Shown here piece by piece: positions 1 to 46,544 of a DNA stretch of 46,544 bases. The notes under the pieces are model-generated. The model was not told where the DNA came from and did no database searches. It saw only the letters and a list, made by a program, of their open reading frames with translations. The stretch comes from an uncultured Clostridia bacterium (GTDB taxonomy: Bacteria > Bacillota > Clostridia > Christensenellales > Borkfalkiaceae). Each line of letters begins with the position of its first letter. Positions within the stretch are counted from its first letter, which is position 1. The position numbers and the translations under genes were made by a program. Location of the stretch: positions 1-46,544 of the forward strand of contig CAMWNA010000003.1 in NCBI GenBank assembly GCA_947175515.1, read 5' to 3'.

Positions 1-22
1 AAAGATTGATGTAGCGATAAAT

Positions 23-52
23 AAAAGACGGGTAGGAATACCCGTCTTTTAC
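23..52 (+). terminator. Rho-independent terminator-like hairpin
   Basis: AAAAGACGGGTA-ggaa-TACCCGTCTTTT, near-perfect stem ending in a T run. Confidence 0.75.
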
Positions 53-364
53 TATGTTGACAGTGAAAAAATTATTTTTATACTTTGCATATCCTTTATC
101 TGCAATAGTTTTCGTGGCGTCATTTGTTTTTTCTTTAATAAGAATTAAAAATAATAGAAAGGCAAAAAAAACTTCAGAGTCAGAGCAAAAGAAATCAGAT
201 AACAATCAAAATGGCAAAGAAAGTGATTTACAATAAGTGAATATTTCTATGGCGGTTTAAGTTAAGTATACGTTTTTGATATAATACGTATTATAAATTA
301 TTATTTTACTTTATATTTATTTTAAGTATAATGGTATATACAACAAAAGATAAAGGGGGCGGAA

Positions 365-898
365 ATGAACATCTGGCACGACATCGACGAAAAGAGGATA
401 ACCGAAAATAACTTCGAGGCGCTGATTGAAATTCCCAAAAGCTGTAAAGCCAAGTATGAATTAGACAAGGAAACGGGGCTTTTGCGGCTTGACAGGGTTT
501 TATACACTTCTACGGTGTACCCTGCAAATTACGGGTTTATTCCGCGTACGCTTGCCGACGACGGAGATCCGCTGGACGTTTTGGTCCTCTGTAACGAGTC
601 GATATTCCCTATGACGCTTGTGACTTGTATGCCGATAGGCGTAATTAAAATGGTTGACGGAGACGAGCTTGACGAAAAAATTATTGCAGTACCGGTGAAC
701 GACCCCAACTACAAGCATTACTACGACATTAAGGAGCTGCCTAAACACGTTTTCGAGGAAATGATGCATTTCTTCGAGGTTTACAAGGCGTTGGAACATA
801 AGACTACTACGGTAAAGGAAATCTGCCATAAGTACGAGGCGCTTGAAATTATACGCAAGTGCCTTAAAAGCTATTCCGAAAAATACGGGAAGAAATAA
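365..898 (+). CDS. ppa: Inorganic pyrophosphatase (family I)
   Basis: 177 aa; YPANYGFIPRTLADDGDPLDVLVL is the soluble PPase signature; AAAGGGGGCGGAAATG upstream. Confidence 0.95.
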   Translation: MNIWHDIDEKRITENNFEALIEIPKSCKAKYELDKETGLLRLDRVLYTSTVYPANYGFIPRTLADDGDPLDVLVLCNESIFPMTLVTCMPIGVIKMVDGDELDEKIIAVPVNDPNYKHYYDIKELPKHVFEEMMHFFEVYKALEHKTTTVKEICHKYEALEIIRKCLKSYSEKYGKK

Positions 899-918
899 TT
901 TATACGGAGGGATATGCA

Positions 919-955
919 AGTGCGCCGCGGAAAATTGCCGCGGCGCACTGTTTTT
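919..955 (+). terminator. Rho-independent terminator after ppa
   Basis: AGTGCGCCGCGG-aaaattg-CCGCGGCGCACT followed by GTTTTT. Confidence 0.85.
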
Positions 956-963
956 AAATATTA

Positions 964-1881
964 TCAGGGATTTGCCGCAGGCGCTTTTTTTACGCTTTCG
1001 CAAATCATTTTGTACAGCTCGCGCGAGGCGTTTGTCTGCGGACGGTGCGGGTCGTAAATCATACAGATGTGTCTTTCGGGCAGCTCGCAGTCAAGGGGAA
1101 TACGGAAAACTTCACCGCGTGAAATTGCGTCGTCCGCCATACCCTGAGGAACGAATCCCAGCCCGAAGTTGTGGCTTATCATCGGCACTAACAGGTCGGC
1201 GCCGTCGGCTTCGATGTCGGGAGCAAGCGTCATTCCGTTTTCTGCAAAAACGTCGTCTATAAACTGCCGTAGCTGCATACTGTGCCTCAGGCATACAAAG
1301 GGATAATTTTGTACGTCGCTTAAAGCAAGAGTTTTATTCTTTAAGCCTTCAAAGCCGTTGCCTGCAATTAAAATGTCGTTAAACTTTTTAATTTTTACCG
1401 TGCTGAGCGGCTTTGTAACGTTGCACGGCGTTGAAACGAACGCCAAATCCACGGTGCCGTTTTTAAGGCGCTCGATGGTGGAATTGTTTGAGCCGGTGTT
1501 TATCTTGAATTTAACGCCTGGGTATTTTAAGTGGAAACCGTCAATCACGTCGAAAAGATATTCGTGCAAAGCCGTGACCGTTGCGCCGATATAAATAGTG
1601 CCCCCGTCGATGCTGATAGCTTGACTTACTTCGTTTTCGCCCTTTAAAATCTGCCGGTGCGCAATGCTGACGTAATCGAAAAGCGTTTGTCCCTCGTGCG
1701 TGAAATCAACGCCGTTTTTGGTTCTTACAAACAGCCTGCAGCCAAGCTCGGCTTCCAAATTCTGTATCGCCCTTGTCACGGCGGGTTGGCTGGAATACAG
1801 CTCCGCCGCGGCTCTGGTTATATTTTTGTGCTTGCCCACGTAGTAAAAAATTTTGTAATATTCGTAGTTCATTCGCGTCAT
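964..1881 (-). CDS. LysR-family transcriptional regulator
   Basis: 305 aa; N-terminal HTH (ITRAAAELYSSQPAVTRAIQNLEAELGCRLFVRTKNGV) plus substrate-binding-like domain; divergent to malic enzyme. Confidence 0.93.
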   Translation of the reverse strand: MTRMNYEYYKIFYYVGKHKNITRAAAELYSSQPAVTRAIQNLEAELGCRLFVRTKNGVDFTHEGQTLFDYVSIAHRQILKGENEVSQAISIDGGTIYIGATVTALHEYLFDVIDGFHLKYPGVKFKINTGSNNSTIERLKNGTVDLAFVSTPCNVTKPLSTVKIKKFNDILIAGNGFEGLKNKTLALSDVQNYPFVCLRHSMQLRQFIDDVFAENGMTLAPDIEADGADLLVPMISHNFGLGFVPQGMADDAISRGEVFRIPLDCELPERHICMIYDPHRPQTNASRELYKMICESVKKAPAANP

Positions 1882-2022
1882 ATCCTTTTAATTATGCATT
1901 TTTATTATGATACATATATAATATTATCATTTTACATTATACTATGTATGATGTATAATGCAAGTAAATGAAAGAAACTAATAAAAAAAGTTAATTTTTA
2001 ACATTCATTTAAGGAGAGAATT

Positions 2023-3201
2023 ATGAATTACAAAGAAGCGTCGTTGAAAAAGCACGGGGAATGGAAGGGCAAGATTGAAACAGTCTGCCGCGTTCCCGTA
2101 GACAGCCGCGAAGCGTTGTCTCTTGCGTACACCCCCGGCGTTGCGGAGCCGTGTATGGCAATTCACGCGGACGTTGAAAAATCGTTCGAGCTGACGCGCC
2201 GCTGGAACACCGTTCCCGTAATTACTGACGGTACGGCTATTTTGGGGCTTGGCGATATTGGACCGGAGGCAGGTATGCCGGTAATGGAGGGCAAGTGCGC
2301 GCTGTTTAAGGCTTACGGCAACGTTGACGCGTACCCTATCTGCTTAAAGACTAAGGACACGGAAGAAATTATTAAAACGATTAAGCTGATGTCAGGCTCT
2401 TTCGGCGGAATAAATCTTGAAGATATTTCCGCGCCGCGCTGTTTTGAAATCGAAACGCGGCTTAAAGAGGAGCTGGATATTCCCGTATTCCATGACGACC
2501 AGCACGGAACCGCCATAGTTATGACGGCCGCGCTTATTAACGCCTTAAAGCTTGCAGGTAAGAAGAAAGAGGATATAAAGCTAGTGATAAACGGTGCCGG
2601 CGCGGCAGGCATTGCCATTGCGAAGTTTTTAATGGACTTCGGCGTGAAGAACGTGGTAATGTGCGACCTGAAGGGAATTATCTGCGAGGGCGAAGCTTGG
2701 CTTAACCCTGCCCAAGCGGAAATTGCAAAGCTGACCAACCGTGCACGTATAAAGGGCAAGCTTGCGGAGGCTATGGTCGGTGCGGACGTATTCGTCGGCG
2801 TTTCGGGCCCGCACTGCGTAACAAAGGATATGGTTAAATCTATGGCTCAAAAAGCAATACTTTTCACCTGCGCGAACCCCGTTCCCGAAATAGAGCCGCA
2901 GGACGCGAAGGAGGCGGGCGCGTTTATCGTGGGCACAGGCTCTTCCGAGCATCCCAACCAGATAAACAACGTTCTGGTATTCCCCGGACTTTTCCGCGGC
3001 GCGCTTGACGTACGCGCGAATACCGTGAATAAGGAAATGATGATTGCCGCAGCCCACGGAATTGCCAACTGCGTTTCCGCAGGCGAGCTGACAACCGATT
3101 ACATTCTGCCGTACGCATACGATAAAAACGCGCACAGGGCGGTTGCAAAGGCCGTGGCGGAGGCGGCGCAGAAATCAGGGGTTTCAAAAATCAAAAAATA
3201 A
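2023..3201 (+). CDS. NAD(P)-dependent malic enzyme
   Basis: 392 aa; SLAYTPGVAEPC, FHDDQHGTAIV and INGAGAAGIAIAKF motifs; AAGGAGAGAATTATG start. Confidence 0.95.
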   Translation: MNYKEASLKKHGEWKGKIETVCRVPVDSREALSLAYTPGVAEPCMAIHADVEKSFELTRRWNTVPVITDGTAILGLGDIGPEAGMPVMEGKCALFKAYGNVDAYPICLKTKDTEEIIKTIKLMSGSFGGINLEDISAPRCFEIETRLKEELDIPVFHDDQHGTAIVMTAALINALKLAGKKKEDIKLVINGAGAAGIAIAKFLMDFGVKNVVMCDLKGIICEGEAWLNPAQAEIAKLTNRARIKGKLAEAMVGADVFVGVSGPHCVTKDMVKSMAQKAILFTCANPVPEIEPQDAKEAGAFIVGTGSSEHPNQINNVLVFPGLFRGALDVRANTVNKEMMIAAAHGIANCVSAGELTTDYILPYAYDKNAHRAVAKAVAEAAQKSGVSKIKK

Positions 3202-3304
3202 TTAAAAATTTTTATTGTCATACTGCCAAGTAAATAAAATAGGAAACGGCTTCCGCCGTTTTCCGTAAAACCTAAAAGATTTTTAAAAGGATAAGAGGGA
3301 AATT

Positions 3305-6300
3305 ATGAAAGGTAAAAGAAAAACGGTTCTGGCGTTGCTCTGCGCAATATGCGTGCTTTGCATAGCGTTTGCGTTCGGCTGCGCCGCGGAAAAAACCTAC
3401 TACACCGTAACCTTTATGGACGGCGAAACGCTAGTCGGCACGGTGGAAGTGGAAAAGGGTAAAAAGGTGGAAAGCTATCCTACGCCGTCACGGGCGGATG
3501 CGGATTTCGTGTTCGACGGCTGGCGCAAGGATGAAGCGCTTGAAACGGTATGGAACCACGATATAGAGCGCGTTAACGGAAATATAACGCTTTACGCGAA
3601 CTTTTTATACGTTTCGGCTACGCCGAATAACGCGGCTATGGATATTGGCGTTGCGTTTTCAAATACGCTTATCTGGCTTCAGCGCGGAATAAATCAGGAT
3701 ACCGAATTTTCCGTAGAGCTGTACCGCGGCGTTAAAATTTCGGCAGACGGCTACGCCTACGAGCAAGCCTGCGAATATAGAGAAGAAAACCTTAAAGGAA
3801 GCGCAGGCAATATAGTTTTGGAGCAGTACAAGGACCACGCCGATATTTTCACGGTAAAGTGGACGCCGAAAGCCAAACCCGCGGGCGGCTATTTCGCGGC
3901 GAAGATAGCCTGCGGCGAAGCTTCTGCGGAAGTTGAGGGGCTTTTATTTAAAGGAGCCGGCACGCAGGAAAATCCTTACCTTATAACCGGCGCAACAGAC
4001 CTTTCGGCAGTAAATACGACAGACGTATCAGAGGACGGATATTACAGGCTGGAGCAGTCGTTCAAGGCTAACCTTTCCGCAAAAGACATTGCGGATAAAA
4101 CCTTTGACGGCAAGCTTGACGGCAACGGTAAAACCATTACTTTGGAATCTTCCGATACGGGTCTATTCGGAGCTTTGGGCGAGAATGCCGTTGTGGAGGA
4201 TATGACGGTAGCCGGTTCGGTTTCCAATATCTCGCGCGACTGCACCGGCGCGATTGCAAACGTGAACAGGGGCGAAATTGCTTACTGTACTGTTTCCGCC
4301 AATATGGACAGCGCAATCGGCACGGTCGGCACGCTTGAAGGCGGCAGGGACGGAATTGTCGGCGGTGCGGCAGGCGTCGCAGGAATAAACTACGGCAAAA
4401 TTACCTATTGCAAGTATTCGGGTCAGATTAAGTCCAACGTGGGCGGCGCAGGCATAGCGGTCATAAATAACGGTGAAATTTCACTTTGCTCGCTGACGGG
4501 TACGCTGGGTGCGGCAAACTCTACCGAAACTGGCAACTCCACCAAGGCTTACAGCTATATGGGCGGCATTGTTGCGGTAAATTACGCAACGGTTAAAAAA
4601 AGCTATACTTCGGGTAACGGCAAGCTGCTTGCGCAGCGTGCGGACAGCGGCGCGAACGATTTTATAGGCGGCATTGCCGCAATCAACTTATCGGGCGCGC
4701 TTATTACGGAATGTTACTTTGACGGCATACGCGTACACGGCAACAGAAACGTAGGCGGAATTGCCGGCGCTAACGAGGGCGAAATCACCTTCTGTTATTC
4801 CGGCGGAAGATACCACGGCGGCAACGCGGCTTGTCACAGCTACGTCGGCGGATATGAAAACGTAGGCGGAATTGCCGGACTGTTACGGGACGGAGGCACG
4901 GTTAGAAACTGCTATGCGGTCTCCAACGTTTACGCGTATTCGGGCGCGGCTTACCGCATTGCAAAAGCCGCAACGGACAGCGCATACCTTGACGGCACGT
5001 TGGATTTGCGTGACGGCACCGTCAGCGTTTCAGCGCCCGAAGGCAGTAACGTCTGCATAGAGGAAGCAGACCTTTCGGTTTACAAAACCAGTGACTATAA
5101 GCTCGTGCTTGACGAGGCTCAGCTTGAAGTTTTAAACGGAAACGGTGAAGCTTTCGTTATAAAAAACGGCGGAGTATACCTTGCCTGTGAAAGCGAGAAT
5201 ACTTCAAAGCCGCATATTATTACCGTTAAAATCGGCGAAAATACTCTTACTGTAAGCAGTACTTTGGGCGACAAGATAAAACTTAAGGACTACGCGCCCG
5301 AAGTTATTCCCGAAGGGCATTATCTTGCAGGCTGGTCGTTGATTGAGGGCGGCGAGGTTGTGTTTGACGCAAAGGCGGAAATAGGTTATTCCGCACTGGA
5401 AGAATACAACTCCCCGAAAATGTCCCTGTACCCTGTATTCAAGGAGGGGGAAGACCCTGCGGAAATGCAGCTTAGCGTAGCGGTTTATAAGCAGTACGTC
5501 GAAGAAGAATTAATGGCTTCGCTTATGCAAGCGTTTGAAGAATATTGTAACCGTAACGGATTATCGGGCGGTGAATTCTCCTACGTGATGATAGGAAATG
5601 ACGACACCAAGGTCGGCGATTTCTGTAAGGAAGTAACTGCAGGAGATTTTAATATAATTTTCGGTCACAGGGCAAATCTTACGATTGACGTTATCGGCAA
5701 CGCCGATACGTTACTGAAAGTAAACGGTACGGCGAGAAGAATTGCCAAGCTTTCCGAACGTACACTTTCAAATGCTTTTTATGATTTCGTTTTGAATGAC
5801 CCCGTTGCAAAGAAAATTTTAGACAGCTCCTATATTTCCGAGGCGGAGGCTGATAAAATTATCGTAACGCTTATGAACGGTACGACGCAGTACGGCGAAA
5901 ATCTGACCGTATCCAATGCGACGGACGCGGTTAAGGTTACGCTGCCCGTTTTGGAGGCGGAGGAAGGCTTTGAGTTCAGGGGCTGGGCGTTGACAGCACA
6001 GGCGGCTGACGGTGAAACGCTTTTAAAGGGCGGTTTAACGTATGCCGCTGTCAAAGATTTAACTCAAAGCGGTACGCTCACTTTGTACGCAAGGTTTGAA
6101 GAAGTAAACAACGACAAGGTTGTTTTAAAAGTTGCCGTATATAAAAAGTTTATAGATCAGCCGATAGTCGACGCGCTGAAAGCTGCGTTTGACGGATATT
6201 GCAAAGATAACGCAATAAATAACGTCGAATTACAGTTTGATTTGATAACCACCGGCAACGGTGCGGCGTTCACTTCGGACGCGGCTGATTATGACGTCGC

Positions 6301-6493
6301 TATCGGACATAAAGGCGGAACTTCGTTCGTGGCAAAAGAAACCGCAACGGTGGCAATGCTTTTAAATGCGGCTAACGGTGGCACTGTTGCAACCGACCGA
6401 AAGGCGGAAAGGTTAACGGACAGCGAAATTGCTTTGAAGTTTATGGAATTCCTTAAAACGGACGAAGGCAAAGCGGCTATGACCGGAAATTAA
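3305..6493 (+). CDS. Surface lipoprotein with InlB B-type repeats, GLUG-like repeats and duplicated C-terminal substrate-binding-like domains
   Basis: 1062 aa; lipobox-like FAFGC; YTVTFMDGETLVGTVEVEKGKKVESYPTPSR...FDGW; repeated GGIAGxNxGxIxxCY segments; two C-terminal VAVYKxFI units. Confidence 0.8.
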   Translation: MKGKRKTVLALLCAICVLCIAFAFGCAAEKTYYTVTFMDGETLVGTVEVEKGKKVESYPTPSRADADFVFDGWRKDEALETVWNHDIERVNGNITLYANFLYVSATPNNAAMDIGVAFSNTLIWLQRGINQDTEFSVELYRGVKISADGYAYEQACEYREENLKGSAGNIVLEQYKDHADIFTVKWTPKAKPAGGYFAAKIACGEASAEVEGLLFKGAGTQENPYLITGATDLSAVNTTDVSEDGYYRLEQSFKANLSAKDIADKTFDGKLDGNGKTITLESSDTGLFGALGENAVVEDMTVAGSVSNISRDCTGAIANVNRGEIAYCTVSANMDSAIGTVGTLEGGRDGIVGGAAGVAGINYGKITYCKYSGQIKSNVGGAGIAVINNGEISLCSLTGTLGAANSTETGNSTKAYSYMGGIVAVNYATVKKSYTSGNGKLLAQRADSGANDFIGGIAAINLSGALITECYFDGIRVHGNRNVGGIAGANEGEITFCYSGGRYHGGNAACHSYVGGYENVGGIAGLLRDGGTVRNCYAVSNVYAYSGAAYRIAKAATDSAYLDGTLDLRDGTVSVSAPEGSNVCIEEADLSVYKTSDYKLVLDEAQLEVLNGNGEAFVIKNGGVYLACESENTSKPHIITVKIGENTLTVSSTLGDKIKLKDYAPEVIPEGHYLAGWSLIEGGEVVFDAKAEIGYSALEEYNSPKMSLYPVFKEGEDPAEMQLSVAVYKQYVEEELMASLMQAFEEYCNRNGLSGGEFSYVMIGNDDTKVGDFCKEVTAGDFNIIFGHRANLTIDVIGNADTLLKVNGTARRIAKLSERTLSNAFYDFVLNDPVAKKILDSSYISEAEADKIIVTLMNGTTQYGENLTVSNATDAVKVTLPVLEAEEGFEFRGWALTAQAADGETLLKGGLTYAAVKDLTQSGTLTLYARFEEVNNDKVVLKVAVYKKFIDQPIVDALKAAFDGYCKDNAINNVELQFDLITTGNGAAFTSDAADYDVAIGHKGGTSFVAKETATVAMLLNAANGGTVATDRKAERLTDSEIALKFMEFLKTDEGKAAMTGN

Positions 6494-6509
6494 TTTACAG
6501 GGGGAAGAT

Positions 6510-8687
6510 ATGGAAAACGCAAACGAAGAGAAAAAACCGTTCAAGGAAAAGGCGAAAAGCTTTTTCGTAACGCTCGGTCAAGTATTAAAAGAATTTTTCA
6601 TAAAAGTCTGGAAAGACAAATCAAAGCGCCTTTTAGCGTTTGCTATCGGGTTTATACTAATCGGCGCACTGTTCGCCTTTGCCGTAAACACAGATTGGGG
6701 CGGAGTAAAGGTTTCACAGTTTAAACTGAAAACGGGCGACGATACTTGGGTCGTTGCCGATGTATATAAACCGAAGAAAGCTTCGGCGGACAACAAAGCT
6801 TCCTGCGTGATAGTCTGCCCGGGATATCAGCGTACAAAGGAAACTCAGGCGGCGTATAATTTGGAGCTTTCGCGCCGCGGCAACGTGGTGGTTTGTCTTG
6901 ACCCGTACAGTCAGGGTGAATCAAGCTCTACCGACCAGACGGCGGCAAACGCGGCTTACGGCTTGTATTCGGTAATAGAATACGTCACCGAAACCGACGA
7001 AACCGGCGCAGGCGTGAACTTCAACTATATAGACCTTTCGCGCGTGGGCATTGCGGGGCACTCCGCAGGCGGTAACGCCTGTATTTACGCGGCGGCGCGT
7101 TACGGCACGCTTTCAAACCACAGAATTCAGGCGGTATATATTTCGGGCTACGTCCGCAATAACATCCTGAAGGACGACGAGCTGACGACGCTTAAAAACA
7201 TTTCCTGCAATATGGGCATTGCTTACGCGCGTGCGGACGAGGGCGCTTACCAGAACGAGGGGTCAAGACCCGACTTGTATGCGAAGTATGAATCGGAAGT
7301 TAGAGAGGAGTCCGAACAGGCTTTGCGCGACAAATACCGCAAGCAGTACGAAAAGGATTCTTCTCTGTCCGAAACCGAGCTGGAAAAGAAAATAACCGAC
7401 AGCGTAGAAAAAGAAATTAAGGAAATTGTAAACTCCAAAATAACCTCTCTGGATTATTCGGATATGCGCTATACTCTTTCGGCAGTTAACTTCGTAAACT
7501 CCGGAATTTACGCGCATGAGGGCTCGGAAGAAAACTTCGTTTCCGAAGTTTCTATAGGCGACTATTACGGAAGCCCCGACGATTATTCCTTCCGCGTCGT
7601 TCACAACGAAAAGACTATTCACGGACTTCAACCCTACGACAATAAATCGATTGCGCATATGATTGATTTCTTCGACTACGTTTTCGAGGACGGAGCAATT
7701 GCCGACGGTGGTACGTCGCCGTTCGCGCAGGTGTGGTGGGTGAAAGAGATTTTCCAAGGCTTAATGCTTGCAGGCTGTCTTTTAATGGTGCTTGCGGAAG
7801 GTTCGCTTCTTCTGCGTACAAAGTTCTTTGCAACCGGCGTACACGAAGTGCAGCCAATGAATCATAACGATTCGCGTGTAGATAAACTGATATTCTGGGG
7901 TATATTCGCCGTATGCGCGGTGTTTGCACTGTTCTCTTACGACTGGATGGCTACCCTTGCCGCAAAGTGGTTCACCACGGGCGTAGGCGAAGCGGCCGGC
8001 GGTCTTACGTGGCTGTTCCCCCAGAGAATGACTAACGCCGTAATGCTATGGTCGGTGGTCAACGGACTTTTAGGCTTGGGGCTGTTCCTTCTGGCGCATT
8101 TCTTACGGCACAGGAAGCGCGGCGCAACGCTTATAAACCTTAAAGAAAAGCCTACGAACGTGCTTAAAATGCTTTTGCTTGCGTTCATACTTTTCTGCTC
8201 GTTCTATGCGGTGATAGATATAATATACCTTATATTCCACATAGACCCGCGTTTCTTCTTCGTGTGTGCAAGACCGTTGCTGTTCTCCACTAACTGGCGT
8301 ATGCTGGTTCTGGCGCTGATGTATATGCCCGTGTTCTTCCTGTTCTATTTTACTAACTCGGTCAGGGTAAACTGTTCTATGCGCAACGCGCGCTGGGGTA
8401 AGGTCGGCAGCGTAGTAATTGCCTGCCTTGCGAACTCTATCGGGCTGATTGCGATAATTTTCCTGCAATACGTCGTGTTCGCTGCAACGGGTACCGTGTG
8501 GCTTACCGTCAACTGGCTGTACGTAAATCTTTTGTGGGGCGTCGTTCCTATGATGATACTGCTGCCGATATTCAACCGCTTTTTCTATAACAAGACCGGC
8601 AAGGTTTACCTCGGCGCGTTCACGACCTGTTTGATATTCATAATGATGACGCTTACCAACACCGTAACTTATCTGCCTTTATTATAG
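6510..8687 (+). CDS. Membrane-anchored alpha/beta hydrolase
   Basis: 725 aa; N-terminal TM, VIVCPGYQ and GHSAGG nucleophile elbow, multiple C-terminal TM segments; 16 bp after the previous gene. Confidence 0.75.
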   Translation: MENANEEKKPFKEKAKSFFVTLGQVLKEFFIKVWKDKSKRLLAFAIGFILIGALFAFAVNTDWGGVKVSQFKLKTGDDTWVVADVYKPKKASADNKASCVIVCPGYQRTKETQAAYNLELSRRGNVVVCLDPYSQGESSSTDQTAANAAYGLYSVIEYVTETDETGAGVNFNYIDLSRVGIAGHSAGGNACIYAAARYGTLSNHRIQAVYISGYVRNNILKDDELTTLKNISCNMGIAYARADEGAYQNEGSRPDLYAKYESEVREESEQALRDKYRKQYEKDSSLSETELEKKITDSVEKEIKEIVNSKITSLDYSDMRYTLSAVNFVNSGIYAHEGSEENFVSEVSIGDYYGSPDDYSFRVVHNEKTIHGLQPYDNKSIAHMIDFFDYVFEDGAIADGGTSPFAQVWWVKEIFQGLMLAGCLLMVLAEGSLLLRTKFFATGVHEVQPMNHNDSRVDKLIFWGIFAVCAVFALFSYDWMATLAAKWFTTGVGEAAGGLTWLFPQRMTNAVMLWSVVNGLLGLGLFLLAHFLRHRKRGATLINLKEKPTNVLKMLLLAFILFCSFYAVIDIIYLIFHIDPRFFFVCARPLLFSTNWRMLVLALMYMPVFFLFYFTNSVRVNCSMRNARWGKVGSVVIACLANSIGLIAIIFLQYVVFAATGTVWLTVNWLYVNLLWGVVPMMILLPIFNRFFYNKTGKVYLGAFTTCLIFIMMTLTNTVTYLPLL

Positions 8688-8694
8688 GTCTGAA

Positions 8695-9882
8695 ATGAAA
8701 AAAAGATTTTTCCTAATATGTATTCTCATAATATTTCTCCTTTCGGTAACGGCTTTTTCCGCGTGTGATAACGGTCGGAAAGGGCCGCCCGATGGGGAGG
8801 AGAGTACGGTAAACGTTTTGGAGGGCGGAAGGCTTAACGACAGCTCGCTTATTTACTGGATTGGAAGAAGGGAGTATTCCGCACAGGACAAAGCCGTTTA
8901 TATCTACTATACGGCAACCGGCTTTACCGTAAAATTTACAGGCACTAAGCTTGAAGTAACCTTTAAGGCTGATAACACGTCTTCTTCAAAAAACAGACCC
9001 TATTTTGTTGCAATGTGCGACGGGCAGACGGCACAGCAGGGCTTCGCATTCTGTCTTACCGAAGAAAACCAAACCGTAACCGTTGCGGATACCCTTAAAA
9101 ACGGGACGCATACCGTTACCGTGCAAAAGCGCAGCGAGCCCGAAAATTCGCTTACCGCAATAACGGCTATAAAGACCGACGGTGAATTTAAAACGCCGCC
9201 AAAGCACACAGGGCTGAAGTTCCAGATTCTCGGCGGCTCGGGTATATCCGGTCACGGCTGCCTTGGAAAACCCAACGAGGGCTGGACGACGGAAAATTCC
9301 TCCTCGCTGCAGGGCTTCGGGTATCTTGCCGCGCAGAAGTTCGGCGCGGAAACCCAGTTCGTTTCCAACAGCGGCATGGGGCTGGTTTGGGGCTACAGAA
9401 ACGTTGCGCCGCTAACTAAAGCGTATGAGTCCGTGGGACTTATAGCAGAATACGGCGGTAACGGCTCAACCAAAGCGGTAAAGGCGCACGGCGAGTGGAA
9501 TCACTTAAGCTGGACGCCCGACGTGGTTATAATCAACATCGGCGGCAACGACTGGAACGCGCATATTTCAGGCTTGACGGGCGCGGCGCGTACTGCGGCG
9601 GAAAAAGAGTTTAAACAAGCGGTGGTTTCGCTTTTGGACCGAATCCACGGACTGTATCCTCAGGCAAAAATAGTCTGGACGTGCAACAGTATAAGGAGCG
9701 GCAACGGTGCTTTGGCAAACGAGGCGATTTCCGCGTTGGAATACAAAAGCGCGGTAAAAGCCGTTTCCGTATCGGACGTAAAGGACGGCGCGGATAACCA
9801 CGCAAGCGCGGCAACGCAGGCTGAAAATGCTCAAACCGTTGTCGACGCTATAACTTCGGCGTTCGGCATTGCGCAGATATAA
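8695..9882 (+). CDS. SGNH/GDSL-type esterase lipoprotein
   Basis: 395 aa; lipobox-like AFSAC, GGSGISG, VIINIGGNDWNAH; 7 bp after the preceding gene. Confidence 0.75.
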   Translation: MKKRFFLICILIIFLLSVTAFSACDNGRKGPPDGEESTVNVLEGGRLNDSSLIYWIGRREYSAQDKAVYIYYTATGFTVKFTGTKLEVTFKADNTSSSKNRPYFVAMCDGQTAQQGFAFCLTEENQTVTVADTLKNGTHTVTVQKRSEPENSLTAITAIKTDGEFKTPPKHTGLKFQILGGSGISGHGCLGKPNEGWTTENSSSLQGFGYLAAQKFGAETQFVSNSGMGLVWGYRNVAPLTKAYESVGLIAEYGGNGSTKAVKAHGEWNHLSWTPDVVIINIGGNDWNAHISGLTGAARTAAEKEFKQAVVSLLDRIHGLYPQAKIVWTCNSIRSGNGALANEAISALEYKSAVKAVSVSDVKDGADNHASAATQAENAQTVVDAITSAFGIAQI

Positions 9883-10006
9883 ACGCGCTTTAAGGTAAAA
9901 TAATAACATTAAAAAGCAAACCGCAGTAGTGTGCGGCAATAAGTGTTAATTAATCGAAGAAAGATTAAGAAAGGTTGCGCCGAACATCATAAACCTAAAC
10001 AACGGC

Positions 10007-10043
10007 AACAGCCCAGAGTCCTTACGGATTCTGGGCTGTTTTT
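10007..10043. terminator. Rho-independent terminator-like hairpin
   Basis: AACAGCCCAGA-gtccttacgga-TTCTGGGCTGTTTTT. Confidence 0.85.
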
Positions 10044-10061
10044 CATACGCTAAATTGAAAT

Positions 10062-10574
10062 TTATAATTTAATATCGACCTTATATTCTTTATCTATCAA
10101 GATATAATTCAGGTTGTATTTTTTACATATTAGCAGATTATTTTCGTTTTCGTCAATTAAATCTTCTTGCGTCAAATCTCCGCTTATCAATCTTTGCTCA
10201 ACTACACTTTCGTTTGCCAGAATATCCGAAAAACACTTCTGTATGTAGTCCTTACTCATAATTAAGCAATAGTATTTTATTTGTTTTAAATACTTTTCGC
10301 TAAAATCTTTTTCCCAATCAAACGGTATGTAACAACCTTCCACAATGAGATTTTGTCCGTTTTCTATTGCGGTTTTTACTATTTCTTTAACTATTGACCA
10401 CAAATAAGGCGTTAATTTTTCGTCATCACATACATTTATTGTAGTTTGATTACTTCTTATCAATCCCATTTTCAAGTGGTCGATAGAAAGATACGGAAAT
10501 TTATATTTTTCCAACAATCGTTGCGCCAAAGCAGTCTTACCGGTGTGCGACGAACCTGCAATTAAAACTATCAT
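10062..10574 (-). CDS. Small P-loop ATPase/kinase-like protein
   Basis: 170 aa; N-terminal IVLIAGSSHTGKTALAQRLLEKY Walker A. Confidence 0.75.
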   Translation of the reverse strand: MIVLIAGSSHTGKTALAQRLLEKYKFPYLSIDHLKMGLIRSNQTTINVCDDEKLTPYLWSIVKEIVKTAIENGQNLIVEGCYIPFDWEKDFSEKYLKQIKYYCLIMSKDYIQKCFSDILANESVVEQRLISGDLTQEDLIDENENNLLICKKYNLNYILIDKEYKVDIKL

Positions 10575-10691
10575 AACTCTCCGCTAAATTACTGTTTATC
10601 GTACATTCATTATAGCATATTCCTTTTGACAAAGCAAGAAAAAGAACGGATTGCGATTACTCACAAGCCGTTCTTTCTATTTGTTGCCGAA

Positions 10692-10758
10692 ATAAAAAGT
10701 AAATCCAAACCACTCACTTGTAACAAGTAAATAATTTGGATTATACTCTTTTGGTGCA
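10692..10758. repeat. 67-bp direct repeat, copy 1 (tRNA 3'-end/terminator-like att remnant)
   Basis: ATAAAAAGTAAATCCAAACCACTCACTTGTAACAAGTAAATAATTTGGATTATACTCTTTTGGTGCA; 63/67 identical by eye to 17786-17852. Confidence 0.85.
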
Positions 10759-10965
10759 TAATGGATAAAAAGGATTTTTTTGAGTAAAAAATGGCTAAGC
10801 CATATTTTGGGAATTGAACAGTACTATTTTTAAGGAGTTAGTCAGCTTAAGGGAATTTATAAGAATAATAAACTATTAATAGTCATTAATTTTATAATTA
10901 GCACTTGAAATGCATGTCGAATTATGGTAAAATATGGTAAATATTTGATAATCTAAGGAGGAATT

Positions 10966-13900
10966 ATGTCCGAATTTAAAACATATATTGAGCAACAGGC
11001 GGAGCTTGCAGAAAAATTATCAATTTGTGGTGGAATAAGTTTAATAAATATTAAAAAAGCAGTAACAGAGATGTTGTCGCTTATACATAGAAACGGTTTG
11101 TTTGAAGAATACACTTCGCATACGATAGCTCATGTAGATAGAATGCTAGATATTATTGAATGGTTAATACCAGAAGATACCAAGAAGATAATGACTCATG
11201 CAGAATATTTAATGTTAACACTTGCAGTATATTTTCATGATCTAGGGATGCTGGTTAGCAAAAAGGAATTTGAAGCTAGAGAGGATTCAAGTTATAAAAA
11301 ATTTAAAGAGAAAGTAAGTAAAGGGTCTTCTGAATACACAAGTTATACTAAATGTGACGATAAATTTCTTTATCAAGAATTTGTTAGAGAGAATCATGCA
11401 AAAAGAATTAGAGCTTGGATTGAAGGTAAAAATGTTATTGATTTGGGGAACGCTGAAGAACAATGCTCCATTATAAAAGATTTACTATCTAATCTTGATA
11501 ACAAATTTAGATCTGATTTAGCTATGATTTGTGAGAGCCATCATAAAGATGACATTGATGATTTTAAGAAATATAAAATAGACTCTTGTTATGGTAGTGA
11601 TAAAAACGAAAAAGCTAATTTGAATTATGTAGCTATAATATTAAGGTGCGCAGATTTACTTCATATCACAAAAGATAGAACTCCATCTATTTCACGAAGA
11701 ATAATCAATGTTTCTAATCCTATAAGTGTTTTAGAGTGGGAAAAGCAACAAGCTGTTAAGGCTGTAAGACCGAAAAAAAATAGGAATGAAGAGGGGAATA
11801 TAGATAACACTGTTGATAAAGATACTATAGAGATTACTGCTTATTTCGATGGTGCTGAAACGGCAGAAGCTTATTTTGGGCTATCATCTTATTTGCAATA
11901 TACACAAAAAGAGTTGCAAAAATGTAATTCTATTTCTATTCATGCACAGAAGTCTGAAGGTGCTGATGGATATTTATTTCCATGGCGAAAAATCGATGAT
12001 TCGGAAATTACTGCTGTTGGGTTTGAAACAAAAAAATTGCAATTTACATTAGCTCAGGAAAATATTTTACAACTTTTGGTTGGACATACATTATATAACG
12101 ATTCCTCTGTAGTTGTTCGTGAAATAACACAAAATGCGATTGATGCAGTAAAATTACAAAATCAAATTGAGCGCAATAAAAGTAGATCCATTACTGACGG
12201 GCAAATTATAGTGAATTGGGATAAAGATAAAAGGTTATTGAGCTTTACAGATAATGGAACAGGGATGACAATAAGCGAGATTGAAAACTATCTTCTTACT
12301 GTCGGGGCATCAAAATATCGAGATGAAACTTTTATAAAAGAATTTCCTAATTTTAATTCAATAAGCCGGTTTGGAATTGGTATTTTGACTTGTTTTATGG
12401 TTGCTGATGATGTGGATATAATTACAAATTCTGAGGAAGAGACTCAAGCTAATATGATTAGCTTGAGAAAAGTTAATGGCAATTATCTATTAAAAAAAAT
12501 AGATAAGGGCAATGTGGTTAAAAACATACAGAAGCATGGGACAAGAATAGAGCTTCATATACGTAATAAAATTGAAATGGACAAATTAGAATCCGATTTA
12601 AGAAAGTGGATTGTTGTACCTGAAATTCCGGTATTCTTATCATTTGATGAAAAGAAATTAATTAGGATTGGCTATGATAAATTAAGTGATGTAATTATAG
12701 ATTATTTTAAACGTTTAAATAAGAAATTTGATAATATAAATTATAAGATTTTTGAGAAAACCCAAGGTGATGTATCAATTGCATGTGCATTAAGATATAA
12801 TAAATATTTATCTGATTGGAGTTTAATGCCAATCGATAGAGATGCGTTTTTTGAAGATGAATACCCTATAGGAACTTGTGTTGAGGGAATTCGAGTAGAG
12901 TTTACCACGCCTGGATACAGAGGAGAAACAATATTTGCTATTGCTAATATTAAGAATAGCAAATTTAAAACAAATGTTGCAAGGTCTGCATTAGAATTTG
13001 ATATCAATAATCAAATATTAAATGATATTTATTCTTGTTATAAAGATTATATTCAAGAGCAGATTGATAATTTGGAAAAAAATAATTTTTCTAAGTCTTG
13101 GGCGTTAGAGGAAGGAAATTATTTAATGATGCCTTTATTTGACTCTAGATATAATAATCAGGAATGTAGACCTATTAATATAAGCAGTTTAATTAAAAGT
13201 TTAGGAGAGTTAAAATGCCTCATATTAGAGAATGCAGGGAAAAGGGAATTTGTTGCAGCTTCAGAAGTGCATAAGCTGGATGAATTTAATATTGTTGAGT
13301 GTAAAATGGCTTATGCTATCGAGTCACTGTTTAAAGAAATAAAGAGTGAAGCGACATTAGAAAGTATAATTAATGTTGTTTGCATAGAAGATAATTTTTT
13401 GAAAGGCATTAAAAATGTAATTTGTAACTATGATCATAGTAATATTTTACATCGTTATGCTTTGAGCGGTAAAGCGGTATCTTCTATATTTGTAAATCAA
13501 ACTCATCGTAGAATTCATTTGACTTTTTCAAATAGTGCCGATATGTGGGAAAAATTTAATTTGTCATATGAATTTAATAAATATTTATATATTCCTAAAA
13601 AAGAATTTTTTATAAAAGGGCTCGATGATGAAATAGGAGTTGATTCGGCTAGTGGAATATATTTAAGAAGTGATTCTGGTTTTTGTGCTTATATTAAAGA
13701 GTCAATTTACGAATTAAAAAATAGTGTTAAAGATAATAAGTATTTAATTGATAGTTTTCTATCTACTTTATTTAGTTCTAGAATTTTGGAAAAAGTTTAC
13801 GATAAAGATTTGGATTTTGATTACACTGATATTTTTGATGAAAGATTTTCATATAGGAGAAATGATTCCTTATCGCAATTATGGTCAAAAATTGATATGG

Positions 13901-13980
13901 AAAAATTCAAATCGGAAATTTTGACAAAAAATCTTTCATTGTTTTCTATTAGCAACTGGTCAAGGAGAAATGATGAATAA
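10966..13980 (+). CDS. HD-domain plus Hsp90-like (GHKL) ATPase protein, putative conflict/defence protein
   Basis: 1004 aa; HTIAHVDRMLDIIEWL...YFHDLGML HD motifs; REITQNAIDAV, FTDNGTGM and SRFGIGILTCFMVAD ATPase motifs; AAGGAGGAATTATG start. Confidence 0.8.
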   Translation: MSEFKTYIEQQAELAEKLSICGGISLINIKKAVTEMLSLIHRNGLFEEYTSHTIAHVDRMLDIIEWLIPEDTKKIMTHAEYLMLTLAVYFHDLGMLVSKKEFEAREDSSYKKFKEKVSKGSSEYTSYTKCDDKFLYQEFVRENHAKRIRAWIEGKNVIDLGNAEEQCSIIKDLLSNLDNKFRSDLAMICESHHKDDIDDFKKYKIDSCYGSDKNEKANLNYVAIILRCADLLHITKDRTPSISRRIINVSNPISVLEWEKQQAVKAVRPKKNRNEEGNIDNTVDKDTIEITAYFDGAETAEAYFGLSSYLQYTQKELQKCNSISIHAQKSEGADGYLFPWRKIDDSEITAVGFETKKLQFTLAQENILQLLVGHTLYNDSSVVVREITQNAIDAVKLQNQIERNKSRSITDGQIIVNWDKDKRLLSFTDNGTGMTISEIENYLLTVGASKYRDETFIKEFPNFNSISRFGIGILTCFMVADDVDIITNSEEETQANMISLRKVNGNYLLKKIDKGNVVKNIQKHGTRIELHIRNKIEMDKLESDLRKWIVVPEIPVFLSFDEKKLIRIGYDKLSDVIIDYFKRLNKKFDNINYKIFEKTQGDVSIACALRYNKYLSDWSLMPIDRDAFFEDEYPIGTCVEGIRVEFTTPGYRGETIFAIANIKNSKFKTNVARSALEFDINNQILNDIYSCYKDYIQEQIDNLEKNNFSKSWALEEGNYLMMPLFDSRYNNQECRPINISSLIKSLGELKCLILENAGKREFVAASEVHKLDEFNIVECKMAYAIESLFKEIKSEATLESIINVVCIEDNFLKGIKNVICNYDHSNILHRYALSGKAVSSIFVNQTHRRIHLTFSNSADMWEKFNLSYEFNKYLYIPKKEFFIKGLDDEIGVDSASGIYLRSDSGFCAYIKESIYELKNSVKDNKYLIDSFLSTLFSSRILEKVYDKDLDFDYTDIFDERFSYRRNDSLSQLWSKIDMEKFKSEILTKNLSLFSISNWSRRNDE

Positions 13981-14029
13981 TAATTATTTTTTGCTCAATG
14001 TTTGTATACAAAGGATTTAAGGTTAAGAT

Positions 14030-14794
14030 ATGTACACAAAAGAAGTTCAAGAATTGGTTTTGGCGGATTATAAAAGTGGTAGAAGTGCAAGAGAGATTTG
14101 CGAAGAATATAAGATTTCGAGGAGCTGTTTGTACAAATGGGTATATGTTAATGAGGTTCGCAGAGATAAGAAAACGGAAAACGAATTTACATATAAACAG
14201 CTTGAAATTTTACAAAGACAGTTATATAAACTATCTAGAGAAAATGAAATTTTAAGGTTTGCTTATGAACATTTAAATCCGAGTTTAAAGCAAAAATTAG
14301 AGATAGCGGATTTATTGAACAGTAAATATAAAACCAAAGAAATGTGCAGAGTGATTCAAGTGGATCACTCTACTTTTTATAATCATGACAGGCGGGGTGT
14401 TAAGGTTACACAAAACCAAATACGGAATGAGCGGCTTAAAGAGAAAATTCTAGATATTCACAATAAAAGCGGAGGAAGATTCGGTTCTAACAAAATATTC
14501 GAAAAATTAAAAGCCCAAGGAATTCCATGTTCCTTGGGTAAAATTTCGTCTTTGTTTAAAGAGCTTGGATTGGTTAGTAAACGCAGAAAAAGACCGATTA
14601 AGAAAGCTGATAAACCGAAAAGATTTTATTGCAAAAATAAGCTAAAACAAAACTTTGTGCAAAGCCGACCTAACTTATTTTGGGTGGGCGATGTAACGGA
14701 AGTTAAAATTAAAAGCGCAAAATTTTATCTTTGTGTAGTGTTAGATTTATATTCTCAGAAAGTAATTGCTTATCCTATTTATAAATATCAATAA
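14030..14794 (+). pseudogene. IS3-like transposase (fused orfA/orfB), C-terminally truncated in the DDE domain
   Basis: 254 aa; HTH (SAREICEEYKISRSCLYKW), coiled region, GGRFGSNKI, WVGDVTEV and LDLYSQKVIAY; the third acidic catalytic residue and C-terminus are absent. Confidence 0.8.
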
Positions 14795-14795
14795 A

Positions 14796-17123
14796 CTATA
14801 TACGGTTAAAAATAGAATCTACTTCATCTAATTCAGTTTTTTTATCAAGACTTTTTTCATCATCATAAAAATCATAGTCAGAATAGTTTGATAGATATGC
14901 ATCTACTGCATCCGATGCGCCATTTACCGATATTGGAATATCGTATAGAAAATCATCTGATATTATTATATCATTAGGTAAAAGGCGCAGTTGGTTTTCT
15001 ACATACTCTGTCGCTAATTCAATTATTCTATCTTGAAGTCGCTCAACTGCAGAATTCTCATCAAAATATTCTCCATCAAAAGAGTACGCACCTTCTATAC
15101 AAGGACCGATGTCCACAATAAAATCTGATATGTCGACATCCTCGAAATATACTTCTATAGCATCTTTGATTTCTTCAGTTGCTATTTCAATAAAAATTTT
15201 TCTGTCTTTAAGATTTATAATTTTTTCTTCTATAATATCAACTAAAGCAATAACGTCGTCAAATTCCAATGTGGATAACATTTCATGTATGCCGTTCTGT
15301 TCTATTAAAAATTCATTTATTCCGTAAAATTCATAAAGCTTATCGTTAAATAACTCTCTAATTATAATGTTTAATGGCATCTTTAGTATTTGTTTGATTG
15401 CGAGGCCGTCTGGATTCTTTAGGTATGAAAATATAATATCTTTGTAACGGAGATCACAAATTTTCCCTTTTGCTATGCAATACACCATGAGTGCGTGCTT
15501 TTGGCTAGTGCTTTCAAAAAACAATTTGTCCAACTTATGAGTGGTTAATAGAATAATAGCTTCTTTATAAAATTCATCCGATGTTAAAACACGCTGTAAT
15601 TGAGTTATATAAAGTGAATTTTTTATTATTGTTTGTCTTTCAATTACATTCTCTTTTAGTCTTCCTTCTATATAATCGTTGATGGAAGGATTGAGTACAG
15701 ATATTAATTGAGAACCTTTTTTATCAATAATTTTTATAAAGCTGTCAGTTAATCTAATCATTGAGGCCTCAAATTGATTTATAGTAAGGTCGATGTCTGT
15801 TTCATTGGTAATGGCATTATTAAAGCACTCAAGTAATAATTTTTTATCGACTTCTTTATCTGAAATAGAGAAGAGAGTGGATAGGAAAATTCTATCCGTT
15901 TTCTGCAGTTTTCTTTCGTACTCATCTTTCCATAGCTGTTTAGGATTATTAAGCTGTGAAATGATGTATTTAAAATAATCACTCTCACGGGTGTTTTTAT
16001 ATCTATTTGGATTGCATACGAACTCGATTAGTCTTGGATTATAATTGGAATGTTCTATTATTTTAAGATAATTCTTATCTCTTTTTATTTCTTTTAAGTA
16101 ATTTGGTTGTGAGTTATTGAAATATAGATGATTATAAAATATCTTTGCCTTTTCAACAAGTGTCATGGCGTTCATATCAATTATGAATACCTTATATTCA
16201 CCATTCTCTAAACTTTGGATAAGTTCAGGCTTTTGCTCTTTTGCTTCTTGAAATATAGTGATTCGGGAATTTAGTACAAGGAGTTTATTTTTAGACAAGT
16301 TTACATACTTGATTAGTGATAATAATTCTTCATTTTGACTGCTTTTCATTTCAAAGTAAGCTTGTCCAAAACAATCATCAACCAAAATAATTTCTTTTGT
16401 ATCAGGGGTGCGAGATAATGATTTTTTTAGTTCTTTCAAATCTGTGCTGTTAGTTGTGTATCGTACTTTGAATTCTTTTGTGGCATAGTAAAGAATTAAC
16501 ATTTTAGAAGTAATTGTTTTTCCTACGCCGGGATTTCCAGTAATAAATAATGTTTTATTATGCGAGAGACAATCTAAACATTTATCAAATACTTTTGTTT
16601 TGACAAAGAATTTTTTATCGTTATCTATATTTGATAATAGAGATTCGCAATCAATAAATGTATCATTATTACTTAGCTTTTCTAAAATCCCTATTGAATC
16701 TAACCAAAGTTTGTAATGCTTGGTTAAAATATCGTTATTCTCAGGTTTTTGTAAGAAGTCATCGATTTCAGTTAATGTTACAATATTTTTGTCTGATTCC
16801 ATAAAGTCAGCAAAAAGCATATAAATTTCTTTAACTTTTTTAGGTGAAAGTTCTTTTGAGCAACATATGTAATACTGTTTAGGACGAAGTATTTGTACTT
16901 TCTTTAATTCATTTTTTAATGACGAAATGAGTGTCTCAGTGGAGGAGTTAATGTAATGCTTAACCTGAATTACTATACTATCATTGCTCAGAGTATCAAC
17001 TAAATCAATTCCACCATCTTTTCCTCTTGCGAATCTACGTAAAGAGGTTTTGAGAATTTTTTGCATAATATCCTGACATAGGTATTCAAATTCAACATCA
17101 TTTAAATTTGAGTAGTTTAACAT
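14796..17123 (-). CDS. Mrr-like nuclease domain + STAND-type P-loop NTPase, putative antiphage effector
   Basis: Start re-assigned to MLNYSNLNDVEFEYLCQDIMQ after GGAGACACAAATG on the minus strand; GGIDLVDTLSNDSIVIQVKHY nuclease core; FITGNPGVGKTITSK Walker A; IILVDDCFG Walker B. Confidence 0.78.
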   Translation of the reverse strand: MLNYSNLNDVEFEYLCQDIMQKILKTSLRRFARGKDGGIDLVDTLSNDSIVIQVKHYINSSTETLISSLKNELKKVQILRPKQYYICCSKELSPKKVKEIYMLFADFMESDKNIVTLTEIDDFLQKPENNDILTKHYKLWLDSIGILEKLSNNDTFIDCESLLSNIDNDKKFFVKTKVFDKCLDCLSHNKTLFITGNPGVGKTITSKMLILYYATKEFKVRYTTNSTDLKELKKSLSRTPDTKEIILVDDCFGQAYFEMKSSQNEELLSLIKYVNLSKNKLLVLNSRITIFQEAKEQKPELIQSLENGEYKVFIIDMNAMTLVEKAKIFYNHLYFNNSQPNYLKEIKRDKNYLKIIEHSNYNPRLIEFVCNPNRYKNTRESDYFKYIISQLNNPKQLWKDEYERKLQKTDRIFLSTLFSISDKEVDKKLLLECFNNAITNETDIDLTINQFEASMIRLTDSFIKIIDKKGSQLISVLNPSINDYIEGRLKENVIERQTIIKNSLYITQLQRVLTSDEFYKEAIILLTTHKLDKLFFESTSQKHALMVYCIAKGKICDLRYKDIIFSYLKNPDGLAIKQILKMPLNIIIRELFNDKLYEFYGINEFLIEQNGIHEMLSTLEFDDVIALVDIIEEKIINLKDRKIFIEIATEEIKDAIEVYFEDVDISDFIVDIGPCIEGAYSFDGEYFDENSAVERLQDRIIELATEYVENQLRLLPNDIIISDDFLYDIPISVNGASDAVDAYLSNYSDYDFYDDEKSLDKKTELDEVDSIFNRI

Positions 17124-17142
17124 TTGTGTCTCCAAATTTAGC

Positions 17143-17508
17143 TTAGCTATTAGTTTCTCTGAGTAATTTAAGTACGGCTTCTTTAAGTTTAGCGTTAGCG
17201 GCAGAGGACGGATCGAAACACATCTCAATAAATTCTTGCATTTGCTCGTTGTCTTGCCAAACCTTCGGCTGGTAATCGTACAATTTGCCCTGAGGATTAT
17301 CTGTTCTTCCGAAAATATAATCAAGCGATACGTCGAAATAGTTCGCATACCATAAGAGAACTTCATTTGATACTTCAGAAATGCCGTTCTCATACCTATT
17401 AAGCGCAGATTGAGAAATGTTTCCATTTAAACTACATAATTTCATTTGGGACAGTTTGACACCTTGTCTTAAATCTCTTAATCTCTGTCCAATTATCTTA
17501 TTATCCAT
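17143..17508 (-). CDS. XRE-family HTH regulator
   Basis: 121 aa; LRDLRQGVKLSQMKLCSLNGNISQSALNRYENG; directly upstream of and co-directional with the STAND gene. Confidence 0.85.
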   Translation of the reverse strand: MDNKIIGQRLRDLRQGVKLSQMKLCSLNGNISQSALNRYENGISEVSNEVLLWYANYFDVSLDYIFGRTDNPQGKLYDYQPKVWQDNEQMQEFIEMCFDPSSAANAKLKEAVLKLLRETNS

Positions 17509-17785
17509 ATAATCACTCCTTGCAAAATATTTTAATCATTATCTGGGTAAATGTCAAGTCTTTATGTGCATAAAAAATTAAGATTTCAAAAAGAATCAGC
17601 CATTGAATAATTTTAAACTTTCGACAAAACTTCCTATAAAAAGACAGTTCACTGCCCGTTTATGGGAATTGAACGCATTGTAGCTATATGTAATTTATGA
17701 TATAATTCATACTGAACCACTATATTTAACGAGTGGTAATATATATAGTTTGGGGCGGTAAAGCCGCCTTGCCTTAATTTCAGAT

Positions 17786-17852
17786 ATAAAAAGTAAATCC
17801 GAACCACTCACTTGTTACAAGTAAACAATTCGGATTATACTCTTTTGGTGCA
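17786..17852. repeat. 67-bp direct repeat, copy 2
   Basis: ATAAAAAGTAAATCCGAACCACTCACTTGTTACAAGTAAACAATTCGGATTATACTCTTTTGGTGCA. Confidence 0.85.
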
Positions 17853-17871
17853 CCTTCAGGGACTCGAACCC
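17846..17871 (-). other. tRNA 3'-end fragment (attachment-site half) at the ICE left boundary
   Basis: Minus strand GGGTTCGAGTCCCTGAAGGTGCACCA: T-arm, acceptor 3' strand and CCA; the rest of the tRNA is absent. Next to the integrase gene. Confidence 0.75.
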
Positions 17872-18061
17872 TTTTAAGCAATATTAACGAAGCATTTTGC
17901 GCAAAAATGGTGCCAAAATGCCCCGTTTTTTGCTTATTTTTTAAATGGTTTTATCCATAAAAGTGCAGGTTTTGTCGCATAAATTGTCGCATATTTCTTG
18001 ACATTATAACCAGTCTTAACTTCGACATTATTATAACCAAAGCAAAGGCTTTTGTCAATGA

Positions 18062-19282
18062 TTAATAGTCCAGCTTCTCAGCTTCCTTCAGAAAGAACTC
18101 ATCAGGTAGGTCTGCATAAGCTTTGCGGAGCTTATCAATATTATGTCCCATCCAGAACGCACGAGCAATGTTTGCTACATGGTACGTTTCACACCGCGTG
18201 TCGAACGTCGTTCTTAAATCGTATAATTTGTGAGTGGGACAGAAAGCGACCAATTTCTCACGTAAATATTTCTTATTCGGAAAGTATAGTTCCGATGTTC
18301 CTTTCAATATCTTTTTCAATCTCGGTATGATAGGTATGTATTTGTAAATGACCTTCTTTGAGTGCTGCTTTCTGCATTCGGCTTTGATGAAATCGCCTTC
18401 AATAGTGGCGGTGCGATATTCGCAAGGCCGAATTCCAGTATATAACGCTACGGCTATTGGTATAAGATATTTCGGGTTATCCTTTAAACCCTCAATCAAA
18501 GTGTTCTCTTCTTCAATAGTTAGCGCTACGCCATGTTCGCTTTCGTAACTTTCGACAATTACAAGGCGGCACGGATTCCGAGGCAATAAGCCTTGGTCGA
18601 CCGCATTTGTAAATATACAGCTTAACAACGATTTTAATTCTTTTGCAGTTTTCATTTTATCGTTGTCAACGTAATCGTCGATGTAGTCTTGAATCATATC
18701 GCTATCGATTTCCTTCAACGGTAATGATTTAAAATAAGGCTGCAAGTGATTTTTGTAGCGGTACATGTCATTTGTAAAGGTAGATTCTTTTACCAGCCGT
18801 ATGCGGTATTTATCAAAGTAGAAGGTTGCGAACTCGTGAAAGGTTGCGGGAACCTTAGGAAAGTCTTTGCGCTTATCTGCGATATTGACTTCGATTATAA
18901 ATTTTGATTTTGCTTTTTCAAGGTCATTGCTTGATACATAAATATTGTATCCGTCGCGCCGATAGCGCAACTCATAATTTGTATTACGTTTCCCGCTTGC
19001 TCGTTTGTATGCGTGTACTAAACATCCGGCTAAACGGAAAACCTTTCTAAATCTTGTCGGCATTTGTGAAATCTCCTTTTTAGTGAATTTCACAAAACCA
19101 TAGGTTACGGTTACATTTTGAATTTCGGGCCCTTTATTAAGCTCAAATTCATTGACTGCCTCTCGCTGCATGGCAGCCAGTTCTTCGGAAACCTTTTCGA
19201 TTTCCTCCTTGTTGTGTTCTCTGTCTAAGCTCAGCATCATAAGCTTTGAGCTGAGATAGAGCATTTTTTCCGATGTGTTCAT
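18062..19282 (-). CDS. int: Tyrosine recombinase/integrase
   Basis: Start chosen at MNTSEKMLYLSS behind AAGGAGG (minus strand); SAM-like domain, ALYTGIRPCEYR, YDLRTTFDTRCE, FWMGHNIDKLRKAYADL. Confidence 0.85.
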   Translation of the reverse strand: MNTSEKMLYLSSKLMMLSLDREHNKEEIEKVSEELAAMQREAVNEFELNKGPEIQNVTVTYGFVKFTKKEISQMPTRFRKVFRLAGCLVHAYKRASGKRNTNYELRYRRDGYNIYVSSNDLEKAKSKFIIEVNIADKRKDFPKVPATFHEFATFYFDKYRIRLVKESTFTNDMYRYKNHLQPYFKSLPLKEIDSDMIQDYIDDYVDNDKMKTAKELKSLLSCIFTNAVDQGLLPRNPCRLVIVESYESEHGVALTIEEENTLIEGLKDNPKYLIPIAVALYTGIRPCEYRTATIEGDFIKAECRKQHSKKVIYKYIPIIPRLKKILKGTSELYFPNKKYLREKLVAFCPTHKLYDLRTTFDTRCETYHVANIARAFWMGHNIDKLRKAYADLPDEFFLKEAEKLDY

Positions 19283-19390
19283 TCCAATGAACCTCCTTAA
19301 AGTTTTCACCGTAATGGTGTGCTTTAAGGTTAAGGGAGAACACAAAGAAAAAATCAATTGTTTTTGAGGGGTTATTTTTAATTACTTTTT

Positions 19391-19750
19391 TTATATTTTT
19401 ATATCTAGCATATTTTTCATCATTGTAATCACGGATTTTTGCGTTTCAATTCCGTATTTTTTGCCTATTTCTCTAAACAAATAAAGCATATCGTCTTCCA
19501 ACGGCGTTATGCTTTCTTTTTTTGTTTCGGACAATCCTAACGCGCGTTCCTCGGGAGTAATCTTATCTCGCCCCAAAAGATAGTCGGTTGATACTCTAAA
19601 AAAATCGGCTATCTTTAGAACTGTGCTTATGTCTGGTTCGCGTCCGCCAGTTTCGTATAATGACACCGTGCTCTCGGCTAAATCAAGTTTGGCGCCGAGC
19701 TCGCGCATCGTCAGATTGCTTTCTTTGCGTAGCTCTCTAATTCTGTTCAT
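19391..19750 (-). CDS. XRE-family repressor-like regulator
   Basis: 119 aa; LRKESNLTMRELGAKLDLAESTVSLYETGGREP; divergent from 19920. Confidence 0.88.
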   Translation of the reverse strand: MNRIRELRKESNLTMRELGAKLDLAESTVSLYETGGREPDISTVLKIADFFRVSTDYLLGRDKITPEERALGLSETKKESITPLEDDMLYLFREIGKKYGIETQKSVITMMKNMLDIKI

Positions 19751-19794
19751 ATAGGCTCCTTATTTTTTATTAATGGAATTGTAGAAGTTTACAC

Positions 19795-19905
19795 ATTGCA
19801 AAGTCAATCTCAAAACAAAAAACTTGACAAAATGTAAAGTTCTTGTGTTTAATAACTTGACAGAATGCAAAGTTACTGTTATAATCAAAGAAAAACTTTG
19901 CAAAT
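19795..19905. promoter_or_regulatory. Divergent promoter/operator region
   Basis: Plus-strand TTGACA (19857-19862), 17 bp, TATAAT (19880-19885); repeated ATTGCAAAGT / AATGTAAAGTT / AATGCAAAGTT and inverted AACTTTGC. Confidence 0.8.
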
Positions 19906-19919
19906 CGTGAGGTTCACTT

Positions 19920-20102
19920 ATGAGTAAACTTAAAGAATTAAGATTAGAAAAAGACCTAACTCAGAAGCAAGTGGCAACTGAACTTTGCATTTCAGAAAGT
20001 ACAGTTTGTAAGTATGAAAAGGGTGAAAGAAAACCCAATATTGAAATTTTGAAGAAATACGCATCTATTTTCAGCGTTACTATTGATGAGCTTGTTTACT
20101 GA
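19920..20102 (+). CDS. Small XRE-family HTH protein
   Basis: 60 aa; LRLEKDLTQKQVATELCISESTVCKYEKGERKP. Confidence 0.88.
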   Translation: MSKLKELRLEKDLTQKQVATELCISESTVCKYEKGERKPNIEILKKYASIFSVTIDELVY

Positions 20103-20168
20103 ATTGTCAGTACAAAATGTAATGACAATTTGTAATGACAAATTATAAAAACATATAAGGAGAACGAT

Positions 20169-21197
20169 ATGGCAAACGAAATTGCAAAGCTTAAACCCTT
20201 GCAAGAGCCTGGAGAGGTAATAGAATCCGAAACTGATGCGAAGTACGAAGTATACAAAGCTGACGGCTTATACGAGTATTCTTTGCAGGCGAACGGCAAG
20301 CCAAATAAAGCGCATGCAAGAATAACCTACACACACGGTGATATTTATGACGGCAACCTGAAGCACGGCAAGTATTCTGGGCTTGGCAGTTACCAATGGA
20401 AAGACGGTGGATTTTATGAAGGTAATTTCTCCGGCGGAAAGTTAAACGGCACAGGCAAATATGCAGCACCAAACGGCGACGTCTATGAAGGCAACTTTAA
20501 AAACAATAAGTATAACGGCGAAGGTAAGTACACTTGGGAAGATGGAAGTTCGTTTGAGGGTACCTTTAAAAACGGCCAAATGCAGAGCGGAAGATACATT
20601 GATGCGGACGGTAATGTTTATGATTGTAAGTTTACATACAAGCTCAACGGTGAACGCAAGAACGGCAGCATCAGATTAGTTCGTTTTGCAGAGAAAGAAC
20701 CGCCTAAAAACGAGAACACAGAAAAAAAAGAAACCAAGGAAAAGAAGGAAAATAAGGTCTCAAAGGAAGCCAAGGAAACTTCGAAAGATGCGGATAAAGA
20801 CGCTCCTAAAAATGATAAAGCCGAAACGAAGAAAGCCGCAGTGTCGCGCGTTAATAAAAACGGTTTAACAAGTAAAGATACAAAGCTCATTACCATAATT
20901 CGAAATTCTAAACGCGGCGCTGAATTTAAAAATCTGTATACCGGCGCATCAGGAAAAAGCGAAAGAGCTGAAAAAGATTTAATAGCCATTTTGAATTTTT
21001 TTACTAATTCAGATGCAGCACAGATACAGCGCATATTTAAGTCTTCGAAAATCTACGACGCATCAAAGGGCGACGAACGTCTGACTGATATGGTAACTGG
21101 AATTATAAAGCGCAGCAATGATTTTGTACATAGCACAAAATCAGCCGCAACGGGCCGTCAGAGCTCGGCCAGCGCTGTTAACGGTGCGGCGAGATAA
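20169..21197 (+). CDS. MORN-repeat protein with a C-terminal helical domain shared with the giant primase-like protein
   Basis: 342 aa; repeated YEGNFxxxxxNGxGKYxxxxG; lysine/glutamate-rich linker; C-terminal IIRNSKRGAEFKNLYTG...LNFFTNSDAAQIQRI. Confidence 0.8.
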   Translation: MANEIAKLKPLQEPGEVIESETDAKYEVYKADGLYEYSLQANGKPNKAHARITYTHGDIYDGNLKHGKYSGLGSYQWKDGGFYEGNFSGGKLNGTGKYAAPNGDVYEGNFKNNKYNGEGKYTWEDGSSFEGTFKNGQMQSGRYIDADGNVYDCKFTYKLNGERKNGSIRLVRFAEKEPPKNENTEKKETKEKKENKVSKEAKETSKDADKDAPKNDKAETKKAAVSRVNKNGLTSKDTKLITIIRNSKRGAEFKNLYTGASGKSERAEKDLIAILNFFTNSDAAQIQRIFKSSKIYDASKGDERLTDMVTGIIKRSNDFVHSTKSAATGRQSSASAVNGAAR

Positions 21198-21347
21198 ATG
21201 TCAGTACAAAATCCCCAAAAAGCGTTACAAAGATTTCATCAGAAGATTAACGGAAGAGCCGGAGGAAGAACCATTCAAAGAATTTGCAGAAAATCAAGAT
21301 AAAAATAGTTAAGAAAACACGAAATAAAATTTATTACAAAAAAATGA

Positions 21348-21374
21348 TATGTACTGACAAATTGTCAGTACATA
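21348..21374. repeat. 27-bp perfect palindrome (TGTnnnnACA family site)
   Basis: TATGTACTGACAA-A-TTGTCAGTACATA. Confidence 0.9.
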
Positions 21375-21378
21375 GATA

Positions 21379-21435
21379 TGCCGAGCTGGAAGCTACCTTA
21401 ACAGGGAGAGTGGTTCGATTCCGTTCATCGGCACA
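21379..21435 (+). ncRNA. tRNA-like element (truncated/pseudo-tRNA)
   Basis: TGCCGA(21379-21384) pairs with TCGGCA(21428-21433); T-arm AGTGG-TTCGATT-CCGTT; 57 nt, too short for a canonical tRNA. Confidence 0.45.
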
Positions 21436-21511
21436 TTTTACCTATCGGCTCCATCGCTGCCTAAAAAACGGCGGTGGGGTTGGATAGGTAGCAAAGTAGG
21501 TAGGTAAAATG
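21434..21511 (+). promoter_or_regulatory. Alternative-hairpin leader overlapping a start codon
   Basis: CATTTTACCTA(21434-21444) is complementary to TAGGTAAAATG(21501-21511, contains ATG); overlapping TACCTATC(21439-21446) is complementary to GATAGGTA(21483-21490). Confidence 0.6.
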
Positions 21512-21730
21512 AAAAACTATTATGCAAAACGAAACGGAACCTGTTACGCGTTTCAATCCATGCAACTCCGCAACCTTGCGGTGTATGCAGATGAGTTTGA
21601 ACCGCTGAACCGTGCGGATGCTATGAAACAGTTTGGCTATACTGACAGCTGTTCCATGCGTGTAATAAAGTGCACGTCGATTTCTTCAAAAGAAGATTTA
21701 CTCCGTATTACTTCGGAGGTAAAGAAATGA
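21509..21730 (+). CDS. Small uncharacterised ICE protein
   Basis: 73 aa; MKNYYAKRNGTCYAFQSMQLRNLAVYADEF; overlaps the start region of parA. Confidence 0.65.
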   Translation: MKNYYAKRNGTCYAFQSMQLRNLAVYADEFEPLNRADAMKQFGYTDSCSMRVIKCTSISSKEDLLRITSEVKK

Positions 21731-22503
21731 AAGTCTTATCACTTGTTAATCAGAAGGGCGGCGTAGCCAAGACGACGACGTCAATAGCCCTTGCAGACTA
21801 TTTCGCCCGTCATGGCAAAAAAACACTGCTTATCGATTTTGACCCTCAGGGCAGCTTAACGACCTCATTCGGCCTTGCAGATGACGCGGACAACCCTAAG
21901 GCGCTTAAGTTCCTCGCGCTCGCGCGCGGCGGTTCTGAAGCGATGCCGCATAAGCTCGCAAAAAACTTATACGTCATTACTTCAGATATTGGTCTTGAAA
22001 AAGCTAATGCATCGTTGATAACGAAGATAGGGAAAGAACGTTATCTGCGCCGTGCCGTCGATGAGCTTAACAAAAAAGAAAAGTTCGATTACGTTATCCT
22101 GGATAGCAACCCGTCATTCTCGCAATTGACGATAAACGTGCTTTATGCAAGCGATAAGGTTCTCGTACCGTTCAAGCCGGAGTTTAACTCGTATAAAGGG
22201 ATAATGCAGCTCTTCGAGAACATCGAAGAACTGAAAGCCTTGCAGCCGAATCTTGCCGTACTTGGCTTTGTTGTAACAATGGCGCGACCCGTCAAGTCGG
22301 CAGAACAGGCTATTGCCGAAATTACCGATTTCGCTAAAGACCAGAGCTGTAGGGTATTCACTCCGGCAATTCGTTTAGCGGTTGCCTGCGCGGATGCACC
22401 GTCGCACCAGAAAAGTATATATTCATATGCTCCTGACTCGAGCGTGGCCCATGACTATGAAATGCTTGGCGCGAACGTGCTTGAAGCTTTGGAGGGCATT
22501 TAA
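21727..22503 (+). CDS. parA: ParA/Soj-family ATPase
   Basis: MKVLSLVNQKGGVAKTTTSIALADYF deviant Walker A; start chosen behind GGAGGTAAAGAAATG. Confidence 0.93.
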   Translation: MKVLSLVNQKGGVAKTTTSIALADYFARHGKKTLLIDFDPQGSLTTSFGLADDADNPKALKFLALARGGSEAMPHKLAKNLYVITSDIGLEKANASLITKIGKERYLRRAVDELNKKEKFDYVILDSNPSFSQLTINVLYASDKVLVPFKPEFNSYKGIMQLFENIEELKALQPNLAVLGFVVTMARPVKSAEQAIAEITDFAKDQSCRVFTPAIRLAVACADAPSHQKSIYSYAPDSSVAHDYEMLGANVLEALEGI

Positions 22504-22737
22504 ATGGCACTTGGCAGTTTAGGCCTTTCGGACTTTAAGCCCAAAGCATCGAAGACGGCGGAAAGTCTTCTAACGGTTATTCCAATTCAAGAACACAAGA
22601 AAGATGAGACGATACAACTTCGTGTGGACTACGATGTACACCAAACGTTTAAGGAAATCTGTGATGTGCACGGTAAAAAAATGTCAGTAGTTTTACGAGC
22701 ATACATAGACAGCGTTATATCGGCAGGACGGCTATAA
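22504..22737 (+). CDS. Small ribbon-helix-helix-like partner protein
   Basis: 77 aa; TIQLRVDYDVHQTFKEICDVHGKKMSVVLRAYIDSVI; starts immediately after parA. Confidence 0.65.
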   Translation: MALGSLGLSDFKPKASKTAESLLTVIPIQEHKKDETIQLRVDYDVHQTFKEICDVHGKKMSVVLRAYIDSVISAGRL

Positions 22738-22740
22738 ATA

Positions 22741-23256
22741 ATGAAAAATAAATACTATAAAGGCTTGGTAGATGATGAACCTAAAACATGGGTATATGGC
22801 ACCTTATCATCAAACAACAGCATATTTCAAGCTTATGAGCCTTCAAAGGGAAATTGCGGTATAGGAATTTTTTCGGTTGTCCCTAATTCAATCACAGAGA
22901 TTACCGAGGAGCAGTACGCTGAAGAGTTTGCAAAAGCAAGTAATCAGATTTGCGGAATTGTAAGGTCTGTAACCTCTGATGGACGAATTTGCGTACCGTC
23001 GGAGTTCAGACATAGAGCTGGAATTAAAACTGCAGGGAAAGTGGAGTTGTTTTTGACTTTAATGAAAGAAGTGATCATCTGCACATCAGAAAATAATACC
23101 AGAGACTTTGTCGGTATAGAACGTCCAGTTGCAGAAAACGGGCAAATTTCAATTCCAGTCGAATATCGCAAAGCGATAGGATTAGGTGTAGGCAATAAAG
23201 CTGAAGTTTTTCTAAATGCACAGAACGAAATAATAATCAAAACTTTAAAAACTTAA
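22741..23256 (+). CDS. Protein with tandem AbrB/SpoVT-like domains
   Basis: 171 aa; GRICVPSEFRHRAGIKTAGKVELFLTLMKEVIIC and GQISIPVEYRKAIGLGVGNKAEVFLNAQNEIIIK. Confidence 0.75.
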   Translation: MKNKYYKGLVDDEPKTWVYGTLSSNNSIFQAYEPSKGNCGIGIFSVVPNSITEITEEQYAEEFAKASNQICGIVRSVTSDGRICVPSEFRHRAGIKTAGKVELFLTLMKEVIICTSENNTRDFVGIERPVAENGQISIPVEYRKAIGLGVGNKAEVFLNAQNEIIIKTLKT

Positions 23257-23303
23257 TTGTCATTACAAAACGTAATGACAAAATAAATAAAACGGAGGAA
23301 ACT

Positions 23304-23690
23304 ATGAACAAAGTATTTCTGATAGGAAACTTAACCAAAGATCCCGAATTGACGGAAACGTCTGCCGGTGTTGCATTATGCCGCTTTTCTATAGCGGTGA
23401 ACAGAAGCTACGTCGGCGCTAATAACGAACGTAAGACCGATTTCTTCAACTGTGTTGCCTGGCGCGGCCTTGGCGAGAACATCGCCAAATACACTTCGAA
23501 GGGCGACAAGGTGGCGGTTAACGGCTCGTTCGAGCAGGACAACTACGAAGACGCACAAGGAGTTAAGCGCACTTCATACACACTTGTTGTGCGTGATATA
23601 GAGTTTTTGACATCGCATAATTCACAATCAGACAAGGATGTAGATAAAAAGCTACAACCTGTAACTGAAGATACTGATATTCCTTTCTAA
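23304..23690 (+). CDS. ssb: Single-stranded DNA-binding protein
   Basis: 128 aa; MNKVFLIGNLTKDPELTETSAGVALCRFSIAVNR; acidic tail DTDIPF. Confidence 0.95.
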   Translation: MNKVFLIGNLTKDPELTETSAGVALCRFSIAVNRSYVGANNERKTDFFNCVAWRGLGENIAKYTSKGDKVAVNGSFEQDNYEDAQGVKRTSYTLVVRDIEFLTSHNSQSDKDVDKKLQPVTEDTDIPF

Positions 23691-23773
23691 TCAAACCACA
23701 TAGAAAATGTAATGACAAAATGTCCGTACACCGATGTACTTACATTGATGTACGGACAAACCATGGAGTTATC

Positions 23774-24220
23774 ATGTCAAAAAACGACGGCAAAAGATTT
23801 TATTGGCTTAAATTAACTCAAGACTTTTTTAAACGAAAAGATACAGACGACTCGGACGCAATACAGCTTCTTTTAAGGCAAGCTGACGGAAGCAAGTATG
23901 TTTGTATCTATTTGATGCTATGTCTTGAAAGTATAAATAAAGGTGGACTCCTTTATTATGAGTCAAACGGAATAAAAATTCCGTACACAATTGAAGATAT
24001 AAAAGCTGAGTGCAGATATTATGATCCATCTGAAATTGAATGTGCCGTAAAGCAATTTTTAGCCTTAGGACTTTTAATTACTGTTGAAATCAGTGATGGT
24101 CAACAAGCTTTTGCTTTACCAGAGGTTCCGAAATTAGTTGGGACAGAAACAGGTGCAGCTATTCGCAAAAGACTACAACGGAATAATTTGCCTCTTTTAG
24201 GGGACAATTCGGGGACTTGA
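23774..24220 (+). CDS. Phage replisome organizer N-terminal-like protein
   Basis: Start re-assigned to MSKNDGKRFYWLKLTQDFFKRKD; ends in GGGGACA repeats. Confidence 0.7.
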   Translation: MSKNDGKRFYWLKLTQDFFKRKDTDDSDAIQLLLRQADGSKYVCIYLMLCLESINKGGLLYYESNGIKIPYTIEDIKAECRYYDPSEIECAVKQFLALGLLITVEISDGQQAFALPEVPKLVGTETGAAIRKRLQRNNLPLLGDNSGT

Positions 24221-24503
24221 CGGGGGACAATGTCCCCTTTGTTTTATGGAAAATGTCCCATTAAGGAAGGGGACAAATAAGGGGACTTTGTATCCATAGA
24301 GTATAAGAGATTAAGAGTATTTATTGAAAACACAGGAGAAAAGAGACCAAGTATTTATCGCGCGCGAGAGACGGTGTGAAACATTTTGCAAATTCAGAGC
24401 TTTGCGTTTGCGTGAAACAATGAATAAATATAATGCGCAGTGAATATTCGTGTCGACCACGAATTAGTTTCTTTCTGTGTTTTCACAGGTAACGGAAAGA
24501 GTG

Positions 24504-24541
24504 CGGGAAAACCGAAAGGGCATAGCCCTTGGGTTGTCCCG
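24504..24541. other. Long near-contiguous hairpin (candidate structured RNA)
   Basis: CGGGA-a-AACC-g-AAAGGGC-ata-GCCCTT-g-GGTT-g-TCCCG in the 24220-24580 intergenic region. Confidence 0.55.
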
Positions 24542-24579
24542 TCCCTATTGCAAAATTCAGAATTTAAAAGGAGATCAAA

Positions 24580-24747
24580 ATGAAAACTGCAATGACTGAC
24601 AATTCGAACGAAGTAACGTTAAACGTGCCCACAGGTGAAAGCGCGGAAGGCTATTTCGAAAAATTTTTCGGTTGCGCTCCGACGCCGCACGAGGAAATGC
24701 CTGACGATGCCGACGTGGATGCAACTTACGTCATTAAGCTTAAATAA
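24580..24747 (+). CDS. 55-aa acidic small protein
   Basis: MKTAMTDNSNEVTLNVPTGESAEGYFEKFFGCAPTPHEEMPDDADVDATYVIKLK; AAAAGGAGATCAAAATG; absent from the ORF track because of length. Confidence 0.65.
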   Translation: MKTAMTDNSNEVTLNVPTGESAEGYFEKFFGCAPTPHEEMPDDADVDATYVIKLK

Positions 24748-24761
24748 TCGAGGACGGTTTC

Positions 24762-27700
24762 ATGGAAGATAATAAAGAATTGATAACGAGCCAGTCAGAA
24801 CACGAAAAGACTTCGGAAGAAAAGCCGGCAATAAAAAACTCCGCAACGTTTGCGGAGCAGGTGGATGCCGTTCTGAGCGGCGCGGATATGGAGAGTTCGC
24901 ATTTAGAACTGCTTAAGGTAACGCCTCCGCTTCTTCGAATGGTGGGCGTTCCTAACTTGCCTATCCTAATGACTGCACGCCACGTTAAGACTATAACGCA
25001 GGAAAGCGGAAGCGATTCCGCCAATTATCACGGTTTAGGGACAGAGATTATAAAGAAGCTGCCTGAACTGATATCAGACCCCGTGATGATTATGGATAGT
25101 TTAACACAAAATGACAGTATAGTCATTGTTACGCAAACAGTAGATAAACAATATCGCCCCGTAATCGGAGCTATAAAGCTGGATGGTATAGGTCGCCAAA
25201 AATCCGAAATGATAAGCGCGAATATTTTAACGAGTGCTTATGGACGTAATAATTTCCAGTCGTTCATCGCGCGCAATATTGAGCAAGGGACAGTTCTCTA
25301 TGCGGATAAAGAGAAAAGCCAAGCCTTGTCAGTGAACCCCGGGATACAATTTCCCGACGTTATGGCAAGCCTCAGCTTCAATACTATTATACGCAAAACT
25401 AAGGCTTTTGTCAAGAGCAAGGAAGAAAAAATCAAAGAAAATAAACCCAGTGAGAAAGAAGAGAACACAGAAAAGAAGGAGGAGAAAATGAAATTGTCTG
25501 ACCGCATTAAACGTTTCTTTGGAAGGACGAAGAGCGAGTATAAGGACGTTGCGCCGCAAATTCTTTCGAATGAAGAGTTTGCCGCGCAAAGGGAGCGTAT
25601 AGGTAAAGCCAGAGAAAAAGCTATGCTGATAGCTTCCGAAAGCGGACAACCATATGTAACGATAATGGAAAGCGATTCGGTTAAATTCAAGCCTGGCGAC
25701 GTTCTGTCGTTAGTTGAAGCTGAGAAAAGCTTTACGGAAGAAAACAAAGAGGTTAAAGCTCTTGATGCCGGCGACTATAAAACACTGTTCACAATAGATT
25801 CCGTGTATAAGGGCAAAATGAATAGTGCAGACTGTGTATACCGTATTGGTGCAGAGAACGGCGGAATTGCGGAACAGCTTGCGGAAACGGCAAATTCAAA
25901 TCATGACGTCAATTTGCTCAATTATTCAAAGTACTTGCAAAAGCATCTTGAGCTCGAAGGTATGGTAGATAAAGCCATTGCGGCCAAGCTGCCCTTACAA
26001 AAGCAATACGACGTGCAAGGTTACGCCTTATTCGTAGGCAATGACTTGAACGCATCGCAGAATCCGGAGAGCTTTGAATTTCCGCCGCTTGAAATAGAAC
26101 ACAAAGAAAAAATAATCAATACTGAAAATCTGCCGCACCGTGCGTTTGCCGACGGTCCGATACCGCAGTCGGAGCAAACGTCGAGTAATTCTGCTGAGCG
26201 CCGAGCAACAGATTTTCACGACAAAGTTTTTGGCGTGCGTGAGGAAATGGTAAAAAGCCTTATCAGATACATAGAACAAAGCCCTAAGCAATGGGAAGCT
26301 GGTTGGAATAATATTGCCGGCACGGCGCCTGAAAACGGTAAAACAGGTACACCGTATCGCGGTTTAAACTTGCTTTACTTAACGTTTACGGCGATGCAAA
26401 AAGGGTATACCGACCCTCGCTGGGTAACGTTTAATCAGGCCAAAGAACTCGGAGCGAGTGTAAAGAAGGGTGAGAAGTCTTCGCCCATTATATTCTACGA
26501 ATTATACGACCGAAACACGAAAAAGTCTTACGACAGCAATACGACTAAAAATATGACCGACGAACAGAAGGATGCGTATATGAAGGAGAATGTTTACGCT
26601 GTCCTTAAATATTCGAACGTCTTTAATGCTTCACAATGTCATAACTTCCCAGAGCGTGACACCGCGTCGATGCAGATGAAGGAAGAAGAACGTGCAAAGC
26701 AGAACGCATTAATCGAATCTATTATTTCGAATAGTGCAGCGCCCGTTCTCCATGATGGGGGCAACGAAGCTTTCTATTCGCCCATGCAGGATAAAATACA
26801 TTTGCCGCCGCTCGAAGCTTTCAATACGATGCAGGATTATTATGCAACCGCGTTGCATGAAATTGCTCACTCCACGGGCCATGAAAGCCGCTTAAACCGT
26901 GATTTAAGCGGTAGCAGGCATTCGTCGGCATACGCAAAGGAAGAACTCCGCGCTGAGCTTGCTTGTGTATTTATGCAGGTGGAGCAGGGTTTAAAGCTTG
27001 ACGGTAAACACTTCTCAAACCATGCAGCATATCTGAACAGTTGGCTTAACCAAGTTAAGGATGACCCCCAGATATTTTATGCGGCCGCGCGAGATGCGGA
27101 GAAAATCTCGGACTACGTTGCCGAGAACTATCTGCATGCAGCGCAGACTGCTGAGCTCGAAGGCGAAGCAGTTCACTCGAATACAGCCGCAGTAGTTCAG
27201 GGAAACACAGAAAAAAAAGAAGCTTTAAATGCGTCAAAAATCAATTTAACTGAAAAGCGTTTGAAAGACTATGCAGATATATTGCGTAGGAACGATTTAG
27301 AGGTCGGTAATACCGCTCAGTCGGACGAATATTACATAAACCAAGCCCGAGAACAAATAAAAGCTTATGAGCAGACAGACGAATATAGAGGAGCAGTGAG
27401 AGCAGATTATCCGCGCGACTTCGAAGACGAGCTCACCGAAACGTTGCTTGACGAGGCTGAGGCTCACGTCGGGACCTTGAATGGAGAACACAAAGAAGAA
27501 AAAAGCTTTGAGGATACAGTGCAAGAGCTTGCAACATCGGAGGGATATAGCTTTACCGAAAATGCGGAACTTGTGCATCAGTATTCAAAGAATATTTTTG
27601 AAACTGAGCTCAAAGCGCGCGATGTTTTCTCTGACAATAATATGCAAAAACAGCCAGCGTTTTCGAAATTTTCAACTGCACAAATAGAACACATTGCTAA

Positions 27701-30578
27701 AAATTATATGTATTACAACAACACCTATGCTTTCAACTTGGCAAAAATAATGAAAGCAGAGCGTGAAAAATATGAATATCAGGCTTTAAAAGCCATTTTG
27801 CAACAAGGTAATGACGCGCCCGAGTATATCCGAATTGATGGGTATAATTATTTGTTCAGAACAGAAGATTTGACCCAGAAATACGGCGGAAAAATTGAGA
27901 ACGGGCAAATAGTTGTTACACCTGAGCTTGAAAATTCATTTTTTAAACTTAATGAAAAATACAACGAACAGCAAGGAGAACACAAAGAAAAAATGAATTC
28001 AGTGCCTCATTATACAATTGATTTCAAATTAAATTGTTCAAATGAAATGCTTTTAAGCAATGAATTAAAGCAATTAGGCTTTAAAGTTGATAGAGATGCT
28101 TATAATCGAAACGAGCAAAGAGATGGTACAGCACTCGAAAATCGAATAGACCGTTGGGTGGACGAAATTAATTATGTGGGAGCCGAGGGCAAGTCAATTG
28201 AAGGTTGGTATGGAAAAACTTTTAACGGAATTATGTTAGAGTCAACCGATATTACAGGCTTTACGACGTCTGGCTTAAGTCTTAAAGAAGTGCAAGCCGT
28301 AGCCGATGCGGTGCAGAGCTTTGGCGTTAACGTTACAGTAAAAGAGATTCCGTCGCAGCATCGTATTGTTCCAGAACAGAAGCAAGAGACTTCGAACAAC
28401 GGCGCCGCGGCGAAAGCTCCACTGGTTGTCAATTTGTTTGCAGGACCGGGCGCAGGAAAAACCACGGCCGCACTGGAGCTTACGGCAGCGCTGAAGAAAG
28501 AGGGGTACAACGTAGAGTATGTTTCCGAGTTCGCCAAGGAGCTCGTGCTCGAGGGCAGAACTGAAGAGCTGAAGGACCAGGAGTTTGTAACGAACGAGCA
28601 GTACCATAGAATAGACCGTTTACGTAACTCAGGGGTTGAGATTATCGTAACGGATTCCCCAGTACTCCTCGGCAAAGTATACGGCGAAGGGAAGAACAGC
28701 GCGGAGTACGATAAGCAAATACTCGATTATCACAACAGCTTCGAGAACTTTAACCTTATGGTTAAGCGCGGCGAAACTTTCCAAGCAGAAGGGCGAGTGC
28801 ATAATCTTGAGCAATCAAAAGAGCTCGATACAAAGATAACGTCTATGTTACGCAGTAACCAAATATTTTACGGTAACTATCACCACGGTGATATAGACAA
28901 AACTATCGACCGTATAAATGCAACGTACGCTCGCTTGTACGGAGAAAAGCAAGCGGATAATAAAAATGTATCCGTAAATACGTTCTGCACTGATTTTGGC
29001 GGTGAATATCTGTATTTCCGTGTCAATGATGGACTATCGATTGAGGATGTTTGTAAAGGTTACGCCGAGGACCCTGAAGATGGCTTTGGTTATAACTTTG
29101 GGCAAGAGATATCAGAAAGCCAGTACAATGAAATCAGAAATACAAGCAAAGGCTTTAATATCGATTTTCTTGACGATATAAATGCTTTTACGATAACTCA
29201 GGATGGAAATGTTTTAGAGAGCGGCTATTTGTACGAGGATTTAGTTTTGAAGTATCAAGAACCTGAAGCGCAAGAAGAATCAGCCGAAAAGACCGTTGGA
29301 GAGGAGCTAACGAATAAAACCACGTGGAGCAAGATAAATCTTCCAGACGGCGCTGTCGGAAACGAGTACGGCAAAACCACTCTTGTTAAAATGCCGCAGA
29401 GTGGCGAATATGCTCATTTTGGTGTTTTCGTTTCTACACAATATCTCAGGCAGAATTCAAAGACAGGCAAGTGGCAGCTTAACGTCGGCGATAAATTCAC
29501 GTACCGCTTAACAAACGACGGGCGGCAGGTCGAACTGACGGGCCAAGAACTCAAGGATAGCTTTGCCGGGGTGCTTATCGGAAAAACTCCCGAGCGTGTG
29601 GCGCCGAGCCGTAAAAATCTGAGAGTGCTCGACAATCTTGAAAAGAACGTTCCAAAAGAACTTCGTGTGCATGCCAATTGGTGTGTTTACCGCACCTATA
29701 AGGAAACGGATAAGGAAAAGAAGGGTAAAGTCATCAAGTCGGCAGTAACGGGAGAGGGGGCAAGCCCTAAGAACTCGGCAGACTGGACCGACTTCGATAC
29801 AGCGATGAAATATGCACGTGAAAACAACTTCGAAGGCCTTGCGTTCGTGTTGGAACAAAATAGCGGCATAACGTGCATCGATTTGGATAAGTGCATCAAG
29901 AACGCGGAGACGGGGGAAATGAAGGAACGCGCGACCAAGCTAATTGAAGAGCTGAAAGGCACGTACATGGAGCGCAGCACGTCTGGGAACGGCGTACATA
30001 TTTTCATTAAGGACGACATCCTTAAAGGCGGCAAGTATAAAGACTCCTCGGTAAGTGAGGAGAAGGGCGACCTCGAAGTCTTCGATAATCAGCGCATTAT
30101 ATCGATGACCGGTGATATGTTTTCTGAAACGAACACCTTGACGAGAGCCGGCAGCAGTGCAACCGTTTATCTTCGTCAGGAGCTCGGCGAAAAACAGCAG
30201 ACTCACCGTTCACCATCTTCCAACGTAAGGACCGGCTATAAAGCCGGCAGCGACCGAGAGGTAGTAGAGCGCATCCGCCGTAGCAAGCGCGCAGGCGACT
30301 TCGAGGATCTTTATACCGGTCACGGTATTACTGGGAACGCGTCGATTGATGACATGAAGCTTGCTAATATTCTCGCTTTCTTCACTAACGGTGATGCCGC
30401 TCAGTGCATGAGAATTATGCGTGAGGCGTCAACGTACCGTTCTGACAAACCCGAATCTTATTATAATCACACCATATCCAAGGCAATCGACACATTAACT
30501 ATCCGCCCATCGTACGGCGCCGCGCAGGGCGCTTCAGCAAGCAATAAGCGGACAGCAGGAAACGGTGCAGCGCAGTAA
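24762..30578 (+). CDS. Giant multidomain ICE protein: ArdC-like antirestriction/zincin + P-loop NTPase + PrimPol-like domain + C-terminal helical domain
   Basis: 1938 aa; TGTPYRGLNLLYL and HEIAHSTGHESRL (ArdC/zincin); NLFAGPGAGKTTAALEL; HANWCVYR...ITCIDLDKC...YMERSTSGNGVHIF (PrimPol-like); C-terminal RSKRAGDFEDLYTG...LAFFTNGDAAQ. Confidence 0.82.
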   Translation: MEDNKELITSQSEHEKTSEEKPAIKNSATFAEQVDAVLSGADMESSHLELLKVTPPLLRMVGVPNLPILMTARHVKTITQESGSDSANYHGLGTEIIKKLPELISDPVMIMDSLTQNDSIVIVTQTVDKQYRPVIGAIKLDGIGRQKSEMISANILTSAYGRNNFQSFIARNIEQGTVLYADKEKSQALSVNPGIQFPDVMASLSFNTIIRKTKAFVKSKEEKIKENKPSEKEENTEKKEEKMKLSDRIKRFFGRTKSEYKDVAPQILSNEEFAAQRERIGKAREKAMLIASESGQPYVTIMESDSVKFKPGDVLSLVEAEKSFTEENKEVKALDAGDYKTLFTIDSVYKGKMNSADCVYRIGAENGGIAEQLAETANSNHDVNLLNYSKYLQKHLELEGMVDKAIAAKLPLQKQYDVQGYALFVGNDLNASQNPESFEFPPLEIEHKEKIINTENLPHRAFADGPIPQSEQTSSNSAERRATDFHDKVFGVREEMVKSLIRYIEQSPKQWEAGWNNIAGTAPENGKTGTPYRGLNLLYLTFTAMQKGYTDPRWVTFNQAKELGASVKKGEKSSPIIFYELYDRNTKKSYDSNTTKNMTDEQKDAYMKENVYAVLKYSNVFNASQCHNFPERDTASMQMKEEERAKQNALIESIISNSAAPVLHDGGNEAFYSPMQDKIHLPPLEAFNTMQDYYATALHEIAHSTGHESRLNRDLSGSRHSSAYAKEELRAELACVFMQVEQGLKLDGKHFSNHAAYLNSWLNQVKDDPQIFYAAARDAEKISDYVAENYLHAAQTAELEGEAVHSNTAAVVQGNTEKKEALNASKINLTEKRLKDYADILRRNDLEVGNTAQSDEYYINQAREQIKAYEQTDEYRGAVRADYPRDFEDELTETLLDEAEAHVGTLNGEHKEEKSFEDTVQELATSEGYSFTENAELVHQYSKNIFETELKARDVFSDNNMQKQPAFSKFSTAQIEHIAKNYMYYNNTYAFNLAKIMKAEREKYEYQALKAILQQGNDAPEYIRIDGYNYLFRTEDLTQKYGGKIENGQIVVTPELENSFFKLNEKYNEQQGEHKEKMNSVPHYTIDFKLNCSNEMLLSNELKQLGFKVDRDAYNRNEQRDGTALENRIDRWVDEINYVGAEGKSIEGWYGKTFNGIMLESTDITGFTTSGLSLKEVQAVADAVQSFGVNVTVKEIPSQHRIVPEQKQETSNNGAAAKAPLVVNLFAGPGAGKTTAALELTAALKKEGYNVEYVSEFAKELVLEGRTEELKDQEFVTNEQYHRIDRLRNSGVEIIVTDSPVLLGKVYGEGKNSAEYDKQILDYHNSFENFNLMVKRGETFQAEGRVHNLEQSKELDTKITSMLRSNQIFYGNYHHGDIDKTIDRINATYARLYGEKQADNKNVSVNTFCTDFGGEYLYFRVNDGLSIEDVCKGYAEDPEDGFGYNFGQEISESQYNEIRNTSKGFNIDFLDDINAFTITQDGNVLESGYLYEDLVLKYQEPEAQEESAEKTVGEELTNKTTWSKINLPDGAVGNEYGKTTLVKMPQSGEYAHFGVFVSTQYLRQNSKTGKWQLNVGDKFTYRLTNDGRQVELTGQELKDSFAGVLIGKTPERVAPSRKNLRVLDNLEKNVPKELRVHANWCVYRTYKETDKEKKGKVIKSAVTGEGASPKNSADWTDFDTAMKYARENNFEGLAFVLEQNSGITCIDLDKCIKNAETGEMKERATKLIEELKGTYMERSTSGNGVHIFIKDDILKGGKYKDSSVSEEKGDLEVFDNQRIISMTGDMFSETNTLTRAGSSATVYLRQELGEKQQTHRSPSSNVRTGYKAGSDREVVERIRRSKRAGDFEDLYTGHGITGNASIDDMKLANILAFFTNGDAAQCMRIMREASTYRSDKPESYYNHTISKAIDTLTIRPSYGAAQGASASNKRTAGNGAAQ

Positions 30579-30641
30579 TACAATTTTACCGCATCTGGAC
30601 ACGACTCTTCCTGTGTTCTCCGGCGTGAAGGGGTGCAGGGG

Positions 30642-30955
30642 AAACCGCAAGAGGTTTCCCCGCCCGCCCTCGGCGCCCGGTGGCGCCGCCGCACTAAGCC
30701 TTGCAGCCTTGATGCGGAGAAAACACGGGAAAGACTAAATCACGGCACATAGAGTGCCGCCCGAATAAGGAGAACCTTACTCGGGGTAGCGTACACAGAT
30801 AAATAAATCTGTGTACTTGAAAACAAGCAGGATAAGAGGTGGGACACCCCGTAAAACTTGCGTTTCACTATTATATAGTAAACTGTCCCACCTCATAGAT
30901 TTCGGTGTTCCATACTGTCCCACCGAAATTGCGACAAATCGGAGACCGATTTTCG
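30642..30955. other. oriT: Candidate oriT / dense inverted-repeat intergenic region upstream of mobilization genes
   Basis: GTACACAGAT-6-ATCTGTGTAC (30791-30816); GAGGTGGGACA...TGTCCCACCTC (30836-30894); ATTTCGGTG...CACCGAAAT (30899-30929); AAATCGG-aga-CCGATTT (30936-30952). Confidence 0.55.
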
Positions 30956-30971
30956 TTAAGGAGAAAACACA

Positions 30972-31460
30972 GTGAAAAATAAACAAGAGTTCGAAAAAGT
31001 CAAAAACGAATTCAAAATTCGTCTCTATGACACGGAAGTAATCAAATCAATTGCCGAGCTGATGCAGACGGGCAAGTTCGAAAGCTATAACGACTTGCTT
31101 GGCTATGCAATCAGTTTCGGCATTGAGAAGATTTATCTGGAGTTCGGGAAAAAGCGGGCGCTCACCAATCCGTTCGAAGTTGACATGCCGATGGAAGAGC
31201 GATTAAACCTTATCGACAGGAAACTTGCAGAAGCTCGGATTATGCAGGAGGATATGTTTATTCTGTCAAACGGCCTTGAAATTTTAATTTCGACCGTTTA
31301 CAACACGCTGCGAGCCGAAGCTGCAGGCGAAGAAGTTACGCCGGAACTCATAGATAGCGGTTTCTTCTCAACGCTACCGGAATTCTACCGCGTTATCAAA
31401 GATACCATGATTGAGCGCTCAAAAAAGAAAACACAGAAGGAAAAGAAGAAAAATGTCTAA
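30972..31460 (+). CDS. MobC-like mobilization accessory protein
   Basis: 162 aa; GTG start behind GGAG; RHH-like N-terminus; overlaps the relaxase start. Confidence 0.6.
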   Translation: MKNKQEFEKVKNEFKIRLYDTEVIKSIAELMQTGKFESYNDLLGYAISFGIEKIYLEFGKKRALTNPFEVDMPMEERLNLIDRKLAEARIMQEDMFILSNGLEILISTVYNTLRAEAAGEEVTPELIDSGFFSTLPEFYRVIKDTMIERSKKKTQKEKKKNV

Positions 31461-32787
31461 GGTAGTATTTAACGTCAGTTACACGAACGCGCAGCCGCCG
31501 GTGAACTTTACGGGCAAAGCACGTGCGGATTACATTGCGCAACGCAAGTTCTATAATTTGACGGCGGATTACAATTACTTTGAGTATTCACTTAACGGCC
31601 AAAAAGTCGTTAAGAACGCTAATGCGGAGCATTATTTTACCCGTGAAGGCACGAACACCGGGCTTTTTAACATGGACGGCGTTATATCCGAAGAGAAAAA
31701 GGCCGAGTTAAAAAGTCTGTTAAAAGATACGCAAAGCCCTATCTGGCACGGTTTCATCAGCTTCGATGAGGAAACCAGCCTCGGCTTCCAGACGCAGGAG
31801 AACTGCATAAAGTTTCTGCGCCAGACTTTCGGCGAGTTTTTAAGGCGCGGCGGTTTCAGAAAAAATAACGTAGAGCTTTACTGTTCGTTGCATGACGATA
31901 CCGATAATCGCCATATTCATTTCGCTTTCTTTGAAAGAGAGCCTCTGCACTGTAATAAAAACGGTGTGGCCGGGCAGTTTAGGCAAGGTTTTATTCAGAA
32001 CAAGATAATTGATAATTATCTCGTATCAGCGAATATGCACCTTTCTGAACACGGCGCCGAATATTACACCGCACGTGACGAGGCAGTAAGCGAGCTTAAC
32101 AAAATCCGCGAAAATCATGCAGTTGGCGGCACGTTCTTCACCACCGACCGCGGCCGTAATCTCGAGCTTAACCTTGCCTTTGACAAGCTTATTGCAAAAT
32201 TGCCTAAGACGGGCCGTTTACAGTACAACGCAAAAGAGATGGCAGAGCTTCGGACTGAAATCGACAAGCTTGCGGCGCTGCTCATAAAGTCGGATAAGCG
32301 TGCGGAAGCTGCGCATCTCAAGATGCTTAAACAGTTTGCGCGTGTAGAAAACGAGGTCCGCGAGCTGGCCTTGGATAACAAGCTCGCCTATATGAACGAC
32401 CGCCGAATGACGAAGGAAGAGCTGCAAACCGTAATGAACGAAGATACACGCAATCAGAAGATGCCCGTTAAATATCTTGACATGCAGAACGTTGACTATT
32501 TCGAACGGCTGAAAGCGGATTATGCGGCAAGGCTCGGAAATATCGTTCTTGGTATTTGTAAGGACATAAAACGTACTGACAAAATGTCCGTACACCGTAA
32601 GGCTTACGTGAACGATATTCGCAGAAAAGTCGAGGCCAAGCATAAACGCATAAAGCGCGGCGACTTTTTCCGAACGGCGAGGGAAGTTCTTGCGGCCGTT
32701 TGCTCAACCGATAGCGCGAACTTCCTCAAATCGTTCAAGCAAATCGAAGCCGAAATTGCTTTCGAGCAAGTTGATGGCAGAATCTGA
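31453..32787 (+). CDS. MobP-like relaxase
   Basis: Start re-assigned to MSKVVFNVSYTNAQPP; IWHGFISFDEE and DDTDNRHIHFAFFE metal-binding motif. Confidence 0.8.
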   Translation: MSKVVFNVSYTNAQPPVNFTGKARADYIAQRKFYNLTADYNYFEYSLNGQKVVKNANAEHYFTREGTNTGLFNMDGVISEEKKAELKSLLKDTQSPIWHGFISFDEETSLGFQTQENCIKFLRQTFGEFLRRGGFRKNNVELYCSLHDDTDNRHIHFAFFEREPLHCNKNGVAGQFRQGFIQNKIIDNYLVSANMHLSEHGAEYYTARDEAVSELNKIRENHAVGGTFFTTDRGRNLELNLAFDKLIAKLPKTGRLQYNAKEMAELRTEIDKLAALLIKSDKRAEAAHLKMLKQFARVENEVRELALDNKLAYMNDRRMTKEELQTVMNEDTRNQKMPVKYLDMQNVDYFERLKADYAARLGNIVLGICKDIKRTDKMSVHRKAYVNDIRRKVEAKHKRIKRGDFFRTAREVLAAVCSTDSANFLKSFKQIEAEIAFEQVDGRI

Positions 32788-32801
32788 CAAATGAGGTAAA
32801 G

Positions 32802-35075
32802 ATGAAGAAAAAGGACGTTTTCAACCGTTGGAAAGAAAAGAAGCTTTCCACGAAAATAATCATCGGCATAGTTGTCGTAATTCTTTTATACGTTGCGCCG
32901 TTATTAGTGTTTGCCGTTGCAGGCTCGTTGCTTGCCAGAATACCTTTTGCCGAAATATTCGGTAAAATCTGGCTTTACGGCTTATGGGGCGCATCAGCTA
33001 TCGGAGTTACGTTCTATCTGTTATTCGAATATAGAACGCTTGGTTCGCGGCGAGTAAAAAAAGTCAACGTCGACCTGGAAGATTCGCACTTTATGTCTCT
33101 GCGCGAGATGTCGCATAATGCAGGATTTACCGTTACGAAGTTTTCAGAGCTCGGAACGGTGAAGGACGGTATCCCGATTATTATCCAGCGCGAAAAACAT
33201 AAAGTGGATATGGACGTTGTGTTGCATGACCCGATACACGCTATGCTCCTTGCAACGACCGGCACTGGTAAAACCGTTTCGTACATATCGCCAAGTATCG
33301 AAGTACTTTGCCGTACGAAAAGTAAACCGTGCATTGTCGTAACGGACCCGAAAGGTGAGCTTTACCGACGTCACGCAAACTCATTGAAGAAAAACGGGTA
33401 CAACGTTCACGTAATCGATTTGCGCGATACTTATCATTCTACGCTCTGGAACCCGTTTAACGACGTATGGCGCAAGACGGATGAAATGACAATGCGCGTC
33501 GAACAAATAAAAGGCAAGTATTACCTCAACGGTATTGAATACCTTACGCGCGAGGATGCAGAGGCCGCGCGGCGTCAATGCGCTATAAAGCTCAAGGATG
33601 AGATTTACGTTGATATTCAGGACCTTATAAACACGATGTGCCCCGTTGATTCAGGCGAAAGCAAGTCATGGCAGCAGGGTGCCAGAGATTTGCTTGTCGG
33701 TCTTGCGTTAAGATTTTGGGAAGACGTGCGAGACGGCTATATGCCGCGTGAGAAATTTAACCTATACAATCTATGGTGGAACTTAACCGAATACGCAAAA
33801 GGCGAATGTGAACTTCTGAAGGAATATATAGGTGAAATCGCGGATGATGTTTCTCGAGCGGAAGGCATGGCGAATACCGTGCTCGTCAGTCAGGATAGGA
33901 CGCTATCGTCATATCTTGGTTCGGTCAACCAATATCTGCACTGGATGGCGGACGGCGGTATTGCCCAGCTCACAAGCGGAAACGAAATTGAATTTATGGA
34001 CTGGGATGAAAGCCCCAATGCACTTTTTATAAAAGTCCCTGATGACAAGGACAATAGGCACACGCTCGTCTCGTTGATGCTTATGCAGCTGTATAAAGCG
34101 CTTGTTGAAAAAGCGACGCGCAACGAGTTAATGCATAAGACTAACGACCGTGAATTGCTGAGGGCAAGCTATTTCCTTATGGATGAGTTCGGCAATCTTC
34201 CGAAAATACCAAACTTGGAAAAAACGATTACAATTGCGCGAAGCTGCCGGATTTATTTAGTGCCCGTTCTGCAGAGCTTAGTTCAGCTTGAAAACGTTTA
34301 CGGAAAAACGCCCGGCGAGCAAATCCGCGACAACTGCAATATAAGAATTTTTATGGGAACGAACGACGAGCAAACACGTCACGTTATATCGGAAGCTTGC
34401 GGCAAAAAGAAATCTAAGCAGGTCAGTTATAACGAAGAAAAAGGGATGTCGGTCAGTACAAGCGCGCAGAGCATACCACTCATACACGAGTCGGAGCTCG
34501 GCCGCTTGAATGACCCGAAAGGCGGAATTATAGGTAATGCGGTCGTTTTGGTTTCAGGCAATTATCCTATAATCGGTAGAACGACGCCCGTCTTCAAAGC
34601 GCAGGATATATTCTGCCTCGAAGAGTCTTCAGAACCGCAGAATGATTTTATGGAATTCGACGAAAAATCAAACCGATACGATATTGCCTTTACGGTGTGG
34701 TTTGAAAAAGAGATGCGGAGGCTTGAAGAAGATGGCGACGAGGCAGAAAATTTTACGGCGTCAGTGCAGGAAGAAGTTATTACAACTGAAATGCAAAATT
34801 TTGTAATTGCCAAGATACAAGAGAAAATAAAGCAGCATCTTGACAAGCTTAAAGAAAAAATTTCGCTCGAAGATTGCACGCGCCTTGCCGCCGCGGATAC
34901 GCGAGGAAAGATAATGATTTTGGACGAGCTCGCTGATGCGGCCACGGCGAAGGGCGACCGTTTTCTCGCAGCGGAAATTGAAAAGGTGCGCAGCTTCCTA
35001 ATACATAGCGGCGAACAAATTTCAGACCTTGAAGCTTCGGCTCAATCAATAAATTATCAAGGAGTAGATTTATGA
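32802..35075 (+). CDS. virD4: VirD4/TraG-type coupling protein
   Basis: 757 aa; N-terminal TMs, LLATTGTGKTVSYI, VVTDPKGELYR, FLMDEFGNLPKIPNLEK. Confidence 0.95.
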   Translation: MKKKDVFNRWKEKKLSTKIIIGIVVVILLYVAPLLVFAVAGSLLARIPFAEIFGKIWLYGLWGASAIGVTFYLLFEYRTLGSRRVKKVNVDLEDSHFMSLREMSHNAGFTVTKFSELGTVKDGIPIIIQREKHKVDMDVVLHDPIHAMLLATTGTGKTVSYISPSIEVLCRTKSKPCIVVTDPKGELYRRHANSLKKNGYNVHVIDLRDTYHSTLWNPFNDVWRKTDEMTMRVEQIKGKYYLNGIEYLTREDAEAARRQCAIKLKDEIYVDIQDLINTMCPVDSGESKSWQQGARDLLVGLALRFWEDVRDGYMPREKFNLYNLWWNLTEYAKGECELLKEYIGEIADDVSRAEGMANTVLVSQDRTLSSYLGSVNQYLHWMADGGIAQLTSGNEIEFMDWDESPNALFIKVPDDKDNRHTLVSLMLMQLYKALVEKATRNELMHKTNDRELLRASYFLMDEFGNLPKIPNLEKTITIARSCRIYLVPVLQSLVQLENVYGKTPGEQIRDNCNIRIFMGTNDEQTRHVISEACGKKKSKQVSYNEEKGMSVSTSAQSIPLIHESELGRLNDPKGGIIGNAVVLVSGNYPIIGRTTPVFKAQDIFCLEESSEPQNDFMEFDEKSNRYDIAFTVWFEKEMRRLEEDGDEAENFTASVQEEVITTEMQNFVIAKIQEKIKQHLDKLKEKISLEDCTRLAAADTRGKIMILDELADAATAKGDRFLAAEIEKVRSFLIHSGEQISDLEASAQSINYQGVDL

Positions 35076-38000
35076 GAACACAGAAAAGAAAAAATTATAT
35101 TTTACTAGAGGTTATATTTTGTCTTTTGCTTATTATGTCGCTTGGCTTTGCTCTTAACATAGACAAGCCTATGACAGCCTCGGCGGCTACGGAGCAGACG
35201 CTTTATTCGGGAACTACAGAAACATATTATTCAAGTGCAGCAAAATACTGGCAAACCGTAAGTATAACCGCACCTAACGGTCATTTGAGTATGGAAGGAA
35301 TTTTAAATTTTAAAAGATATATCAATGGTGAGAACATCGAGATAAAAGTTGGTAGAGGTGATGGAAATATAAGCGATAATCACCGCGTATGGACGCTTAC
35401 TTATTTGAGACTACTAAAAGAAGTCGATTCGCAATGGGTGCAAGTTGGCTCGGACGAGCGTATCGCTGCAGTTTGTGCGCACCACGGCGGTGGGTATAAC
35501 GAAGTAGGTGAAGGTCTCAGATATCCTGGTAACTCCAATCTATACACTAACGGGCGCAGTAAAACGATATCGGAATATTGCAGTAATGCGGTATCCGATG
35601 ACACGTACGTAACCGATATCACGGCAACAAAGGGTGGAAACCTATATCCAATTAAATACTTCGATATTAACCAAGAAGGATATTACAAAATTGAAATAAT
35701 ATTCGTTGCCTTTCAGAACGGGTATGCTACTACTTCGACTGGCGCTACTACTCATAGCGTTAACGCGACGTTTTACGTGGACCGTACTGGTCCGGACTTA
35801 ACGCTTACAGGAGCAAATGACGGCTTTTCCAACAGTTCAGTCAAAGCTGATTTCAGCGATGTGTGCGGTGCAACCGCTAGTTATGCTCGAAATACAGATA
35901 TGTACTTCTCGGCAACTCCTAGTATTTCAATGTCAAGCGGAGCAAGTTTTTCAGATGAGGGGAATTATGCAATAGTTGCAACCGACAATGTGGGAAACGT
36001 ACGTCGTAAGGAATTTACGATTGACCGCACTGCACCTGTTCTTTCGCTCAACGGTGTTGGGAACGGCGGAGCAACAAACGGGAACGTTAAAGTTTCTTGG
36101 GATACGACTGTCGGCGGAATCGGAGCGCAGCGCGTAAACAGTAACGATGCGCTCACGGTCAAGTATAGTTATTCCAAAAGCTATACTCCGCCGAATGACG
36201 CGACGACAGAGATAACGTCGGCGAGCAATAGTAAAACGTTCACGGATAACGGAAGTTACCGCGTAACCATATGGGACCGTGCCGGGAATAATTCATCGTA
36301 TACTTTCATAATCGATACGGTTGCGCCGACGGTGACGATGTTACCGGATTCTTATATTAATCACTCTTTCGTGTTCTCTGCAACAGATAGCTACAGCCTT
36401 AAAGGAATTGAGTACAAAAAGGACGGCGGTACTTCTACTAAGCTTGAGAAAGACAAATTGTCGGTAAGCCTAAACCGGGACAATTACGGAGCATGGCAAT
36501 TCCGTGCTTATGACAGTTGCGGAAATTATACTGAGTGGTATTCAACCAATATGTATTATCGCACGGAGTTCGGTAACAGCAACAGAATATACAACGGGTA
36601 TTTTTTACCTGCTTATTTCATAGTTACATTGCCAAGCAAAACATTCACTGATATATCCGGCAAATACACGTTCGCCGAATATTCCGCGGCGTTTGACTGG
36701 GCGTATAAAAGGGAATGGGAATACCGCGTAATAGAGCTTGGCAACAATAAATGGTCATATGTGAATATAGCGAACGAAAGCATACATCAGGTTTACACGG
36801 ATCGTGCGGAACTGAACAACGCAGTCAGCAAATACGCTTCGAGCTATGTTTCCGATAGACGGGTAATAAGCGCTTTTGGCGGAACGATAAGTAATCCCAC
36901 GGATACAAGTGGGACCACGCGCGATGATGCACTCACAGTACAGCTTTCTGAGTTGCCTGCACATCTATCAGAATATTCAGGGCTGACTTATATGCTAGCC
37001 GAACATTCCTATGAATTTAAACGGCCGGAAAACGGTGTTGCAGACAATACGTCGACAGCGAGCATTAAATTCATATCCGATGGAATATCTAAGCAAAACG
37101 GGCCTGAAATTCGAATTGGTTACGGCGATACTTTGAAAGCTACGTTGAACGCAGCTTCTGCATGGCGCCAAGGTTACTATCTGGTTACCGAAACCGACCG
37201 TTGCGGAAACATCGAAAAGTACGTGCTTTGCATTGATACAGGTGAGCCTACGATAGAGGCGGATATTAAGCTCGGAAACGGAGATTACGGCGAACTTGAG
37301 TTCACCAAAGCATATGTTGAACAGCATTATGGTACAATGCGTTATCTATCGCTTAGCTTTACGGCTATGCAAGATTCTGTTGACGGTTTCGTTATGCTTA
37401 ACATCAACGGACGGGGACTGGATAACGTGAAATACGTATCCGGTGATGAATTACCGGTTCTGAATTATGAAAACGGTTATTACGGTGATTACAGCATTAC
37501 GGTTTACGACCGGTCTCTGAATGCATTGCAATTCAACGTAAGAATTGCCGGCATTGCCCCGACGGTATCGTACACTTCACTCACCAACGAAACCAAGTGC
37601 ACGTTGACGATATCATTGAACGACGCCGATAACGCTCTTGCGTCGCTAAAGCTTTACAAAATAGCTTATGACGGCGAGTACACAGCAAAAAGCTTTGACG
37701 ACGACGGAACGAGCATAAACGTGCAGTCGCTTGTATACGTCTTACGTACAGGTGGTAAATACGTTCTCGAATTTACGGACATGTACGGAAGAGAAGTAGT
37801 GACAGAGCCAATATTTTATATGAAAGGACTGCCTGTTGGTACCCTGTCCGGTGTTAAAGCCGGAGGCTTGACGAATAAAGACGTCAGTTTTACCTACGAC
37901 GCATCGTGTTCAGTAAATCTCTATGCATGGCAAAGCGGCGTATGGGTAATGGTAAACGAGCTTATGCAGACAACCGACGGTGAAAGCTCTTGTAAAGCCG

Positions 38001-40462
38001 AAATAACTGCCGGCTCCGGCACGAGTTATAAATTCAAATATTTTTTGTATGTGACGGAAGATATGAATTTGTTTACGGAGTATAGTTTCGAAATCGACTG
38101 CATTCCGCCGCAGATTGAAATTAAGACGGTCAACGGTGTAGCCGTATTACCTGAAACCGTTACTCCCGACAGCTTTTATTTGAATTGGTCCGAAAGCGGT
38201 TATACAGCTTATTATTACAACAAGAGTAGCACGCTCGGTAGTCTAGGGCAAGAGCGGTACACAAAAGAAAGTGTAATTGAAAAGGCCGGTACGTACGTAT
38301 TCGAAATAACCGATGCGGCGAAGAACGTCACAGAGTTTACGGTAACGCTTGATAACGTTGTAAGCTGGACGCTCGATTCGCCTGCATATATTCGGCTCGA
38401 AGATGGAAGTTACATAACTAAACACAATTTTACTCTGATGGTAAACGAGCGTGCGAGCGTTTGGAACGTAACTTCAACCAACGATTTTAAACCTGCCAAC
38501 GGACAAAAAATCGAATTGGACGGAACGTACGCTTTTCATATCGAGGACGTTTACGGAAACGGGCTCGATATAACGCTTATCGTTGATAATCTGCCGCCTA
38601 TGCCTATTATAACCGCAAACGACGGCACGGCGCTTTCTGCCGGTAGCAGAACGAATAAAGGGTTTACTGTGGCCTGCGAAGAGGATAACGTAGCAATTAC
38701 TTATTCGTTTGCTAACGGGCCTTATGTGGTTTACAGCGGCAGTCTTCTGGATGAGGAAGGTGTTTACAATTTCAGATTAACAGACCGCATGGGCAATAGT
38801 TTAGAGCTGACGCTTGTTATCGACCGCGGAGTAAACTTCAGCGTTCGCGGCTCGTGGGTTTTGCGCGGTAAAGATTATTATTCGCGCACCTGGCTTTCCA
38901 TCAGTGTCGACGAAGGGTACAAAGTATTCACCATAACTGACGAAAACGGCCTTACTTTAAATGTGACGGACAAGCTCGAAGTTGAGGGCGTTTACACAGT
39001 ACGTATCGAAGATGCGGCCGGCAATACCGAAACGTTCAAGGCCGTAATAGACAAATCGGCGCCAAAGGCCTGCATACAGACTTTGAGCGGCGAAAACATC
39101 GATTACGGCGGAACTGTAAGCGGCGCCTTTATCGTGTACTGTGAAGAAGAGGAATCGACGATAACGTATGCAAAAGGGACCGGCAACTTTTCAGCGTACG
39201 ACGGCGATTATCTGAACGGCCTCGGTACGTACAGCTTCAAAGTTACGGATTTTCTCGGCAACTCGGAAACGTTCACCGTCAAAGTGGATTTAGATGTTGA
39301 TTTCATAATCGGCGGAACTTACGTTCAGGACCTTGACGGAAATTACGTTTCTAAATCCTGGCTTTCGATAACGATGCGCGAGGAGTATCGGAGTTTTTGC
39401 ATAGAATCGGACAACGGCTACGAATACTTTGAAGGCGACCGTATTAAAGAGGAGGGCGTCTATACCGTAAACATCGAGGACCTTAACGGAAATAACGTAA
39501 GTTTCGGAGTTATTATTGACCGTACCGCCCCCGGCATTGAACTTGTCGGAGCGGAGCCCGGGAAGAAAACCCGAAACGACGTTCAACTTAAACTTACGGA
39601 TTATTTCGAGGCTTACTTCCGCATCGAAGGTTCATCTGAAAAATTTAAGCTCGAGGACGGCCAATTGTTTACGGAAGAAGGCGCTTACACCGTTTCGGCG
39701 AAAGACGTTGCCGGCAACGAAACTTTTGTGACCTTTACGATTGATAAAAGCGTTTCCGTTACTCCGTCGCGCGAACTGAGCCTCGGTCGGATTATTACCG
39801 GCGACGTTTCGTTCACGTTTGGTGAAACTGTCACGGCGGAACTACTGCACGATAATACGTCTACTGTGTATTCTCGTGGCAGGATTGAGGAAGTAGGAGA
39901 CTACAAACTCACTGTAACCGACGAGCTCGGCAACGTTGCGTTTTTTTACTGGACAATACTTGAGAGCAAAGCTCGAGGTTATGAGTTTGCAATTCCTGAA
40001 GATTATACTGTAAGCGTTCTACTGAACGGCAGCATATTTACTTCCGCAATCGAAGACCACAAAATCAAACTCACGTATAACGGAGTGTATACTTTGTACT
40101 TCGAAGGCGCGGAAGAAGGTTTAAACTTTAGCTTGGAGCTTACGGTTGATAGCGTCGCTCCTGCAGTGCAGATAACACAGAACAAAAAATACGTATCTGT
40201 TTCGGACCCGTCCAAAGACGGCTTGTCGTACAAGCTCTATAAAGACGGTAAAGAGGTATCCTTCAAAATTGGTGAAAATATTACTGCTGTTGGAGATTAC
40301 AGACTTGAAATAACTGATGAAATAGGTAATACAACAGTTTATAATTTCGAGCTTCACTATATCAATACAGCAGGAATTATTTTCATAGTTCTGGCTTGTT
40401 CGGTTTTACTTGCCATAATTCTTGCCATTGTACTTATACGAGTTAAACAGCGCATCAGATAA
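35072..40462 (+). CDS. Giant repetitive surface protein (Ig-like repeats, signal peptide, C-terminal TM)
   Basis: 1796 aa; N-terminal signal, repeated EGxYxxxxxDxxGN...xxIDxxAP modules, C-terminal IIFIVLACSVLLAIILAIVLIRVKQRIR; ATGA overlap with virD4. Confidence 0.8.
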   Translation: MRTQKRKNYILLEVIFCLLLIMSLGFALNIDKPMTASAATEQTLYSGTTETYYSSAAKYWQTVSITAPNGHLSMEGILNFKRYINGENIEIKVGRGDGNISDNHRVWTLTYLRLLKEVDSQWVQVGSDERIAAVCAHHGGGYNEVGEGLRYPGNSNLYTNGRSKTISEYCSNAVSDDTYVTDITATKGGNLYPIKYFDINQEGYYKIEIIFVAFQNGYATTSTGATTHSVNATFYVDRTGPDLTLTGANDGFSNSSVKADFSDVCGATASYARNTDMYFSATPSISMSSGASFSDEGNYAIVATDNVGNVRRKEFTIDRTAPVLSLNGVGNGGATNGNVKVSWDTTVGGIGAQRVNSNDALTVKYSYSKSYTPPNDATTEITSASNSKTFTDNGSYRVTIWDRAGNNSSYTFIIDTVAPTVTMLPDSYINHSFVFSATDSYSLKGIEYKKDGGTSTKLEKDKLSVSLNRDNYGAWQFRAYDSCGNYTEWYSTNMYYRTEFGNSNRIYNGYFLPAYFIVTLPSKTFTDISGKYTFAEYSAAFDWAYKREWEYRVIELGNNKWSYVNIANESIHQVYTDRAELNNAVSKYASSYVSDRRVISAFGGTISNPTDTSGTTRDDALTVQLSELPAHLSEYSGLTYMLAEHSYEFKRPENGVADNTSTASIKFISDGISKQNGPEIRIGYGDTLKATLNAASAWRQGYYLVTETDRCGNIEKYVLCIDTGEPTIEADIKLGNGDYGELEFTKAYVEQHYGTMRYLSLSFTAMQDSVDGFVMLNINGRGLDNVKYVSGDELPVLNYENGYYGDYSITVYDRSLNALQFNVRIAGIAPTVSYTSLTNETKCTLTISLNDADNALASLKLYKIAYDGEYTAKSFDDDGTSINVQSLVYVLRTGGKYVLEFTDMYGREVVTEPIFYMKGLPVGTLSGVKAGGLTNKDVSFTYDASCSVNLYAWQSGVWVMVNELMQTTDGESSCKAEITAGSGTSYKFKYFLYVTEDMNLFTEYSFEIDCIPPQIEIKTVNGVAVLPETVTPDSFYLNWSESGYTAYYYNKSSTLGSLGQERYTKESVIEKAGTYVFEITDAAKNVTEFTVTLDNVVSWTLDSPAYIRLEDGSYITKHNFTLMVNERASVWNVTSTNDFKPANGQKIELDGTYAFHIEDVYGNGLDITLIVDNLPPMPIITANDGTALSAGSRTNKGFTVACEEDNVAITYSFANGPYVVYSGSLLDEEGVYNFRLTDRMGNSLELTLVIDRGVNFSVRGSWVLRGKDYYSRTWLSISVDEGYKVFTITDENGLTLNVTDKLEVEGVYTVRIEDAAGNTETFKAVIDKSAPKACIQTLSGENIDYGGTVSGAFIVYCEEEESTITYAKGTGNFSAYDGDYLNGLGTYSFKVTDFLGNSETFTVKVDLDVDFIIGGTYVQDLDGNYVSKSWLSITMREEYRSFCIESDNGYEYFEGDRIKEEGVYTVNIEDLNGNNVSFGVIIDRTAPGIELVGAEPGKKTRNDVQLKLTDYFEAYFRIEGSSEKFKLEDGQLFTEEGAYTVSAKDVAGNETFVTFTIDKSVSVTPSRELSLGRIITGDVSFTFGETVTAELLHDNTSTVYSRGRIEEVGDYKLTVTDELGNVAFFYWTILESKARGYEFAIPEDYTVSVLLNGSIFTSAIEDHKIKLTYNGVYTLYFEGAEEGLNFSLELTVDSVAPAVQITQNKKYVSVSDPSKDGLSYKLYKDGKEVSFKIGENITAVGDYRLEITDEIGNTTVYNFELHYINTAGIIFIVLACSVLLAIILAIVLIRVKQRIR

Positions 40463-40517
40463 ATGAAACGACAGCTTAAGCTGATTATATATAATTTTAA
40501 TTTAAAGGAGAAATTTT

Positions 40518-40832
40518 ATGAAAACTTTTGCAAACATGGCGCTTTTAGCGTCAAGCGAATTCAATTCCGTGGGGCAATTACTTGCGGACTTTTTGAATAG
40601 TTGGTGGGGACCGTTGCTCATCGTTATCGGCGCATGCGGCGGCATACTCGGGGTTATTGCCGGGTTTAAGTGGTGGTTTGCTCACGCTTCAGGCGATGAA
40701 AATAAAGTTAAAAGCGCAAAGCAGTTTGCTATCGGCGTAATAATAGGCTTTGTAATTATCTTCGTTTTAGCGGCATTAATTCCCGTTCTTGTGGCAGCGT
40801 TCTCAAGTTGGTTCGATTCGCAAGGAGTATAA
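40518..40832 (+). CDS. Small two-TM conjugation protein (VirB2/Maff2-like)
   Basis: 104 aa; signal/TM organisation typical of this position before VirB6. Confidence 0.6.
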   Translation: MKTFANMALLASSEFNSVGQLLADFLNSWWGPLLIVIGACGGILGVIAGFKWWFAHASGDENKVKSAKQFAIGVIIGFVIIFVLAALIPVLVAAFSSWFDSQGV

Positions 40833-40836
40833 AACG

Positions 40837-42585
40837 ATGTGGATTACGATTAAGAAACTGCTTGCGCAGCTTCTATTCTGGCTCTATGATTTTTTGGATC
40901 TTATTGGAGATGTTTTTCGCTTGTTGGTTGGTCTTGATAAAGTAGGCTATACCTCTGACGGCGTCGAAACTGAAATGACGCTCTTGGATGCGTTTATGCA
41001 ACATACCGTTGCATCGAAGATATTATTTGGTCTGATACTTATAGGTGTAATTATCGCTTGCGTTTGCGGCATCGTTAAGGTAGGCAAAAATATCTTTAAG
41101 GTCAAAGTGGAAGGTGAACGTGCATCACACACCATTGCGGTGGGACAAACGTTTATGGCGATACTAAGCTCGGTAGCGTGTATATTTTTCGTATTGCTTT
41201 TCATAGCCTTTGCAAATATGCTGTTACAGCAAGTGAACGCTGTAACAGCGCCTGCAAACGGTGATACGCAATTCTCGCATTATCTTTTCGATTTATCCGT
41301 GGAATCGAAGTATCAGCTTGATTATGACCATCCGCTTACGCGTGAAGTGCCTAGAGTTGATGAAAACGGTAATTACATACAGGCCAAAGACGGAAACGGC
41401 GACCCACTATATCTGATGGACGAGTTTGGAAATTTTGTTAACGAGAAGGGTGAAATTGTCGACCCCGCATACAAAGTACCTAAATATGAAATGGATATAG
41501 AGGTCTATTATGAAAACGCAATTTTACGCGATTCAAACGGAGATCCAATTCTTGATTTAAACGGAAATACACAGCTTGTAGCTAAGTCAGGATATGCCGA
41601 CGGTGTAACTGCCAGTGACCTTGATTTCAAGACAATGAGCGTGAATACGATTTTCGGAAGACACCATAAAATTATGGGTTGGGAAATCGAGTCGATGGGA
41701 TATAGCGTAAAGCCAATGGTTGAACTGGAATCGTTCAATCTGTTTACCGCATATTTGGTCGCCATCGTAATGCTGATATCATTAATAGTTATATGTCTGG
41801 GAATGGTCAAACGGCTTTACGACGTCATCGTTTTGATATTTATGATGCCGCTTGTGTGCGGAACCATCCCGTTGGACGACGGAGCGCGTTTTAAAGCTTG
41901 GAGAGAAATTTTTATGTCAAAAATATTCCTCGTTTTCGGTGCCGTACTTGCAATTAATGTATTTTTTCAAATTGCACCAATAATCGAGCTTATAAATCTT
42001 TCAGCTTTCAGTTCGTCGAAGTTTGTTCAGAGTATAGTTAAAATGTTTCTTTATATGGGCGGCGCGCTTTGCATCAATGCAAGTCAGGTACTTATTGCGC
42101 GTGTTCTAGGCACGTCTGCAGATGAAAGCCGTGAGCTCGCACAGTCTGCACGTACTATCATTGGTGGAGTAACACTTGGCGTCGGTGGAATGGTCGGTGC
42201 GAAAAATATGATATTCGGCGGTTATAACAAGTACGGCAGATACCGCAGGGGACTTCGAGGACTGTTTAGCGGTCGTAACAATGGTGATAGCTCTGGGACT
42301 GCCGGCGGCGGTCCCGGCATTGGCTCTCCAACGTCGCTGTCGAAACCTGGTGCATTAGGTGGAGGTTTCGGAACGGCGGGCGGCGGAACATCAGCGCCCT
42401 TTACTCCAAGCGGCAGAACGAGCGGAGGCCTACCGAGCTTGCAAACAGTAAATAAAATTATGGGCTCGTCAATGGCGCATGTGAGGAAACCGGAAGAAGG
42501 TAGAGCAAACAGTCTGTTAACGAAAGGCACGGTCCCTGGCATCAGCAAGCCTGGCGCGTTTAAAAATAATACAAAGAAAAAGTGA
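40837..42585 (+). CDS. VirB6/TrbL-like polytopic T4SS protein
   Basis: Start re-assigned to MWITIKKLLAQLLFWLYDF behind AAGGAG; multiple TMs; Gly/Pro/Ser-rich tail. Confidence 0.75.
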   Translation: MWITIKKLLAQLLFWLYDFLDLIGDVFRLLVGLDKVGYTSDGVETEMTLLDAFMQHTVASKILFGLILIGVIIACVCGIVKVGKNIFKVKVEGERASHTIAVGQTFMAILSSVACIFFVLLFIAFANMLLQQVNAVTAPANGDTQFSHYLFDLSVESKYQLDYDHPLTREVPRVDENGNYIQAKDGNGDPLYLMDEFGNFVNEKGEIVDPAYKVPKYEMDIEVYYENAILRDSNGDPILDLNGNTQLVAKSGYADGVTASDLDFKTMSVNTIFGRHHKIMGWEIESMGYSVKPMVELESFNLFTAYLVAIVMLISLIVICLGMVKRLYDVIVLIFMMPLVCGTIPLDDGARFKAWREIFMSKIFLVFGAVLAINVFFQIAPIIELINLSAFSSSKFVQSIVKMFLYMGGALCINASQVLIARVLGTSADESRELAQSARTIIGGVTLGVGGMVGAKNMIFGGYNKYGRYRRGLRGLFSGRNNGDSSGTAGGGPGIGSPTSLSKPGALGGGFGTAGGGTSAPFTPSGRTSGGLPSLQTVNKIMGSSMAHVRKPEEGRANSLLTKGTVPGISKPGAFKNNTKKK

Positions 42586-42594
42586 GGGTGAACG

Positions 42595-45237
42595 ATGCAG
42601 AGAATTATACCTAAAAACAGCAAAGTTAAAATGGCGTTATTCAAAGGTCTTTCGCTTTCGGATATGATTTTAATTTGCGTTGCTATGATATTTGCGATTC
42701 TTATCCTTATGTCGAACTTTGCTTCGAAGATAATTCTGCTTGTGGTTTTTGTAGTATTTGTGGCAGGACTTTTAATCGGCTCTGATGAAGATAAGATGTA
42801 CAAACAGTTATATTATTTTTGCCATTACGCAGTATCTCGCAAGCACTATGAGAAAGGCGCTAAGCACGGCAATGCCTCGGACCTTATACCATTTAAAGAA
42901 ATCCGCGCAGATGGAGTAATCGTTTATGACGGTTATTTCGGCGCGGTGGTGGAAGTTGGAAGCGTATCTTTCGGACTTTTGGACGAGCAGGAGCAGGACC
43001 GGCGCATTTCGGAGTTTGCATTGGTCTTAAATAGCCTCAGCCAGTCCTCAGTTATACAATTAGTCAAAATTGATAGGCCTATAAATTATGACGACGTTGC
43101 TAGACGACTTTTTGAAAAGCTCGAGCGCGTGCTGGAAGGCAACCGTGATCCTGTTCAGGAGGCTGTACTCCGAGCGCGGCTCGAGCAGGTCGACAAAATG
43201 AACAACATTTTGCCGCAGTATCGCCCGTATTATTACATAGTTATATATGATGAAACCGAAACGGCGCTTTTAAATCAAGTCGACGTGTGTCGCAACGGTT
43301 TGGATAATGCCGGACTTGATTCCGAAATGCTTGAAGGCGAAGACGTTGCGGTATTTTTCAAATACTGCTATACGCGAAATTTTGACGAACGCAAAGTAGA
43401 CGAAGCGGAAGATTACGCGGATTACGTCAAGCCGGAAAAAGTAAAGTTTTCTTTGGGTTCTTATACGTGTGACAACGTCTATGCGTTCACTCTGGCGGTG
43501 CGTGATTATCCGCTATATGTAAGTAATTCCTGGGGAGCGGAATTATTCAATATTGATAACACGAAAGTTGTTTTAACTATAAAGCCTGTAGACAAGCATA
43601 AAGCTATTAAGCGCATTGACGGCGCGGTGGTGGAAGTAAGCGCTCAGCGCAGGGTAAAGCTTTCTGAGGCTCAGGCGCAAGAAACGCACGTGCAAACTAT
43701 GGCGCTTTTACAGCAGTCCATCCAGAACGAGAACGAAATGCTATTCGATTGTACGTTAACCGTAACGGCGTTCAACAATACCGAAAAGCCAGACGCAACG
43801 TTTCGAAAGGATATCCGCAGAAAACTAATGACGAGTGGTTTCCGCATCAGTTATATGATAGGCCGACAGTTTGACGGGTTTGCCGCGGCCACGGTAGCGC
43901 GGCGGAAACGTCTTCGAGCTTACGAGCGCGGTATTAATTCGGAATCCTTGGCGGCAGTGTTTCCTTTCGTGTTCTCGTCTGTAATTGAGCCTGACGGGTT
44001 CACGCTTGGGTTTGAATACTATCCGGTTATTCTTGATATCTGGAAACGTAGCGCAGATTACATTAATAGTAATCTCGTCATTTTCGGAAAATCCGGCTCC
44101 GGTAAATCATTTTTTACTAAGCTTCTTTTACTTAACGTCTATTCCGAAAATTCACGAATATTTATTCTGGACCCTGAAGATGAGTATAAGACTCTCGCTC
44201 AGAACGTTAAAGGCGCGTTCATCGACGTCGGCAGCGCTACGCAGGGAAGGCTTAACCCGTTGCATATATATCCCGTGCTTACCGACGAAGGCGAAATTGC
44301 GGCACCTGACATTACGTTCTCCGCACATCTGCAATTCTTGGATTCATTCTTCCGGATAACGCTTACCGGAATTACTGCCGACTCGTTGGAAGAGCTGAAC
44401 AACCAGGTAATTGCGATGTATGAGAATTTCGGGATAACACGGGAAACAGATTGCTCGGAATATACACCTGATAAATTTCCAACTTTCGATAATTTGCTTG
44501 CAACGGTTGAAAAAGCTTTAAACGACGGCGAGGAAATGACTATGCAACGCAGGCAGAACTTGGAGCGCATAAAAACGTACATAATGAAATTTGCGACAGG
44601 CGGTATGTTTTCTACGCTGTGGTGCGGACCGTCTACGCTCGAGACAAGTGAAAAGCTAACGGTGTTCAATTTTCAGTCATTATTTGGTACAAGTAACAAG
44701 GTCGTGGCGAACGCGCAGATACTCGTTGTTATGCGCTATCTGGATCAGCAGATAATTAATATCCGCGAACACAATCGGTCTACAGGAGATATAATTCATC
44801 CGTTTATTGTTGTGGACGAAGGTTACAATTTTATCGACCCTAAATACCCGATAGCGTTGGACTTCATTTACCTTTGGTTTAAGCGCATAAGAAAATATGA
44901 AGGCAGTATCGCGTTTATTACGCAAAATTTAATAGACGTGCTCGGCAACCAGGAAGTTGTGGCCAAAACTACGGCTATTATAAACAATTCACAGTATTCG
45001 TTTATATTCTCGCTTGCGGCAAAAGATATAGAGATTCTTACGGACCTCTATAAGAACGCCGGCGGGATTAATGATACCGAGCGCATGCAGATTGCGAATG
45101 CCGGGAACGGCGACTGCTTCGCAATTTGTTCCAGTCGGCAGCGTACTGCATTTCATGTCTTTGCGCACGATACCGTTCGTGCATTGTTTGATAATCCGGA
45201 TGCGCTCGAAGAGCTCGGGCCTGCGATTTCCGTCTGA
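42595..45237 (+). CDS. virB4: PrgI-like N-terminus fused to VirB4-type ATPase
   Basis: 880 aa; N-terminal MQRIIPKNSKVKMALFKGLSLSDM with two TMs; VIFGKSGSGKSFFTKLLLL; PFIVVDEGYNFID. Confidence 0.88.
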   Translation: MQRIIPKNSKVKMALFKGLSLSDMILICVAMIFAILILMSNFASKIILLVVFVVFVAGLLIGSDEDKMYKQLYYFCHYAVSRKHYEKGAKHGNASDLIPFKEIRADGVIVYDGYFGAVVEVGSVSFGLLDEQEQDRRISEFALVLNSLSQSSVIQLVKIDRPINYDDVARRLFEKLERVLEGNRDPVQEAVLRARLEQVDKMNNILPQYRPYYYIVIYDETETALLNQVDVCRNGLDNAGLDSEMLEGEDVAVFFKYCYTRNFDERKVDEAEDYADYVKPEKVKFSLGSYTCDNVYAFTLAVRDYPLYVSNSWGAELFNIDNTKVVLTIKPVDKHKAIKRIDGAVVEVSAQRRVKLSEAQAQETHVQTMALLQQSIQNENEMLFDCTLTVTAFNNTEKPDATFRKDIRRKLMTSGFRISYMIGRQFDGFAAATVARRKRLRAYERGINSESLAAVFPFVFSSVIEPDGFTLGFEYYPVILDIWKRSADYINSNLVIFGKSGSGKSFFTKLLLLNVYSENSRIFILDPEDEYKTLAQNVKGAFIDVGSATQGRLNPLHIYPVLTDEGEIAAPDITFSAHLQFLDSFFRITLTGITADSLEELNNQVIAMYENFGITRETDCSEYTPDKFPTFDNLLATVEKALNDGEEMTMQRRQNLERIKTYIMKFATGGMFSTLWCGPSTLETSEKLTVFNFQSLFGTSNKVVANAQILVVMRYLDQQIINIREHNRSTGDIIHPFIVVDEGYNFIDPKYPIALDFIYLWFKRIRKYEGSIAFITQNLIDVLGNQEVVAKTTAIINNSQYSFIFSLAAKDIEILTDLYKNAGGINDTERMQIANAGNGDCFAICSSRQRTAFHVFAHDTVRALFDNPDALEELGPAISV

Positions 45238-45281
45238 TAATATGTACTGACATTTTGTCATCACATTTTGTACTGACAAAA

Positions 45282-45325
45282 AAGTAAGCGTCTTTGCATT
45301 ATGCAGGGGCGCTTACTTGACTTTT
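45282..45325 (+). terminator. Rho-independent terminator after the T4SS operon
   Basis: AAGTAAGCGtc...GCGCTTACTT followed by GACTTTTT. Confidence 0.75.
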
Positions 45326-45378
45326 TGGAAAATTATGGTAAAATATTTATTAATTAAAATAAATCATTGAGGAAGGAT

Positions 45379-46008
45379 ATGAAGAATTTTAAACGTATTT
45401 TTACTGTAATTTTTTCTTGTGTTCTCATAGTTTGCACGTTGGCGCTGGTTGCAGCGTGCAAAGCGGAAGAGAAAGAGGAAGGATATTACGTCGCCGATAG
45501 GTTTGTAGGTAAAAATAATAAAGTTATTGGTAACTGGTGGTGCAGGGTTCCCGATAGAATAAACTCTGGTGTGCTCGATACGACGCAAAAGCCCGAAGGG
45601 TACAAAGCTCTTTACATGGATGAATTCTATATTACAGTTTATTATACTGCACCAGACGCTAGTGGAGCGCACGCCGCAGGATATTCGATGGCTATAAATC
45701 ATTACTGGTGGAATTTAGAATCTAAAAAGCAAGTGGTAGCTGATGAGATTACCACGTTGCTAGAAGTTAAGCCTAAAAACCTTAAGCTGGCAGATAATCA
45801 ATATTATTATGGTGGAAGGTTCTACACTTTTTACGAGGGTGACGGCTATATTTTCACCTTAGATGGTTATAAAATGAGCGCAGTAAGCGTCGTCGACGAT
45901 AGCAAAGTCTTAAACTTTGATTTTGCTTCGGCGGCAACAATGAGCTTGGAATATTGCAAGGAACGGCATCTTCAACGCGGACTGCATGATAGCATTATAA
46001 ACTCATAA
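45379..46008 (+). CDS. Putative lipoprotein
   Basis: MKNFKRIFTVIFSCVLIVCTLALVAACKAEE lipobox; GAGGAAGGATATG start; ORF-track start is an upstream TTG. Confidence 0.75.
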   Translation: MKNFKRIFTVIFSCVLIVCTLALVAACKAEEKEEGYYVADRFVGKNNKVIGNWWCRVPDRINSGVLDTTQKPEGYKALYMDEFYITVYYTAPDASGAHAAGYSMAINHYWWNLESKKQVVADEITTLLEVKPKNLKLADNQYYYGGRFYTFYEGDGYIFTLDGYKMSAVSVVDDSKVLNFDFASAATMSLEYCKERHLQRGLHDSIINS

Positions 46009-46056
46009 TTTAATCATTAATGAACAATAGAAAGACATTTGGAAAAAAAGTAAAAG

Positions 46057-46544
46057 ATGTTTAACGATTTAATTGGAAGAAAAGAGATAATTGATAAAAT
46101 TGAATACTTGATTGAAGAACTCCCAGAGCAAGACAATTTTTGTCTTGCTCTTAATGGAGAATGGGGTAGTGGTAAGTCATCAGTTTTTAAAATGTTGTAT
46201 GAAAATTTGGAAAAGCATGAAGAGTACATAACTGTTTTATATGATGCATGGAAAAATAACTTCTATCCTGACCCGCTTATCGCAATTCTGTATTGCATTA
46301 TTGATACTTTAAAAAATTATTTATATCTGCTAACCAATACTGGTTCAGAAATAAAACGTGGTGCATTACAAATAGCAAAAGAATTCTCTAAAGGTCTTTT
46401 AAGTGAATGTAAAAAAAAGGATGGTAAAATTGGATTTATTGCCAGCGTAATATCCACTATAAAAGATGTTGTTTTATCCGCTAAAGATACACTAATAAAT
46501 AATCAAAAACTAAAGGATTTTAAATCATATCAAGATTTATTAAT
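46057..46544 (+). CDS. KAP-family P-loop NTPase, truncated by window edge
   Basis: MFNDLIGRKEIIDKIEYLIEELPEQDNFCLALNGEWGSGKSSVFKML...YDAWKNNFYPDPL; open to the window end, so not in the ORF track. Confidence 0.75.
   Translation, partial: MFNDLIGRKEIIDKIEYLIEELPEQDNFCLALNGEWGSGKSSVFKMLYENLEKHEEYITVLYDAWKNNFYPDPLIAILYCIIDTLKNYLYLLTNTGSEIKRGALQIAKEFSKGLLSECKKKDGKIGFIASVISTIKDVVLSAKDTLINNQKLKDFKSYQDLL

Follow-up and report, generated by a model that had tools for sequence, protein, structure and literature searches.

Known RHH partition proteins come from a handful of plasmids, with a single box spacing in each case, and we know of little work on the segregation of ICEs. In pSM19035, the parS arrays overlap with promoters, and activation of the ParA protein requires at least four contiguous boxes arranged as gapless heptads (PMC9499535). 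In ParG, it is the N-terminal tail that activates ParA (PMC7308502), and SGI1 offers an example of an integrated element that bears sites resembling the parS of an element residing in the same cell (PMC10954446).

The locus investigated in this study is part of a window of 46,544 nucleotides, the whole stretch of DNA that was analysed, from an uncultured Clostridia bacterium. It comprises an ICE with a family of short boxes, in total about 18 units in seven clusters that are spread over 25 kb. This observation is real, and an ICE-borne ParA-RHH system largely explains it, with boxes that are dispersed and that differ in core and step from one relative to the next. The boxes would probably be sites of the ICE's own RHH protein, a ParB-type partner of ParA, and thus function as dispersed centromere and operator. 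In our best reading of the sequence, the system would serve for type Ib ParA-RHH segregation on an ICE, with a step that varies among related elements.

Gene content of the element and distribution of its boxes

Positions 18001-45340 of the window were analysed as the ICE part, and the element is identified as an ICE by the joint presence of an integrase, a relaxase, a coupling protein and VirB4. The window spans its contig completely, which places the right end of the ICE outside of our view. The integrase is adjoined by a tRNA 3' end look-alike at about 17846-17879, and the contig stops before any second copy. The gene set contains, besides the integrase, two divergent XRE regulators, a MORN-repeat protein, ParA, a 77-aa RHH protein, a tandem AbrB/MazE-like protein, an SSB, a phage replisome-organiser-like protein (Phage_rep_org_N), a 1938-aa ArdC-containing polyvalent protein, a MobL relaxase, the coupling protein, a pilin-like protein and VirB4. 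ParA is small, without an N-terminal HTH, and it matches AAA_31 from its first residues, as expected of type Ib. In the divergent promoter region of the XRE genes (19760-19919), a promoter with a 12/12 match to the sigma-70 consensus (19857-19885) is located amid 29-nt repeats. The MORN protein (20169-21197) and the polyvalent protein (24762-30578) have a C-terminal domain in common that resembles the helix bundle of NrS-1 polymerase (PF22763), and it is at this domain that sequences of related elements match both proteins. Left of the ICE (10966-17426) are defence-like genes, which encode an HD-CE/HATPase protein, a transposase fragment and an nSTAND3-Mrr protein. The features of the ICE that are relevant for the following are:

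19391 to 19750, minus strand: XRE regulator, a candidate rival binder
19818 to 19919, no strand assigned: 29-nt repeat in three copies, a family separate from the boxes and likely the XRE operator
19920 to 20102, plus strand: second, divergent XRE regulator of 60 aa, a candidate rival binder
21727 to 22503, plus strand: ParA ATPase of about 258 aa with the deviant Walker A motif KGGVAKTT
22504 to 22737, plus strand: 77-aa RHH protein, the proposed binder, with an N-terminal tail, the strand region ETIQLRV and helices at 43-56 and 60-74
22741 to 23256, plus strand: tandem AbrB/MazE-like protein with two domains, a candidate rival binder without match in relatives
45282 to 45318, plus strand: intrinsic terminator of 17 pairs, directly 3' of the last box cluster

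The clusters of boxes, to which no strand is assigned, are distributed as follows:

20104 to 20141: three units at a 13-bp step, TTGTCAGTACA-AAA-TGTAATGACAA-TT-TGTAATGACAA, 2 bp 3' of the stop of the 60-aa XRE gene and ahead of the MORN gene
21199 to 21208: a lone unit, TGTCAGTACA, 2 bp past the MORN stop
21348 to 21374: two inverted units at a 13-bp step, forming a perfect 27-bp palindrome (13-1-13), upstream of a structured leader and parA
23257 to 23281: two inverted units, the second being CGTAATGACA, right after the final stop of parA-rhh-abrB and 22 bp ahead of ssb
23708 to 23758: four units at steps of 13/14/14 bp, with TGTACTTACA at 23735, 18 bp past the ssb stop and preceding the replisome-organiser-like gene
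32557 to 32594: three units at steps of 15/13 bp, the middle one being CGTACTGACA, within the MobL relaxase gene
45243 to 45278: three units at exactly 13 bp, the middle one at 45256 being TGTCATCACA, 6 bp past the VirB4 stop and directly before the terminator

All seven clusters claimed in the initial annotation were thus recovered at their positions, including the three units with exact 13-bp spacing in front of the terminator. Its description of every unit as TGT-N4-ACA applies to 16 of about 18, with two units (in the clusters at 23257 and 32557) starting with CGT. The stricter form TGTANKGACA, from which some units depart, has 14 matches in the window compared to 0.37 expected, a count that is reached in 0 of 100 shuffles. 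The proposed phasing of about 13-14 bp holds for most of the arrays, where the step is mostly 13 bp, and it is violated by the wider first step inside the relaxase gene. A location at operon boundaries describes the clusters in part: five of them start 2-18 bp past stop codons and one about 150 bp past a stop, but one is contained within the relaxase gene, and the last is placed between a stop codon and a terminator and not at a promoter.

The boxes are confined to the ICE. In the ICE part, TGT-N4-ACA occurs 20 times compared to 5.2 expected, with 16 of the 20 sites residing within clusters, and pairs at 13/14 bp occur 8 times compared to 0.001 expected from 1000 dinucleotide shuffles. The left flank (1-18000) carries three single TGT-N4-ACA sites, compared to 2.8 expected, and no pair, in agreement with the initially noted absence of phased boxes from the flanking chromosome. 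A genome-wide scan for equal density outside of the ICE (104 contigs, 1.69 Mb) detected TGTN4ACA-N3-TGTN4ACA solely in this ICE, in four clusters, and no instance of the reversed control, and the 11 scattered single copies of TGTANKGACA outside of the window are at about chance level for a genome of this size. We also considered an RNA-hairpin reading of the inverted repeats at 23257 and 21348, which was dropped because the units are found in direct as well as in inverted order.

A strongly structured leader is located between the array and parA, both in the window (21375-21512, z -4.8) and in L052 (18478-18620, z -2.1). By eye, it is partly tRNA-like and it ends in a stem; in the window, the start of a small ORF (MKNYYAKRNGTCYAFQS; in the relative MKNYSSKHKGKCFAFQD) lies within this stem. 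The leader could serve as oriT, as single-strand origin or as regulatory leader. A search of Rfam gave no match.

Boxes in related ICEs and in phage-like elements

Six related elements, all with homologues of VirB4 and ParA, carry GT-N4-AC octamers whose core and step are specific for the respective element. In G419, another Clostridia genome, ParA is 72% identical to its counterpart in the window and the core is altered to TGTRTACACA. The other five elements were obtained by searching 397 genomes of the order with ParA. The stretches of the relatives are partial, with the relaxase and the coupling protein found in three of them and the polyvalent protein in four. Their boxes are:

G419: box GTRTACAC, step 13 bp
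G241: box GTAATGAC, step 14 bp
G327: box GTAAAGAC, step 13 bp
G029: box GTATAGAC, step 9 bp
G026: box GTAAAGAC, step 9 bp, at least nine units in a row
G262: box GTMAGTAC, step 8 bp

A loss of the sites in close relatives of the ICE was looked for, and the relatives were found to retain such sites. In G419, three-unit arrays at exactly 13 bp are located ahead of the MORN gene and ahead of parA, and at the right end (L050 9703-9738), an array directly precedes a terminator, as does the last cluster of the window. In an assumption-free search for 10-mers, the box or its array ranks first in the window, G241, G029 and G026, and a variant of the box is the top hit in G262. Under the tree of VirB4 (seven rows, two of them partial), the step must have switched at least twice between the 13/14 and the 8/9 class, and it therefore seems evolutionarily labile among relatives. 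A class-wide search with a ParA profile revealed no ICEs of this type beyond G026, searches of viral contigs with ParA and the relaxase found nothing, and in plasmids the RHH protein found nothing and ParA found generic homologues only, below 40%. The triple-array pattern in viral contigs was rejected, with hits that were mainly 13-bp minisatellite-like repeats. A UPF0236-like gene is present in or beside three of the ICEs (L050 7467-8852, L095 7579-8943, L101 5519-6862); its start is overlapped by an array in G419, and an array sits inside the gene in G327.

RHH genes also adjoin such arrays in three unrelated phage-like elements, namely the pair of related phages L033 and L034, L051 and L135. 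Among these, L051 (1-5400, contig 199 of G419) is a filamentous-phage-like prophage, whose ATPase matches Acholeplasma phage MV-L51 (E 2e-4). Its own RHH gene, at 4192-4401, is directly preceded by a 13-bp TGTATACACA array, which is also found in the ICE of the same genome. The occurrence of TGTRTACACA at 13 bp in both elements of G419 would be expected if the boxes were read by a host-encoded regulator and constituted an operator common to several mobile elements per cell. We consider such a regulator very improbable in light of the genome of the window, where phased boxes are absent outside of the element, of the absence of triple arrays from 396 other genomes of the order and from 391 of the class, and of the RHH gene that the prophage itself encodes directly after its array. 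More speculatively, and in our view doubtful, the ICEs could form a family with a dispersed centromere, in which core and step (8, 9, 13, 14 bp) would shift together with the RHH protein to create compatibility groups, and where the ICE box in the prophage of G419 would either ride on or interfere with ICE segregation. Pairs of TGTATAGACA at 13 bp are contained in 10 phage contigs (L137-L146) with no RHH gene recognised nearby, and the box alone is thus not diagnostic of an RHH protein. We presume that these pairs might be operators of the GntR/HutC type.

Candidate binders and the role of the boxes

In all six elements where the respective stretch is assembled (the window, G241, G327, G029, G026 and G262), parA is directly followed by a small RHH-like gene; in G419, the closest relative, the RHH gene is absent from the assembled contigs. 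An array is found within a few bp of the RHH stop in G241, G327, G029 and G262, and if the parA-rhh-abrB stop of the window is included, arrays adjoin the stop of either the RHH gene or the par operon in five of the six elements. Among the DNA-binding proteins, that encoded by the RHH gene is the only one seen to be common to the elements. The initial annotation attributed the boxes to a single DNA-binding protein and named the RHH partner of ParA as a possibility. This attribution thus gains support, and the relatives favour this protein over the XRE and AbrB-like candidates. These are likewise encoded by the ICE beside clusters and belong to DNA-binding families, but the AbrB-like protein (22741-23256) has no tblastn match in the six relatives that retain boxes, and XRE matches in relatives are few, generic and distant from the arrays, the 60-aa regulator matching weakly and in G327 only; moreover, the XRE pair has a separate repeat at its own promoter. 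It is therefore highly unlikely that either of them would be the binder. Since the RHH gene, and not those of its competitors, is kept after parA and adjoins arrays in relatives and in phage-like elements, its product is, by co-occurrence, the likeliest protein to bind the boxes. We infer that the RHH protein binds the boxes, that ParA makes use of them and that their function is split between partition and regulation.

The assignment of the window protein to the RHH family rests on an alignment and on its relatives, as searched alone it gave no significant match in Pfam or the PDB. In an alignment of nine RHH proteins, the best match among solved structures is ParG (1p94, E 0.0017), and the protein of G327 scores above the Pfam RHH_1 cut-off. 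The monomer model of the window protein is of modest confidence (pLDDT 70.6), and its top matches in Foldseek are RHH proteins, but not significant. The N-terminal tail is common to the ParA-linked RHH proteins and absent in those of phages, and its position is that of the ParA-activating tail of ParG. A code relating one beta-strand residue to the core (Q with TGAC, N with AGAC, H with ACAC) fits eight elements and was rejected, as it is broken by L135, where the RHH protein contains a proline at the position of the histidine of L051, yet has the same box. A prospective test of such a code, which scanned for pairs of TGTATACACA and TGTAWAGACA, was equally unsuccessful: an array-adjacent RHH gene was found in one of 14 contigs, its residue being at odds with the code, and two of the hits are repeats within coding sequence. 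A home-made RHH profile is too weak to provide a fair control because it missed the RHH protein of L135.

With respect to the role of the boxes, a combination of partition and operator function is most likely and a function as iterons least. If they constituted a purely transcriptional regulon, the RHH protein would act as global repressor of conjugation and maintenance operons, and the sites would have no part in segregation. Such a mechanism has a precedent in the RHH protein ArtA, which has six sites on a conjugative plasmid and represses tra and segregation genes (PMC6540685), and it would be in line with the intergenic location of the sites at several operon junctions and with the 9/12 promoter match in the 23257 cluster. 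It is nevertheless rather unlikely in view of the RHH gene, which directly follows parA wherever this stretch is assembled, and of most arrays of the window, which have no recognisable overlapping promoter. Additionally, the relaxase gene contains one array, and in two elements, the window and G419, the last array is followed by a terminator; both locations are better accommodated by a centromere-like function than by sites that act purely at promoters. Replication iterons bound by the replisome-organiser-like protein would account for the arrays that flank ssb and the Phage_rep_org_N gene and for the long run of consecutive 9-bp units in G026. However, the replisome-organiser-like protein of the window finds no match in the relatives, where boxes persist, and the distribution of arrays over 25 kb, including the interior of the relaxase gene and the region after VirB4, leaves a replication function with little probability.

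In the preferred reading of segregation by ParA and its RHH partner, an RHH dimer would use its beta ribbon to contact each unit, a pseudo-palindromic GT-N4-AC octamer. The dimers would pack side by side at a fixed step, which is 13-14 bp in the window, and, by analogy with omega and ParG, they would bind to the octamers cooperatively. Their N-terminal tails would recruit and stimulate ParA, and the bound arrays would be the complexes that are moved by ParA over the nucleoid while the element is excised and replicating. Where arrays overlap with promoters, transcription would be tuned or repressed.

Comparison with known systems

The described elements combine one gene pair with differing cores and with steps of 8, 9, 13 and 14 bp, and they provide a natural series for the packing of RHH dimers on DNA, which also bears on the number of units needed by ParA and on the change of specificity without loss of function. 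The combination of boxes and a ParA-RHH pair offers a sequence signature for locating such elements in uncultured Clostridia.

The ICE shares with the delta/omega system of pSM19035 a small ParA, a small RHH partner and iterated boxes, which are found in both orientations and at several positions of a single element (PMC9499535). However, the omega boxes are contiguous 7-bp WATCACW sequences in runs of 7-10 over promoters, whereas the box of the window and its step of 13/14 bp do not conform to such heptads. Instead, we find GT-N4-AC octamers with a step of 13/14, 9 or 8 bp. They mostly form arrays of 1-4 units and are located in an integrative element, partly off promoters. Arrays of the window contain four units at most, and their maximum thus equals the minimum in pSM19035. 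A ParA with a small partner is also found in PrgP/PrgO, and there are weak matches to both NCBIfam models, although with 14.3 of 100 bits for PrgO and 55 of 400 bits for PrgP, these are far under the family cut-offs. The ArtA protein of pSK41 is likewise an RHH protein whose sites, six in number, are dispersed over a conjugative element, but it is a repressor encoded beside tra operons and not a partner of ParA. The parS mimics of SGI1 are reminiscent of the prophage of G419 that bears the box of the ICE; yet SGI1 exploits the ParAB proteins of its helper plasmid, whereas the prophage encodes an RHH protein of its own, and a hijacking of the ICE system is conjecture. Finally, the ParF/ParG/parH system of TP228 similarly combines ParA with an adjacent RHH protein that contains a mobile N-terminal tail and that acts at both centromere and operator.

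Follow-up and report, generated by a model that had tools for sequence, protein, structure and literature searches.

A MORN-repeat protein (P0001), encoded within the window (the whole stretch of 46,544 nucleotides analyzed here), carries at its C-terminus a primase helix-bundle domain (HBD) that is detached from any polymerase. Judging from its residues at the nucleotide site, this HBD most likely no longer primes, and we propose, with a probability of about 45%, that it has been reused as a docking module that would tie the MORN scaffold to the DNA-processing machinery of an integrative conjugative element. HBDs without a primase are carried by at least four kinds of protein, this one included, a diversity that was overlooked in the initial annotation of this DNA.

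The MORN-HBD Gene Belongs to an Integrative Conjugative Element

The window, a complete contig from a MAG of 1.69 Mb, holds an integrative conjugative element encoding an integrase, a MobL relaxase, a VirD4-type coupling protein, a TraE/VirB4 ATPase, a single-stranded DNA-binding protein (SSB), ParA, and a replisome-organiser-like protein. The MORN-HBD gene is located 3.6 kb upstream of the gene encoding P0002, a giant protein with a PrimPol domain.

18062–19357, − strand: tyrosine integrase (PF14659, 5.2e-11; PF22022, 8.2e-9)
19391–19750, − strand: HTH (Xre-like) regulator, divergent from the MORN-HBD gene (by eye from the translation)
20169–21197, + strand: MORN-HBD protein P0001, 342 aa (ORF, Pfam, BLASTP, AF2)
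21670–22503, + strand: ParA-family ATPase, encoded by the first sizeable gene past MORN-HBD, here and in the ortholog contig (translation; synteny with G403:C190)
23304–23690, + strand: SSB with a DIPF acidic tip (by eye from the translation)
23720–24220, + strand: replisome-organiser-like protein (PF09681, 2.1e-9)
24762–30578, + strand: polyvalent protein P0002, 1938 aa, with MuF_C, LPD25, ArdcN, MPTase-PolyVal, P-loop kinase-like, PrimPol, and HBD domains (Pfam, PHROGs)
31411–32787, + strand: MobL relaxase (PF18555, 7.5e-19)
32802–35075, + strand: VirD4/TraG coupling protein (PF02534, 3.8e-49)
42595–45237, + strand: TraE/VirB4-type ATPase (PF19044, 7.3e-19)

Four other genes of the window were also recorded. 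A 171-aa protein with an AbrB/MazE-like domain (22741–23256, + strand; PF04014, 2.1e-8) is encoded between ParA and the SSB, and a protein with Mrr_cat and nSTAND3 domains (14796–17426, − strand) matched the PADLOC candidate defence family PDC-S73 (1.1e-120). The gene at 10966–13980 (+ strand) encodes an HD-CE and HSP90-like ATPase protein, a by-eye homologue of which is found beside an AbiEii-HBD gene in locus L225 (4143–7091). Finally, a predicted surface protein of 1796 aa, which weakly matches Ig-like domains and has a membrane segment at its C-terminus, is encoded in the transfer region (35072–40462, + strand), and several related elements encode proteins of similar size at this position.

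P0001 Combines MORN Repeats with a C-Terminal HBD

In P0001, a disordered, charged linker joins the MORN-repeat domain to the C-terminal HBD, which is followed by a tail.

20241–20633, + strand: MORN domain, residues 25–155 (PF02493, 9.6e-18; AF2 pLDDT about 95; Foldseek and VIA)
20634–20867, + strand: Lys/Glu-rich linker, residues 156–233, mostly predicted disordered
20868–21128, + strand: detached HBD, residues 234–320 (PF22763, 3.5e-4; five helices; Asp at the R249-equivalent position)
21129–21194, + strand: disordered Ser/Ala/Gly-rich tail ending in NGAAR (pLDDT about 40; tail statistics)

Three MORN repeats scored above the Pfam cut-off, and the AF2 model of P0001, built on a 31-row alignment, displayed a run of beta-hairpins longer than these three repeats. 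With its tandem 23-residue repeats and its MORN beta-hairpin fold, P0001 is a MORN-repeat protein, and this half of the model resembles MORN1 and radial-spoke MORN proteins with Z-scores of up to 15.8 (Foldseek, VIA). The linker was modeled with pLDDT values mostly between 40 and 60 (residues 160–230).

In the C-terminal part, residues 271–296 matched the Pfam family "NrS-1 polymerase HBD domain" with 20.8 bits, below the cut-off of 27.9, and residues 186–318 matched a PHROG primase family (phrog_13901, 2.1e-8). The AF2 model placed helices at residues 235–245, 250–258, 265–279, 283–291, and 302–326 with a pLDDT of about 96, ahead of the disordered tail. Since the PDB search with the whole model returned MORN folds alone among the matches listed, the HBD of P0001 was assigned from its sequence, its helix pattern, and its pLDDT. 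No PrimPol catalytic domain was found upstream of the HBD by Pfam, by PHROGs, or in the HBD alignment, in agreement with the earlier description of a MORN protein lacking a polymerase. The protein also has no toxin domain, in contrast to the AbiEii and CptIN carriers described below.

The C-Termini of P0001 and P0002 Are Homologous

The alignment of the two C-termini, first drawn by eye, proved correct. BLASTP aligned P0001 with P0002 up to their final residues (NGAAR and NGAAQ, respectively) with an E-value of 9e-12 and 31% over 131 aa, and the Smith–Waterman score of 133 far exceeded those of 2000 shuffles (mean 28, maximum 53; z of 21).

29643–30137, + strand: PrimPol catalytic domain of P0002, about residues 1628–1792 (phrog_8643, 2.1e-18; phrog_1829, 3.7e-55)
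30249–30521, + strand: HBD of P0002, with intact R249 and Y261 equivalents (PF22763, 3.5e-7; AF2; Z to 7rr4 and 3m1m)

Both C-termini had been likened to the HBD of NrS-1-type primases, and our data agree with this view. PF22763 was found in both, below threshold in P0001 and above it in P0002 (30.4 bits for a cut-off of 27.9). The C-terminus of P0002 was predicted by AF2 to form five helices in the same order as those of P0001, so that the two predictions yielded a similar helix series and not unrelated folds. Compared with NrS-1 PrimPol structures, the model of the P0002 HBD reached a Foldseek probability of 1.00 and VIA Z-scores of 10.5–10.9 (10.9 for 7rr4); the scores were 8.0 for the pRN1 primase (3m1m), 7.5 for its HBD–DNA–NTP complex (9rtj), 7.0 for RepB', and 5.5 for PriX. 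The PHROG primase families span residues 1628–1911 of P0002, and its HBD therefore sits after the PrimPol domain, as previously described.

A recent duplication of the P0002 HBD as the source of the P0001 HBD was considered and rejected: in the HBD tree, the P0002 HBD grouped with that of genome G439, and the P0001 HBD with those of its ortholog and of a CptIN toxin. In G439, an apparent open frame of 25,069 aa (G439:C4) corresponded to a masked run of N and was discarded.

The Fusion Is Conserved in a Second Genome

The MORN-HBD fusion and its position before ParA are both conserved. An ortholog of 320 aa, 57% identical across both domains, was found in another MAG of the genus (G403:C190; JAAUYS010000190.1, "Clostridia bacterium isolate Mgla_MAG_30-bin_22"); as it is full-length, this protein shows that the fusion is not a chimera of assembly. 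Its gene also precedes ParA, inside which the contig stops. The MORN and HBD portions are both conserved between the two proteins, and the linker is variable. No P0002-like PrimPol was found in the genome of the ortholog, the assembly of which is 83% complete.

A pattern scan of genome contigs with P0001 alone gave no relatives, and a two-sequence MORN-HBD profile of genome contigs returned locus L089 and unrelated MORN proteins. No further MORN-HBD protein was recognized among the matches from four overlapping sets of genomes (301 from the family, 396 from the order, 391 from the class, and 93 from the genus), and none was found in plasmid collections, phage collections, or viral contigs. P0001 and its ortholog are the two MORN-HBD proteins found.

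Anti-Restriction Proteins and Toxins Also Carry Detached HBDs

In the class sample outside the order, HBDs were found almost entirely in longer frames, mostly of 500–890 aa, as expected for PrimPol-HBD-helicase proteins. Elements of the order encode ArdC proteins of 475–572 aa (ArdcN and MPTase) with a C-terminal HBD and without PrimPol. These ArdC-HBD genes are kept across many genera, and in at least 20 genomes a PrimPol-HBD gene is found no more than about 4 kb away. In locus L217 (6075–6893; L210/L217), ArdcN is fused to half an HBD, apparently because a polyvalent protein lost an internal segment.

AbiEii nucleotidyltransferase toxins (type IV toxin–antitoxin systems) ending in an HBD were detected in four genomes (PF08843, up to 8.7e-32). 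They form two subfamilies, the second of which is encoded directly 3' of a 207-aa AbiEi-like gene and, in genome G1021, near an integrase resembling that of the window.

L084, 5473–6942: AbiEii-HBD
L085, 5490–6959: AbiEii-HBD
L083, 3626–4516: AbiEii-HBD
L221, 244–1626: AbiEii-HBD
L225, 1836–3188: AbiEii-HBD
L226, 3804–5153: AbiEii-HBD

A CptIN endoribonuclease toxin (type III toxin–antitoxin system) with a C-terminal detached HBD was found in genome G217 (L079, 10299–11252; NF047359, 4.9e-37; PDB 4rmo, 1.4e-11). Its gene adjoins T4SS genes in an element that has ArdC but no PrimPol, and this genome, 93% complete, yielded no HBD match other than CptIN-HBD and no PrimPol-HBD. Two HD-domain-like proteins (L055, L056) gave weak HBD matches, which we attributed to chance and left out.

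The HBD tree contained two separate detached groups, ArdC with AbiEii (support 100/98) and MORN with CptIN (96/93); the tree was based on 109 columns, and its long branches make the latter grouping unsure.

Detached HBDs Have Changed at Positions Linked to Priming

We compared 145 aligned HBDs, 112 attached to PrimPol and 33 detached, using NrS-1 numbering through a HMMER alignment to 6a9w/6k9a. The D220-equivalent is Asp in 111 of the 112 attached HBDs versus 2 of the 33 detached ones, 27 of which have Glu. Arg occupies the R249-equivalent position in 110/112 attached versus 22/33 detached HBDs, and Asp is found there in none of the attached but in eight of the detached HBDs (both MORN proteins, CptIN, three AbiEii, and two ArdC). 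The Y261-equivalent is Tyr in all attached HBDs (112/112) versus 20/33. Fisher tests gave p-values of about 1e-6 or lower for these differences, the relatedness of the sequences being ignored. Most ArdC-HBDs retain Arg and Tyr at the R249 and Y261 sites, and P0002 has Arg and Tyr there. P0001 has Asp, Arg, and Glu at the positions equivalent to R249, Y261, and D220, respectively; its ortholog also has Asp at the first and kept the two others. The net charge of the MORN HBDs is +8 and +5; PrimPol HBDs average +0.3.

In the pRN1 primase, both the template and the pair of NTPs that start the primer are bound by the HBD (PMC11009956). In NrS-1 PrimPol, the substitutions R249D, K251D, and Y261A strongly weakened priming and raised the processivity of the full-length polymerase (PMC8718748). 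Because its nucleotide site is changed, with the Asp of R249D in both MORN proteins, the MORN HBD is very probably not a priming domain.

These same mutants, which prime poorly and polymerize longer products, are in line with a regulatory role in trans: a priming-dead HBD could replace the cis HBD on the PrimPol catalytic domain or at priming sites, lowering primer synthesis and favouring extension. Both MORN HBDs carry the equivalent of R249D, and the PrimPol giant is encoded nearby, 3.6 kb downstream. However, NTP binding aids template recognition (PMC11009956), so a dead HBD would be a poor competitor for priming sites, and most ArdC-HBDs retain the Arg and Tyr. Moreover, the search detected no PrimPol-HBD in the genomes of some primase-less carriers (G217), and a decoy of the neighbouring primase, as suggested in the initial annotation, is thus not a general explanation. 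We consider such a role improbable.

It is quite improbable that the detached HBDs are evolutionary relics left on unrelated genes by recombination, without a selected role. The L210/L217 protein is a plain product of internal deletion that would fit this idea, but the conservation of the MORN and HBD portions around a variable linker in the 57% identical ortholog, the maintenance of ArdC-HBD over many genera, and the consistent residue changes in two detached groups argue against it.

The Detached HBD May Act as a Docking Module

Docking is our preferred reading. The product of the MORN-HBD gene is an accessory protein of the integrative conjugative element in which the HBD, separated from the polymerase and deprived of residues handling the starting nucleotides, may recruit a MORN protein-interaction scaffold to the replication or transfer nucleoprotein of the element (ssDNA, the PrimPol giant, SSB, the relaxase). 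The same module may deliver ArdC anti-restriction proteins to the place where they act, and may do so for toxins in some elements. The MORN repeats, by analogy with known MORN structures, may dimerize or hold a further partner. We infer docking from the use of the HBD by ArdC beside PrimPol-HBD genes, from the basic charge of the MORN HBDs, and from the binding of proteins by MORN repeats; the presence of this domain on anti-restriction proteins and toxins as well makes it look like a docking module that has been reused and not like a one-off event. The docking target may differ between carriers, because no PrimPol-HBD was detectable in the genome that encodes CptIN-HBD.

The MORN repeats could alternatively bind lipids and keep the replication complex at the membrane, as the name of the repeat and early work on junctophilins would suggest. 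This membrane-adaptor role, also put forward earlier, is weakened by a re-evaluation in which TbMORN1 bound neither lipids nor vesicles and MORN repeats were classed as protein–protein modules (PMC7725318); furthermore, no transmembrane segment is evident in the P0001 sequence. Membrane anchoring thus seems highly improbable.

The HBD, together with a basic Gly/Ser/Asn-rich tail, could also be a co-transfer tag recognized by the coupling protein, directly or via ssDNA; PrimPol, ArdC, and the MORN protein would then enter the recipient with the DNA. Compared with the remaining proteins of these loci, the tails of HBD proteins are enriched in G/S/N/T (0.49 and 0.42 versus 0.23; p of about 1e-10 to 1e-12), are more basic, and have K/R in the last two residues in 82–88% versus 38%, and those of ArdC-HBDs share a recurrent xN[AT]K[STG] tip. 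Nevertheless, relaxases, which are known T4SS substrates, do not have such a tail composition overall (GSNT 0.29, p of 0.10), some AbiEii-HBD genes have chromosomal-looking neighbours (L084), and the tail is of low complexity and differs from family to family; we regard a tag of this kind as unlikely. The ArdC-HBD tip, which follows a variable tail (e.g., L212, 6308–7978; L223, 5337–7046) and only roughly conforms to its motif, could be a signal.

Docking of the MORN scaffold could be one instance of a wider role, in which the detached HBD would be a general recruitment or co-transfer module, a C-terminal tag gathering unrelated cargo (an anti-restriction protease, toxins, a MORN scaffold) on the single strand being transferred or on its PrimPol, nucleotide handling having been swapped for docking. 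This generalization is tentative. The recruitment of anti-restriction, priming, and other establishment proteins to the incoming strand is a little-understood step of conjugation, particularly in Gram-positive bacteria, and a small module that a MORN scaffold has in common with a primase, ArdC, and toxins offers a concrete candidate for it. In addition, detached HBDs are natural variants without the priming residues and could help to separate nucleotide handling from other HBD functions.

Comparison with Known Systems

HBD and PriCT domains, PriX and PriL, and polyvalent proteins are already known (PMC5862659; PMC5512222). Within the open-access literature searched, no paper joined helix bundle domain, antirestriction, and primase, or MORN repeat, conjugative, and Firmicutes.

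P0002, a T4SS-element protein with at least two conflict or DNA-processing domains, is a polyvalent protein. With its ArdcN, MPTase, LPD25, and PrimPol domains, it is one of the polyvalent proteins of Tn1549-like conjugative elements described by Iyer et al. 2017 (PMC5512222), and elements of this kind also harbour the ArdC-HBD and MORN-HBD genes. P0001, with its two domains, is an accessory protein of the element that encodes P0002 and not itself a typical polyvalent protein. The main text of that study does not mention MORN and mentions PriCT only as an associate of PrimPol, and a detached HBD common to several genes was not seen in it.

AbiEii (type IV) and CptIN (type III) toxins constitute the N-terminal domains of other detached-HBD carriers, and the profile families of these toxins are devoid of such a C-terminal HBD. 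The HBDs of the phage NrS-1 primase-polymerase (PF22763; 6a9w, 6k9a, 7rr4) and of pRN1 (3m1m, 9rtj) are like that of the MORN protein in helix order and, with a sub-threshold match in P0001, in sequence profile, but the MORN protein has no PrimPol ahead of its HBD, and its R249 site is altered. The HBD is related to PriCT-1/PriCT-2, to PriX, and to the C-terminal domain of PriL, which share its helical-bundle fold class (PMC5862659). PriX and PriL provide a precedent for an HBD residing on a separate polypeptide of a primase; they are, however, subunits of working primases, whereas the MORN HBD has lost the Arg of the nucleotide site and is joined to a MORN scaffold.

Follow-up and report, generated by a model that had tools for sequence, protein, structure and literature searches.

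The question raised by this locus is what a single protein of 1938 amino acids, in which modules of very different kinds follow one another, does for the DNA that encodes it. The gene lies at positions 24762-30578 of the window, by which we mean the whole stretch of 46,544 nucleotides analysed here, and forms one uninterrupted frame of 1938 codons on the forward strand, with an ATG start, GAGGACGG upstream of that ATG and no internal stop. Six Pfam families above cut-off place several domains of disparate activity in the one chain. An earlier note had claimed a single 1938-aa ORF with fused modules, and this is confirmed by the intact frame and by the repetition of the joins in relatives; the modules that it named were recovered, but its list was incomplete, the MuF_C domain at residues 86-187 and LPD25 at residues 294-380 having been overlooked. 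The gene and its modules are the following.

24762-30578, forward strand: polyvalent protein, 1938 aa (ORF and translation)
25017-25322, forward strand: MuF_C, residues 86-187 (Pfam PF18819, 2.7e-22; alignment; MuF-C assigned to PBECR in the literature)
25641-25901, forward strand: LPD25, residues 294-380 (Pfam PF18840, 1.3e-8)
26235-26624, forward strand: ArdC-N ssDNA-binding domain, residues 492-621 (Pfam PF08401, ArdcN, 7.3e-30; PDB 6i89)
26712-27092, forward strand: MPTase-PolyVal zincin metallopeptidase, residues 651-777 (Pfam PF18818, 1.2e-36)
28038-28361, forward strand: recurrent module l5, residues 1093-1200 (common to L107 and L109; no Pfam match)
28395-28955, forward strand: P-loop kinase module, residues 1212-1398 (Pfam AAA_28; PHROG 2107; AF2 model; VIA-align match to NadR)
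29289-29597, forward strand: recurrent module l7, residues 1510-1612, usually immediately before PrimPol (alignment; no Pfam match)
29610-30311, forward strand: PrimPol catalytic domain, residues about 1617-1850 (PDB 7ola and 6a9w; PHROG 1829; motif alignment)
30342-30497, forward strand: NrS-1-type helix-bundle domain (HBD), residues 1861-1912 (Pfam PF22763, 3.5e-7; HMMER alignment)
30516-30575, forward strand: low-complexity basic C-terminal tail, last 20 residues

Residues 491-800 align with nearly the whole of the solved R388 ArdC (PDB 6i89; phmmer, E 3.4e-42, about 300 aa), and together with the two Pfam matches at 492-621 and 651-777 this bears out the ArdC-like region with a HEIAH zincin that had been proposed from the sequence. 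The zincin residues H699-E700-xx-H703, the glutamate helix (E727/E728) and Y757 are all present, and the protein is predicted to combine, as ArdC does, an ArdC-N fold with an HExxH zincin and its glutamate helix. HExxHxTGH and the glutamate helix are common to this protein and to the ArdC of R388/pSa (PDB 6i89, 6sna), but ArdC stands alone with some 300 aa, and its counterpart here is a single module within a chain of 1938 aa. Because the metalloprotease activity of R388 ArdC is dispensable for antirestriction (PMC7213743), the HEIAH motif should not be taken as the antirestriction activity; the idea that one protein protects and replicates the entering strand agrees with the published reading of ArdC-N and PrimPol in Firmicutes conjugative elements (PMC5512222). 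R388 ardC is needed in the recipient and not in the donor (PMC7213743), and since it acts when expressed there, co-transfer is not required for that protein.

The primase-polymerase-like region claimed for the C-terminal part is substantiated by matches of residues 1617-1920 to solved primases (7ola, E 2e-21; NrS-1, 6a9w, E 6e-14) and by the AEP active-site motifs DxD, SGxGxH and LEV..R, which are intact in the alignment with relatives (D1707, D1709, S1741/H1746, E1772). The catalytic domain also matches PHROG 1829, and with DxD, SxH and an acidic third motif in place it is predicted to carry an AEP active site. In the HMMER alignment of the HBD, R1893 and Y1900 correspond to R249 and Y261 of NrS-1, and NrS-1 K251 has no aligned residue; the match to PF22763 and these two positions point to an HBD with template-recognition residues. 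Changing the equivalents of R1893 and Y1900 weakens priming in NrS-1 mutants. What had been called a helical C-terminus is indeed helical, but it is no separate module, being the NrS-1-type HBD (1861-1912) of the primase. The unit resembles the NrS-1 phage primase-polymerase (6a9w) and primase 7ola in its PrimPol and helix-bundle arrangement with the same motifs, and differs in that no helicase domain follows and the basic tail ends the chain.

A P-loop domain separate from the other modules had also been claimed, and the Walker A motif (GPGAGKT at 1228), an AAA_28 match above the Pfam cut-off (1225-1370, 3.5e-6), a family of 63 sequences and a confident fold all argue for it. The further statement that this module has no obvious role did not survive, given its kinase-type fold and its solo homologues in phages. 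DSP at 1298 and a GR lid at 1344 accompany the Walker A motif, PHROG 2107 ("thymidylate kinase") is matched, and across the family GxGK[ST], E...E..K, D-S-P, R and G-R are invariant or nearly so, residues that, judged from the fold, would fit an active small-molecule kinase. The AF2 model, with 62 viral homologues as alignment, reached a pLDDT of 94.4, and its best structural match was the NadR kinase domain (VIA-align Z 16.6, 175 residues, rmsd 3.3, 15% identity), below which stood thymidylate kinases (Z 14.4) and deoxycytidine kinase (13.6). NadR (6gyf, 1lw7) and thymidylate kinase (1e9d, 4s35) have the same fold and the same layout of a P-loop kinase, though identity is 10-16% in each case. 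The nicotinamide-riboside kinase of NadR usually comes with an adenylyltransferase domain, whereas the Pfam matches of the 1938-aa protein include no adenylyltransferase family and the module here lacks the NMN adenylyltransferase partner. The model points to a P-loop kinase fold of the NadR kind, and we regard the module as a candidate nucleoside/nucleotide-kinase-type module with a NadR/TMK-like fold.

Other identities considered for the P-loop were rejected. A RecA-like motor is contradicted by the nucleotide-kinase fold of the model, and the phmmer matches to recA PDB entries amount to 7-8 bits per copy, summed over engineered recA repeats. The zeta-toxin kinase family is mentioned by Iyer et al. 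2017 (PMC5512222), but no zeta family occurs in the Pfam matches of the 1938-aa protein or among those listed for the 63 members of the kinase family. The family is abundant in viral contigs, and in all 80 of the loci kept the kinase is a solo ORF of 165-273 codons. Some of these phage loci adjoin anaerobic ribonucleotide reductase, DHFR, guanylate kinase or nucleoside deoxyribosyltransferase, each such neighbour being a minority (7 of the 80 loci or fewer). At least five polyvalent proteins contain the kinase as a fused module, and it is also seen in a SNF2/methylase/YodL/LPD18 polyvalent protein of 3316 aa that belongs to the same class. Among viral contigs no relative of the ArdC, PrimPol or MuF_C modules was confirmed.

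At the other end of the protein, H90 and T157/S158 of MuF_C are kept in the alignment of four sequences, consistent with the MuF-C/PBECR RNase pattern of a His in the N-terminal helix and a Ser/Thr near the C-terminus, and the domain is predicted to adopt a BECR-type RNase fold; its single-sequence model had a pLDDT of 33. Stretches matching just the last 35-40 or so residues of the MuF_C region were seen in five genomes (G004:C12:13455-13571, G041:C7:59222-59326, G297, G307 and G072), at 57% and 77% identity where measured and in small or broken frames, and are perhaps remnants. In many proteins PrimPol is immediately preceded by module l7, which has a conserved MP..EY and is present in duplicate in giant proteins.

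The gene is part of an integrative conjugative element and stands upstream of its relaxase, VirD4 and VirB4, in the order integrase, ParA, SSB, replisome organiser, polyvalent gene, small ORF, MobL relaxase, VirD4 and VirB4. The genes that place it there are listed here.

18062-19357, reverse strand: tyrosine integrase of the element (Pfam integrase N-terminal domains)
30972-31460, forward strand: small ORF between the polyvalent gene and the relaxase (17 family members in the loci examined, including that of the window)
31411-32787, forward strand: MobL/MobP-type relaxase (Pfam PF18555, 7.5e-19; NCBIfam MobP3 below cut-off)
32802-35075, forward strand: VirD4-type coupling protein
42595-45237, forward strand: VirB4-type ATPase (NCBIfam NF045975, 1.2e-170)

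The SSB-like protein (23304-23690) was named from its sequence and, used as a query, matches proteins of other loci that Pfam assigns to SSB. In many relatives that we examined, homologues of the small ORF and of the relaxase are found next to polyvalent genes, and the relaxase and VirD4 neighbours are kept in several. An element with T4SS and relaxase genes is the setting of conjugative-type polyvalent proteins, and this is where the gene is found.

We consider it likely that the 1938-aa protein is a polyvalent establishment protein of this element; while the element establishes itself, the protein would most likely protect ssDNA, prime de novo and phosphorylate nucleotides locally. As we infer its activities, their timing, its delivery and the substrate of its kinase, the protein would either enter along with the DNA or be synthesised early in the recipient; ArdC-N would coat the incoming single strand and shield it against restriction, PrimPol with its HBD would lay primers on that strand and so render it double-stranded, and the NadR/TMK-like kinase would phosphorylate a nucleoside or nucleotide-type small molecule. 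The purpose of the latter would most simply be to raise the dNTP supply locally for priming, or else to repair a metabolite that host defence has depleted. The zincin would probably cut linkers and free the modules, and MuF-C is a candidate RNase effector. If so, the protein offers a concrete case in which to test how the conjugative elements of this group of bacteria get through their first minutes after entering a new host, and a formerly role-less P-loop is explained as a predicted small-molecule kinase common to phages.

Part of this is not new. Iyer et al. 2017 (PMC5512222) defined polyvalent proteins, reported PrimPol in conjugative elements of Firmicutes and Fusobacteria, listed PrimPol and LPD25 among the domains of ArdC-N-dominated conjugative-type proteins, proposed that such proteins protect and prime incoming ssDNA and predicted their delivery into the recipient with the DNA, so that the protect-and-replicate idea was in essence already published. 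The Tn1549-like polyvalent proteins described there are likewise large, lie beside T4SS genes and contain ArdC-N, zincin MPTase, PrimPol and LPD25, with MuF-C among the listed hub domains, but ArdC-N is an N-terminal "header" in them and internal here, where a NadR/TMK-like kinase module is added. The main text of that paper, outside which its full architecture list lies, has no term matching a NadR/TMK/AAA module. The newer points are the identity of the kinase, with its solo state in viral relatives and its fusion in polyvalent proteins, the mosaic build of the protein, whose module order is permuted elsewhere, and the tail pattern.

The structural ranking itself invites another explanation, namely that the kinase is a nicotinamide-riboside kinase restoring NAD+ in recipients with NAD-depleting defence, and that the protein is chiefly a counter-defence package. 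The top structural matches are all NadR (Z 15.1-16.6, that is 0.7-2.2 above the best thymidylate kinase), and phages are described in the literature as bearing NAD+ salvage genes, the NadR P-loop kinase domain included. Foldseek with the same model ranks thymidylate kinases first, however, and sequence profiles match the deoxynucleoside kinase 2jaq (E 9e-5) and not NadR among the PDB matches listed; with no fused adenylyltransferase domain in the Pfam matches either, we regard this explanation as rather unlikely. Work mainly in the donor, on replication or processing of the excised element and with no transfer of the protein, is suggested by the SSB, ParA and replisome-organiser genes just upstream in the same element, because of which the locus is also a replication cluster. 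Yet no role in the donor is obvious for ArdC-N or MuF-C, R388 ArdC is required on the recipient side (PMC7213743) and the passage of proteins through conjugative T4SSs is documented in the literature for F-plasmid SSB and others, and a donor role appears doubtful to us.

A fusion that arose by accident or is in decay, or else an artefact of assembly, would be in keeping with the ORF occurring once, a whole-genome search having found one full-length copy in a draft genome of 104 contigs. There is however no frameshift, the motifs are all intact and the joins between modules recur in independent genomes, and we therefore hold an artefact to be extremely improbable and rule out a two-gene assembly chimera. 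The joins seen again in relatives from other genomes are ArdC-zincin-P-loop-PrimPol (loci L058 and L060), MuF_C-ArdC-PrimPol (L030), ArdC-l6-l7-PrimPol (L029) and ArdC-LPD25-P-loop (L031). Listed by genome, the survey across the order shows ArdC-zincin-kinase-PrimPol fusions in G213 (1135 aa) and G338 (1205 aa), ArdC-zincin-LPD25-kinase lacking PrimPol in G038, a MuF_C-ArdC-zincin-PrimPol chain in G041 and a permuted chain, ArdC-zincin-MuF_C-l5-l7-PrimPol, in G266. A frame of 25,069 aa in relative G012 is masked sequence read as N and not real. The earlier note had asked whether relatives encode the modules separately: solo PrimPol, ArdC-zincin(-HBD) and kinase genes do exist, two solo PrimPols being present in the window's own genome, but so do fused relatives, and separate genes do not refute the fusion because a modular polyvalent protein predicts both.

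The 1938-aa protein is moreover a mosaic, since its nearest relative changes along its length: the kinase is 67% identical to that of L058, whose ArdC and PrimPol reach 37% and 35%, the MuF_C region is 57-58% identical to L030 and L109, and ArdC and PrimPol are both 61% identical to L029. This agrees with reports of module exchange in other polyvalent proteins. Relatives with PrimPol and no kinase (L030, L034, L107-L109) indicate that the kinase is not needed for priming. Other elements have two proteins for these functions, one of them ArdC-zincin-HBD and the other a chain of 3300-4200 aa with a PrimPol-HBD end. ArdC-zincin proteins with the primase HBD and no primase occur in L032, L033, L100-L106 and L042, often beside giant PrimPol-HBD proteins, so the HBD travels apart from its catalytic partner.

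Of the fused polyvalent, HBD or MuF_C proteins from these loci, 31 of 38 have a basic Gly/Ser/Asn/Lys-rich tail at their end; for other genes of 150 aa or more the figure is 10 of 359. The Fisher value of this contrast is no proper probability, the criterion having been picked after inspection and the proteins being related. Two SSB-domain fusions from such loci bear the tail and are counted within the 10. By the same criterion it was found in none of 13 further MuF_C or PrimPol/HBD proteins from loci with no detected conjugation gene. Two of 20 relaxases carry it, with identical C-termini, which rules it out as a general substrate signal of these systems. In other systems T4SS signals frequently lie at the C-terminus and are basic, and in Bartonella effectors a BID domain is paired with a charged tail; as a hypothesis, the basic tail may be a delivery signal. 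That HBD and tail together form a portable delivery tag for the conjugation machinery, marking otherwise unrelated proteins for co-transfer much as in the Bartonella effectors, with the kinase module travelling as part of the package, is a speculative idea that we think unlikely. The tagged set would then comprise polyvalent primases, ArdC-zincin-HBD proteins and a MORN protein; SSB fusions and a MuF-C protein would bear just the tail. If true, the basic low-complexity tail could be a sequence mark for recognising transferred establishment proteins.

The MORN protein (20169-21197) has 342 aa, its MORN repeats being fused to a degenerate PrimPol HBD from which the template-recognition Arg and Tyr are apparently lost; its tail ends in ...NGAAR, against ...NGAAQ in the 1938-aa protein. 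The usual tip of SSB is an acidic DIPF. It is retained in the SSB-like protein of the window, and in two SSB-domain proteins of conjugation loci (L058:2046-2762 and L115:1116-2117) a basic Gly/Asn/Lys end replaces it.

A 75-nt direct repeat (10684-10758 and 17778-17852, 91%), with an apparent tRNA 3' remnant from about 17850 abutting its second copy, suggests the left end of the element. The repeat pair flanks an island of 28-31% GC in which a gene for an HD-CE/GHKL ATPase (10966-13980) is followed by an nSTAND3-Mrr gene (14796-17426) matching PADLOC PDC-S73 (1e-120), and the bracketed segment resembles a defence island accreted beside the element at its attachment site. The inverted arms of the repeat (10702-10742 and 17796-17836) read AATCCAAA/TTTGGATT in one copy and AATCCGAA/TTCGGATT in the other, a paired difference, as if the recombination site were keeping its palindrome. 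At the opposite end of the window GC falls to 28% (45920-46544) and an NTPase-like gene with a P-loop (GEWGSGKSS) starts and runs off the contig end, possibly as further cargo or as the right flank of the element.
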